A stretch of 64,000 nucleotides of DNA from the NCBI RefSeq assembly GCF_036711975.1, contig NC_091971.1, positions 2,363,501 to 2,427,500 on the forward strand. Reading direction: 5' to 3'. Each line of letters opens with the position of its first letter. Positions within the stretch are counted from its first letter, which is position 1. Below are positions 1-64,000 of this stretch, one piece after another. Below the pieces are notes generated by a model. The model searched no databases. It was not told the origin of the DNA and saw only the letters and a program-made list of their open reading frames with translations. This DNA is from Onthophagus taurus. Lineage: Eukaryota; Arthropoda; Insecta; Coleoptera; Scarabaeidae. The translations under genes and the position numbers were made by a program.

Positions 1-772
1 CCGGCGGCTTGAAAATACAGATTTTCCAATTTTCCACCTCCAACACAATCACACCTCCAGCAATTTCTTCGATTATCAATGAAAACGTAAAAATACTAAA
101 TAAATTCATTTATTTGAATCATTTCGTTCAATCCAGATCAACAGTTAATGGTGGAAATATGAAATTTTACTAACGAAGCTTTCAAATGCATCAAAGTAAC
201 AAGATAGGGTGCTGCTACAGAATCCTTTGATATCCGACAATTTTTCCATGCCTAGAATCGAACGTGTTTCCAATTTCAATTAGCGCTAATTACTCCTACT
301 CATTTCAACGCGTTGAGCGAGAATGTAATGTAATTGAAAGTACACATATGGTACGTTCGATTAATGTAATTAGAAGTTGGATTCGAAGGGTGTTTTAATA
401 AACAAAAATATAATAACAAATTTAGATTGAGTTAAATCAATGGTCCAAAAACTTTTTCATAGCCGTGAAATTAAACTTGGAACGGCCACCCTCATTTCCT
501 TTTTCACGTTGATTACAGCGACCGCCGAAAACTTAGTTTCGCTCAAATATCACGTCGAAAAGGGAATGAATATCCGCTTGGAAACGGATATTCAACTTTT
601 ATTGAAATTCAAAATTATGCCAATTCATCTTCTCCATAGATCGTTATTTTTATAAAAGCTGATACATTTTTCATTGATTTCAAAGATTAGGAATTAGTTT
701 TTCAAAAATGTCGCATAAATATGCCAGTATTTAATCTAGCTATAAATAAACGTCATCATATTTACAATAATT

Positions 773-1040
773 TCATTTCTTCACATTCGTGTCACTGATT
801 GAACGCACTGAAGATGCCAGGTGATATCTTGGCGAAACGTCTGCCCCTTTCCAAAGGTAACCAACAGTCATATATTCAAGGTCTTCTTCGTTCTGGGCTA
901 TAACCACCTGGTCGTTAGCAAAATGTAGACTGTACAGCATTGTTTGTTCATCAAGTTCAATCCCTCTATATTTCTTTCTCCATTCTTCAAGAGCAATCTG
1001 CACATATATGTTGAATAATAAAGGGGATCACATTTTTCCT
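773..1040 (-). mobile_element. LINE reverse transcriptase fragment
   Basis: On the minus strand the translation reads as the palm of a non-LTR reverse transcriptase: a CDPL-like stretch followed by LFNIYV, then LEEWRKKYRGIEL, then LYSLHFANDQVVIAQNEEDL. This corresponds to the usual LHFADDQVV catalytic box. Here the FADD motif reads FAND, so one catalytic aspartate is replaced, and the frame is interrupted at both ends. It is a short dead remnant; the exact clade cannot be fixed from this piece. Confidence 0.75.
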
Positions 1041-2041
1041 CAAAAATTGTTTAATTCTAAATCAAATGAAATTTTTAAGTTTAAAAATTAAATTATTTAA
1101 ATTCCATCGTGTCCAACAATAGAAAATTTAATTTGAAACGTATAAAATGTCATTTTCCTGTCTGCAATCTCCTTTCTCCCCATAAAATTACGAGAAATAA
1201 CTTTGTCTCCAGCGTGAGCTTTCACCGACTTTCAATATACACAATTAGATTTATAAATTTCACCGATTTTTTCATATTGGGCTCGTTTTCGCTTCATACA
1301 CAAACACATAAATATTTACAGCTTTTTTTTTAACTAATTTTACACCGAGTCGGATTTTAATCAACGTTCGAGGAAAACTTATCATTTATTCAACATGTTT
1401 TTCTCATTCCGATTCTTTTTTATACTTTTCTTTTACATTAAAAAAAAACAGATTTAAATACATTAATCTAATAATAATTCGTTTGTCCTTCTTTCTAAAA
1501 TATAAATTCGTATATAAAAAAACGCTTTTTTTTTCGAACCATGACCCTGATGTTTAACGGTACGCTTGGTAATCATCCATTCCGTCTGATCATCAGCCCG
1601 TAAAATCAACGTCCGTGACAATAAACAAAAGGTTTCTATTTCCTCTCGTTTCGTTTCCTCAATCGAAAGAGCCGCAAAGACCTCCACAAATCAATACGAC
1701 TTTAAACGAAATCGACTTTCAAAGCCAAATCAATTGCCTTTCCAAAGCTTTAATCCCATATTAGTAGTATCAAATGAATTGAATAATATCAGGAAATTGA
1801 GCGCAAGTGTTGAACGCGAGCATAATCGAAACGGGATCTTATCTAGGTAGATTTCAACCACAAGAGTAGAGGGAAAGAGATAGACATAATCTATTACTCA
1901 GACAATCGGATTACATCTATGGTTCGCTCGAATTAAACTATTGTTACTTGATAATATGGGTCATTTTCTACTTACCAGCTTGTAATCGAAGAATTAAATG
2001 ATTCCTGCTGATTTATAGTTTTTTTTTGCTGCATAGATCTG

Positions 2042-2412
2042 CAAGAAAATAGAAAAATATCAAATTAAAATTAAAAAATTTCTTTTTGACATTGACATAA
2101 AGTAATAAACATAACCTAAAAATTAATTTTTAACGTCAAAAATTATATGTAATTATTTAATGAATTCAAAACGTGCTTGGAACATTGTAAATAAAGTTAT
2201 TTCAAGACTTTTTTTGCAATAACTAATAAGAAAATAGAAACATATCAAATCAAAATTAAAATAATTTTTTTGACATTGACATATGGTAATAAACATAACC
2301 TAAAAATAGATTATTAACGTCAAAAATTATAATTATTTTTTCTTGAAAATTATTTAATGAATTCAAAATACGCTTGGAACGTTGTAAGTAAAGTTATTTC
2401 AAGATCTTCAAG
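2042..2412. repeat. tandem duplication, ~185 bp unit
   Basis: Two adjacent copies, about 2042-2215 and 2228-2412, begin with AAGAAAATAGAAA and share TTGACATTGACATA, AATAAACATAACCTAAAAA, an AACGTCAAAAATTATA block, TTTAATGAATTCAAAA and a CTTGGAAC-TTGTAA end. They differ by scattered substitutions and a small insertion in the second copy, so the duplication is not recent. No coding content is seen. Confidence 0.8.
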
Positions 2413-2439
2413 ACCTCCATCCATTGAATCGTTGAATTC

Positions 2440-2760
2440 CATCCAAACCTAACCACCCACCTAGACCCCCTTTTCAAGGACTCTATGCACCTTTCGCCTC
2501 GTCGAGACTCGGAAGTAGCGTTCTCGTTTTTATTTCCGCCCTCCGATATCCCCCTCATCATCCCCCGCGTTATTTTACCTTGTTTCCGTCTTACCACCAC
2601 CATCGCGTCGCTGTGGCGCGAATCGAGAAGGGCAATTCCCTTCGTTTCCCGATCTCGTTACGAGTCCATCTGGGGTTTGCGCTAACTGCGTTATCCAGGG
2701 CGAAATTCGCATCTCCCGTCCCGGTTCCCGGGTGTTCCCGGGGTTCGTAGTTCGTATTTA
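2440..2760. other. GC-rich non-coding island
   Basis: Base composition shifts sharply here from about 70% AT to mixed or GC-rich, with many CpG dinucleotides and C-rich runs. No domain is recognisable in either strand. It could be a distal promoter, a non-coding exon or a conserved regulatory block; the sequence does not decide between these. Confidence 0.4.
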
Positions 2761-5319
2761 CAGACGTGTTTACTGTCGCTATAAATAATTTTGGTACAAG
2801 GACTGGGTCGTGTTTGTTACCGGCAAATTGAAAAATGGCTTTGAATTGATAGTTTTAGATTGGGGGATTTGTTGTTTGTTGAAATCACGTTAAAATGAGA
2901 TTTTTTTTCATTGCAGGGTACTCTTTAATTTCAAACTCTTTAAGAAATCCTAATAAACCACTTTAATTGATTTTGACAGCTGTCAATCAAAATCTAACCT
3001 AATAACAAAGAAGTTAGCGATCCTCATAGTAAATTGATGGTGATGTTTTAATATTTATAAAGTTTTTCAAAATGAATCTTCAAAATAAATAATAAACTTT
3101 TACCCACATAAACAAAAAGAAATGTAAAAATTAAAAAACAGAAAAAATAAAATGCTCTCTGAAGTTGGCGATTTATTTTAGAATAATCCCGATTTGTAAA
3201 TTATGAATTGAAATTGAATTATTGATAATGTGAAAATTTTAAATATTAATAATAATCGGTAAGATTGTCAACTTCTTATTATTAAGAATTAATTATTTAA
3301 TATTTAAGCTTCATAAATATAATTTCGAAAAGCAAACTAATTTTGCAGTTTCTGGCCCTGATTATTTAACAGTTAAACGTTAAATGACAGTTTAAATGTC
3401 AAGGTAAATTTATTTTTAATTAATTTGAATTTATTTATGTTTTTAGTCCCATTTATACCAAATATAGTTTTTTTTTGTAAAAGCATCTGGAATAACAGCT
3501 GTTACTTAAAAAATAACATCTAAACCAGCACATTTACCGTGTTAAATAACACATTTTAGTTATTCTTAGTAAACAGATTTTATGGTCTATTTAAGTTAAC
3601 GCTATTTAAGTCACGCTCGTTTATTAAATGTTATTGTAAATTTAAATATTTGTAAAGTTAACAAAAAAAAATTAATATTAAAATGTAATCAATTTTCTGT
3701 GTGATCGTTCCAGTTTGCAACCTGTTCAAAAAGAAACAAATACCGTTACAGACTAAACGATTTTTAACGATTTCGCGTCTTCCCTTTAAATCAGGTGGCC
3801 GCCGCAACCGGTTTTTTAGTTGACACACTTTTTAAACCATTTTCTTTCAACAACGTCGTCCATGCGCACGTTTGATTCGATCCAACAAAACGTTAAAAAG
3901 AATACATGAAAATGCATGAAATTAAAAAGAAAACCTCGCTTTCACCACTACACCATGGGAGAAAATGCAAATTAATTATTGTTTTAGAAATACGCCTTGC
4001 AAATAGAAACCCTTTTATTTTGTTTTAATTTTTTTAAATATTTGATCAATAAGTCCTCGTAAATACATACAAATGAGGTAAAAAAACGATCGATTCCACG
4101 TCCTTTACAAATAGAAAGTAAATTATTAATATAAAATTAAAAACATACCTAAATAAATTACACCCAAGTTTGATTAGTCTTTTTTTTATTTGCAGATTAA
4201 AAATTCACTTCACTCACTCAAAACAAGAAATGTGAACAAAAAAAAAACTAAAAAATAGAACACAAAACCAACGAGAGAATAATGGAAAAGGGAAAACAAT
4301 AGGAACGAGGAAACGTTCCGTTCTGTACTGAAAGCAGCAGCTAGAGCACCTCCTTTTGTCTATTTGCGTTATCGTTCGAAACGATAAATAATAGAATATA
4401 TTCACGCGATCCAATAACTAGCTGTACTAAAACTTGAACACGCCGACGGCAAACTCAAACCAACGTTCTCGCATAAGAGGTCACCAGTCTACTACTGCTT
4501 TCTTCTATAACTCACTCTCTGAGACGCTCTTCGAAACATCTACTTTTACAATGAAGAAGACGAAGAAGGAAAAGAAGAAGAGGAAGAACTCGATATCGTC
4601 GTTGTTGTGTTCATTCGTTGTATGCCGTTAGTAGAGACGTACGTTCTCAAAAACACAAAATAAAAATTTATTAATCCTTAATAAATTTAGCAGTACTGAT
4701 TAGAATCAATACATTTTATTCAAGTTAATCAAATTTTTTTAATAAGATTCAATATTTTTTAGCTAACTTTTAGCATTTAATCATCTCTTAATCCCTACAA
4801 ATAGCTTCAAGAAAGCTACAAATTTCTTCATTCATATTAATTCATTTATCAGATACTTATTTAACTATTTAACTATTTAATATAAAAATCTGTCCATAAT
4901 TCTTTCAAAAACAGCCAGGGAAAGGTTTTAAAGTATTTCTATCGCCTTAATCTTGTATAAGGTTAGGTTAGTACTTATTGAATTTCGACTAAACTGTCAG
5001 CAACAGGATGGTTACAAGTGATTTATTGCCGATATTGTAGCCGTTACGGTTTAATGTGGCCAATCTCTAGGTCGCAGACTCACTATATTATGTACGATGT
5101 AATTACTTAATTAATTGCTTCTGGCGTTTGGTAATGGATTCCCATCAACACTCACCAACATCATTTGAGGCGTGAGGAAGCCTAAATCAATCTTGGTCTT
5201 ATCAAATGGAATACTTAACTGATTTTAGTAATTGATTCAAAGAAAAACAAAATTGATATTTTTTTAATTTAATAAAAAAAAATCGCAAAAAAAATATTTA
5301 TTTATTAATTACATTATAA

Positions 5320-6218
5320 TTAATCTTCGTCGTCCTGATTTGTAGTAATATTTTCAACTTGTTCTTGAGAATGATCTTCAGCTTCTTCAATTTCAGTTTC
5401 ATTTTCATCTTTCTTAGTTTCATCATTTTTTTCTTCCACATCTTCTTCTATTTCTTGTTGAGCAACGACCTGTTGTTGTTGTTGTTGTTGCTGCTGCTGC
5501 CTTAGATATTCTTCTCTTTGTTGTTTATATGTCTTCAATTGATTACCCATATTTAAAATATACTCCTCTGCGAGACAACAAGCTTGTTCGATTTCGTAAT
5601 TGTGTGAAACTAAAGCAACCCATTTCGCTTCTAAACTCTTTAATTGTTCCCCACCTTTGGTTTGTAACGATTTTCGCTGCCAATTAACTTCTTGCAAAGC
5701 TTGTCTTAAAACTGCAATTTTTTTCATTGCGATTTTTTCGCAATCGGATAACGTTTGAAGATATCTTTGCCAAGCGGGGCAACAATACTCCAACATTAAT
5801 TGAAGATTTAATATTCTTACAGCTTGGTGTTCCAATTGCGCTTGGGAGTTTTCGACGCATTCGAACCAAGCTTTTTCTTCATTTAATTTTCCGCTTGGCG
5901 GAGGCGGAAGTTCATAACGTTTCATTGACATTGTATCCATCGGTAAACGATTTTGCAAGCGCTCAAACTCAGTATGCATCATTGGAGTTTCAAAAGAGGT
6001 TACGTTTAATGGAGGTAAATGTTCTAAGTAGTTTTTTGTCGGTCTAAATCTACGACATTCTTCTTCAACCATTGCAGAAGCCTAAAATTAAAAATTAAAT
6101 AGAAATATTTTTGAGGTTATGTTATTTTTTTTTTTTTACTTACGGCTTCTCTAACACCGGGTTCATCATATCCTTGGTCTATATAAGGTAAAGCATCGAC
6201 AACAACCTCACCAGCCAT
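5320..6218 (-). CDS. BCAS2: pre-mRNA-splicing factor SPF27 (BCAS2 homologue)
   Basis: Core subunit of the Prp19/NTC complex, which helps activate the spliceosome in the nucleus. There are two exons, 6144-6218 and 5320-6081, joined in frame by a 62 nt GT-AG intron, giving about 278 residues. The N-terminus [12 protein letters not shown] is nearly invariant in the family, and [46 protein letters not shown] and VSHNYEIE all follow the vertebrate protein in order, with a central coiled coil. The start is fixed by the conserved MAGEVV. Odd feature: after the usual end of the protein (about 225 residues in mammals) there is a run of ten glutamines and a strongly acidic Glu/Asp tail. The gene is divergent from the C1orf198 homologue. 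A TTTATT (AATAAA on this strand) lies just past the stop. Confidence 0.96.
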
Positions 6219-6400
6219 TATTTTAATTAATTAATTCACAATTTTAATTCAAAAATTGTCTTGTCAAATATGACAGCTAATGAAAAAGTGAGGTTATGTT
6301 TACTTTTAAGGTTAATCAATAAAGGTTAATTTCTACATAAAATAAAAATTCAAGTACTGAATATTAAATTAAAGTAATAACAAAACAGAACACTAGTAGA
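6219..6400. promoter_or_regulatory. shared bidirectional promoter region
   Basis: Only 182 bp separate the BCAS2 start codon on the minus strand from the C1orf198-type start codon on the plus strand, so both 5' UTRs and the core promoters must lie here unless there are unseen upstream exons. No TATA box stands out. The segment contains TGACAG and GAGGTTATGTT, words that recur near many non-coding stretches of this window. Confidence 0.55.
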
Positions 6401-6908
6401 ATGGCTTTACAGGAAGTAGCAGATGAATATTTTCGTAGCATAAATTCAACGGCTAAAAGGCTGTGTGAAGACATGAAAGAAATCAAATCTAATTACGAAC
6501 ACCTTTGGGATGATTTTACGGAGAGCGAAAAGTCTGAAATCATTAACGAAACGATTGTAAAACCAGAGATATCAATTCAATATGCAAAACGTGGAAATGT
6601 TATTAAAAAGGAGTATCAACCTTTACGGAAAGGGGATAACAATTACAGTTTTAAAGATGAACATTCTGGTCCATTCCAATTTAGGACTGTTAGTCAAGAA
6701 AACTTATTTATGTCTGGTACTAATAAAATTAGTTCTAGAAATAACAAAGCATTTAAAAATAAGGAAAAAAAGGTTATTTTTAAACAATAAATTGAGAATA
6801 AATAGTATTTTAGTTATTTTTAAGGTTGAAGGCACCATTTGTGAAGCTAAAATGGATGACTTGAATGCCATACCAAAGACTGGATTAGATTTATTGGATA
6901 ATTGGTAA
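6401..6908 (+). CDS. C1orf198-like protein (DUF4706 family)
   Basis: The molecular function of this family is not established. There are two exons, 6401-6772 and 6825-6908, separated by a 52 nt intron in phase 0, giving 151 residues. Recognition rests on three blocks that match human C1orf198 in order. They are an N-terminal YFRSINSTAKRLCEDMKEIK block followed by W-DFTESEKSEIIN; a central DEHSGPFQFRTVSQENLF (human DEHSAPFSWETKSQMEFS); and the extreme C-terminus KTGLDLLDNW (human KTGFDFLDNW), encoded by the small second exon. The insect protein is less than half the human length and lacks the low-complexity middle. If the intron were retained, translation would end after five extra codons and the conserved LDNW tail would be lost. 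Confidence 0.9.
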
Positions 6909-7199
6909 TTTCGGTAATTTATGTAAAATTTTATTTATGTTTTATTGTGTTTTGTGTAATTGCTCTGGATGTTCTAGTCAAGCAAAATGTTTTTGTTGTT
7001 GTTATACTGCCATACATATCATAAAAGAACTGATTGCTTGTTGTTTATTTAAGCAGTTTTACGTACCAGTGTTTTTCTGTTTTAATTTAAAGTAATATTT
7101 TTAGACAAGAAAAAATTTAAATTTACACAACTAATATACTTCTTGAATATGTACTTTTATAAAATGTATACAAATAAATACATACATAAATAATTCTTC

Positions 7200-7790
7200 T
7201 TCTTCTCCTGATCCTTAATTATGCCTGATGGCGTCGGATAAATCTTATTCCTATTCCTCCATCTACTCTCTCTGGTTCTTGCCTAATTCCTTTATATCTG
7301 CTGGAGTCTTTTCTTCCCAATTTTTGCTATTCTTTCCTCCCATTTCTTCCTCTTCCTGTTATCCATTATGTTCCATTCTAATTATGTGGGCGTATCAGTT
7401 TAGTTGCTTTCTCTCTATTTTGCTGATTAGCTCCTCTTGATCTATTTTCCTCATTCTTTATCCCATCCCACTTCGTCTTCTGTACTATTTTCCGTAAAAA
7501 TTTCATTTCCATTGCTGTGATTTTTCGTTCTTTTTTATCTTGGAGCGTCCATGATTCACTGGCATATGTTAATATTGGGACTGCACGGAGTTGTACACTT
7601 TCAGTTTTATCTTTTTATCTATCTTCTTCTTCCCAAAAATTGTTCTGTTTAGAGTATGATATACGTTGTTTTCTTTATTTTTGGGTGTATGGGATGTAAT
7701 CAATAATACTCTTAGCATTCCTTTCTTCCGCCACAAACGTATATTTATCTTGCCTCCTCTGGCTCTACATAGTGTTTCCAAACAATAAGT
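7200..7790 (-). mobile_element. LINE 3'-end fragment
   Basis: The minus-strand translation gives PILTYASESWTLQDKKERKI, then AMEMKFLRKIV, then a basic NREKATK-like stretch and IRPHNQNG, which is the C-terminal end of the reverse transcriptase ORF of non-LTR retrotransposons (usual form: PVLTYGSETW...MKFLRKI). The frame is broken and the 5' part is missing. It is an old truncated copy, probably of the same broad type as the fragment at 23.0-23.8 kb. Confidence 0.7.
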
Positions 7791-8529
7791 CGTTTATTTG
7801 ACAAAATTCCAGCATTCTTTGCCCATTTCTATTCATCACTACCTCTCCCTGATCCTTATGTTAATACCTATTCTCGCATTCCAGTCGAGTAAAGTTGTTC
7901 CAGTTGAGTAAAAATCTCGTATTTTTCCGTCTTTTATAAAATATATGTTATTAATTCTTTTTACTTTAATGGGTTGAATTTTTCAGGTGAACAAAGCGAC
8001 AAACACAAAAGTATATGTATATATTTTTTATTCCACTTTCTTTTCTTTTAAGTAGTTGTACATTCGCAGCCGATTTAAAGCTATAACAATTTCAATAATT
8101 TATCACACTTAATCTAGAATAGTGAAAAAATAACTCCTAAAGCGACCCTATCTCGTTTATATCGTAGAATATCGGTTTTAAAGTAGCATATGAATTGAAA
8201 ATTAGAAAGTATTACATTTTATTACTTTACGATTTGATTTTTTTTTCGTTTTATTTTTATAATAACAATATATTCTTTATATATTTATATATCAGCCTTT
8301 CGATTGACTAAGCACGGTTCGAGATTAAAATATAACTCGTCCTCTCACTTATTTTATATTTCTTTTTAAAAATATTTACAACTAAAACATCCCCTTTTGT
8401 GTAGAGCTGTCAATAACAATGTCGATTGTTATTAATAAAATCTATTAATTATTACATTACACGCATTACATATTTACATTTTGAACACTTTATTTGTTAT
8501 CTATTTACACAATATTTAAAACAATTTCC
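7791..8529. other. AT-rich gap between LINE scrap and ATG9
   Basis: No gene is seen. The right part probably carries the 3' UTR of ATG9, whose nearest AATAAA on the minus strand corresponds to TTTATT at 8489-8494, about 36 nt beyond the stop codon. The rest is AT-rich and unremarkable. Confidence 0.5.
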
Positions 8530-10491
8530 TCATCGGAGTTGTGGCGATTGTAAAAGCGGTGTTGTTTCAACAGCTGTTGGGATATATCTATTTCCCGTTT
8601 GTCGACTATGGTTTAATTGATGTAAATACATCGTGCTAGCATTCATGTGGTTTGGCAAAGAATTTAAGGGTCCCTCCGCTTTCCAAGCGGGGCCTTGTAA
8701 CGAACTATCCGTTAAATTCGTTTGCATCAATAACATATCTCCCGCGTTATTGATTTGTGCTGGATGAATCGACAATGATTCTCTTTCAATGTTTTCGACA
8801 AACATCATCGATTCCGGTGGTGGAATCCATTGTGGATTCGTAGTGCGGAAATGCATTAAAGACAACTCAGTTTTTCCATCTTCAGCTTGGGTGTATTGGT
8901 CCCGGGGTGTTGGAGCTACAGAATCCGTTTCTTGCCAATCCGGATTACCGTGTCTTCGAACATCCATTTGCGCAAAACTACAAACGTCGCCAACCCCGAC
9001 TACCGAGACAGTAAAATTTCGGAAGAAATCCACTAAATCTAACGATCTCGGTTTAAAATAAGTCCATAAAACGTACGGTGTGAGTAACGGCGAAAATAAT
9101 TCTTCAAGAATCGCAACGAATTTGTATTGGAAAAGTTGTTGAAATTCAGTTCGAATACGAATGGTGTGAGCTTGCCCTCTCCATCCCGGTGGTAAGTAAT
9201 CTGTGTATTGAAGTACGTTCGCTAATAATAATTCAGGACAATAGGCAGTTGTTTCATCAGGGATCATTGCGCGACAAACCGGGATTAAACCCCCCAAAAC
9301 TGTCATAACAGTTAAAAGATGCTCGACGGAAATTACATCTGGATCATAAGCAGTTAAAATAATAAAAACGGCCAAGATAGAGCTACACATAAACATAAAA
9401 CATCTTGCGATAATCGCCGCTAATGATGACCCAAAAACGGCTAGATATCTGGAAGCTGGTCGATGAGCCCTGCATAATCTTGCTTGGAATTCGTGATCGA
9501 GTTCATTAAAATGCCTCATATACAATCGTCCGTACATTGACCAGTTCCGCAATCCCAAAATACCAGGTTCTCGTTTCAAACTTTCCGCGTACGAAAAAAA
9601 AGTGTGCAAAAGTTGCCAAACGAAAATTAATGGAATTAAAATAGCATTTCCTAACGCAAGCCACTTAATTTGAGTGCTTAATTTCCTAGCTAATTCATGT
9701 CGCAAATTTTGCTTACGATATTCCTCTTTTAAATGCCAAGGATTCTCAAAGGGCGCCCAAGGAGAACAAAATAACAACAATTGTATGTTATATCTTAACC
9801 CCCGAGTCCAATAAATAACCTCCCCCAACAAAGGAAATTGTATTCTTGGTGGAATTAATCTTTTATTAGTCATCGCGACAAAATAATTAACTTGTCTTAA
9901 TATCCTGTGATAAATATCCAACTCGGTTAGTTCACGTTTGTGTATGCACATTTCTTGTTCTAATTGAACCGCTCGCACTTTCGTTTGTATTTGATGCCAC
10001 GTTAAATTTTCTAAATCCGAATCCGCGAATCCTAAAGCTGTGTTATAAAATTGTTTGATATCCCAATATTGTAATAAACTGTAACCGCTACGACACAACC
10101 GTAATAACCACACGAAAAACGCTATCAATAACACTATCCAAGTCCACATATTCAAACGACCAGCCCATTCCCCCACTGGATATACAACATCTCCGATTGT
10201 CACTCTGGTTGAATTTCCAGGTGGTAATTTATTTCTAAATAACATATCGTAATCGATAAAGTAAATTAAGAAGACGGTAAAAAAAATGATAAAAACAAAT
10301 TGGATTAATTCTGATATTTCTTGGGCGAGCATACAAAAAAATCCGTGTCGTTGATGATATTTATACATTCTCGAGAAAAAGGAATCCAAGTCTTGAATGT
10401 GATTCCACCGAGCTCGAGATTGTTCGGCCACATGAAATAACACCCCAGTGTCTTCAGTTTCAACATCTTGTAATGTTGCGTAATTATTCAT
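8530..10491 (-). CDS. Atg9: autophagy-related protein 9 (lipid scramblase)
   Basis: ATG9 is the only integral membrane protein of the core autophagy machinery. It scrambles phospholipids and seeds phagophore growth from Golgi and endosome vesicles. The 653-residue reading frame has no coding intron. The N-terminal LFHVAEQSRARWNHIQDLD block, transmembrane stretches at about 62-80, 115-133, 278-298 and 365-383, the family signature CIHKRELTELDIYHRIL (182-198), FFSYAESLKREPG (298-310), FQYKFVAILEELFSPLLTP (454-472), DFFRNFTVSVVGVGD-CSFAQMD (488-510) and EDGKTELSLMHF (537-548) all match animal ATG9. The C-terminal tail after residue 550 is about 100 residues, well short of the roughly 250 of human ATG9A, but it keeps a YLHQL motif and ends ETTPLLQSPQLR. 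A CTAG acceptor-like site 11 nt before the start codon suggests a 5' UTR intron. Confidence 0.97.
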   Translation of the reverse strand: MNNYATLQDVETEDTGVLFHVAEQSRARWNHIQDLDSFFSRMYKYHQRHGFFCMLAQEISELIQFVFIIFFTVFLIYFIDYDMLFRNKLPPGNSTRVTIGDVVYPVGEWAGRLNMWTWIVLLIAFFVWLLRLCRSGYSLLQYWDIKQFYNTALGFADSDLENLTWHQIQTKVRAVQLEQEMCIHKRELTELDIYHRILRQVNYFVAMTNKRLIPPRIQFPLLGEVIYWTRGLRYNIQLLLFCSPWAPFENPWHLKEEYRKQNLRHELARKLSTQIKWLALGNAILIPLIFVWQLLHTFFSYAESLKREPGILGLRNWSMYGRLYMRHFNELDHEFQARLCRAHRPASRYLAVFGSSLAAIIARCFMFMCSSILAVFIILTAYDPDVISVEHLLTVMTVLGGLIPVCRAMIPDETTAYCPELLLANVLQYTDYLPPGWRGQAHTIRIRTEFQQLFQYKFVAILEELFSPLLTPYVLWTYFKPRSLDLVDFFRNFTVSVVGVGDVCSFAQMDVRRHGNPDWQETDSVAPTPRDQYTQAEDGKTELSLMHFRTTNPQWIPPPESMMFVENIERESLSIHPAQINNAGDMLLMQTNLTDSSLQGPAWKAEGPLNSLPNHMNASTMYLHQLNHSRQTGNRYIPTAVETTPLLQSPQLR

Positions 10492-11020
10492 TTTGTAGAA
10501 ACTAGAACAAAAAAAAATATTGTAATCTTGTTATTATCAACAAAATTTTATTCAATACATGATGATTATTGCTACATAAAAACAATAATTTATGATTTAG
10601 TTTCGAAATTTAATAATAACTTAACAACAAAGGTTATTGTATAAAACTTAAATTAAAAAAGATAGAATAGACTATACTTACTGCTTTTAATAACTTAAAT
10701 ATACTAAAATATAGTGGATCACAAAAAAATTTTATATAATTAAAAAAAGTAATGAGAAATCTTCTTTAACGTACCTCTCTATACTAAACTTCTCTACGTT
10801 TTAGTTATTAATGTAACACATTGATGTTTATTAATAAACAACAAGATAATAATTGTTATTGTTACATGGTGATAATGATTGATGAAAATAAAAACACCTG
10901 TCTCTTTGAACTAACGACGAACATTGAAACTTGCTTATAGAATACGTTACGTGATTACACTTACGTCTTTGGTTTCTAATAATATCAAAGGTGATGCATT
11001 ACGCGACATAGGCGATTTGT

Positions 11021-11027
11021 ATTTATA
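11021..11027 (-). promoter_or_regulatory. possible TATA box for ATG9
   Basis: TATAAAT on the minus strand lies about 530 bp upstream of the ATG9 start codon. About 57 nt downstream is an AAAGAC|GTAAGTGT splice-donor match, and an acceptor-like CTAG sits just before the ATG. Together they would form a spliced 5' leader. This is inference from motif spacing only. Confidence 0.3.
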
Positions 11028-11484
11028 AAGATGCACAATAATTTCGAGTAAACAAAGAGACGTCAAGTTAGGGAATTTTACTGTCACCTACAAATCGAGG
11101 AAAATAGCACTGAAACGTCAAACTTCACGTTCATAAATTAATACAAAATTTTATTTTCAACCATTTCGCGAGCTTTTTAAGTAATCATTTTTAATGTAAT
11201 ATTTCTGCGTATTATTTATTTTTTGTTGATTCATTTTCTATGATTTTTAAATGTATCGAATTATAAATTAAATTTTTTGTAACCTTTATGTTTTATAGCA
11301 CCATCTTATTTTAAATAGCGAAACTAAGTGTTTTGAGTTATAGGACTATCGGTAATTGTTGGATAATGGATATTCTGTGGTTCAAATTGGATATTTAGTT
11401 CAATGAATGCGTTTAAACGCTTGCGCAACCGTAAATAAATATTTCGCTGGGTTTTTAACACCCCGGTTCCGATAGAAGGTTAAT

Positions 11485-11797
11485 AATAAAAATTAGAAAA
11501 ATTTAAGGGTTAAATTTGGAATTAGTTCAAATAGAGTGATTAGAGGGCGGTACTGTTTCAAAGATGACCAATACAACCATAGATAAATTAACTTTTATTT
11601 TGTTTAAACAATTTTATGAAACGTCGGTTTTTTTTACGAAAATTAATTAATTTATGCTCAAATCATACGAAAAAAGGAATTTGTTTAGGTTTACTTAAAT
11701 TGAAATTTTGACAATAATAAAAATTAAAAGGTTAAGATTGAAATTAGTTCAAATAGAGTGATTAGAGGGCGATACTGTTTCATCCAATACAACATAA
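11485..11797. repeat. direct repeats flanking a dispersed repeat
   Basis: The arms at 11485-11580 and 11714-11797 share GAATTAGTTCAAATAGAGTG and the following ATTAGAGGGCG-TACTGTTTCA. Between them, 11605-11715 carries a segment that reappears in inverted orientation at about 19920-20030 (shared GAAACGTCG, ACGAAAATTAATTAATTTAT and AAAAAAGGAATTTGTTTAGG). The layout suggests duplication of the host segment around, or together with, a repeat insertion just upstream of NOL10. Confidence 0.7.
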
Positions 11798-11868
11798 CCT
11801 CTTCCTTGTGTTCAATATAAAGTTTTTAAAGTTAATTTGCACGTGCTTTATCGTTTTAAACTATTATA

Positions 11869-14234
11869 ATGCAAGTTTCCGATTTGAATAATGTGAAGAT
11901 ATATAATTTAAGTGCCGGAAAATCTTTGCCAGAAGTAAATTTTAAAATTATTTTCTTTTCCTTGTGTTTAAGATAACCTCAAATGTTTAATATTAACTTT
12001 ATTAACCGCACAATTATTTTTTTTGCTTATATTTTATGTTTTTGCTTAATAATTTTTAGTGGTTATCAGAAAGAAAGCGCCGCACACTTTTAAAAAAAGA
12101 TGTAGACATTAGACGAAGAATCGAATTGATCCAAGATTTTGATATGCCTGGTTTAAGTACTTCGATAAGAGTCTCAAAAGATGGCCAATACATTCTAGCA
12201 ACAGGAATATATAAACCTAGAGTTAAATGTTTCGACGTTAACAATTTATCGCTTAAATTTGAACGTTGTTTTGATTCGGAATGTGTTACTTTTGAAATAT
12301 TGAGTGATGATTATAGTAAAGTAATATAAAAGGAAGATTGAAATAATAAAATTTGATTAATTTTGTATTTGATTTCAGATAGTTTTTTTGCAATGTGATC
12401 GTTATGTTGAATTTCATGTTGCTCATGGTCGTTATTACCGATTAAGAATACCAAAATTTGGCAGGGACATGAAATATCATTATCCAAGTTGTGATTTATA
12501 CATTGTTGGTAGTGCTTCTGATATTTATCGCTTAAACTTGGAACGTGGTCAATTTTTAACTCCTTATTCGAGTGAATCCTCAGCAATAAATCGTTGTGAA
12601 ATAAATCCTGTGCATCATCTTCTGATTTGTGGCACCCAAGAAGGTAGAATTGAAGCTTGGGATACAAGAAGTAAAAGTTTAGTTGGCAATTTTGATTGCG
12701 CCCTAAATTTTGTGAATGATCTTAATCAGTAAGATTTAAAATTAATTTAAAACAATAAATTAATGTTAATATTTTAGATTACAAAGTTTTCCTTCGATTA
12801 CTGCTTTAAAATTTAATGGGGCTCTTCAATTAGGAGTTGGAACCGCCACTGGACATGTTTTACTTTACGATATACGTTCAAACAAACCTTTTTATATTAA
12901 AGACCACATGAATGAACTTCCCATTAAAGATGTTGAGTTTCATAAACAAGAGGAGTTTGTTTATTCGATGGATGGATCCACTGTTAAAATTTGGGATAAA
13001 AATAATGTACATAAAATTAAATTGATAATAAAAAAATTAAAAAAAAATTTTTTAGGGTAAATTATACACATCGATTGAAGCAAAATCCGAATTTAACAAT
13101 TTATGCATCGTCCCAAACACTGGATTATTATTTATCGCCAATGAAAACACAAAAATGCAAACATTTTACATCCCAAGTTTGGGGCCAGCGCCGAAATGGG
13201 CGAGTTTCTTAGATAATTTAACCGAAGAATTAGAAGAATCCAACACAGAAACTGTTTACGACGATTACAAATTTGTTACAAAAACTGAATTGGAGAATTT
13301 GGGATTAGATCATTTAATTGGAACCAATTTATTAAGGGCTTATATGCACGGGTACTTCATTGATGTAAGATTATATAAAAAAGCGCGAGATGTAGCTAAT
13401 CCATTTGAATTCGATCAATATCGCAAACAAAAAATACGTCAAGTAATTGAAAACGATCGCGAAGCTCGCGTCAAAGTCGATAAATTACCAAAAGTTAACA
13501 AAGATTTAGCCCTAAAATTAATAAACGATAAAATCACCAACAAAAAGAAAAACAATTCATCATCATTATTAACCGATAATCGATTTAAAGCGTTGTTTGA
13601 TAACCCGGAATTTGAAATTGATAAGAACGCTGAAGAATATAGATTTCTTAATCCCGTTTTGTCTCGGTTAGATAAAAATAAAAAGAAAGAATTGAAACAA
13701 AAATTGGTTGGAGAAGAATTCGAAACGGTTCAAGAAGAGGATAAAGATCAAAAATCGAGTGATGATGATTTTGAAAGTGATGATTCCTCAGATGATGATG
13801 ATGGAGCATGGAAAGAAGAAATGAAAAAACAACATAAAATTCTTGAAAGAGAAAAAAGAATTCGCGAAAAACGCGAAGAAATTGATAAATTAAATGAAGA
13901 ACAGAAAGCTCCGAAATTTTTTGAATTAAGGGCGGGAGAAGAGTTTAAAGGGGCTCATAATATGAAACGAAAATTGAATAAGTAATATTATTTTTTCTTT
14001 AGTATTGTTGATTTACATTTATTTTGTTGTAGGGCTTCTTTGGCTGAAAGGTTACAAAACGAAGATAGTTCCGTTAAAATGCATTCATTTGGTAATAGAC
14101 AGATGACTTTTTCTGTTTCATCTAAAGCACGTGAAGCCGCAATTAATGAAAAAAATAAAAGACATCGAGAAGAACGAAAAAAATTGGTCCGTCCAACTTT
14201 TGGGATAAAATCTTCAAAGAAAAAACATTTCTAA
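11869..14234 (+). CDS. NOL10: nucleolar protein 10 (WD40/NUC153)
   Basis: Nucleolar protein of small-subunit rRNA processing (Enp2 in yeast). Six exons join in frame: 11869-11934, 12060-12320, 12379-12728, 12778-13006, 13056-13981 and 14033-14234, giving 677 residues (human 688). The start MQVSDLNNVKIY matches the family N-terminus. The first half forms a WD40-type propeller with QYILATGIYKPRVK, LSLKFERCFDSE, IPKFGRDMKYHYPSCDLY and FNGALQLGVGTATGHVLLYD. The middle carries LGPAPKWASFLDNLTEELEE and VYDDYKFVTKTELENLGL. The NUC153 motif LLTDNRFKALFDNPEFEID lies at about 473-491. The C-terminal third is highly charged and coiled. An AATAAA lies at 14429-14434. It heads a run of three plus-strand genes. 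Confidence 0.97.
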
Positions 14235-14648
14235 GTAATCAAGAAGACGATATCTTAAAAAAAAAAATACTTTGCCTTATATTTATACTTCTTTTTGTAA
14301 ATATAGTAATGTAAGATTTAAAAAAATTTAGATTTGACATCAATTTAGTTCATTTATTTCTCCCTAGATGGTACTAAATATCGAGTCAAAAGTAAACATC
14401 AATTTGACAAATTTTCTATACGATCTTCAATAAATTAAACAATTATATCGTTGTATCATTATTTTAATTATTATTCCACTTAAGCTCAACAATGTTAATT
14501 ATTTACAGTTATCTTTTTACACGTCACACAACGTGTCAAAATTTAACCTTAAACGCAATGTGATTATCCAATTCATTCCATTGATTTCAATAAGAAATAA
14601 AACATTTGTATTGCATTTATGTTAATTTTATTATATTAAAAGAAAATT
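14235..14648. other. NOL10-MPDU1 spacer
   Basis: Contains the NOL10 3' UTR with AATAAA at 14429-14434 and, after it, roughly 200 bp that must hold the MPDU1 promoter. ACACGTCACACAACGTGTCA at 14519-14538 is a short imperfect palindrome and a possible bZIP- or E-box-like regulatory site. Confidence 0.4.
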
Positions 14649-15440
14649 ATGGATTTGATAAAACAAGGGATTCTTTTGGCGATGACGCCGCAATGTTTCG
14701 ATGAATACTTCGTAAAATTTAACTTCTTGGATGGTAAATATTAACTAATTTATTCTCTTGTATTAATAACCGTTCAATTTTTTGTTTTAGTTGGTTGTTT
14801 TAAATCAACACTAAGTAAGTGTTTAGGTATCGGTATAATTCTAGGTTCTGTCCTGGTAAAGTTACCACAAATATTGAAAATCATTAAAAATAAAAGTGGA
14901 CAAGGAATCAATATACTTAGTGTCACTTTAGATTTATGTGCTATTACAATTGCTTTATCATATAATTACGTAAAAAGATTCCCATTTACATCATGGGGTG
15001 ATGCAACCTTTTTAGCTTTACAAACATCTCTAATAGGAGCTTTAGCTTTATTCTATGCAGGAAAACAAGTCCAATCTATTTTATACCTGATTTTATATGG
15101 AGTCCTTCTTTTTATTTTGGCTGGGGGTCCCACTTCGATAGATATATTGTGGACACTTCAAGGATTTAATATACCGATACTATTGGTTGGAAAATTAGCT
15201 CAGGCTTATACTAATTGGAAAAATGGAAGCACTGGCCAATTATCTGCAATTACTTTATTTTTACTTTTCTTTGGCTCCGTTGCAAGAATATTTACATCCA
15301 TTCAAGAAACCGGAGATTCTATGGTTATTATTACCTATTGTTTCTCCAGTTTTGCTAATGGTGTTATTTTATTCCAATTATTGTATTATTGGAATGTGGA
15401 TGATCAAAAGAAAAAAATTGAGAAGAAAAAGAAAAAATAA
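14649..15440 (+). CDS. MPDU1: mannose-P-dolichol utilization defect 1 protein (PQ-loop)
   Basis: ER membrane protein needed for use of dolichol-phosphate-mannose and -glucose in N-glycan and GPI-anchor assembly. Two exons, 14649-14733 and 14791-15440, join in phase 1 and give 244 residues (human 247). Landmarks match the human protein: a Cys near residue 16 (MTPQCFDEYFVKF), the first PQ-loop VKLPQILKIIKNKSGQGINI (Pro54-Gln55), FPFTSWGDATFLALQTS, and the second repeat TGQLSAITLFLLFFGSVARI followed by FTSIQETGDSM. Several hydrophobic helices alternate with short loops, and the end is a basic run of lysines typical of ER membrane proteins. An AATAAA is at 15451-15456. Confidence 0.96.
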
Positions 15441-16051
15441 GTTGTAACTAAATAAAAGAAAATATGTATTTTTTTTTTTTTTTTTTGTAATAAATTTGTA
15501 GAAGATAGGAATTGGTGTTATTTTAAAAAATTATCTTTTTCCGTTAATAAATATAAAGTTAATTAGTTATTATTAATTATATCCACTTTTAAAGTCGATT
15601 TAAATTTTGCTTATTCACGTTGGTACTTATTTACAAACCAGATTATTATAATTGTATGATGTAAATAACATTATATATTTTAACCGAACTTCTCATTTAC
15701 TTTAATTACCAATTTTTATGAAAGTATTAGTTTTAATTTACAACAAAATCTTGTATATTAATCAACAGTTATAAACAGTAACAATTGGTACAACTTGCGA
15801 AGTGAAGTTGGAATTTTGTGACAGTTCCCTGGAAGCCATTTTACGTAAAAAACTCGTGGTTTTTGCCGGTTTTCCTCTAATTATATTAAACGAGAACACC
15901 GTTTATTATTATTACCATAAATCGGAGTTAAAATAGTAAGTATAATCAATCCGACAATCACCGATATGTATTAACGAAAATAAAAACCTTAGAAACATAA
16001 CCTAAAATTGCGCAATAAAACCCTTTTTAATTCATATCAATCATTTCAGAG
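15441..16051. other. MPDU1-PHB1 spacer with PHB1 5' leader
   Basis: The left half is AT-rich 3' flank of MPDU1. Around 15810-15935 the composition is more mixed and looks like a 5' UTR. It ends at a strong donor (AAAATA|GTAAGTATAA, intron from 15936), and the matching acceptor TCATTTCAG ends at 16049, two bases before the PHB1 start codon. A 5' UTR intron of about 114 nt is therefore likely. Confidence 0.5.
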
Positions 16052-17020
16052 ATGTCAGCGGCACAATTTTTTAATAGAATTGGTCAAATTGGTCTTGGTG
16101 TGGCCTTAGTTGGTGGTGTAGTCAACTCAGCTTTGTATAATGGTAAGATTTAAGGTTATTTTTTTTTTTAGGTTATTTATAAACAATTTGATTGAAATTT
16201 ATAGTTGATGGTGGTCATAGGGCAGTTATTTTTGATCGGTTTACTGGTGTAAAAAAGAGCGTTTCTGGGGAAGGTACTCATTTCTTTATCCCATGGGTTC
16301 AAAGACCAATTATTTTTGATGTACGATCTAGACCAAGGAACGTCCCAGTTGTCACAGGAAGCAAAGGTAAACTTAAATTATTTCAATTTTATACATTAAC
16401 CCTTCTTATATATATATATATTATATATATTTTTTTAAATAGATTTGCAAAATGTAAACATCACCCTTCGTATTTTATTCCGACCAATTCCTGATCAATT
16501 ACCAAAAATATACACAATCTTGGGTCAAGATTACGAGGAACGTGTTCTTCCTTCGATCACTACAGAAGTTTTGAAAGCAGTAGTCGCCCAATTTGATGCC
16601 GGGGAATTAATTACACAGCGTGACCTTGTCTCGCAAAGAGTTAGCAATGATTTAACCGAAAGAGCGGGACAATTCGGTGTTATTTTAGATGATATTTCAA
16701 TTACGCATTTAACTTTTGGTAAAGAATTCACTCAAGCCGTTGAATTAAAACAAGTCGCGCAACAAGAAGCAGAAAAAGCGAGATTTTTAGTTGAAAAAGC
16801 TGAACAAACGAAGAAAGCTACCGTTATTTCAGCGGAAGGTGATGCACAAGCCGCTATTTTATTAGCAAAAGCATTTGGCGATGCCGGTGAAGGTTTAGTT
16901 GAGTTACGACGCATTGAAGCCGCTGAAGATATCGCTTATCAATTGTCTAGATCAAGACAAGTATCTTATTTACCTTCTGGACAAAATTTATTATTAAATG
17001 TGCCAACTCCTTCAAATTGA
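16052..17020 (+). CDS. Phb1: prohibitin 1
   Basis: Prohibitin 1 forms ring complexes with prohibitin 2 in the mitochondrial inner membrane and acts as a scaffold for proteases and cristae. Exons 16052-16142, 16205-16366 and 16443-17020 join in frame to 276 residues (human 272). The N-terminal hydrophobic anchor [19 protein letters not shown] is followed by the SPFH/band-7 domain ([85 protein letters not shown]). A C-terminal coiled coil ([20 protein letters not shown]) and [14 protein letters not shown] complete it. Intron 2 contains a (TA)n stretch. Its last exon, except the first 42 nt, is the left part of a 1251 bp unit repeated in tandem immediately downstream. A poly(A) signal AATAAA is at 17293-17298. 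Confidence 0.98.
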
Positions 17021-17491
17021 AATTAAAAATAAATATGTGGGGAAGAGAATATGTAATTTGAGTGCTTTTTTTGAAGGTTTTTGGACTTAAAGGGTGATGT
17101 GAGATTTATATGATAGCCGAATGTTTTTAAATGGCTTCTGGAAGTGTCATGTGGGGTTAATTTTTTTTTATTAATAATGTACTTTGCATGGCAAAAAATT
17201 GTAAATCTCATATGTTGAGTAAATTTAGTTTCTTTTTAGTTTCTAAGAGCCAATTTATGAAAATATTTCTTTTTTTTTGTATGTAAAAGAACAATAAATA
17301 ATGTTATTGTTAAGATTTTCTTTTTACCTAAAATAATCTTTAGTTACTCCACTTCTGGAGCTTCCCAGCTTTATGGGTGTCAAATTGTATCACAGAAGAA
17401 CTTTTAGGTTTGATGACAAAACTAGCAGACCGGAAGTTGCTTTGTTACTATAAATGTTACTAAAACAAAAAATGTTACTATAAACAATGAA

Positions 17492-17644
17492 GTAAGTTTA
17501 CGAAAAGTTAAATGTCAACTTTGTGAAAGACAAAAAGATAGAAAAACCAATAATTTGTGTGTAAGTTGTCCTAGACCTTACTGTATGGAACTTAGAGCGC
17601 GTATATACAGCGTGTGTGAACAACATATACACTGTGTTAATTAA
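17492..17644 (+). mobile_element. piggyBac-like transposase C-terminal scrap (copy 1)
   Basis: An open stretch of 50 codons reads VSLRKVKCQLCERQKDRKT, then LCVSCPRPYCME, then SVCEQH, ending in a stop. The pattern C-x2-C, C-x2-C, C, C-x2-H is the cysteine-rich zinc domain found at the C-terminus of piggyBac-family transposases. The rest of the transposase and the terminal repeats are not visible. An identical copy lies at 18743-18895 in the duplicated unit. Confidence 0.55.
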
Positions 17645-17735
17645 TTATCGTAATCCACGTGACCTGTGTAATATCGGCTGCATATCTCAATATGTAGTGG
17701 TAGCTTGGATAATTTTAAATTAGTAACCAGATGTT

Positions 17736-18271
17736 CAATTCCTGATCAATTACCAAAAATATACACAATCTTGGGTCAAGATTACGAGGAACGTGTTCTT
17801 CCTTCGATCACTACAGAAGTTTTGAAAGCAGTAGTCGCCCAATTTGATGCCGGGGAATTAATTACACAGCGTGACCTTGTCTCGCAAAGAGTTAGCAATG
17901 ATTTAACCGAAAGAGCGGGACAATTCGGTGTTATTTTAGATGATATTTCAATTACGCATTTAACTTTTGGTAAAGAATTCACTCAAGCCGTTGAATTAAA
18001 ACAAGTCGCGCAACAAGAAGCAGAAAAAGCGAGATTTTTAGTTGAAAAAGCTGAACAAACGAAGAAAGCTACCGTTATTTCAGCGGAAGGTGATGCACAA
18101 GCCGCTATTTTATTAGCAAAAGCATTTGGCGATGCCGGTGAAGGTTTAGTTGAGTTACGACGCATTGAAGCCGCTGAAGATATCGCTTATCAATTGTCTA
18201 GATCAAGACAAGTATCTTATTTACCTTCTGGACAAAATTTATTATTAAATGTGCCAACTCCTTCAAATTGA
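17736..18271 (+). pseudogene. duplicated partial last exon of prohibitin 1
   Basis: This copy repeats PHB1 residues from [20 protein letters not shown] to the stop with no visible change, but it lacks exons 1 and 2, the intron-2 acceptor and the first 42 nt of exon 3. The frame stays open upstream to about 17705 without an ATG, so it cannot make prohibitin on its own. It could in principle be read through or spliced from the upstream gene, but no acceptor AG sits at its edge. The intact frame reflects youth and not necessarily selection. Confidence 0.85.
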
Positions 18272-18742
18272 AATTAAAAATAAATATGTGGGGAAGAGAA
18301 TATGTAATTTGAGTGCTTTTTTTGAAGGTTTTTGGACTTAAAGGGTGATGTGAGATTTATATGATAGCCGAATGTTTTTAAATGGCTTCTGGAAGTGTCA
18401 TGTGGGGTTAATTTTTTTTTATTAATAATGTACTTTGCATGGCAAAAAATTGTAAATCTCATATGTTGAGTAAATTTAGTTTCTTTTTAGTTTCTAAGAG
18501 CCAATTTATGAAAATATTTCTTTTTTTTTGTATGTAAAAGAACAATAAATAATGTTATTGTTAAGATTTTCTTTTTACCTAAAATAATCTTTAGTTACTC
18601 CACTTCTGGAGCTTCCCAGCTTTATGGGTGTCAAATTGTATCACAGAAGAACTTTTAGGTTTGATGACAAAACTAGCAGACCGGAAGTTGCTTTGTTACT
18701 ATAAATGTTACTAAAACAAAAAATGTTACTATAAACAATGAA

Positions 18743-18895
18743 GTAAGTTTACGAAAAGTTAAATGTCAACTTTGTGAAAGACAAAAAGATAGAAAAACCA
18801 ATAATTTGTGTGTAAGTTGTCCTAGACCTTACTGTATGGAACTTAGAGCGCGTATATACAGCGTGTGTGAACAACATATACACTGTGTTAATTAA
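18743..18895 (+). mobile_element. piggyBac-like transposase C-terminal scrap (copy 2)
   Basis: Exact second copy of the cysteine-rich stretch at 17492-17644, carried along by the 1251 bp tandem duplication and not by an independent insertion. Confidence 0.55.
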
Positions 18896-18986
18896 TTATC
18901 GTAATCCACGTGACCTGTGTAATATCGGCTGCATATCTCAATATGTAGTGGTAGCTTGGATAATTTTAAATTAGTAACCAGATGTT

Positions 18987-19500
18987 GACAGCTGATCGTA
19001 CGTTATTGTTGTGATTTGTGATTGTCGTACTCTTTGTGAGTTTCGGTACTTTTTTTGTTCTCCACCGTTGTTTCTAGCGGTAAGTCAATAAATAAATCAA
19101 AATAAGCACTATTTTTAACGTTAATTTTAATCTATGGCTACACTAAAAATTATTTTAAATAAAAGGATTGAAAGTTAGACCTTTTTTTTATATTTAAAAT
19201 ATTAAAAAGAAATATATCTAAATATATTTTAAACGGCTTTTAAACTTAACGAATTGTCGCCATCGTTTTTAGGAACTTTCGTCGCGTTGCAATACCAATC
19301 TGTGATATTGGTTGCATACTTTGTCGTGTACGATAATTAATAATTAACACACTGTGCCACGATCACCATAGGATAGTCATTTTTCACGGAGTGAATAATA
19401 GCGGTGAATAATCATTATACACGGTTAATCAAGTTGACAGACTAATAATAATTATTTGAAACGTCAAAATTTCAAAAAACGTCAATTTAATTTAATTTTT
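18987..19500. other. non-coding stretch left of a MITE
   Basis: No gene is recognised. The first 100 bp (TGATCGTACG...TTTCTAGCG|GTAAGTCAAT) is less AT-rich and ends in a consensus splice donor at about 19080, so it could be a promoter and non-coding first exon on the plus strand whose partner exon I cannot find. The remainder is AT-rich. Confidence 0.3.
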
Positions 19501-19904
19501 TATACTCTGTTTTTAAACCAGGAGGAGTAAACGCGAAAGTCAGATTTACACTAGAAAAATCACCAGAAAATATCACTAGATATTTTGGCGGTAAATTTAA
19601 ATTAATAATTATTATTATTTATTTACTTATTATTGTATTTATTTTCGTTTGTTATCGTCAACACTAAACATACAAATTAACATTGATGTTATGAGTGTAT
19701 TTATTTCAAAATATAATAAAGAAGGGTTTAAGAACACAAAATTTACAATAATGACACAAAACTGTCGAATTGTCAATAACCTAACCTTCAAATTCAAAAT
19801 CAAAATTGCCTGTGTGTGAACCTTCCTCGCATTCAACCAATCACGTGCAAGGTCAATCTGGTGACAAATTTAAAATACTCCTCCTGGTTTAAAAACAGAG
19901 TATA
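19501..19904. mobile_element. TA-flanked MITE, copy 1 (Tc1/mariner-like)
   Basis: The element starts TACTCTGTTTTTAAACCAGG and ends with the exact inverse. The terminal inverted repeats are 27 bp and perfect, flanked by TA on each side, as expected for Tc1/mariner-type insertion. It is about 400 bp and has no transposase. Two further copies lie at 40970-41372 and 41899-42311. The interior is nearly the same in all three, so the family spread fairly recently. Confidence 0.9.
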
Positions 19905-19919
19905 GGACTTTCTAAAGGT

Positions 19920-20030
19920 TTGACATAAAAAACCTAAACAAATTCCTTTTTTCGTATGACTTAAGCATAAATTAATTAATTTTCGTAAAAAAACGACGTT
20001 TCATAAAATTAACATTTAATTTTGACAAAT
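19920..20030 (-). repeat. dispersed ~100 bp repeat, inverted copy
   Basis: This segment is the reverse complement of about 11605-11715, sharing CCTAAACAAATTCCTTTTTT, CATAAATTAATTAATTTTCG and CGACGTTTCATAAAATTAA with small gaps. It begins 16 bp right of MITE copy 1. No terminal repeats or coding content are seen. Confidence 0.7.
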
Positions 20031-20359
20031 TATTGTGAAGTTGGTTATAGTTGGTAACTTGGTAATATTGAATTTGTGTCACATTGACGTTTAAACTTTA
20101 AACAAAAATTAAAAAAAAATACTTAGCGAATAATAGCCCTCATTATATGTATGCTCATATAATAATATACTATTTATTGTTCAAAATTTGTTTTGAATAT
20201 ATGGGTATTTGACTGTTAATTTTAAATAGATGGTTTAAATGCAGGGTTAAAATTAAAAAAATACTTAATGTACAAAGAAATCAAATTTATTTTCATTAAA
20301 TTTCTCTTAATTTAAAAACTTAATTAAAATCTAAATCATAAATAGACTTAATTAAAACT
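20031..20359. other. AT-rich 3' flank of lysyl-tRNA synthetase
   Basis: No gene is seen. The minus-strand poly(A) signal AATAAA corresponds to TTTATT at 20286-20291, about 70 nt beyond the LysRS stop. Confidence 0.5.
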
Positions 20360-22265
20360 TTATGCTTCTTCAACTTGATTTTCATCCTTGTTCTTATTAG
20401 GATCATCAGGTTTCATTGCAGGGAAGAATAAAACTTCCTTTATATTATTGTTATCAGTTAAAAACATTGTTAACCGATCAATCCCAAGTCCCCATCCGGC
20501 CGTTGGTGGTAACCCATATTCAAGAGCTGTACAAAAAGTTTCATCAACCAATTGAGCTTCATCGTCACCCGCTGCTTTATCTTTAGCTTGTTGTTCAAAA
20601 CGTTCGCGCTGCACCATCGGATCATTTAATTCCGTGTAAGCATTACAGACTTCTTTTTTCATAACAAATAATTCGAATCGTTCAGTTAACCCTGGTTTGG
20701 AGCGGTGATATTTCGCTAATGGAGACATGATTTGGGGATGTTCGATTATAAAACAAGGGCTAATACATTTTTCTTCAATAAATTCACCAACTAATTTATC
20801 TAAAAGTCGAGCTGTTGTTCTCGGGGGTGGGCACTCAACGTTATTTTTAACACATAGATCGTCTAAAAATTTTTTAGTTTCTTCACTGGACATATTTTCC
20901 GTTGGCGGGAATTTAACGTTTAATTCTTTTTCAAGTGTCGGAATCATCGAGACTTGTTTAAACGGTGGTGTAAAATCAATTTCATGAGCGATTCCTTCCG
21001 GTCCATCAGGATGATAAGTTATTTTATAAGAACCAAAAATTTTTTTAACCATTCCTGATAACATATTTTCGGTGATACGCATTAAATCGTTATAATCAGC
21101 GTACGCCATATAAAATTCGCAAGTTGTAAACTCCGGGTTATGTGTTAAATCGATACCTTCGTTACGAAATTGTCTCCCGATTTCATAAACTCGATCGATT
21201 CCACCAACAACCAACATTTTATGATATAATTCCGGCGCGATTCTCATAAATAATTCCATATTTAAATCGTTATGGTATGTAACGAAAGGTTTTGCGGTTG
21301 CACCACCCGCTATCATATTCATCATGGGTGTTTCAACCTCTAAGAAACCTAATTCATCCAAAAAACTTCGAACGTAAGAAATGATTTTAGCCCGGACAAT
21401 AAATATATTACGAACGCGATCGTTTAGGATTAAATCTAAATATCTTTGACGAAAACGCGTCTCTTTATCTTTTAAACCGTAATGTAAATGGGGTAACATG
21501 TGTAAACATGGGGATAATAATTTAATTTCTTTTGGCCGGATTGAAAGTTCCCCCTTTTTGGTTCTCGTTGGTACTCCTTGAACCCCCATAATATCACCAC
21601 GTCGTATTTTATCTGTATCAATTTTAAAAGCATCAATACTGTTGTAATTATTTGCTGTAGCCATAACTTGAATTTTAGCGCCTTCTCCTCTAAGATCATA
21701 AAAGATTAATTTCGCGCCAGACTCACGAATAGAATGAACTCGTCCAGCAATTGAAACAATTTCATCTTCTAAGACTTGTTCATTTTTTAAATACGAGTAT
21801 TTATCAATAAATTCTTGTAGTGAAATCGAAACGTGGTATTTATGAGGATACGGATGTTCGTTGGGGCTTAAGCTTTTTAAATGGGTTACCGCTTGGGTTC
21901 TTAATTTAAAATATTCGTTAGGACTGATCTCTTCTTCCGACTCTTTTTTTTGTTTTGCTTGAACGGGCGGTTGCTTTTCGGCTTTTTCCGCTTTCTCTTT
22001 CGCTTTTTGTTCCGCTTTTAACCTTCGTTTCAATTCGCTAAAATCATGAAATAAAATCGAGATTAATATAAATCACGTTTAGCTTACCTTCGTTGAATTG
22101 AAGAAAAATGCTTTGATAAATGTATGGGGCGGTAAAATGCAGATTTTACAACTTGCATCATCTTTTCCTTTTTGAGGTTATTATACCGGCAAGGAAATTT
22201 ATTTAAAATAAATGGATTATTTTAACTTACTTTTTGGATAAAGTTTCTGTTTGATTATCTCCCAT
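20360..22265 (-). CDS. KARS: lysyl-tRNA synthetase, cytosolic and mitochondrial forms
   Basis: Class II synthetase that charges tRNA-Lys. The large exon 20360-22037 encodes the anticodon-binding OB fold ([20 protein letters not shown]), motif 2 ([20 protein letters not shown], then [10 protein letters not shown]) and motif 3 ([13 protein letters not shown], catalytic Arg about 533). Two alternative first coding exons precede it. The exon at 22231-22265 starts [11 protein letters not shown] and splices to give [13 protein letters not shown], the conserved cytosolic start (570 residues). The exon at 22088-22161 starts [20 protein letters not shown], a basic and hydroxylated presequence, and splices to give [13 protein letters not shown] (583 residues), matching the mitochondrial junction of the human enzyme ([11 protein letters not shown]). 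Both share the same acceptor at 22038-22039 and the same phase. Whether the mitochondrial exon has its own start site or is a cassette exon is not decided by the sequence. Confidence 0.98.
22088..22161 (-). CDS. KARS: mitochondrial first coding exon of lysyl-tRNA synthetase
   Basis: This 74 nt exon encodes 24 residues with Lys, Arg, His and Ser but no acidic residue, as in mitochondrial targeting peptides. It ends at the donor AACGAAG|GTAAGC. Joining its last two bases (AG) to the first C of the common exon makes the Ser of [10 protein letters not shown]. Upstream on the minus strand, AAAAAG and GAAAAG offer weak acceptor sites; a separate transcription start within the first intron is equally possible. 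Confidence 0.88.
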
Positions 22266-22550
22266 CGTTTATTAAGTATTATTTTGTGAATGATTTAAAA
22301 ACGTGAAGTTACTGATTGAACACGTGTAAAATGAACGGTTTAGTTGTCAAAATTTATCTGTCAAATGTCAAATTAAATTTTAGATGAGTTGACGGTTTGG
22401 ATTAATAGATGGCGGTTTATTGCGACTAATATTTATATAAATAAAATCGAAAATTAAAAAAAAATCTTTCTCCAGTCTGCTCCAATCAGACTTAAAGCCT
22501 GTTCTTCGTCAATGATGCCTCTATTCTGTTCGCAAATTGTCGTCTTGTCA

Positions 22551-22842
22551 TAAAGTCCTTAGATTTACAAAGTACCGCGGTTCATGACGCTTGTTTTCGA
22601 GCCAAAATGGCGGTTTGACAACTTGTCACTGCATCTCACCACTTATTTACAAAAATATTGCCGTCTTGTTGCCTTTGGAGTTGCAAAAATAGCAGTAAGA
22701 AGACTCTTAAGAGTACCACGAAAAAAAAGAATGGAGTGTTGGCGTAATGTTATCAATAGAACGACATACTTTTAAATTTCCCGCTTGACTTTCGAGCCAA
22801 AATGGCGGCAAACCGCGGTATTTTGTAAATCTAGGGACTTTA
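22551..22842. mobile_element. 292 bp MITE with 8 bp target duplications (P-like)
   Basis: The element is bounded by exact 8 bp direct repeats TCTTGTCA (22543-22550 and 22843-22850). Its ends form a 31 bp inverted repeat beginning TAAAGTCC, with two mismatches between arms, and further inward the phrase TTTTCGAGCCAAAATGGCGG / CCGCCATTTTGGCTCGAAA is also inverted. An 8 bp duplication with 31 bp terminal repeats is the pattern of P elements; hAT elements also make 8 bp duplications. The interior reads CRLVAFGVAKIAVRRLLRVP then RMECWRNVINR, resembling a decayed THAP zinc-finger start (C-VA-GC..., FPR, W...I.R), which P-type transposases carry. It is non-autonomous. Confidence 0.82.
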
Positions 22843-22857
22843 TCTTGTCATGTATGG

Positions 22858-22876
22858 TTGCGCCATCTAGTAGTAG
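22858..22876 (-). promoter_or_regulatory. CTCF-like motif
   Basis: The minus strand reads CTACTAGATGGCGC, matching 13 of 14 positions of the animal CTCF core CCASYAGRKGGCRS. Binding is inferred from motif only. Confidence 0.4.
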
Positions 22877-23019
22877 AGAGAAAAGAACGATGACTGTCAT
22901 TAATTAAGGTTATGTTAACAATAGAGTTCAGAAATACTTATAAGAAATTTTATGTTACTTTTTAACAAATGATTTTCAAAGTAAAGTGAAAGTAGTTACT
23001 AAATGTTATATCCATAAAC

Positions 23020-23800
23020 TATATAACGGATAAACATTACAGCTCCATCTTTTCCTTGGTCGTCCTAGACTTTGTTTTATCCCTGGCCTTTTCACTGTCT
23101 GTCTTGTCTCATTTATGCGTGTATTCCGTTTATGTGTCCAATTGTTGATATTTACCACTCCACATAACGTTCTTATGTCTTCGCTTCTTTCTTTATTGTA
23201 TAGAGTTTTACCGGTGATTCTGCGAAGTATCTTCATTTCTGTTCTTTCAAAGATCCGTTTTGTTTTAGACCGGTCAGGTCGTATAGATCATGATTGGTCT
23301 TATGGTGCTCCTATATATATTCTCAATTTCGTATTAATCTATAGATGTTTGTTCCTCCATAAAATGTCGTTTAAGCAACTTACGATTTTACTGGCTTCCT
23401 CACTTGTTGGGATAGCTACAAGTTACGGTAATATTGAAGAGGTAACTTGATAGTTCAACTCCCAAGTACCTGAATATCATGACCCGCTCTATTATGTTCT
23501 GATTCACTTCCAGCTTACATTGAAATGGCTCTTTCGCTGCTGTCATGCATTTAGCTTTTTGAGCAGTAATGGACATGTTGAATTATTTCGCTATATTGTT
23601 AAATGCTTGTAGGTTTCTCTATAGATCGTTCTCGTTTCTCATCAGCATAACAAAGAATCACAAATTATTGATCTATTCTTGGGCTCAATGAATCTCCTTG
23701 TCGAATGCATTTACAGGTATTTCCTTAGTGAATTTTCCAATTATCTGTGCTTGTATGCTGTTTTCCGAATAGATGTTTTAGATGGATCCTCCTGTTTTGA
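23020..23800 (-). mobile_element. degenerate LINE fragment
   Basis: On the minus strand, from right to left, one reads CIRQGDSLSP (the usual GLRQGDSLSP box of the reverse transcriptase, about 23675-23715), then RPIMIY with KTKR, then MKILRRITGKTLYNKERSED, IRTLCGVVNINNWTHKRN and SLGRPRKRWS at about 23050-23240. This order is the palm-to-C-terminus of RTE/Jockey-type retrotransposon ORF2. Frames are interrupted throughout and the 5' half is missing. Confidence 0.75.
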
Positions 23801-24036
23801 ATATTAGAATCAATGTGCTTGTTTTTCATGCGTTTGGTATTTTTTACTCAGTTAAGATTTTGTTTAGCAAAACTTATCCTAAATGATTTTAATGCTTATT
23901 ATGTATTTACGTTTGAAATAATCCCGCCTATTTAGCGCTACGCGTTAGTCGTTAAAGGTTATCATTATTATCATAGTCCATTTTAATATGTTATTTTTGG
24001 CTTGATATTTTTTATTTATCCTGTTTCAATTTCAAG

Positions 24037-25567
24037 ATGTTAACGCTGTGGTTACTTTTGAGTGTCTTTCTAAGTTCTTTATTGGTTTATTTCGCAAAAT
24101 TACAGTTTTATTGGAAACGTAAAAATGTAAAAAACAATTTTTACGCTTCAACAATTGGAGTGTTAAAATTATTTCTTCTTCAACATAACATTGGTGCTTT
24201 GTGCGAACAACTTTATTGGAGTACAAAAGAGAAATACGTTGGTTTCATTTTATTGGGAAAGCCAGTTCTTATAGTGAAAAATTTGAAATTAATCAAAAAG
24301 ATTTTGGTGAAAGATTTCGACAATTTTGATAATCGAACCATGACAACAAATAAAATTGGCGATCCATTGGGTACAAGGACACTTTTCGTTGAGAAGAACC
24401 CAATTTGGAAATTTATCCGATCAAAAATATCAAGCTGGTTTAGTAGTGGTAAAATGAAAACACTATTCACTAAAATTTCACAAATTGGTGATAATTTCGT
24501 TGAATTTGTTGCCGAAAATGAAGGAAAACCGATTGATTTAAACGAAAATTGCCCAAAATATTCAACGGATGTCGTTACAGCTTGTGGTTTTGGAATAGAG
24601 GAGAATTGTTTTAAAAATAAAAATGCACTATCACGTGAAGCTTCAAAAAAAATTTTCATTTACAACATTTCTCGTGGGATTCAATTCGTTTGCTATTTTA
24701 TAAGCCCGTTTTTAACAAATTTTTTTAATATGAAATGGTTGGATCCTTCATCTTCAGAATTCGTTGAAAAAATGTATTATGATATTAAAGATAAAAGGTT
24801 AATAGAAGGAACACATGATGATTTCATCGCAGAATTATTTAAAATGGAACAAAAAAATGTTTATCATACAGGTAAAAAAATGACGTTTAATACGTCACTT
24901 TGACATTTTACATAAAATGTTGATATTTTGTTTATTAGATCCCGTTGAGATTATGGCTCAAGCTGCCCAATTCTTCTTGGCAGGATTTGAAACGGTTAGT
25001 TCAACTTTAATGTACGCTTTGTATGAAATGGCACACAATAAAACCATTCAAAGAAAACTTCGTGAATCAATAAAAAACGATTTAAAAGAGAATGGGGGTA
25101 AAATAACTTATAATTCTTTAGTTGGAAATGAATATTTAATGAATATTATATATGAAACAACAAGAAAATATCCAGTTTTACCATTTCTGGATCGTATATG
25201 TCGAAATGATTACGAAATCCCCGAAGATAATTTAACAATAGACGCTGGAACTTACATCTACATTCCCGTTCAACCAATTCAAAGAGATTCGGAATATTTT
25301 CCGGACCCTTTAAAATTTGATCCCGATCGATTTTCAATTGAAAATAAAGAAAAAATGGGTTTAAATTCGTATTTAGCGTTTGGTGGTGGTCCAAGAAATT
25401 GTATCGGGGCTAGATTTGGAAAACTTTCGGTTGCTTGTGGTTTGGCGAAGTTAGTTTCTAATTTCGATTTGAATTTGGCGGGCGAATATGAAGAGTTGGA
25501 GTTTGACCCTAAAGGATTTTTGTTGGCACCGACGAAAAAAATTAAATTGGTTTTTAATAAGATATAA
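24037..25567 (+). CDS. cytochrome P450, CYP6-like (clan 3)
   Basis: Microsomal haem monooxygenase, of the insect group that oxidises plant toxins and insecticides; the substrate is unknown. Exons 24037-24871 and 24939-25567 join across a 67 nt intron in phase 1 to give 487 residues. An N-terminal membrane anchor (LTLWLLLSVFLSSLLVYF) is followed by the helix-C WxxxR (WKFIR) and the helix-I oxygen-binding AGFET (about 293-297). The helix-K ExxR is ETTR (about 351-354), then DPDRF (about 406-410) and the haem loop FGGGPRNCIG with Cys at about 433. All key residues are present and the frame is intact, so it looks functional. It is shorter than the usual 500-510 residues and lacks the proline-rich PPGP hinge after the anchor, an oddity. 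AATAAA is at 25633-25638. Confidence 0.97.
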
Positions 25568-27875
25568 TTATTTTTTATTAATATAATCATAAAATGTAAT
25601 GAGAAATATGTACATGGTTACTGATATAGTCAAATAAAGCAAATTTAATAATTAAAAATTTAAAAAAAATTAAATGATAGATTTACAGCGCCATCTGTCA
25701 TCTCACATACGAAGTAATGTGCTGATTGTAATTAGTAATTAATATTAATTGTATTTATACTTAAATATATAAATTAATATTTAAATTAAAACTGAGAATA
25801 TAGAGAGGAAATGATAATAACACTTAACCTAAAAAATTGCTTTTAAAAATTAATGAGTGGTGGCGACATCTGTTAATAAACTCAATTGAGAAAGAATCAA
25901 TAAATTATTAAAAAAAAAAATATGTTTATTTTAATTTATGTATTTACGGCTAAATACTTGTTCTCTTACGAAAGAAGACGAAAACGTATGGGATAAAAAG
26001 ATTCCTAGAATAATCAAACTGATTTCCGATGTTGAATGAAAATTTTGAGGTATAGGCAACCAAATTTACGTGAATCTTAATTCAATATTGTTAACAAAAA
26101 TAGTTATTTAAACTTAATTTGTTATATAAAAAATAATAAAACAACTTTTTCATCTGCCATTTACATTTATTGTTTTCCACATTGTTTCTTTTAATTGAAA
26201 ATTAAGATCTTTAAATTTTATCATGTTAACATGTTAAAACGTTTTCACAATCAATAAAACAACAAAACGGTGATCCTCTCTTCAGATTTAGTATATTTTC
26301 TTCTTTAACATTTGCATCTACAGCATCTCCAACGAGTATTTTAATTGTTAATAAATAGGATTTCGGTTTTCTTCGTCATTTTTGGTTCCGAAGAAAATTA
26401 ATTGAGTGGTCCATAGAGTTTGTTAAGATATAGAAGGTAAATAGCGTTAAAAAAGATATAGATATTAAGATATACAGTCCATTTTTTGTCCATTACAAGG
26501 TTTATAGAAAATAGTGAAGCTATACAATAACTGTTATTATTAATCTCTTTCAACTACTTATAATTGATATTAAACTTTGCCCCTGTATATTTACAAAGAT
26601 TTCTTTTTTTAATTAGTTCTTGGCACATACATTATTTACTCTCAAAATGATATGACTGATTTTTTTTGCTCTCGGTGGTAATCTTATGAAAAAATTAAGC
26701 TCAAAACAACAAAAATTAGTTTCAAACGACCAGCGCCCGAAGTTTTTAGTAAACAACCAGCTAATTTTTGTATATTTTTCATTAGTACCACCAATGTTCT
26801 CATGTGTGTGTATTTTTATTATGTTTAATTTATTTCTTTTACTTAATTTATTTAATACACAACCACATAGTAATAAATACATGAATTATTTTAATTAATT
26901 CCGTTTTGTGTTGATTTTTTTCGCATTTTTTAATCTTTTTTTAACACGACTAATTTTTTTTTCTTAGTTTTCTTCAAAAGCAACTATAAACATTTACCGC
27001 CTTATAACTCGATAGACACGAATTGTAAACCGGTATTAGTTATTATTTTTCGATTTATTTATGCTAGAAATCACATATAATTAGAGTTACATGTTACCAC
27101 CTTTATTTATTTTTTTTGAATTATCTTTTAGTGTGACGATTTATTATTCTAACAATAAACTAAAAAAAAGAACTTAAAAGAGTATTGTCAATAAAAAATT
27201 AATAAAAAATAAATCACTAATTTCGATTTTATATACAAATCTATTTGTTACTAACTTCAAATGAATCAGTTTTTGCCAAATCTGTATTAAATTTGTTAAT
27301 TTCTTTTATTTATTTAGAAAAATTATGGTTTATTAAAGACAATTTTCATAAAAATAAAATCTTTTTAATTTTTATACTCAAATGTGATTTTTGAAAAAAA
27401 AAATTCGATTAAGAATCATCTGTCAAATATCCTAACCTCACTTTTTTGAATAATGAAAAAACCGTGTATAATGAAATAAAATATGGATAATTTAAATAAA
27501 AAGGATACAAATAAAATAAAACACCAATGGAAAAAACATCATGTAATGAAAATAAATTGAAGAAAAAAAATTAGAAAACAAAAAAACTCATCGTATATAC
27601 AATATAAATTTCCTAAGTAAAAAATAAATATATAAATAAATAATGCGCTAGAACAAAAATAAAAATAGAAGAAAAGAACTGTGTGTAAAAAGTCACGTCA
27701 CGTCCTCCGTACATTTTTTTAACAACACAAACGGAAGTAACATAACACCAGGAGTCAATATTTTTTAGACGTGCTCCGTAGCAACCACGGGCTTATTATA
27801 TGTACAACAACGACAAAAAATGTATCTAGCGAAACACTCGCGGTCAATCTCGACGACGACAGCGGTTGCCTCTTG
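25568..27875. other. AT-rich gap, probably PDE9 3' UTR
   Basis: No coding gene is seen on either strand. The P450 3' end occupies the first 100 bp. The rest is very AT-rich with many AATAAA-type signals on both strands. The part nearest 27876 must contain the 3' UTR of PDE9, which could be long because no close poly(A) signal follows the stop. A weak CTCF-like core lies at 25686-25700. Confidence 0.45.
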
Positions 27876-30800
27876 TCAAATTACATCAGCAGAAGCGGCG
27901 CAAGTCATTTGTGGTTGTTCTACAACAATTTTATTTTCTCCACTTATGTTGGTACAATTTGTTGATGTGCCGGGAAGATTTTGATTGTCTGGTTTATCAC
28001 CGGGTAATTCCGCTGACCACGAAGTTTCGCCCGAAGTATCTTTTTCAACCTTTTCTTTACCCATCAACAAAAATTTCCAACTTTTCTTGATACTCGTCAT
28101 TTTCGCTTTAGGTAAAGTACTCGATTTTCGGTTATCATCGACATTTTCCATACTTTTACAACAAGGCGATTCAAGGTTTTTCTTCCGGCCTCGTAACGGC
28201 AGCGTCATACGATTCGAATTATTATTTTTTACAACATTTTGTTTCGATTTAGTCGGTTCCCGATCAACGGATAATGAGAGTTTATCGGCAAAATTTTTAA
28301 AACGTTGAAGAATACTTCTGGTTGTTGTGTTGTTTTTGGTTGATGGTGGAGGTGGTTCTTCGTCCACTGATGATATACTATTTAATTCATTTTTGCTGAC
28401 ACTAGCTTGCCTAACTATGCTTTCTATTAAACTCTGATCAAAATCGTTGGCTTTATTGCCGTTTTCAATGTCGTTTCCTTGATTATTATTCTTCAGTATG
28501 CTTTTTTTTTCTTCCATCGCTTTCACCGAATGTTCCGAATTGCGCTTATTTAGATTTAAAGTTTCTTTTGAAACCACGCATTCTTGAGAATCATCTTCAA
28601 AGTCTTCGTCCGCATCGTCTCGCGTCGCATCACCAGCTGCTACTTCTCCACCTGCAAAATCAATCAACCCCCTTTTTTGTAATATTATGGCGAATTCGTC
28701 TCGAAATTCCTTAACGTATTCTTCTTGTTGCTGTTGATTTTGTTTTCTATTATTACAATAATGGTCGAAACTTAACGCGCCAGAACTAGTTCGGAATTTA
28801 CCGCGTTGCTGTTGGAGCTGATTATGCATAGCCCGAGCTAGTTCTGTGCTATTTAAATGTTGAACACGTTCTCGACTACCTTTTCTTGAACCCGGATAAC
28901 TTTTCCTACCTGCTGAACCCGTCGATAACAAACAACCACCGCTAGATGGTGCGGCACATTCCGTTGATATTTTAAATTTTAATGTTTTTTCAGATACTTC
29001 AACTTCCGTCGCCGTTTCAGATTCCCCACTTTCGTTATCTTCAATTACGTCTTCTAAACTTTGATCTTCGCCGGATGTTGTTGGCATTGTTGTTGTATCT
29101 TGAATTTCCATTTCTTCTTCAGCCGAACGAGACCTAAATGAAAAAGCTTTAAATAACTTTGCAAACAACGGTTTTAATTCAATTTCAATTTAACATTGAA
29201 AGCTCTTTCCTTAATGATCTTTAATAACTCGATTTCCGGGGTGTTATTTTGGTCGTATAGCTTTCTAAAATTAGAAACTTACCTCGATCGATTCTGTTGG
29301 AAACTGAGACTCTTCTTTAGCTTGACGCTCGCGTTCGAGCTCGATTTCGATAGGACAGTGACGGTATTCGCGCTGTCCGAACTTTGTGATGATGGAATGT
29401 CCGATAATTCGGCAACTATGCTTTTTCTTTGCAAACGTTCCTCTTTGGTCGCCTCGTTTAATCGCCTATAATAATCTAACGCCTCTCTCACCGGTTGAAC
29501 TATTAAATCCTAATAAGTTTAAAATAAAAAAAATAAATCGATTTTATATTTGTTCTGTCAAAAGTTAATTTTGACAGATAACTTCCATGATTATAAAAAA
29601 CAACAAAAAGATAAACAATTTGTTTTTTAAATGGGTTGATTTTAATCTTTTAATCAAAGAGAAGAATAATTTCAAAGTTAAAAAGTGCCTAATTTTTAAT
29701 ACACCCTTCTTGAGCATTCCCTCGGTTTTAAAACAACTTTTTTAATCATCCCCGCCCCTTTAACCAACGTTCCCTAAGGTTCTTGTTAATTAAAACGAAC
29801 TCACCTGCAATTCAGTAAGAAGTTCCCCTAACGCTTCGAATAAAGGTAGAAGTACAAAACCGATGAACGAACATTGAGATGAAGGTTTCGTTATCTTCTC
29901 CCTATCCATAAAAGGCGTCACCGGAAGTCCCTCCAGTTTCTCCGCATCGCTTTGTTTAAAAAACTCTTGGAGCAAACGATCCAACCAAGGCTCAGCTACC
30001 TCCATGGGTCGAGCTTCATTTGAAATATCCGATACTTTAATCAACACCATGCACAATAAATTAACGTGAGCTTTATTGTTATAATCGAAATCGGGTACGG
30101 TTTCTTTAAATTGCGAAAGTATCTCGTTGTGTCTCGCCATATCCGTTGCTAAAATACATCGGATCATTCCTTCTCGCACCACCTTAAAACTTTCAACGCT
30201 GAAGGATTTGAAAATGTTGCAGTCTTCATTCTCCAGAATTCTAAACGCAACGCTACAATGATGATTTTCAAGAGGCGATATATCGTTGTATCTAATCGCT
30301 AATTCGGTTTTTGCGTTTATTTGATAAATATTATTATAACCGGGGTGATCTAAATCGTGGCATATGCATGATGTTAGTAAGATTAATACTTCGAGATCGC
30401 CGATTTTTGATGGTAAATCAACGGCCCAAGTAATCGCATACATCTAATAAAAATATAAAAATTCCGAGATTAGATACGAGATGGCGCCACATTTATCGAA
30501 CTGTCACATGAATTGTCAAACTTAATAGTGATTAAATTAAATATTTACCATTTGAGCAACACAAAAGCAATGTCTAAAATTATGGAATGGCACGTCATTG
30601 TAGTTCTTGTACGTTTCATAAAGGAAGTTGCGCAGAACGTTGATGTCGATAGCAAACTTCGAACAAAAATCGTACTCGAGATACATTTGTTGTAAAAGTA
30701 GCAGGAGTTCTTCGTCTTCCCACTGTCGACTGTCGAAAGTTGGCATCCGCAACCATTGTTTTACAGAATTAGATACCTCGGCATCGCTAAATTTAATTAA

Positions 30801-33800
30801 AATTTTTTTTATTAAAACCCTTTAAACAAGGTAGTTTAAAAAACTCACCATATGTTCATAAAATTTTGCTTTACCCTCTTTTTAATTGAATCGCTTTGTC
30901 TACGGTATTGTAATCTTCTGCATTCCTCGGTCGAAAGTGGTTCTGGTAACTGTTTATAAAAACCTAAAATTAAAAAGAATTAAAAAAGTTTTTGCAGGGT
31001 GAAAATTATGGTAAAACTTGAGATACAATAACTTCCCTTCTCAAAGCGAATGTAAAGGAAAGTAAACGACAAGAAAAAGCTTGAAACTCCCCCATAATAA
31101 ATATTTGAGAAGCGGTCGCCCGCGGTGTGTACACACTTTACAATTTCTTAAATAAATTACGCTATAACTTACCGAGCCAACTAAGACTCTCAGTAGTCTC
31201 CAGCTTCTCCCTGAACGCGTCCACCTGATTTTGAAGTTGTTTAACAGCCGATGGGAGCGGAAGGTCGGCTTTTAGTTGTCTTTCTAACTCGGATATTCTC
31301 TGTTCGAGGACTTTCAGGTCCGTTCCGGTATTCTCTTGGAGCATTGCAAAACCGTTCGCCGCGACTACTTGCAGCGAGTATCTTTCCTCTTTGGTGTTAC
31401 CCTCCAGCTCTTGGTTTATATTCAGTAAATGACCAGATTTGTTGTACAATTTTATAATATCGCGCGGACCAGCCTCTGCTGCGGACCTAAACAAATCTAC
31501 AAAACAAAGAAGGAAAACGTTAAGATTTAAAACGCAAGGTTTTATTGAATTGAAAATCGTGGGAAACCCGACGGTGTTTTAGTTCCCTCGCATTTTCATA
31601 ATCCAAGCTGAAAGCACAAGCCTTCTCAATTAGGCGAGAACGCGACGAAAGTCACCGGCTCAGAATACCCCATTAAAGTATTTAGCTGAGCTTGAAAGTC
31701 GACGACTGCTCATGAAAATTTCATATCCAAGAATTTTAATTTCAACTCTTAAAGAAAGAATTGAGTAATTTTAGTGTTTAAAACGATATGCAAAACGATC
31801 TTTAGATGCATCATCAGCTAAGAATTTAATGAGAATTTCATTTAATATAATATATTATAAGATTTTTATTCATGAATAATATTGTTACATTATAATATTA
31901 AAATTTGCATTGACAAAAGTATATAACAAAGAAACTAATGTTTTGCAACTGATAAATATTAGTGCAAGTGGAGAACCTGAATTTTGTTTGTAATCAGAGG
32001 GGAACCACAAAACCACACAATCGAGATATTGAGAAAATTATCATATGAATAATATTAAAGAAAGTGCAAAGGAAATGCATAAAATTATACCGGGAATTTT
32101 TAACTCGCAATATATGAATAACTACAGTTAACCCCAATGTTTCTGGTTATAGATCTAGTGTTAATTCTACTTTTCGTTCAATAAAAATGCACCACAATCT
32201 GATGCTGAATAACAATTAAAACTAGAATTAACACTAGACTTAGAACTAGAAACATTCGGGTTCAGCCGCACGTCGTTCAAGGCGGCTAAACCCGAATGAT
32301 TCTAGTTCTAAGTCTTGTGTTAGTTCTAGTGATAGTGCCAAGCTAGAACTAACACTAGACCGAGAACTAGAAACATTCGGGTTTAGCCGCACGTCTTTCA
32401 AAACGGCTAAACCCGAATGATTCTAGTTCTAGGTCTTGTGTTAGTTCTAGTGATAGTGCAAAACTCGAACTAACACTAGATCGAGAACTAGAAACATTTG
32501 GGTTTAGCCGCACGTCTTTCAAGACGGCTAAACCCGATACTTTCTAGTTCTAGGTCTAGTGTTAGTTCTAGTTTTAGTTCAGTAAAAATATATAACATAG
32601 TGATATTTTATGCTAACTAGCGCTACCTACCAGCCATCTTAAGAGCTAAACGGAATGTTTCTAGTTCTAGGTCTAGTGTCTAGTTAGTTTCTATGGAAAT
32701 ATATCTTTGTATATAGCATCTTAAGCGAAATTCACTGTGTGCCACGATATTCGATTTTGTAAGTTTCTCAATTCTTAATACAGGTGCTCAAAAATTTCCC
32801 TTACAAACTTCGAGAACGTGTAGAGAGGACTAAGTACATATTGTTTTGAATTGGAACCCATGTCCGAAAACATACCGTTTCCGTGCTATAATATCCGTGC
32901 TTTTTATCCGTTTAAAGGATAAAAAGACTTTTTAAAACTATTTATTATCATTTTATTTAAATTTTAAAGTTGAATTCCACATTTAATGAAAATACCAATA
33001 TCAACTAGTCTATGGTTCATATAATCGATATGTTAATAGGTCAGCAACAAAATATTGTGCACATTTCCCAAAAGAAATAACTGATTCGTTTAAAAACAAA
33101 GACTTACGATAACAACAACAATAACAAAATCTAAATTGATCGCAATTCGAAGAAGACACCTCAATTAATACTCAAGAAATGGCGAAAATCAACACACATT
33201 GAATTTTTTCCATACGTATGATTCCATATGATTTCGATGAAGTCTTCACTTTTTTGTTTGGAATTATCAATAACATATGAAAGGGTCGAGTATTAGAAGC
33301 ATAATTATATTTATCACTGCACTTAAATTAAAACAATTAAAAAAAATATTATATACGACGCGTGTAGCAGAATTGAGATTAATCTCCCAAAGATCTTAGA
33401 GTGGAGAGTTCTCAGTTTTAATATAGAACCTCCATTCTCCAAAATTATCTATATCAGCAGAAGAGTCTATTAAAAGACATAAATAATCTCGTATTACTTC
33501 CCATTTAGTATTGACTATTTTTTAAGTCCAACTTCTTATAACGCCTATTCTGCCATTTTCTACCAATTCATGTATTCTGGAAATTACGAATTGTGATTTA
33601 GTCCAAGAGATGTTCCAACGACATCCATCTTTATCTTTAAGTCGTCGCAAATGTTTTAGATCACTCTAATAACTTGCTATTAGGTTGCATTTTGCCGATG
33701 ATAGGTTGAGTTAGGGTTTTAGTGAAGTTTAGACTGCCGTTTAGATTGCAGTTTAAATCTAAATCACATAATTTTTGCATATTGCCAATTCTACGAGTTA

Positions 33801-34773
33801 TGGTATGTTGTGTTCTATACATTAAGGCGATTGAGCTTCCTGGAGCCTTTCTACATATTGAGTTAATATAATTTCATTAAGTTAATAAGGTGGCGAATAA
33901 GCAAGACTACAAAACAAAAGATTCAACAAAAAGATCTTTATTATGCACAATACGATAAAGAAGAACATTTAGCTACATAAATGATACCAACCTAGCAATT
34001 ACGTTTGCATAAACATACTACTGTATTCGAGTGGAGTACAAAATCCCACAACTATGTAACAAACTGAATGTTTTGATCTTGATAGATAATAAAAAAGTTA
34101 ATAAAGAAGTTATGTAATGTAAAAACAAGAAACTTTGCGGTATGTTTTAGAAATAGCATCGTTCTCTGTCCTATTTATAGAAATTCATTATCACGTGGTG
34201 GTTCGCGAATGCCTTTCTAATGCATCGCGTCCCAAACCCACGGGTGTTAGTTTTATTGGTCGTAACGTATTAGATCGTCGCGGATAGAGGTATAAGGGCG
34301 GCGTTCTTGAAACACCATCTATATATAACTTTGGTATATCCAACGACGAAGGGAGCGCGCGTTCTATAGCTGGAAACAATAAACGTTGCGCGAAAAGCAA
34401 TCAAGAGAGGATCGTTAAAAACCCCTTCTTTCCGATGGATATATTCTCGCCGTAGTATTCGATTAATGTCTTCCTCTCTTTTTCTCTCATTGTAACGACA
34501 AATTGTTTACAAAGATAATTTTAATTTTTAATTAATTATTTTTGAAATAATAAGGTTTATTTTGAGACGAATTTACCGAGAATTCTATACTCGGTAATTT
34601 TGTTGCCTCAACAAAAAAAAAACAATATTTGATCTTCCCTCCAAGAGTTTTTCGTTTGCAAATGTTGTCTGTTTACCTTTGATTTGGTCCGTCGACGAGT
34701 TGGAATAGAAAATAGCCGATTCGTGGCGCGGACCCACGCTGAAATAAACCTGGACTGCTTGCGGAGGGTCCAT
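27876..34773 (-). CDS. Pde9: high-affinity cGMP phosphodiesterase 9
   Basis: PDE9 hydrolyses cGMP to GMP. Seven coding exons join in frame: 34677-34773, 31173-31496, 30849-30963, 30549-30786, 29805-30443, 29283-29509 and 27876-29133, about 965 residues. The start [14 protein letters not shown] is the first in-frame ATG after an upstream stop, and [20 protein letters not shown] resembles the mammalian N-terminal block ending IMDLF. The catalytic domain has [16 protein letters not shown] (metal and general-acid histidines about 247-251), [11 protein letters not shown] (His287, Asp288), [20 protein letters not shown] and the nucleotide-selecting Gln at about 448 ([13 protein letters not shown]). 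Exon joins at L-G-F and M-M-Y fall at conserved positions. After the catalytic domain there is an extra region of nearly 500 residues rich in Ser, Asn and acidic runs with no recognised domain, much longer than the tail of mammalian PDE9A. Intron 1 is 3.2 kb. Further 5' non-coding exons may lie upstream. Confidence 0.94.
32118..32700 (+). repeat. palindromic CTAG repeat, 121 bp tandem array
   Basis: Three units with a period of 121 bp start near 32222, 32343 and 32464. Each is a long hairpin: an arm ending CTAGAAACATTCGGGTTTAG, a short centre with CGTCT...AGACG, then the inverse arm CTAAACCCGAATG-TTCTAG. Flanking the stem, CTAG recurs every 6 bp (CTAGTT, CTAGGT, CTAGTG). A partial unit follows, containing TGCTAACTAGCGCTACCTAC. 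The same block recurs inverted at 58.8 kb. No coding sequence is seen and the family is not one I can name. Confidence 0.88.
33370..33860 (-). pseudogene. unrecognised decayed coding-like stretch
   Basis: On the minus strand this stretch reads as protein over about 160 residues with a normal amino-acid mix, for example [20 protein letters not shown] and [17 protein letters not shown], unlike the shadows elsewhere. It is broken, with a few interruptions. I do not recognise the family. Given the neighbouring segment it may belong to an old mobile-element fossil. Confidence 0.4.
33880..34460 (-). mobile_element. possible LTR-type fossil end
   Basis: On the minus strand a CpG-richer segment is followed by TATAAATAG (about 34174-34182), and about 230 bp further by AATAAAGATC, the order of promoter and poly(A) signal in a long terminal repeat. 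The decayed coding-like stretch follows directly. No partner repeat or diagnostic domain is visible, so a cryptic cellular promoter is an alternative. If it is an LTR element, it is an old single-ended remnant. Confidence 0.22.
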
Positions 34774-34938
34774 CGGGATCGTTTCCCGATCATTTTGTGA
34801 CGAGCGATTGGCCTGTTTCGTCCTTGAAAGCCCCACTGCGCGATGCAGCAGTCATCCCCCTTAAAATAAAAAAATCCATAAAATTATTATTTATGTTGGT
34901 AAAAAAAATTATAGTATAGTAAAATCTCGATCAACACT

Positions 34939-35250
34939 ATGAATGTTTCTAGTTCTAAATGTAGCGTTAGTCTTGGTGCTAGAACCAAGACTAAACCTAG
35001 AACTAGAAACAACGGGTTTAGCCGCATGTCTCTTTAGACGGCTAAATCCGAATGTTTCTAGATCTAGTGTTAGTTCAATAAAAAATACTACAACCTAGCA
35101 CTGAATCACAGTTAAAACTAGAACTAACACTAGAGCTAGAACCAGAAACATTTCTAGTTCTAGGTCTAGTGTTAAATTTGGTGGTAGACCTAAAACTAGT
35201 AGTAACACTAAACCTAGAACTAGAAACATTCGGGTTTAACCGCACGTAAT
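34939..35250. repeat. palindromic CTAG repeat locus 2
   Basis: Contains the arm pairs AACGGGTTTAGCCGCATGTC / GACGGCTAAATCCGAATG, the phased CTAG hexamers, and the family linker TTCAATAAAAAATACTACAA followed by CTAGCACTGAAT. Two head-to-head stems are present and the right one is cut off after the CCGCACGT half. Confidence 0.85.
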
Positions 35251-36619
35251 TATACTTGATAGGAATTATTAGCATTAAAAAATAAAATCTAATTGGAAAC
35301 AGAAACGAAATTGCGTGTAACAATTTTGCTCTGTGGAATTACAGGAACAAAAAAACGCAATGTTTGCATTCTTTTTAAAACGTAATGGGTTGCTGGTGAA
35401 GCGGTTTTAAAAACGTATGACATTTATAGGAAAATATAATTGAAATATCATTTTGGCTAATTAAACTTTAATCTACACACTCATTTCAGTTATATAAAGT
35501 AAATCATTGTTGCACTAGTTGCATTACATAACAGATTTTTATATCAACGAATATTTCAAGTATTTAAATTCCTTTTGTATACATATAGATGAATGTAATT
35601 TTTATGAAAACCGATAAGTTGAATCAGCAAGTCACATAAAAAAATAATCAGGTCTCTACGTTGATTGATGGGCGAAGTATTATTGTTGATATTGTGTCAC
35701 TTCAATCGAAAAAGACAACACAAAAAAAACTTTATTATAATAGAAAACACAATGAAATGATAATGGCTTGGACACACTTCAACCAAGATATAAATGATAT
35801 TTCATAACAAAACCTAGTTCCCTTTAAATTCGCTATTTTAAAGTAACATTTAAGCACTAGTATCGATTTTCTTGTGTATTATTTGTGTTTTCTTAGAAGA
35901 AGAGCTCACTTCATCGATCTCTACTAATGGAGCGTCAATATTACATTACTACCATTCTAAATTTCTTTTTACTAAAACACAAATAAAATAAACCCCAACA
36001 AACGAAGGAATTAAAAGTCACCAATAAAAGAATAAATCGATTTTAACAACACTAACCCACATGGAATGATACGATTTCATTGATACCTGCATAAAGTTAA
36101 AACCTTTAAATAAAACGTGATTAAACTCTAAAGTAAAAAATCAATAATTAAATATAAAATGTAGCTTTCTAGTTAAATCTCACATTGTGGACAAAACAAT
36201 ATAAAATAATAGTATTCGTTTCTTATTCCGGTTGAATTTACATCGTCAATTTTAAATATGTATACAACCAAAGGGGACTTCTTCTAAACAAATCTCTGCT
36301 TTACCTTCGCTTGAATAATCCAAACGTTTCTACCGCTATCCGCAATTCACGAAGGGAAACGTGGTTAATTTAATTGAGTTTTATTTAATTACATTTACAA
36401 CACGAATCGAATTAAAAGGAAAAATTACCGTTTAATGTTTACCTCTTGACGTTTAAACTAGAATACATTTTAAAGTAAGGTTAGGTTGTTTATTTTAATG
36501 AACCTAACTTCATACGTAAACAATGTCGATAATGTAGATTCATACAAAATCACGTACATATAATCGGAAAACGTCATTTTTGACATTTAAAAATAAATTT
36601 CTTTTACAGTTGAAAAAAG

Positions 36620-36850
36620 TTCCAATTTACTAGAGCTCAATTCATTAATCCGACGGATGGGTGTTTTTCCGCTTGTCTGATGAATCCCGGTGAAAGCATT
36701 TTTCCGGTGAAACGAGAAAAAGGAAAATACGATCCGAGTTGTTGGGGGAGGAGCGTAGTGGAAAACTCTGTCTGAAACGATCGTTGAGCGCTCGGCCGGA
36801 ACGCTCTTATTTGTTGGAAGTCGTTTGTTGAGTGGGTGATTCGAGAGACG
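36620..36850. other. CpG-rich island
   Basis: A 230 bp block of clearly higher GC and CpG than its flanks, without codon structure that I recognise. It may be a distal promoter or enhancer in the gene-poor DNA upstream of PDE9. Confidence 0.35.
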
Positions 36851-37028
36851 TTGACCGTTCACGATTTACATTTGTAACAGACTCGTCGGTTTTAATGGGA
36901 CCGAATTGTATACTTAAGAGGACTTTGTCTGTCGTTAATACTACTTAAGTGGATTGCTTTATTATCGGTTTTCACTTTAGTTAAGTACTTTAATTCAGTA
37001 CAGTAGTAATTAAATGTTTTAAATAAAT

Positions 37029-39055
37029 TGTTATTGGAATAAAATGACAAAAAGTTAAGAAAGAAAACGTTCCTAATTTCAGTTAATATTAATCTAGGGA
37101 CTTTTAGTTACTAGATTTAAGTTGAAATAATAATTTGACGTTTAACATAACCTAAAACTTGATAAATGACACATTAAAGTGTCAAATTTTAAATACATAA
37201 CGTTTAACTATTTATTTGGGTAAATTTATACAAAGTGAGAGAAATTGCTTCCCAGATGTCGACAAATATTTACTTCTAAATAATTAAATTTTCCGTTTCC
37301 AGTCGAAAATTTCCTCTGGTCCCTTATGAGTTTTCAATTTCCGATAAACACACACACAACTGGTGCCGCTTAATACCTCCTATAGCAAATAATATCCCAA
37401 TTAAACTCCTTCGAAACGATTCACCAGCATTTATTCCCCCAACCCCCCTAATTCGGCCCCCCGTTTTAAATTCAATTTACCATAGCGCTTCCGGCAAACT
37501 CGACCGTTTTATCCCATCGAATTTTATTACTATAACGCAATTCCGAGCCATCGATAAAACGGTATGGAATCCTATTTACCCCGACAGAATGTTTCATTTT
37601 ATTCCCTTAAAAAAAAACAATTCAAATTAAAACATCAACAATGTTACTTTCACAATTACGTTTCGTTATCTCTTTACGTTCCGAGAAAAAGAATTTGTTG
37701 ACGATAAATCGTGGTTTTATGCAACATAAAGAAAGGGATTGTAATAATAAGAACAAAGAGAAACACTCATCGTATTGTACAACTTTGTAGAATGATGTGT
37801 GTGTTTTAATGACTCAACAATTTATCTTCTTTTTATTGTATACAAACGTTGCAAAAAAAATTAAAATAAGTATATTTTTTAAACTTTTAGTTACATTTTA
37901 ATAATTTATAAATTTTTTTTCTTTAAAAAAACAATTTTGGTGGAGGCGCATACACAAAACATCATTTCGCTGGTTAAATTAAAATATGAATAAGGAGCCA
38001 AAACCCCAAGAAAACAGATACGGATGATGGAGTACTCATATCTACCCGCATATTCTCATTTAACTCCCCCTCGAGAGTCATCCAATATACCAAATAGATA
38101 CCTCAACGCTGCCGGCATTTCCATAACAATCGGTTCCTGGAGGCGAATTGCTCCCGATTTATCGCGGAGAGATCCTCGTCGTTTAACCACACCATTAATA
38201 ATTTCCTCGAGGATCTCTTTCATCATCAACACCAATCAGCTCTACTAGAGGAGAGAAATTCCTCAACGCATCAACCTCAAAGGGACCATTTATAATTAGC
38301 GGAAAAGCTTAGTGCGGCGTAGCTAAACCCAAATTGAAATGTTCAATTCAACATTTCATGTTACTTTATCGAAGCCGTTTCAATATCAGTTAATAATTAG
38401 TTGAATAAAATTGATTATGAAATATTCAAATACAGTAAAATAACTTTGAACTCTTTGAATGAATAATTTCAATGCACACAAATTCGAACAACTATCCGTT
38501 ACATTCAATTAAAATATACAAAAATCTAACTCTGAATAACAACTAAAATTAGAGCTAATACTAGCATTAGAACTAACAGTAGAAGACGCACGGCTAAACC
38601 CGAACGTATTTAGTTCTAGGTCTAGTGTTAGTTCTAGGTTTAGTTCAATGAAAAATATACAACATAACTAAAACAAGAACCAACGTTTAATAACACGATA
38701 TTAAAAATTCTTTTGTATCAAATCTTGTAATTTCACAATAAGTTATCACAATACATAAGAGACTGGAGGAAATTTTCGACTGGAAACGGAAAATTTAATT
38801 ATTTAGAAGTAAAAATTGGACGACATCTGGAAAGCAATTTCTCTCATTTTGCATAAATTTACCCAAATAAATAGTTAAACGTTATGTATTTAACATTTGA
38901 CACCTCAATTTGTCATTTATCAAGTTTTAGGTTATGTTAAACGTCAAATTATTATTTCAACTTAAATCTAGTAACTAAAAATCCCTAGATTAATATTAAG
39001 TGAAATTAGGAACGTTTTCTTTATTAACTTTTTAGTCATCATTTTAAAGATAACA
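37029..39055. repeat. 295 bp inverted arms flanking a 1.43 kb core
   Basis: The left arm (37029-37323) and right arm (38758-39055) are inverse copies with scattered differences, sharing GAAAACGTTCCTAATTTCA, TTGAAATAATAATTTGACGT, ACATAACGTTTAACTATTTA, TTTCCGTTTCCAGTCGAAAA and others. The core has no transposase. It contains a CpG-richer piece (38020-38245) and a CTAG palindrome locus (38523-38690). The outer ends show no clear target duplication. It could be a foldback-type element or a segmental inverted duplication. Confidence 0.85.
38523..38690. repeat. palindromic CTAG repeat locus 3
   Basis: A shortened member: CTGAATAACAACTAAAATTA linker, CTAG/TTAG hexamers, then ACGGCTAAACCCGAACGTAT and TAGTTCTAGGTCTAGTGTTA on the right side only. 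It lies inside the 37.0-39.1 kb inverted-arm structure. Confidence 0.8.
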
Positions 39056-40969
39056 GTTTAAGCTTTCATGTAAGATGTAGCTCGGTTCTTTACTCAAAGA
39101 AACAGGACATTTCAAACTTTAATTTAATATATAAATCATTTCTTCACGTTCAGAAATAAACCGAAAGTGGTTTTTTAAAGTTTACATCATGAAAGCAAAC
39201 TTTTTCAACAACACGATATAGAATGACTTAAAAATATTTTGTCTGTTATATCCAAAATCCGTTATAGCACCGTTGTATCGAGCTTTTGCTGTAATTTTAA
39301 TGGAATATACATTTTGGAATGCTAGTTATAAAATGTGTGAGTTATTGATTTTGGGATGAACGAACGTCGACATTTTCGACGCTCGACGTCGGTTTTCAAC
39401 CGGAACGAAACGAAGAAGAGGTCCTACAATGCCACGGGCAAGAATGAATAATGCAATGTTCGAGAGCCACTTTCTCAATTTCCACCATAGTTGGAACGAT
39501 GAAGAGACGCAAGGAATAGGATGAAATGAATTCGTTTCCTTGTGTCTCACCTAAAAGGAAATATTTCATTCTATTTAAAAATCTTCTAATAGATTTTCAT
39601 TCAGTAAAATATTTATTACGTGGAAAATTTTATTGCTATTTTTCTCCTTACATTTGTTCTCAAAGGAAAGTTCCATAGAAAAAATTCCAACGCATCTCCA
39701 TAATATAAAGTTAGACGAGTATGAAAAGAAAAAATTTATGAATTAAAACCTATACATTTATGTTGTGTACTAGAATTTCAAATTATTCCAGTTTCTCCAA
39801 TCCTCATTACGCCCTCTGTTGGGGGTTGCGTTGGTCGACAGCGGGTGGTTAACCCGTAGGTGGCGCGACGATCGAACGACGCGTTGCTTGACGTCAAATC
39901 GTATCGCCTTGGTTACACGTTTTGCCCCTTTTCTTTCTGTTCTTTTTCCTCACCAGCCGTAATCCATCGAAATTGTGGTCGCGATGACACCCCATTATTA
40001 CCCTCTGAGAGTAGGAGGGTAAATCCCCCAACTTCGATTTCGACGCATTACCTTTTCATTGCACGGATTGAAACAAGAAATTCGATGATGATTTTGCACG
40101 ATTTCATATTTCCATCATCTTCGAGATTTATTATTATTGGAAATCGTTTATTACACGAACGAGGAAGTTATTTACTTGATTTTATTGGCTTCCGTTAACA
40201 AAATAAAGTGACGTACAAATTGCTTATTTCCCAGAAAAACAATATTTGAGTAATACCAAGTTTAAATAAAATAATAGAAATTAAATTGATCATTTTAGGG
40301 TAGGTTTAATAAAAAAGGGGAGTTAAATCGAAACTTGATACGACTCGAATTCGATCCTTACACGTTCAAATTGCGAATAAAACGTTTATTAGCCATTTCG
40401 TTTTCATGGTTACTTCGGTTGGCAATTGTGATTTTACGCCTACCAACCCCCCTAAAAAGACCACTCTGATTTTCCGAAAGTTATTGTTATGTCAATATTT
40501 ACGGTACTTTATCCGGTTTAAATTTCTTTTTAAATAAAATTTTAAAAAAAACGGATTTGCGATGTGTCACATATCGCACCATTTTTATTTCGATAGGGTG
40601 GGAAGTTGTGCATAATAGAGATTCCCGCGGGAAAGCTTGGACTTTTATCCTGGCGATCGAGCGCCGCCTGCCGGAAGTTAATGCGATAGAGAAACAATGG
40701 CCCTCTGACGGCCGCGGCCGGCCCGCTATCGATTGGGTCAACTTCGAGCGACCGCGAATTTGTTTATCTAATTTCCCAACTAAACTCACTTCGAAAATGC
40801 TTCCGACATTTCACGGGTATAAACTACAAAACAACTGTATTATTATTGTTTTAATGAAAATTTACGTTTTCGATTTAAATTTTCTAAAATTAACTCTCCA
40901 GAAGATAGAAATAACCAAATGTCACGGTTATTGACATTGATGTCAATTTAATATGATGCACATACAACC
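39056..40969. other. gene-free stretch with CpG-rich blocks
   Basis: CpG-richer blocks occur at about 39340-39500, 39780-40060 and 40600-40790. A CTCF-like site lies at 39809-39822. No protein was recognised in any frame. Confidence 0.4.
39809..39822 (-). promoter_or_regulatory. CTCF-like motif
   Basis: The minus strand reads CCAACAGAGGGCGT, 12 of 14 matches to the CTCF core. A second related GGTGGCGC lies 40 bp to the right on the plus strand. Confidence 0.35.
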
Positions 40970-41372
40970 TATACTCTGTTTTTAAACCAGGAGGAGTAAA
41001 CGCGAAAGTCAGATTTACACTAGGAAAAATCACCAGAAAATATCACTAGATATTTTGGCGGTAAATTTAAATTAATAATTATTATTATTTATTTATTTAC
41101 TTATTATTGTATTTATTTTCGTTTGTTATCGTCAACACTAAACATACAAATTAACATTGAAGTTATGAGTGTATTTATTTCAAAATATAATAAAGAAGGG
41201 TTTAAGAACACAAAATTTACAATAATGACACGAAACTGTCGAATTGTCAATAACCTAACCTTCAAATTCAAAATTGCCTGTGTGTGAACCTTCCTCGCAT
41301 TCAACCAATCACGTGCAAGGTCAATCTGGTGACAAATTTAAAATACTCCTCCTGGTTTAAAAACAGAGTATA
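40970..41372. mobile_element. TA-flanked MITE, copy 2
   Basis: Same 27 bp perfect terminal inverted repeats and TA flanks as the copy at 19501-19904, 403 bp including the TA pairs. Its right end touches the first unit of the 122 bp minisatellite. Confidence 0.9.
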
Positions 41373-41801
41373 ATTGCCAAAGAAAACTTCAAGGTATAAT
41401 TAATGTTTGTAAACAAAACTAACCTTACATAACATTCCTTCACGCTATAATTGACATTACAAAAGAAAACTTCACGCTATAATTGCCATTACAAATTGCC
41501 AAAGAATACTTCATGGTATAATTAATGTTTGTAAACAAAACTAACCTTACCGAACATTCCTTCACGCTATAATTGACATTACAAAAGAAAACTTCACGCT
41601 ATAATTGCCATTACAAATTGCCAAAGAATACTTCATGGTATAATTAATGTTTGTAAACAAAACTAACCTTACCTCACATTCCTTCACGCTATAATTGGCA
41701 TTACAAAAGAAAACTTCACGCTATAATTGCCATTACAAATTGCCAAAGAATACTTCATGGTATAATTAATGTTTGTAAACAAAACTAACCTTACCTAACA
41801 T
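41373..41801. repeat. minisatellite, 122 bp period
   Basis: The phrase TAATGTTTGTAAACAAAACT recurs at 41401, 41523, 41645 and 41767, exactly 122 bp apart, with the intervening CCTTCACGCTATAATTG and ACTTCATGGTATAAT blocks nearly unchanged. There are about 3.5 units. The array fills the space between MITE copy 2 and a CTAG palindrome locus. Confidence 0.92.
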
Positions 41802-41805
41802 TCAG

Positions 41806-41898
41806 CGTCTGAAGACACAGGGCTAAACCCGAAACTTAAAAATATACAACTTAGCGCTGAATAACAATTAAAACTAGAACTAACACTTGCACTACAAC
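41806..41898. repeat. palindromic CTAG repeat locus 4, interrupted
   Basis: Contains GGGCTAAACCCGAAAC, the linker AAAAATATACAACTTAGCGC, then TGAATAACAATTAAAACTAG and AACTAACAC. MITE copy 3 begins at 41899 and truncates it, so the MITE inserted after this repeat. Confidence 0.8.
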
Positions 41899-42311
41899 TA
41901 TACTCTGTTTTTAAACCAGGAGGAGTAAACGCGAAAGTCAGATTTACACTGGGAAAAATCACCAGAAAATATCACTAGATATTTTGGCGGTAAATTTAAA
42001 TTAATAATTATTATTTATTTATTTACTTATTATTGTATTTATTTTCGTTTGTTATCGTCAACACTATACATACAAATTAACATTGAAGTTATGAGTGTAT
42101 TTATTTCAAAATATAATAAAAAAGGGTTTAAGAACACAAAATATACAATAATGACACGAAACTGTCGAATTATCAATTACCTAACCTTCAAATTCAAAAT
42201 CAAAATTCAAAATTGCCTGTGTGTGAACCTTCCTCGCATTCAACCAATCACGTGCAAGGTCAATCTGGTGACAAATTTAAAATACTCCTCCTGGTTTAAA
42301 AACAGAGTATA
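41899..42311. mobile_element. TA-flanked MITE, copy 3
   Basis: 413 bp including the TA pairs, with the same terminal repeats as the other two copies and a small internal duplication (CAAAATTCAAAATT). It sits 526 bp to the right of copy 2 in the same orientation. Confidence 0.9.
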
Positions 42312-42689
42312 GATAAAGATTGATTTTCTAGGTTTAAATTAAAAATATGAGCATTGAACACTGCGTGTAGTAAATAAAACCAAAATGAGGGTTAAATAAA
42401 TTTTCACTCTATCTTTACTCAAATGTGTCAAGGCGGCAAATAGAAAAGAATTTGACAATCGAGGGTGAACAGTTCAGTTCAATTCAGAGTTGAATGTGGT
42501 TTCAGTGTATGCACAGTTTCCATGGCAGTTATGCGGGATGGCGGGGTTACCAGTTTATATCATGTGAAACCGCTAAATACTTCGGATGATTGGATTTGCT
42601 CTTTATTGGAGCTGGAAGTTTTTTAAAATGATTTTGGTGCTTCCTGACCTACTGAATACAATTATATTTCCAAAATAGACTAAAACATA

Positions 42690-43615
42690 ATACATTAGTC
42701 TTCCGTTAGCAGTAATAAATCTTCTGTAGCAGTATCTATCCTTCAGCAAGTAATCTCCAGCTTTCTGCCAACAATATATAGTCATAATATACAGACTATA
42801 TCTTGTCTTCTTCCAACAGTATCTAGTATCTCCCAGGTCTAAAAGCAACATCAAGTTTTCTTTGAGCACTATCTAGGTTCTGCAAGCAGTATCCAGTTTA
42901 GTGTCAGTAATATATAGTCATTAGCAAGCAATATCTAGTCTTCTTCCCGCCCTGTTTAATTTTCTTCCAGCATATTCTATCATTCTTTATGGAGTATCCA
43001 GTTTTCAGTCTTCTACCAGCCATATAGAGTCATCTGTAAGCAAAATATAGCCATCTACCAGCAATATCTAATCTTGTTTCAATAGTATTTAGTCCACTAT
43101 CAGCAATATTAAGTCTTCTGCTAGCAGTATCTAATCTTCCACTAGCAGCATCCAGTTTTCAGGCTTCTACCAACCATATAGAGTCATCTATTGCAAAATA
43201 TACTAATCTACAAGCAATATCTAATCTTATACCAGTAGTATCTAGTCCACTAACAGCGGTATGTTGTCTTCTGCCAGCAGTATCTAGTGTTCCACCAGCA
43301 GCATCCAACGTTTAGTCTTCTACCACCCATATAGAGTCATCTATAGCAAAATAATCATCTACAAGCAATATCTAATCTTATTGCAGTACTATTCAGTTTT
43401 CTGCCAACAGTATCTAGTCTTCCACCAGCAGTATTCAATTTTTAGTCTTCTACCAGCCATATAGAGTCATCTATAGCAAAATATGGTCATCTACAAGCAA
43501 TATCTAATCTTGTTCCAGTGCCATCTAGTCCACTAGGGGCAGTATTAAGTCTTCTGCCAGCAGTATCCAGTTTTCTGCAAACAATATATAGTCTTCAGTG
43601 AACAGTATCTTCTCT
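42690..43615. repeat. degenerate minisatellite, ~21 bp basic unit
   Basis: About forty variants of TAGTCTTCTGCCAGCAGTAT follow one another. A higher-order unit is visible from the anchor CATATAGAGTCATCT at 43021, 43174, 43328 and 43458 (spacing 153, 154 and 130). The left end is more diverged than the middle. No open frame spans it. Confidence 0.88.
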
Positions 43616-46150
43616 TCTTCTCAACATTTGAAGGTAATGGAATGAAGTGTCATCTAATTTAGAAAAATTAACCTGAACAAGCTTGTCAACTGGACTAAGT
43701 TAAAAGTGTGACATATTATGGTCGATTTTGAGTCTAATCCTCTCTATCGGTTTGCTTGCGGTGAAGGAAGCATCAGATGCAAGAACTTGCTTGAATTTGA
43801 CCTAAAACGATCATAGAAAGATTATCGTCGAACTAGTACTTCTTATCTTTGAAGAAAGTTGCCTGTGATCCTAAATGAATGAAATAGACGTTTATACAAA
43901 GTAAGTTTCTGAGTAACTTCATAAATTTCTTAGGTTCAACTTTTTATGTTTAGAAAGAAAAGAACTATGTCAATATCAACAGCAATGATGACAATCAATC
44001 CATATAAAAACCGTCCCATAGGAAAGGAAAGTTGGAAAACGGAGAAAAATAGGAATCGATTGTTGCCTACACAGAAGGAGGGAGTTCCGTTTTTATCGAT
44101 TTCACGAGTAGGGAATTTAGCATCGGAACGCGATGCAACGGCGCGTGTTGAGGGTCGCCGTAAACAATTAACCTCTCAAACGCAGAACTTCGAGATACCA
44201 CGCTGTTCAATTATAAAGGACGACGAAGATACGAAAAAAGAACGAAATTTTTACTACTTTGTACACAAATTTAAACTTTAAATGATAAAAAATAATAATA
44301 AATAAATCGAACTGTCAAAATCGTGAATGGCGCGGATTTTGATATAGATTGCTTCATGTCAAAATGTAAATATGCATTTGACATTGAGGTTATGGTGATG
44401 TCATCGCAAAGGAAAATTTGAAGATTTATATAGATTTACCCAGATTTACGAGAAAATTTAAAAGTAAATCAAATCGTGATGTTTGGGATCCCTTTGAGTA
44501 TCTGTTCTTAGGTGGGACCGGTGTTAAGAGAAGACGACGTCGAAAAGGGGACGGAGGGGTACACCAGGAGAGAGATCAACGACTTATTATGTACTTAGTT
44601 TAGCAGACTACCTTGGGACAGTAACATTCCATCGGCAAAGGCCGTTCAAGAACGTGCGTCGAACTGTGACTAACCGAACCCGGCCATAAACGCGCTCTAT
44701 TTACGAAGATTCCTGAAGGAATCTTATCGAGTCAAACATTATAATTTTTTTTTTAACCAAGTAAATATTACTAAATATAAACGTAAATTAACATTTTTTA
44801 AACTTGATTTAAAGTTGACCAACAAATCCGCCCTAAGGGTGAGTTTTTTTTTAATAAAAGCGTTCATTGCATCCGTCGTAATCCTGGCCTGGAGTCTACT
44901 TTGAATAATGAAATAATTAAAAACGTGCCTCGTCCTGTAGCGGGATTAAAATACGAGAGGCTCATCATGAGAAAACAGATCAAAATAATTCTAATTCGAA
45001 GTAAGACTAATCCGACATTAAAAATACAGTTATTTAAATTTAAATTTCCCACTTTCAATTGATAACTCATATCTATAATGTCAAAATCAAAATAAATTTT
45101 GAGGTTAAATTTGTTTTGACAGTTTTAAGTGATTTTATTTTTTTAGGTTATGTTGACGTTTAAATTTCGATTTTTGTCCCTTTTTCAACCCCCCGTTTTT
45201 GTCGTGTTGTGACCTCGAGGCGTACACGAAGAGTTTCTTTGTTACCAATGTTTGTCCTGGTTACAATCTCCCGTACCTATTGTTACTACATCAATGGTGC
45301 AGCTTCTTTTTAAAAAGACTAAGGATTTCGTTCTTTCTTTTCCGAAAGCAAAAATGTCCGATTAAATTGTCTCTGTTATATTTTAGTAGATAACTTTTTG
45401 TTAAAACAGAAAAAAATGGCAATTAAAGTAAGTAATAATTATAGCTAAACAATTTTTAAGGTTATGGGTTTTGTAATTGCGTTAGTGACAATCGTTACCA
45501 ACCTAAATGTTATTTTCGTAAGTCAAATTGAAACGATTACATTTAACTCATTTTATTGTATTAATTTTTTACAAATGCAACATTTAAATCACAATCCAAG
45601 GTCTTTCAACAAACGATAGTGATACGAATCCGAAAACACGTGTTTTTGAAGTGCACCGATGTTTTACAAAACGTATCGCCCCTCGCCTTTTTGATAAGAT
45701 CCTCGTTTCTATTTTTCATCTCGGTTTTTTTTTAAGAAGATAAGAGTTTTAATCGTTTTGTGAATGGTTTTGTACAGAGAAAATCATCGCGTATCTTATC
45801 AAAAATGTGAAGAGAAAAGTTAAAACAGATAACGGTTTTAATTTAAATCATACATTTTTGAATTAACTTTTAATAGTTTATTGTTGTTTTTGTTATCGTA
45901 GTTAATTGGTTTTTAGTACTTTTGTTCTTTAGAGTGGATTTAAATTGAAAAATAAATATATGGACGTTGACTGGTTTTTAGCACCTAATTATTAATAATA
46001 ATACATACGTTTTATTTTAGATTTCAAGGTTTTATTTTATTTATCTTTAAAGGATTTTTGTAATAGATTCTTTTTAAGGTTAGATTATGTCACCATCATC
46101 TAGGATCACCTTCCACTCTCTTCTATCTCGTACCTTGATCTTCCAATTTG
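43616..46150. other. gene-free stretch with CpG-rich blocks
   Basis: CpG-richer pieces lie at about 43990-44190 and 44480-44700. A frame of 111 codons starts at 43946 but resembles no known protein. The words TGACATTGAGGTTATG, TTGAGGTTAAATTTG and GGTTATGTTGACGTTTAAA recur. Nothing else is recognised. Confidence 0.4.
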
Positions 46151-46159
46151 TAACTCTCA

Positions 46160-46370
46160 GCATTTTTAAATACGACCGATATTAACATATGCATCAGAAA
46201 GTTGGGTGCTTGCCAAACGAGAGGAAGAGGTACTTAGGGTGTTTGAAAGGAGGGTTCTACAAAATACAAGTACCATGAGCATGGCGAAGAAGGGCGAGAG
46301 ACAGGGAAAACTGAAAGGATATAGCAGGCCAGGGCTCACCCAGGGCTGAAGAAGAAGAAGAGCGTATTAA
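46160..46370 (+). mobile_element. LINE 3'-end fragment
   Basis: The plus strand reads RPILTYASESWVLAKREEEV then LRVFERRVLQNTS, the conserved C-terminal block of non-LTR retrotransposon ORF2 (usual form RPVLLYGSETW...ERRVLRKI), followed by a short basic tail. Only about 70 codons remain. Confidence 0.72.
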
Positions 46371-49210
46371 TAAAATTCGTTTTTATTTTTAGATGAATAA
46401 TAATAATTTTAAACGTTTATTCCGGGTGCACAAATGGAATTAACTACAATGGATGTTATTTACAAAGGATATTTTGGTGCTGTGTAGTTATTACAAAGTC
46501 TATTCATGTAATCCGGTTAATAATTCGATCGATAAAATGGCATTCGAGCAAATTAGTATGCAACTGGTTGGTGTGCTGTTAATACTTTGACCATTTTAGC
46601 TGAGGTTGGATGGATATAACAACAGTTTAGCAAAATCATTAATTTAAATTTATAACCTCACTCTCTGACTTTCAATATTGAAACAAATTTTACTCAGATT
46701 CCAAATAGACAATATTTTTAATCTTAATTCTACTATTTTTTGTTCTTCCAGATGGGCGATTTAATTATTTAAATTGAAAAATCAAGCTCCGTCTTTATAA
46801 AATAATCTTCTTCACAAATACCTCTGCTCACCGAAGTGGAGAACACCTCATAATTGCCTAACGATCCGTTTTAATGGAAATTCGATACTACAAAGGGGAG
46901 TTCCAAAACACCTTCAAATCCGCACGGATTTACGTACTGCTTTTGATGCCTTGTTAAAGTAAACCATACAACCTTGTCATATCAATCTAAGGTAGAAATT
47001 TCTAAAAGGGAATTTTAATTTCCCTAAATTTTTGGCGTTAAATTAATCATTGATTTTATAAATAGATTATAAAGGATTAGAAATAGTCTTCCATGAATAC
47101 ATATTTTAATATGTTTATGACTTTTAGAGGTTGATCTATTCTTGGTTCGATTTAAAACTCATTTAATCTCCAAAACAAAATTTCAAATTTATATGTTTTC
47201 GTAATTATTTCTAAAAAAAATAGAAAAACAATATTAGTAGACCCCCGTAATTTTAGTAATAATAACAATGCGTATATTCCATTAAACTAATTATACATTA
47301 TGTGATAAAACCACGTTATATTGGTTTCTGGTAAAAGCCATTTTACACCGAAACGCGATAATAATTTTATTTTATGAATAACAAGCTAAAAATGTGTTCA
47401 TCTAATTGTAAGTTGGAATAATGTCGATCGAAAATAACTTCAAATGTTTAAATTGAACGCAAAAATAACGAAAAAAATGGAACTTTTTGGCTTGTATATT
47501 ATAAACTCAATAAAAATTTTAATCGTTTTAATTTTTGATGTTTCGGTTTTAAATCAAAAGACATCAATCCAAAAAAAAACATGTTTATATCTATAAACTA
47601 TATTCAAAATTATATTACAGTAAAACATCGATATAACGGACTAATATGGGGAAGGGAGCAGTATTGCCAACCTATACGGGCGAAATCTCAGAAATTGTTG
47701 TTTGATAAAGGTTTACAAATTAATTAATATATGTATATAGCCGGTTTTTATTTTTTTAAACTCAAATAATTTAACTTAAAGAATTGTTTATTTTTCTGAA
47801 TAGAGGATCATATTGACAAGTTATTAATATGGTAACACTCGGGATTCGGAGCATGTTACAAAAAAACTTTTAGAACAAAAGTTGTAGCAAATTTTATTCT
47901 AAACAATATTGCTCTCTTTCACTTTTACTCTCAGATGCGTAAATATCCAGAAAAATACGAAAATATGATAATTTGATGAAAGCGTTGTTGCACTGGGGAT
48001 TGCAAAAAAACTTTTTAAACAAAAGTTGTAGCTAATTTATTCGCTATAACGCTGAATAACAACTACAACTAGAACTAACACTACAATATTTTGTTCGTTA
48101 TATTTGAAGTCCGTTCTAACGCGGTCTGTAATACCGAGGTATAATTGTATTTCATGATTAATGATTACAGCAAATGAATTTAATGTATATTATATTTGAC
48201 AGACAGATTCTGGATTATAATGTATTAAAGCTCAGTGGCCCCTTTTGACTCGGTGGATTCAATAATGCACCACCTCGTTAGTACTGCTCGGCGCCGCCGT
48301 TTTGTGCCTTTCGTATTACGCGAGAGAGGTTTCAACCTTTCCCCCCACCCTTTCGATTTTATGCGCCCCTTTAGGCCCCCGGGCCAGACAAGTAACAACC
48401 GAGCGGTACTAATTAACTATAGAAACGGCGCTAATTACTTCTGCAAAGTGTGGCCGGCTAAACAGAGCATAAAAATAAAATCAAAAGACAACTTACATTT
48501 TAAAATAACACCCTTGTTATCTAATCCAAATAACTTTATTACAAAAAAGAAACTTATAAGAAAAATATCATATATTCATAATTGGTAATAAAAGGTTAAT
48601 TTTTCCTTCGAAAAAAGAAAAAAAGGTAAAAAAATACTAAAAAAGATAAAGGGGCTGATTTGATAAAAGGATGATGGGAAACGCTTTGTCCCTCTCATCA
48701 TCAAAGACGTGGAAGAGGAAATAAATGAAATAAAAAGGAAACTCATTTCCTGCTCCCTACGTTCCGGATAAAAATATATCGTCTTTTTGAGAGAAAAAAA
48801 AGACGAACAACGAACAACCAGATAAACAACAACAACAAAAAAGTAATAAAATTCTTTAAAAAAAGTTTCCATTTTTATGGCTCCTTTTTTTTGGTACAAA
48901 AATCGAGATATCTCTGATTCTCCATTATGTTCATTTATTTCTATTTTTTCCTTGAATGTCGGGAGCGAATTCGATTCGCGTCGTGCAAAAAAAAGGGACG
49001 TTCTTGAATGCGCGTATTCTCGATTCAGCCCAATTCGCGTTGCATTTTGCATTCAGTATGAGCAGGCAAAATCGATTTTGGCTTGTGTCAAATCTACGTG
49101 CTATTCTGTCTATAAATCTCTGAAATATTCGCCTCTATTTTACCATTTTCAGGATCACTTTTTATCGCGAAACTTTAAAGATATAAAAATATGTATTTTA
49201 AAGCACACAG
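46371..49210. other. gene-free stretch
   Basis: AT-rich, with one short CTAG repeat remnant at 48047-48095 (CGCTGAATAACAACTACAAC then TAGAACTAACAC) and one clearly GC-rich block at 48235-48460. Long frames over 48235-49350 have no recognisable similarity and overlap on opposite strands, so I do not call them. Confidence 0.4.
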
Positions 49211-49217
49211 TTTGCTT

Positions 49218-50455
49218 TTTTTCTATAATTCCTAATAAAGTTGGCAATATTAACAGGGGAATTTTATTATATCATGTTTTGAAATCAATTTATGTCAAAT
49301 TGACGTTTAATTTCTCATTAAATAATAAATTTCGGGACCCTAGATAATACCAACAAAAACAAAAAAAAATTTTGACCTTGACATGTATTTTGAGGTTATT
49401 TTCATCTTCTTTTATGCTTTCCAGATTGTAATAATGTAATAATAAACAATCTCATCGATATATCAATACCGTTCAATAATTTCGAAATCAACTTCAACTT
49501 GTTGATTTAATCTATCTTCCCATTTTTCAGGTGTGATGATACGAACTGTAAGGTGATTGAATAAGGTTGACATTGTGGTGGGACATGGGAAAGTCAATAA
49601 ACTACGGAGCGTATTGCCGATAGCAAAGGGCAAACTTCCTTTATTAAAAGGGTCAGAAGTTTACAGACTTCTGTAAAAAGTACGATGTAGGACAAACTGA
49701 ACGCAACTTTGAATGTCGTATAAAGAAACATGAAATGAAAAAAAAAATGCTGTCATAAAATAGATTTTGATATGACAAAACTATTTGCTACTATTACCAG
49801 AGAATGGCCTAAGGGGCTATAGAAATTTATCGGGAAAAGAGCGACATGAATAGAGAGAATGGTATAGAGAACTCAAGCGAACCTAGAATATATCACTGAA
49901 ATCGATGAAGGAGTCCACACCGAACACAGCAATTAGCGAACAGTAATTAGTTAATTAATTATTTAATGTTTAGTTACCAGTGTAACTTGTGTTAAGTTTC
50001 TATTGATTTTGTCACTTTTAAAGTTAAGAAATAAATACGTAACGTCAAACAGAGTAATGCAGTATAGCTCATTTTTTTTCTATAATACCTGCCAAATTGT
50101 TCTAAAGTTGGCAAAATTAACAGGGAGTTTTGTTTTATCATGTTTTGAAATAAATATGTCACACTGACGTTTGAACTTTCGTTATTCAAAAAGAAAAGGT
50201 GCATAAAAAATGTTGTGGGGTGTTTATTTGCCTAGAAAAGGTGTTTTGTTCTATTTAATTACTTTGTAGCACATTTTTACAATAAATATGTACTTCGTTA
50301 AAATCGTATATCTAAAGATCTATTAGTATTTTAACCTCAACTATTTAGTTACTGAAAATGTTACTAAAAATCAGGAAAACAACATAAATTTTATGAGGGT
50401 TCTAGATAATACCAACAGAAACCCTAAAAAATGTACATTGACAAGTATTATAGAA
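49218..50455. repeat. diverged duplicated segment flanking a Penelope-like scrap
   Basis: 49218-49395 and 50077-50455 share TTTTTCTATAAT, AAAGTTGGCAA, ATTAACAGGG, TATCATGTTTTGAAAT, TGACGTTT and CTAGATAATACCAACA in the same order and orientation. In the right copy about 200 bp separate the last shared word from the rest. The scrap at 49560-49960 lies between the copies. Confidence 0.6.
49560..49960 (+). mobile_element. Penelope-like retroelement scrap (GIY-YIG region)
   Basis: The translation gives YDVGQTERNFECRIKKHEMK, the form of the GIY-YIG nuclease domain that ends Penelope-like elements (usual YVGQTKRSFKTRLKEH), followed downstream by an EWPKAIEI-like and SSEPRIYH-like stretch. It is a short broken remnant. 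Confidence 0.5.
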
Positions 50456-52470
50456 AAAAAACGAACTATACGTCAATATTATTTCATTGTATTTTTGAAT
50501 GTACTCAAAAATTGACTTTGTGTCAACTTTATATAGAGTTCTTACGTCTATAGTATGAAGTTCTTACTATCTAAGTTATGTCGCTTTATCAATAGATGAC
50601 ACAACCAACAATAATAGAAAATGATTCTGTTAACAAACGTGTATCCTCCTAACTATCTTATCAGAAATATTGGTTGAAAAACTCTGCGAAAAGGTTTGCA
50701 GGTTACGTCACGAGTTAATGTCCAATGAAATTTTATACAATAATATGATCCATATTTATTTTGTCATATAAGCTACAGCATTACAATGTATTATTATGAT
50801 GTAAATATACCAGTGTCCCATTTAAGGGAATATTTCAAAAACTACCCATCGGATCAAAAAAGGTTTGGGATAAACTTGGGTAAACTCCCATATTCCCTGA
50901 GGTTGGAACGGAGAGTAACCTTAAAATATCAAGTGGAACCCTTTTTACTAGAGATCCAAATTCTTTATAAATATATTTTTTAACGCATAAAACTAAAAGT
51001 TACACCATGGATTTTAGTAATAATAATAACTATTCATGAAAAAAAGAATGTTGTTACTCTGTACGGTGAGCGTTCTTTTTTCTACTGAAGGAAGAGTATA
51101 AGAAATGAAAAAAAAGCATGCAGCTTGGGTTTGGGGAAAAAATATTACATATTTCTCGAATGAGTGTCTAAAACATACTGGAGTTACAGAAAATTCCTCC
51201 GGATCAAGTATTCATACATTAAGATCTGTAGGATAACTTCTAAACTTAACTAATGATTGCATGTCTCTGACAGTATTTCAATGTTCCTGATGTCTTATTG
51301 GCCGTGCTAAGTGTTGTTCGTGAAGAACAACACTTAGCAGAACAAGATGGTTTATATAGATGATTGGCATTATTCTGTCAATATTCCAGTACACATGGTG
51401 TCTTACAGAAGTATTTAATTGCTGTTCTAGGATACTGAATAAAATGGCACATGGCTCTAATAGCTCTCGTATTCTTTTGCTGCCAAAAAGATTAGATACA
51501 GCTTGCAGAAGGTTACATACATCCTTGCATAAAACTAAATACTGCTGATAAGAAGACTGAAGTAACTGTATAAAATTTTTTTATTATTCTTTGTTATACG
51601 TTGTCATTGCAAATTGATAAGCATTTTGCTTTTTTGAAACCATCCTGAAAACATTACTTTTCACTTCGATGAAGTTCCATTAAAAATGAAAATGAAACCT
51701 CGACTTTTTTTTAAGAACTCAATTTCAATCTAGTAAAATTGAAAAAGCTAATTATCTCAATCTCCCCTTCTTTTTTTTCCTTTATAAAAAGAAACCCCCC
51801 CGAGTTTTCGACGCCGAGTAGATTTCAAAGAGAAAACTGGGTACAAAAAAAAAATATAGAGTAAAGCGATTTTCCACCTTAGGGAGAAAACGCGGTGACC
51901 AGTAAAGGAGACCCCAAGAAGCCTCTTCAATAGGTTGAAGGGTCCGAGGGGGTCCTGTAAAAGATCGTAGGTAAGTTTTCCCAAAGCGTTTACGTCGTCT
52001 TCTCACCGTTTCATGGAAAAATCTATTTTCACCGTCGCGGCTGGAAAAACTAGGTCAAAATTTTCCGTGTGACCAACGTCCATAGATAATTTAACAACAC
52101 GTTGCTCGGTTTATTTCCGCTACAGAAGTTAAAGTAGTACTAAAAAAAATAGGGCAATTTTTTTACAAAACCAAAATTTTTTTAATAAAGATTAAAACGA
52201 AGGTTATAATTCTCTCTTAAATGGGATTTAAATTAATAATCTGTTTGAAATTGCCTTTTGAGCCGGGTGAAACAATTTGTCTTGAGATTACTTAAAGTTG
52301 GTTTGGGGTAATCCAACAATTTGTAAATGTCCCTTGATAATAATGTTCAGGGTTAAAGGTCGGTCTCTATTAGGTACCCGTTTTCCTTCCATTTTAGAGG
52401 ATCAAAAGAACCATAAAGATTGAATTTTCTTTCAAAAAATTTTTAGGTTATGACAGGTAATATTTTCTGC
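50456..52470. other. gene-free stretch
   Basis: No gene is recognised. A perfect 15 bp inverted repeat lies at 51305-51339. A mixed-composition block at about 51870-52090 has overlapping frames on one strand but no recognisable protein. Confidence 0.4.
51305..51339. repeat. perfect short hairpin
   Basis: TGCTAAGTGTTGTTC, a 5 nt loop, then the exact inverse GAACAACACTTAGCA. At 35 nt it is too short for a microRNA precursor and it lacks a T-tract, so a protein-binding palindrome or a deletion scar of a foldback element is more likely. Confidence 0.6.
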
Positions 52471-52471
52471 A

Positions 52472-52545
52472 TGTCTCTTAAGACGGCTAAACCCGAATGT
52501 TTCTAGTTCTAGGTCTAGTGTTAGTTGAACTTTTAATTCAATTAA
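52472..52545 (+). repeat. palindromic CTAG repeat locus 6, half unit
   Basis: Only the right half of the hairpin remains: TCTTAAGACGGCTAAACCCG then AATGTTTCTAGTTC and the phased hexamers, ending in GTTAGTTGAAC. Confidence 0.8.
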
Positions 52546-54020
52546 AACAAATTAAAAACTTGTCATACAACAGACTTTTGGCTATAACGGTCCCTCCTTT
52601 CCCCGTATTAATCCATTACATCGAGATTTTAATCTAATTAATTTGACGTTTAATATTGACAGATAACATAACCTCAAAAAAATTCCAAAAACGTCAATTT
52701 AAAGTTTTGTTGATACCTTTTCATTTTTCTAATAAATTTATCATTTTAAATTCAAATTGAAACTTCAGTTAAAGTAAATGTTTGCGAAACTTGATGTTTG
52801 CTAAACGTATTTTGAAGGAGGGAGAAAATTTTCAATTTATCGTTTATCCTGTTTAAAGAAAAGATTCGGTTCCAATATTTGAAAATACATATTACTTAGG
52901 TAGCAGAGAACGTAATCGGTTGACGTGTTTAGTGATCTAATTCACCAATGGATTGCACATAGTCTGTCAACCTTAATTATCACCTCTCATCCCTTAATCA
53001 AGTTCGAAAAGTAGTCTCCGGTTTCCGGCTCGCTTCCCTTTAGCACAACGATAACGCTGACAGTTACGTGTTGAGGGGTGAAGCAATTAACAGATGTATT
53101 AAGAGATGGAAGGGGAAACAACCCAACCATTACGCTAATTACAAAAAAGAAACAAAAATAACTTAACATTTCAAGTTTGCGAGATATTTACAACTTTTAG
53201 TAATAAATAATTAAAACATTTTCGACCCAAATTTTAAAATTTTAACATTTTTTTAACACTGATAACTATTACTTACCTGCTGATAACACAGGTTAATCGT
53301 TAAAAAAGCTCGTAGTCGCATGTTATCTAAATTATTGGTCCGACTATGCATCGAACTAAACTCGTATGTAAATATTTGTGATAGTGAAAGTCGTCGTCGA
53401 CGTAAATATAAAGAATAAGTTCAACAAATAAGTTAAAATGACACATTGGTAAAATAACTGTCAAGTTAAAATGACACAGTGGTGAAATTAATGTCATGAA
53501 TGACAACTATAATATACCTATGTATGTATTTAGCACACTTGTAACTTGTTTAAACGAGTTTTACAATACTAAGATTTATCTAAACAACGAATTTTGATTT
53601 ATTCCACGTAGACTTACCTCAATAAACCTACCCGAGTAAATTTATTTTGTTGAACACACCATGTTAATTAACGTTGGTAATAATACTTTGTATAACCACA
53701 TCAACGTCGTCAACTTTAACTAAAATCAGTGATGCACAAATAATAACGTTTCGTGCCTTATGATAATAAAACTTGTTATAAACATAAACATGTGTAGTGG
53801 TCAGTACTACCAACAGTTTATTTTTTCTTGATATTTATAGGACAAATCTGTCAAACCGTTTCTGATTGGTTCAAGGTCGAAATTCCATTCGCCCATATCA
53901 AATAATGCAAGCAAATTTATTGACGTGTACTATATAAAACGAGTTAAAAATCTATTATGTTCAATGAGATGTATTAAGACATTTTAGATTAAAATTCGAA
54001 AAAAAATGTAAGTGTATAGT

Positions 54021-54036
54021 GGTGCCCTCTAGTGGA
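54021..54036 (-). promoter_or_regulatory. CTCF-like motif, full match
   Basis: The minus strand reads CCACTAGAGGGCAC, which satisfies all 14 positions of the vertebrate CTCF core CCASYAGRKGGCRS. It is the best such match in the window and lies in gene-poor DNA. Confidence 0.5.
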
Positions 54037-54374
54037 CATAAACGAGTGATAAATTGCTCGCGTGAAGTCGGTTCATGGAGGACTTACGGTATGTAAATAA
54101 GACATTTTTCTCTTTTTTAAAAAGCCAAGTTAAAAAATTTCATCTTTGCTTTTAATCTTATTGCTGCATTTTATTGTTAATAATTATCTGTCATAGCTAA
54201 TTATCGAGTTATCAATAATTATTTTTGATATTAACCTAATTGTAAAGATAACCTAAAAGTTATGTCAAATTTTTAAAATAAAATGGGTACGTTCGTTAAT
54301 TGTCAACATTTATGACATTTTATGTCACTTTTAAAAATTAGAAAATAACGATTTACTCAAGAATGGTAGTACAA

Positions 54375-54520
54375 ATTTTAATACCAACTGCTGGTTCTGG
54401 CCCCACAAACGCTTTACGTTGCCATTTCGTGCTAACTCATCTGCTGCTCTCTTGCCAGCAACCCCAGAGTGACCTGGGACCCAGATCAGAGCGATCTGTT
54501 ATCACAACTCAGTGTGTTTA
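54375..54520 (-). mobile_element. LINE RNase H fragment
   Basis: The minus strand reads LIWVPGHSGVAGKRAADELA then RNG, the His-containing end of the RNase H domain of R1/Jockey/I-type retrotransposons. After a frame change it continues AFVGPEPAVGI, also typical of these elements. Only about 45 codons are left. Confidence 0.75.
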
Positions 54521-56690
54521 AAGTTCTTTTACAGTCATTACACAGAACCAACACCGTTTTCACGACAACATATCTACTTTTGCTTTTACTCTTCCAAGTG
54601 AAATAGAGATTTTACAGATCGAATACAGATTTTGCAGTACTATAGTACTTAATCAAAATAGTTCTTTGATTAGATTAAAAGAATTGAAACGTAAATTTCG
54701 TCTCCCCAATTGGGTTTTTATTTAAATATTATCAATAAATGATTGAGAGATGATAAAAGAAAAGCCGACTGAATTAATTCAGTGACGTATATTATGCATT
54801 AATAATCGGTGATATCTTATCGTACGTCACGATATATGTTCGGTATTATTTGTTATTGTGTCGAGTGCAACGAACCAAAACAGTGTGAGTGTGTAGTTTA
54901 TAGTATATTATGAATTTCGATTTTCGCCCCTGATACGTTGCCGTCGGATATCGAACAGTTGCGGTTTATAACTGCGTGTTAATCTTTACAGTCATAAACA
55001 TCTAATATAAATTAACGATCTCACCCAAAAAAAAATAATAATAATTCGGAAAAAGATAACTTCGTTTTTATAGGTTAATTTCGTTTCATTATATATTTTA
55101 CTTAATCAAAATAATATATCATTTGAAATTAAGTTAATTGTATGAAGTGAAGTTAGCCGTAGACGACTATAACCTCAAAAGCTAATGTTATGCGTATCGG
55201 AAGCTTCAAACTCCGGAAGAGCAATTAAAACTTATCCGGGCCGCTCTCCTTACTTAAAACTCTCGTCTTGGAAGTACAACTAGTTTGTCATAGTCATCGT
55301 CTTCAGGACGTAAATTTACCACACTTTCCAGATGTGGTTTTTACTTAGTTTAAAGTTATGTACCACAAAAAAAAAAGTAAATTTCCACGCGACGTCACCT
55401 CTTGAATGAGGGAAGAAGGCGGAGGTCGAATAACGCCCTTAATGAAGTTAACTGTAATTGCCTTTTCCGCTTTCAAGCTCTCACGCGCGAGGAGAATCGG
55501 AAAAAAAAATTAAAAAAGGAAATGAGTGAAAGAGAGAAGGGCAATTTTTTCGTTTGAATTTCGCTGTGGCCAAAACGCAATTTCAACCGAATCCGACTCG
55601 GTTTCGTTTCGCTATTTCCGCGGTGTTTGTTTTTGAGACCGGCATCGATTGATGTTTGTTGCCAATGATAATATTGAGCTAAAACCTCGAAAAGTGAATT
55701 AATACGTGCCCCGAGTTTAAAGCGATTTGAAAATTTTTGATTACTCCCTTTCAATTTATGATCTTTTAAATTGATCCATAATCTTTATCTTAAAAAAAAT
55801 TCAAATTGGACCACCATCAAAGCAAGATTATTTTTAATCCTTTTTAGTCAAAGTTAGTAAACCTTTTCAGTTGCAAATTTGACTTTAAATATTCTAAACA
55901 GCAACACATTAATAATAAAATTATATGGTGGTCTATTTTGATATGGTCAAAGCGCCATCAATGTTACCAAAAGAAGAAAAGCACAATATTTTGTAGCGCC
56001 ACAGAATGCCAAATTAATTTTTGATTAATCACCCACCTCCAAAGAGTTAAGTAACGAAATTCACGTTTTATTTAATTATATGTATTATAACTCACAAATA
56101 AGGATGATTTTACGATTCATTCTTTTTCGTTACTAATAAATTTGCAATTAGATTGATGTTATCATTGTTATAAAGCATTTTCAATCAAGATGACAACCAA
56201 AAACGATTTAATTTTTATGTCACCATTTAGGGATTTAATGCTAATTTCATGTGGATCGAACCAACCTTCAATTTAATTGATTACCGTGAAAAAAATCAAC
56301 AATCAACGTTTATATTGATAATAATAACAATAATCATTAAAATTTTGAATTTAAAATTATTACAGCCACAGTTTATGTTAATCAAAACTGGAGTTTTTTT
56401 AATTCCGCCAACTGTAAATAAATAAAATTTTAAAAAAATTACATTTTAAAAACTTTTACTAGTGCTAAATTAATTTATTAAGATTAATTAAAGACTTCAT
56501 TAATAAATCCGTTCATAAACGTTGTTGTATTTACAAGATTTAATTTAAAATTGATTCTTTGACATTTGAGGTTATGTCATTATTTTGACGTGCTAAAGGA
56601 TAACGTTTTGAATTAGTGAAGTTATTTTAGTTAATTACAGTAAATACGACCTGAAAGACACCTGTTTTCAACAAATTTTATTTAAATTGT

Positions 56691-56889
56691 ATGATTTTCA
56701 AAGCCTTGGGTTATATAAAAACTTTTACGAAAAGAGTAAATTTGATGTGGACTCGAGTTCATAAAGCTCGTCGTTTTGTTAGAGAAAGTTTGAAACTTTT
56801 ACGGAATAAGCCAACGGTCAAAGTTGATATTGAACCTCTTTCTACTCTTCAGCTACCAAAGCGAAGGCCCGTAGTTGAAATCTGTTCAG
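56691..56889 (+). CDS. possible short coding exon, unknown protein
   Basis: The frame starts MIFKALGYIKTFTKRVN, continues WTRVHKARRFVRESLKLLRN and ends VVEICS just before a TTCAG|GTATTT donor-like site. Composition is more balanced than the flanks and the sequence is basic. A possible acceptor TTTCAG at 56951-56956 would add only about nine codons before a stop. I do not recognise the product; it may equally be chance. Confidence 0.22.
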
Positions 56890-57769
56890 GTATTTTACAT
56901 TAACTACGAGGAGATTTTATTAAGAATTTTATTAGCGGTTAAAGAGTAACTTTCAGAAGCAAAAACGACGATTATAACACTTTAAATCGACGGAAGATAT
57001 TGATAGCTTTTCTTATTTAACTTTCCTTATCGACGATGATGACATCTAATTGCACCTCAACTATAACATTTTAAAATATTTTAAAAATAAAATAAGCTTA
57101 ATAACCATTAAGTTATTTTTGTAACAAAGTTATAAATGAAACATCTTTACGCGTGTATAAACTGCAATAAAATATTGTGTAGACGAAAGCTACAAAATAA
57201 GCAGTGAACTTTCACATTAACTTTAATAACGGTTTTGTCCCCGGTTAGATCTTCTTTACTGTATATAACGTAAAGGAGTTTAGTGTTAGTGTGGTTTTCA
57301 AAACGCGTTACGACAACTTTAAAGCACGTTTCTTATTCAAAAAATATTTTCGTGGAAATTTAATGATTTATTTTTGAATTCAAGGCAAAATATACACAAT
57401 TTATTGTTATTTATACTTTGTTACTTCGTGCTGATAAAATAGATTTAAGTAATAATTTAAGAAAAATATTTTAAGTTGGTATTACGAAATAACACCCTTC
57501 AAGTTCTTATGTCAATTTAGGTTATGTTTTTGTTGTCATTTTTGACATATGACACTACCAACAGAAATTTAAATTACATCTTATAACGTTTAATAACGTT
57601 TTTTTGGGATAATCCAAGAATGAAATGTATTATTTGTGGTTATTAAGGGATGATTTTGTATAACACCGCATTTGAAATGAAAAGTGAGTTACTTTTTCTT
57701 GGTAATTAATATATTTTTTTAACTTTCTAATGGAATTTGTTTTAAAGACGGTTCTGTATATAACACCCA

Positions 57770-57950
57770 AAGATAAACCGAACACAATCTCGGACAGTCA
57801 GTCCGTCGGGTCAGCGTCAACGGAAATTGTAATTTAAGACAACAAGATACGCTGCTTCTCTCGGTCCCGGGTATATACTCGGGGCGATAACGAATTTGAA
57901 ACGCGCGTGTACATTCACACTCACCACGAGCCTCTGGTTTTCCTCCTTCG
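57770..57950. promoter_or_regulatory. CpG-rich block, possible promoter
   Basis: A CpG-rich stretch with TCAGTC initiator-like words and a TATATA (GGGTATATACTCGG) readable on either strand. It could serve a distal first exon of PDE9 (minus) or an unseen transcript. Motif evidence only. Confidence 0.25.
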
Positions 57951-58239
57951 TAAAAAAAATAGAACAGTCTCACTTTACTAAATAGAACAGAACCACTTCA
58001 ATCCCACCCTTTAAAAATCGAAAAATCAAAACCCTTTCTTAAATCACCTTTTTTTCTTGGTTATTTCTCTTCTTATTCAGAAAGTTCTTTTGTAGTTTTT
58101 CAAAAAAGGTTCACTTCCGGTCGCACAATAAATACACAGAACTAATTTACTTAGTGTTAGCTAAAAGAGATTATTATAACTTAATGAAAAAAAATTTTTT
58201 GTTGATAATAGTTCGAAGCGTTGCGGTTTTGTTGTTAAC

Positions 58240-58460
58240 GTTTGGTTTAATCGCGGCGTAAATGTTTTGGAAATGTAGCGTAGAGAGCGAGCGTAAACTT
58301 GCGTACGGTGATGACCGATACGATTGCAAAAAGCGAACTGAGAGCCGGCCGCCAGGCGCCGATAAATGGTAGGACGCGCGACTTGACGTGAGCGCGACGG
58401 CGGCGATCCTAGTCGGCGCAACTCGTCAAATATCGGTTCCCGAATGGATTCGAGTAACAT
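58240..58460. promoter_or_regulatory. CpG-rich block, possible promoter
   Basis: The most CpG-dense 220 bp of the window (GCGCGACGGCGGCG, GGCCGCCAGGCGCC), with TCTCAGTTCG as an initiator-like word on the minus strand. A 99-codon frame on the minus strand has no recognisable similarity and I treat it as non-coding. Confidence 0.3.
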
Positions 58461-58669
58461 TAATAGTGATATCTAAAGTGATGCTGATAAAAAATTGTGC
58501 TATTACAATTTTTTTATTACTAATTTATGCATTGAAAAACGTAATGGTGTTAACCATGTAAAGATATACAGGTGTTTCAAGTTATAAATCAATTACAATA
58601 AAATATACACATAAATCACATAAATGTTGAAATCTATAGATATACAGTGCATTGCATACATATTGCCTC

Positions 58670-59205
58670 GATATAATGGATCAACATATAGCTCAATAAA
58701 AATATACAACACTCTAGCGCTGAATAACATATAAAACTACACTATGACTAGCACTACAACTAACACTAGAACTATAAAACGTTCCGTTTAGCTGTACCTC
58801 TCTTATGACGGCTGGTAGGTAGCGCTAGTTAGCATAAAATATCACTATGTTGCATATTTTTATTGAACTAAAACTAGTGCTAACACTAGACCTAGAAGTA
58901 GAATCATTCTGGTTTAGCCGTCTTTAGAGACGTGCGGCTAAACACAAATGTTTCTAGTTCTAGGTCTAATGTTAGTTGTAGTGACAGTGCATGTGTAAAG
59001 CTAGAACTAACACTATACCTAGAACTAGACTCATTCGGGTTTAGCCGTCTTTAGAGACGTGAGGCCTAAACTCAAATGATTCTAGTTCTATGTATAGAGT
59101 TAGTTCTATATAGTAACAGTACTAAGTACTAATGTAAAACTAGAACTAACACTAGACCTAGAACTAGAAAGATTCGGGTTTAGCCGTGCTTCTTCAGACT
59201 CAGGA
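58670..59205 (-). repeat. palindromic CTAG repeat locus 7, large copy
   Basis: An inverted counterpart of the 32.1-32.7 kb array. It contains GTAGGTAGCGCTAGTTAGCA and ATAAAATATCACTATGTTG, the reverse complement of the block at about 32595-32630. Three stems follow with TTCGGGTTTAGCCG or its inverse and phased CTAG hexamers. Units are more diverged than at 32 kb. Confidence 0.88.
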
Positions 59206-60223
59206 ATTATTTCTTTTTTTAATTATTTGTTTCTTAACACAGTGTAAAACTACCTTTTTGCAGTTCAATAATAACGTAATAATATGTAATTAATATAATA
59301 ATATTAATATAATGTATATTATTTATAATTAATACGTCAGATTTTAAACCTGAAATATGCTGCTATCTTCACTGTAAATAATTTTGGAAGATGATAAAAT
59401 TACAGCAAAATTTAATTTTTTAAATATAATAATTTTGAAAAATATTATATTTTCCAATAATAAGTTTAAATTGTTTATATTGAAGAAAAAATCAAAAGAT
59501 ATTTTAATTAATCATTATGTACCATAGAATGTGATAAGGAATAGGTTGGAATGCAATCGTATCAATCCAAGAATGTTTATTGGTTGTTTTAAATTTTTTT
59601 TTGAATTAATACGTTCATAAATAACATTGATAATAGTAAATAACGTAGTGTTTTGCAGAAAATCATTAATAAACATTTATTTGAAAATGGTGGCTCCATC
59701 TATCATAATATATGCTAACTAGACAACAATTACATCTACTTTTACAGGTTTAAGTTGATTTAAACGTTGTTTTTAAACAAGAATATGTATTTAATATCTT
59801 TTTCAATTAATATATTTGGCAACTCAACCTAATTTTTTTATCCTAAAAATATAAATATAAATGTCATTCAGAAATAATAAAAATTTATGTTTATGTTACT
59901 TCTTTTGTTTATTTTTAATAATAAACTGAATTTAATTAGCGATTAATTTTATATTCAGTCCCAATTACCAAAAAATTGTTAATAAAAGTTTTTTTTAAAT
60001 AATTTTTATTTAAATCATTCGCCATTACATTCACAGATGGTGCTGTAATGTATTATATAGAGTTCATTTTGGTAAGTTATTGTTATTAATATTAATAAAT
60101 CCAATCTTATTTTACATTTAAAAATTGTTTGTAGTTTATAATATTCAATGATATATCTAAAAATCATAAAAGCGAATATAATCTACGAAATTTGTTAAGA
60201 ATGTTAGCTGACAAAATTTTGAA

Positions 60224-60240
60224 TCACTAGATGGCGCTAT
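60224..60240 (+). promoter_or_regulatory. CTCF-like motif
   Basis: TCACTAGATGGCGC matches 13 of 14 positions of the CTCF core and fits the insect form AGATGGCGC. It lies 425 bp upstream of the ASCC1 start codon. Confidence 0.45.
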
Positions 60241-60551
60241 CACCAAGATATCTAATAAAATTATAAATTAATTAACTTTTTAATTACATCCTCTGTTTCA
60301 ATTAAGAGATGTATTTTAAGTTTATAATCAAAATGATCTTATTTTATTTATTTTGACAGCTTTTGGTTTGATTATAATTCTATTATTAAATAAAAGATGG
60401 CACTTGGAACAAAAACCTATTTTTTTGTAAAACTTTGAAACTTTAATTTTGCCCTCTTCATATACATTTTATAGCTAAAATAATAATTTTGTAATAAAAA
60501 TTGTAATTTTTAAAAGGAATTAATTATATAATAGTATAAGAAGCATGGATC

Positions 60552-60566
60552 AGGCGCCATCTATCG
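60552..60566 (-). promoter_or_regulatory. CTCF-core-like motif near ASCC1 promoter
   Basis: The minus strand reads CGATAGATGGCGCC; the core TAGATGGCGC is intact while the outer positions diverge. The same CGATAGATGGCGCC recurs just past the gene at 62150-62163. Confidence 0.4.
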
Positions 60567-60664
60567 TTGCAAACTCCATTTTATTTAACATACGTCATAA
60601 GAGTCAAAATAAAGAAACTTAACCTTAAATATCATTTTGATATAATTTTTAAATTGTAATAAAA

Positions 60665-61907
60665 ATGGATATTTTAAATTCGAGAGATCCAAAAGTCTTT
60701 AACCAACCCGAATTGGTACGCATTGGAAATAATCTTTTTCGTCGATATCCGGTAGAAATGGCCCATAAATCTGATAACCAACTTGGTCCTTATACAGACA
60801 ACGATGGTGAGATAATAAAAAGGATTTTTATTAACTAACTATATTTACATTAATTTTTAGATGAAATGATTAATTGTGCTGAATTAGATGATGATGTGGA
60901 GATAAAAGTAACGAAAAGTGGACAGTTTTTGACTAAAATTCATGTAGCCCCTTTCTTCTTTGGTTTTATTATCGGGACTCGTGGTTCTAAACGTAAAGAA
61001 ATCGAAATGGATACTAATACGCGAATTAAAATACCTAAACAAGGCGAAACTGGGGATATTGTTATAACGGGATCTTCAGAAAGAGATATTTGCTCAGCAA
61101 GATTACGAATCAACTTAATTGTTTTACAAATGAGGGAAAAACACCAAGTTACTCATTTTTTATCAATTCCGCTGGTTTCTGATCAAATAAACAAAAATTT
61201 CGAAATATTTAAGGTTAAGATTATTTTAACTAATAATTTAATTCATTCATTCATTTTTTTTAGAGTAAATTAATGAGTGGCCCTCCATTAAGAGGTGTTG
61301 AAGAGAGTATTTTTATATCGCCTCAAAAATTACATTTAACATTAGCCACTTTTGTTTTATTAGATGATTATGAGATTGATAATGCTGTTGGGGTGATGCA
61401 TGAATGTCAATCGGAAATTTTACAGTATATGTATAAAATAGTTTAAAGTAATTATTTAAAGCAATTTTTTTTAGTTCACTATTTAAGAACGCCCCACCAC
61501 TAAAAATAGTAATGGAGGGTATTGAAATTATGAATGATGATCCCACTTCTGTAGATGTTTTATATGGCAAAGTAAAATTGGATGTGCAAAAATATAATTC
61601 GAGTTTACAAAAGATGTCGGATTTATTAGTTGATCAATTTGCAAAGAAAGGTATCATTAGGAAACAATATGACAGTGTTAAGTTGCATGCAACTTTAATG
61701 AATTCAAGATATCGTAACGCTAAAATCAGTGATGAACGAAATAATGGTAGAAGAGAACAGCGCGAAAGTTTTGACGCTTCTTTTATTTTAGATAAATATA
61801 AAAATTTTTATTTTGGTGAAGCTGATTTTAAAGAAATTCATTTATCAGTTCGTTTTACAACAGGTGATGACAAATATTATGAGTGTTGTAAGTTAATTAA
61901 CTTGTAA
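60665..61907 (+). CDS. ASCC1: activating signal cointegrator 1 complex subunit 1
   Basis: Subunit of the ASC-1 complex, which acts in transcription coactivation and, with ASCC3 and ALKBH3, in alkylation repair. Four exons, 60665-60806, 60861-61213, 61264-61424 and 61475-61907, join in frame to 362 residues, close to the known isoforms of the human protein. An N-terminal KH domain carries its GxxG loop as GTRG (about 86-89) in FFFGFIIGTRGSKRKEIEMD, followed by TRIKIPKQGETGDIVITG. The C-terminal part is a 2H phosphoesterase-like domain with both histidine motifs, HLT (189-191) and HAT (290-292, KLHATLMNSRYRN), plus IEIMNDDPTSVDVLY and ESFDASFIL. Exon 3 alone completes the first motif, which supports the splicing. 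AATAAA is at 61940-61945. Confidence 0.95.
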
Positions 61908-61973
61908 AATTAATTTTTTTTAATTTGTATTTTTGTTTTAATAAAAAGATAAATTAAAATTTTTTCTATATTT

Positions 61974-61991
61974 GTCGCTAGGGGGCGAAAC
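61974..61991 (+). promoter_or_regulatory. CTCF-core-like motif past ASCC1
   Basis: TCGCTAGGGGGCGA keeps the vertebrate-style AGGGGGCG core (11 of 14 positions). It lies about 70 bp beyond the ASCC1 stop codon. Confidence 0.35.
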
Positions 61992-62149
61992 TTTCTTTTT
62001 TTCGAAGGCGGGGTAAAGAATACTTAATACGGTTATTTTAATATTTATAAGAAAATTTAATAAATATTTTGATTATATATTTCATTTAATTCGGGTATAA
62101 AATGAATATAATTTAAATTTTCAGGGATAAAGACATTTTTAAAATTTCT

Positions 62150-62168
62150 CGATAGATGGCGCCACTTT
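62150..62168 (+). promoter_or_regulatory. CTCF-core-like motif past ASCC1
   Basis: CGATAGATGGCGCCACTT, with the insect core AGATGGCGC intact. It is in opposite orientation to the identical word at 60552-60566, so the gene lies between two inverted copies. Confidence 0.4.
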
Positions 62169-62984
62169 TAATTTCACTGCAGAAAATATAAGAATTATAT
62201 TTTAGTTTTTTTTTTTTAAGAAAATTTTAAGAATATAGAATAAATAAAAATTGGCAGTACAAAGTGAACAGTTTTAATTAAAAATTGATAAAAAAATATA
62301 ATGTTTTTGAAAAAGAAAAAAAATTTAATTGTTCCTAGGTTAACAAAAAAGTCATTTTGACAATGATGTGTCAATGTCAAATTTCATGTACAATTTAAAA
62401 CTGCTAAATGGAATCGAACTGTATTGATGTTATAAAATGGCATTGTGATTTAAATTGTATTTAACTCATAATATGATTAGATATTATTTTCCGCTTATTG
62501 TTAAAAGCTATTTTATTGCCCAAAAGGATTATGATTGTAAAATTTATCTGTTATTGTATGATTAGTACCTGTTTTTATTTTTAAAAAATTACTTGAACTT
62601 GAATGAAAAAAAAAACGTCTATAACAATATTTTTTTTAATAATTTATTAATTATAAATCGTAATCAGTTTTCAAATATTTAGAAGACGTCAATCATTAGT
62701 ACTGATTTAATTTAAAATATATCAAGTAGGATTGTATTTTTTTTCATTAATCCAAAAATATACACGGTGATATTAATATTAATGTACAAAAACATATTTT
62801 ACTTTTAAATATATAATATGCAAAATCCGTATTTGAACACTCTCCGAAATATTAGTAAATCACGAACTATCCAAGAATGGTAGTAGAAAGGTTCATTATT
62901 TTTATAATTTCAAGCAAAGATTTTCATTTTATATGAAATTATTTTATTACTTTTCTTTGTTCATTTGAAAGTTCTAACAAACAT

Positions 62985-63235
62985 TAAAACTAACACTCCG
63001 TGTTAAGCCGTCTTAAGAGACGTGCGCTAAACTCGAATGTATCTAGTTGTAGGTCTAATGTTAGTTCTAGTTTTAACTGTGATTCAGTGCTAGGTTGTTG
63101 TATATTTTTATTGAACCAATACTAGAACTAGAAACATTGAGCTAGTGTTAGTTCTAGTTTTAATTGTTATTTGGCGCTAGATTATACTGATAGATTATAA
63201 TGAACTAAAACTATAACTAACACTAAACCTTGAAA
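62985..63235. repeat. palindromic CTAG repeat locus 8
   Basis: Contains GTTAAGCCGTCTTAAGAGAC, a CGTGCG-CTAAACTCGAATGTA half-stem, several CTAG hexamers, TTTTAACTGTGATTCAGTGC (the inverse of the family linker) and a second set of hexamers ending near AACACTAAACC. It is diverged and partly rearranged. Confidence 0.8.
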
Positions 63236-64000
63236 TCTTTCTACCGTAATTCCAAATTATATCTCCATATAGTTATAATTATTGAAACCCCAAAGTTGGT
63301 CTTGAAACACTCGGTATATGTTCTTTTTAAATCACAGTTGGTTATCTTGATTATCCGTCTAGATAACTCTACTGACGTCAAATAATCGAGTACTCGTTAA
63401 TATTTTTTAAACTTGATGATTTACCCTTCAATATTTCGAAATAACTTAACAATATTTTTATTTATTTCAATCAAAATGATTGGTTTTTTTTCTCTTAAAA
63501 ATCTCTTAAAAAATATATAATCTGATTGTCACCTCGTTATTATTAGCTACCGATTAAGTGGTCATCCTCTACAAATAATTGCAATTATATTATACCATCC
63601 GTTATGATCATAAATGACAAAAAAAATATCATTTCCTTATCGATAGCACTTCTCTACGTAAGTTTAAAATCTCCAAGTATCTTATGCTACTGTTTATTTG
63701 TCGTTTAAACGCGCTAACAACCAGTTCACGTTTAATGATCTATTTATGTGCCAGTTTTTAGTTCCTTTTATCATACTCTTGTGGCGTTTCAAATAAAAAC
63801 TCAAAAGATGTGAATTAATGCGGATGGTTTTTGATTTTAAAACACAAATAAAACGTTATTTCGTAAAATTTTTTTTTGGGAAAAGTGATCTGTTTATTTA
63901 AAAAATGTCTGTTACATCTACAACGATAATCCTTCCGGATTATCAAAAATCTCACGTTTATTATAAGGACTACAGATATACTTCAATACAACGAATACAT

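Follow-up and report, generated by a model that had tools for sequence, protein, structure and literature searches.

The window analyzed here is a 64,000-bp stretch of the Onthophagus taurus genome (contig NC_091971.1, positions 2,363,501–2,427,500), and the Atg9 exon it contains matches that of O. taurus at 100% identity. Eight loci in it share one repeat, an approximately 125-bp inverted-repeat unit in which arms of near-hexamer words flank a 14-bp centre and CTAG-like words recur every 6 bp. Arms were detected using an nhmmer profile of the 51-bp arm at E<1e-3, with the reversed window as control. The profile identified 22 significant arms across six loci (best E 6e-19). A preliminary description of the window had assigned all eight loci to one design, which holds for these six; 41806–41898 is weakly supported, and 48047–48095 is reduced to a fragment of about 34 bp. 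It had also placed no copy in 1–31 kb, and this absence is confirmed because the only three profile hits there (E 4.9 to 9.7) fall within the E range of the reversed window (best E 3.1).

Two diverged inverted ends, A (CAGTGAATTTCACTTAAG...) and B (C.GGGAATTTCATATAAC...), agree by eye at 22 positions of their outer 28 bp. X (CAGTAAAACCTCGATATAACGG...) is a second terminal-repeat-like module that lies just inside the A end in many copies. The window contains the following features:

32090–32737, − strand: complete short element of 648 bp with an array between its ends; B end left, A end right
32130–32679, no strand assigned: array of 8 arms by arm profile; 121-bp tandem units at 32218–32572 (2.9 copies)
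32178–32220, + strand: linker module (AATAAAAATG..GCTGAATAAC) by module match
32688–32738, − strand: A-end module, positions 4–54 of 107, by module match
34917–34931, + strand: X-end remnant TAGTAAAATCTCGAT, 13/15 matching, after TA, read by eye
34941–35242, no strand assigned: array of 6 arms by arm profile; right element end not found
38505–38642, no strand assigned: decayed linker and arms by profile and module match, one arm at E<1e-3 (38591–38640)
41803–41900, no strand assigned: fragment of linker and partial arms, by a weak arm (E=0.008) and a linker-module match
47615–47653, + strand: isolated X-like end, TA followed by CAGTAAAACATCGATATAACGG, by module match
48050–48083, + strand: fragment of about 34 bp of linker and arm, by eye; arm E=0.13
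52469–52535, − strand: half unit, one significant arm (52484–52529) and part of the centre, by profile and module match
52582–52637, − strand: X terminal module beside the 52-kb copy, flanked by TA, by module match
58690–58735, + strand: linker module by module match, preceded by an X remnant at about 58645–58690 read by eye
58870–59186, no strand assigned: array of 5 significant arms by arm profile, tandem period 127 bp
62992–63234, no strand assigned: decayed copy with one significant arm (63026–63073), linker at 63072–63114 and more weak arms

The X remnant at 34917–34931 is an eye reading that sequence searches for element modules did not recover. The copy at 38505–38642 sits within a separate 280-bp inverted-repeat pair. 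The fragment at 41803–41900 is flanked by a 122-bp tandem array and by a direct duplicate. The X-like end at 47615–47653 precedes the 48-kb fragment by about 400 bp, and their association is putative.

The 6-bp phase of CTAG words noted previously was borne out in 295 kb of examined sequence. CTAG density is 46.8 per kb inside arrays and 1.5 per kb outside, and in 3,029/4,388 neighbouring pairs of CTAR/YTAG words no more than 40 bp apart, the distance is a multiple of 6. Units are arranged head-to-tail with periods of mainly 127 bp (129/386) and 121 bp (95/386). The usual linker within arrays is 8 or 14 bp, not the 55 bp initially thought to join stems; that sequence is a separate module of about 46 bp found mainly beside X or at array edges. 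The two common linkers differ by one hexamer, a pattern that slippage would give. Array length reaches 37 arms in loci that are uncut, and 53 arms in one locus that is cut on both sides. Same-strand neighbour units are 92.5–93.8% alike, compared to 90.0–91.9% between loci, which indicates that the tandem array is homogenised and not the hairpin. Head-to-tail tandem arrays with homogenised units are a feature that the repeat shares with satellite DNA.

The element at 32090–32737 has a B-type left end (CCGGGAATTT...) flanked by TA and an A-type right end (− strand reading CAGTGAATTTCGCTTAAG...) flanked by TG. No ORF of at least 100 aa is present in this copy. Complete elements with an array inside also occur elsewhere (L051, 1,920 bp; L061, 380 bp; L062, 744 bp; L043; L040), and in the small complete elements L061 and L055, A and B ends directly bracket just one or two units. 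With lengths of 380, 648, 744, and 1,920 bp, inverted ends, many copies, and a non-coding window copy, these are miniature inverted-repeat transposable elements (MITEs). The proposal of a hexamer-phased repeat in a foldback-like element is thus upheld by the complete window copy and by arrays between such ends elsewhere.

Terminal sequences and target duplications had been suggested as a check, and TA was found outside most ends. In fetched copies, TA lies outside 9/11 A, 10/11 B, and 13/14 X ends with truncated matches (2 A, 1 B) set aside, counts that are not all independent because the B ends of L025 and L046 share an outer flank and 10/14 X ends share A context. Six elements have both ends located: TA is on both sides in L043, L051, L061, and L062, at one end in the window element, and at neither end in L040. 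Among the first 100 exact matches listed for each end, all seven A-B pairs within 6 kb face inward, 348–3,173 bp apart; two of them are separated by about 3.1 kb (C2:360843–363963 and C3:4522465–4525664). A-X modules occur at both ends in L058 only. A 100-mer of X plus linker matched at ≥92% in 40/40 scored matches out of 1,234 first-look candidates. Of 100 listed exact X places, however, 77 have no counterpart among the listed A-X junctions (≤1 mismatch), which makes X, at least in part, a family of its own. A model in which X entered a palindromic A-A′ element at its central TA was rejected, as the empty centre it predicts, TTTGACATTAATGTCAAA, occurs at 2 sites and the control at 1 (≤1 mismatch).

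The repeat is not confined to the window. The arm 26-mer (≤1 mismatch) has 18,133 sites genome-wide and its reversed control has 0; A and B ends have 603 and 574 sites, with 0 for their controls, and the X module has 808. The arm sites among the matches listed are spread out along C1. Viral contigs contain 0 exact matches to the arm 26-mer or X 22-mer and GTDB genomes 0 to the arm 20-mer, as expected of an insect repeat.

Together these features suggest, with a probability of about 0.76, that the loci represent a non-autonomous pogo-like Tc1/mariner transposon, in complete, truncated, and decayed copies, together with satellite-like arrays that originated inside it. The most likely assignment is to the pogo-like Tc1/mariner superfamily, with cut-and-paste transposition and TA insertion. 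An internal hairpin monomer would have expanded in tandem, arrays may grow through unequal exchange and slippage, and free arrays could arise via end loss or ectopic exchange. A pogo-type transposase putatively mobilises the element in trans, and the element probably has no host function. Pogo-type DDE_1 genes are abundant, accounting for 150/150 scored out of 1,691 candidates. A DDE_1 hit lies within 6 kb of 2/100 listed A places, one in opposite orientation; the listed B and X places that were compared have no such hit. The DDE_1 gene at L060 is disrupted and could be part of a different element. No intact autonomous partner was seen among the listed A, B, and X places checked against DDE_1 hits. 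It had been anticipated that the loci might be internal pieces of a known transposon; the results point to a transposon interior, but no named database family was found.

It is unlikely that the hairpin unit is instead primarily an independent dispersed satellite that was captured by the A/B and X transposons and spreads through break repair, ectopic exchange, or extrachromosomal circles. Units are more alike within than between arrays. In 24/48 sampled array regions by the lenient search, or 33/48 by the stricter one, neither an end module (A, B, or X) nor a linker occurs within 250 bp, so many arrays are now free-standing, but this sample is biased since most loci were selected for long arrays. 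The edges of free arrays show no fixed phase. Similar sequence is found on both sides of 4 of 25 free arrays, which carries little weight; these came from 17 loci picked as end-less, of which L041 and L042 nonetheless carry X-like remnants nearby. Capture of a satellite accounts poorly for the one or two units set exactly between A and B ends in L061 and L055 and for an X-linker-arm junction that recurs at every scored place.

A functional hairpin selected as a dsRNA source or as a protein-binding or regulatory repeat is very improbable. The fold of a single unit is very stable, at −73.3 kcal/mol as RNA (z −14.4) and −47.8 kcal/mol as DNA (z −15.7), with 0/200 shuffles equally good, and 77.5% of recently evolved O. 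taurus open-chromatin regions are reported to overlap a repeat (PMC10942260). However, the self-pairing first described as perfect is about 87% arm to arm, with three mismatch positions near-fixed across most units. Arms match their own partner at 87.1% and other partner arms of the same array at 86.9%, an own-partner likeness only 0.15 points above permutations and reached by 1/300 of them. With pairing at this level, mismatches that are mostly fixed, and arms that scarcely co-evolve, the data argue against a selected hairpin and do not support maintenance by pairing. Of the earlier suggestion that replication slippage kept the structure, the slippage is consistent with the one-hexamer linker step, but the structure does not appear to be kept as such. 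Rfam gave 0 matches at gathering score within the window. The near-fixed mismatches illustrate that an impressive hairpin can ride on array homogenisation without selection as a structure. The CENP-B box motif is TTCGNNNNANNCGGG; a CENP-B-box satellite was not supported, with just 2 such sites in the 295 kb examined, which contain 391 paired hairpins. Chance or low-complexity likeness, in which short words recur in an AT-rich genome (31% G+C in the window), has negligible probability given the reversed-pattern control and the window arm E values.

Pogo-like Tc1/mariner elements are described as having a TA target duplication (PMC7325037). TA is common to them and the beetle copies, and DDE_1-type transposases are abundant in the beetle genome, but the beetle copies lack a transposase. 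The closest described systems include miDNA4, a Xenopus Tc1/mariner MITE with an internal satellite (Scalvenzi and Pollet 2014, as described in PMC12628747). Like the beetle element, miDNA4 is small and non-coding, belongs to the same superfamily type, and has an interior tandem repeat whose copy number varies. Its end-less arrays are attributed to end decay, and the beetle likewise has end-less arrays. Compared by description only, miDNA4 differs in host, and the portion of PMC12628747 consulted describes no inverted-repeat monomer with hexamer-phased arms. Tetris, a Drosophila virilis foldback transposon with TIR-220 repeats, is likewise non-autonomous, has inverted ends, and carries tandem repeats inside that also form longer, free satellite-like arrays (PMC4079207). 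However, the TIR-220 unit is about 220 bp, whereas the beetle unit is about 125 bp and itself an inverted repeat. Tetris is classified in Mutator and makes target duplications of 8–10 bp; the beetle copies instead have TA flanks, which do not fit a foldback element of that kind. Satellites of another beetle, Tribolium madens, consist of tandem repeats of about 110 bp that could form hairpins, and are reported to show macro-dyad symmetry over kilobases near centromeres (PMC13081366). In O. taurus, by contrast, each unit is symmetrical in itself, and the arrays are short and scattered.

No earlier report of this hairpin-satellite family was found in the literature, and iMITEdb (PMC5199201) may contain it. 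The kind is already known from Tetris and miDNA4, and the beetle family is a further example of transposons seeding satellite DNA. With a hairpin monomer of about 50-bp stem and tens of thousands of transposon-spread arms, copies near genes could feed endogenous siRNA or open chromatin, an improbable prospect at present. If true, hairpin repeats would provide material from which young regulatory regions rich in repeats, as described in O. taurus (PMC10942260), could arise. The beetle case combines very high copy number with readable intermediates on the route from small DNA transposon to dispersed satellite. Short elements, array-bearing elements, and end-less arrays coexist within one assembly, and assemblies are reported for two related dung beetles (PMC10942260), so the order of events is directly testable.

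The hairpin family is read as a non-autonomous Tc1/mariner (pogo-like) transposon with an interior hairpin unit expanded in tandem. The eight window loci were inspected directly and compared with repeat finders. They have in common an arm of ~51 bp, AAAACTAGAACTAACACTAGACCTAGAACTAGAAACATTCGGGTTTAGCCG (majority sequence, n = 879 arms), present in both orientations and flanking a centre that is most commonly 14 bp long (e.g., CACGTCTCTCAAGA). The preliminary description had proposed one design at all eight loci, and the arm profile bears this out, with E<1e-3 at six loci, E=0.008 at one and E=0.13 at one. The family's reported absence from 1–31 kb also holds: the profile gave no credible match there, and the reversed window, used as a control, gave noise only. 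The claim of perfect self-pairing does not stand, as the two arms of most units disagree at columns 3, 18, and 35, so that the stem carries nearly fixed mismatches.

Other repeats were observed in the window. An inverted-repeat pair at 37049–39033 (280 bp, 94% complementary, 1,425 bp apart) has the 38.5-kb hairpin copy inside it and putatively frames another element. Long direct duplicates at 40969–42311, 93–100% alike in three blocks and ~930 bp apart, enclose a 122-bp tandem array (41372–41803, 3.5 copies) and the 41.8-kb hairpin fragment. Positions 42742–43620 hold an array of a degenerate 21-bp repeat with higher-order periods of 130–153 bp. ORFs 16439–17020 and 17672–18271 (region 16192–18271) have an identical C-terminal stretch of ~180 aa, presumably prohibitin-like, and the same 18-bp tandem pieces lie behind both (at 17452 and 18703). 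Either the gene was recently duplicated in tandem or the assembly contains a duplicate.

The genome searched (G000) comprises 290.8 Mb in 33 contigs. One window feature was matched to Onthophagus taurus protein:
8533–10530, minus strand: Atg9 exon, 100% identity to an Onthophagus taurus protein over 98% of the query
The next-best protein match of this exon is from Oryctes borbonicus (68%). For O. taurus, an assembly of 290.0 Mb with a repeat content of 53.3% has been published (PMC10942260). The arm 26-mer AACTAACACTAGACCTAGAACTAGAA occurs at 18,133 genomic sites with ≤1 mismatch, and its reversed pattern at 0. Sampled sequence (286 kb) contains 888 arms by profile and 397 sites of the 26-mer; the window alone contains 22 and 6, respectively. 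Extrapolation from the two arm-to-site ratios yields ~40,000 to 66,000 arms in the genome, a total that is only rough because the sampled loci were selected by similarity and the window covers little sequence. With ~62 bp allotted to each arm, they would take up roughly 2.5 to 4 Mb, near 1% of the genome. On a 2.69-Mb contig, similar arrays were seen at at least five places within 360 kb (G000:C4:1946746-2304292), four with near-identical internal spacing; this cluster is either a large recent duplication or a repeat-rich block.

Arrays from 20 genomic stretches have recurring flanks in common. End A starts CAGTGAATTTCACTTAAGATGCAATATAC... and end B starts C.GGGAATTTCATATAACTCGCAATATATG..., and both contain the block CCCACATAAAATGCAACAT farther inward. 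Module X (CAGTAAAACCTCGATATAACGG...GTCCGTTATAG) follows A at 249 places (≤3 mismatches), and the order after A is X, a linker (CTCAATAAAAATATACAACAATC...GCTGAATAAC), and the array. This architecture was derived from sampled loci L051 and L052, seven X-linked loci, and then L061 and L062. X also occurs apart from A, with 23 of 100 listed exact X places among the listed A-X places (≤1 mismatch), and is therefore probably the terminal repeat of a separate family that lies within the A/B element or is attached to it. A model in which X entered a palindromic A-A′ element at its centre was tested and rejected.

TA lies outside 9 of 11 A ends (13 matches, two truncated ones set aside) and 10 of 11 B ends (12 matches, one truncated one set aside; two TA-flanked ends, at L025 and L046, have an identical outer flank). 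It also lies outside 13 of 14 X matches, but ten of the 14 have the A context in common. Among 100 listed exact places for each end, seven A-B pairs are ≤6 kb apart, all inward-facing and spaced 348 to 3,173 bp. The window contains one element with these ends:
32090–32737: A/B element, with TA at its left border and TG at its right border

The genome is rich in DDE_1 (pogo/Tigger-type) transposases: a first look gave 1,691 candidates, all 150 of the 150 that were scored matched, and long open frames are common among them. A transposase of this type is the presumed mover of the hairpin element. A DDE_1 match lies ≤6 kb away at only 2 of 100 listed A places. One of these two is L060 (G000:C1:40292300-40294850), where a broken DDE_1 gene comes after an A end. 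A continues into TA|CAGTATTACCCC at this locus, so the gene may be part of another element. An apparent ~1-kb insertion with inverted repeats at its borders was seen by eye between the A end and the gene.

Same-strand intervals between successive arms (n = 386) were 127 bp in 129 cases and 121 bp in 95, and 246 leave remainder 1 modulo 6. The common array linkers ATAGTGCA and ATAGTGCTAGTGCA are one hexamer apart. Arms were compared in 379 units oriented by their centre, out of 391 with paired arms. Neighbouring units have left arms 92.5% and right arms 93.8% alike, and a left arm is 87.1% like its own right arm and 86.9% like other right arms in the same array. Arms from different loci are 90.0% alike when both are left arms, 91.9% when both are right arms, and 86.7% when a left arm is set against a right one. 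The own-partner excess of 0.15 points was equalled by 1 of 300 within-array permutations and is therefore visible, though tiny; it is read as local subtypes. Given the arm likeness and the nearly fixed mismatches, the symmetry of the hairpin is best seen as inherited and as passed on with the homogenised tandem units.

Ends were searched for around 48 arm regions lying wholly within their loci, of which 42 have ≥2 arms; the loci were mostly chosen for long arrays. A lenient search within 250 bp detected A or B at 13 regions, X without A or B at 3, the linker alone at 8, and none of these at 24; a stricter search detected no A, B, X, or linker at 33 of the 48. X-like remnants were nevertheless recognised in other ways at no fewer than two of these 24 regions (L041, and the 34.9-kb window locus by eye). 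No fixed phase was found at free-array edges in 25 arrays. End-less arrays speak against a purely element-borne spread. The reverse order, in which a satellite came first and was later captured by elements, is considered unlikely. In the likeliest history, the element would arise first, the array would grow inside it, and deletion, decay, or exchange would then free arrays of their ends.

Two known systems work alike. Tetris is a foldback element whose ~220-bp repeats also form free arrays, as in the hairpin family, but it has 8–10 bp target duplications, in place of which the hairpin family has TA flanks. miDNA4, as described in a review that also sets out an end-loss model (PMC12628747), is a MITE of the Tc1/mariner type that contains a satellite, and its kind of ends agrees. 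The hairpin family is accordingly filed under a known kind, from which its inverted-repeat monomer distinguishes it.
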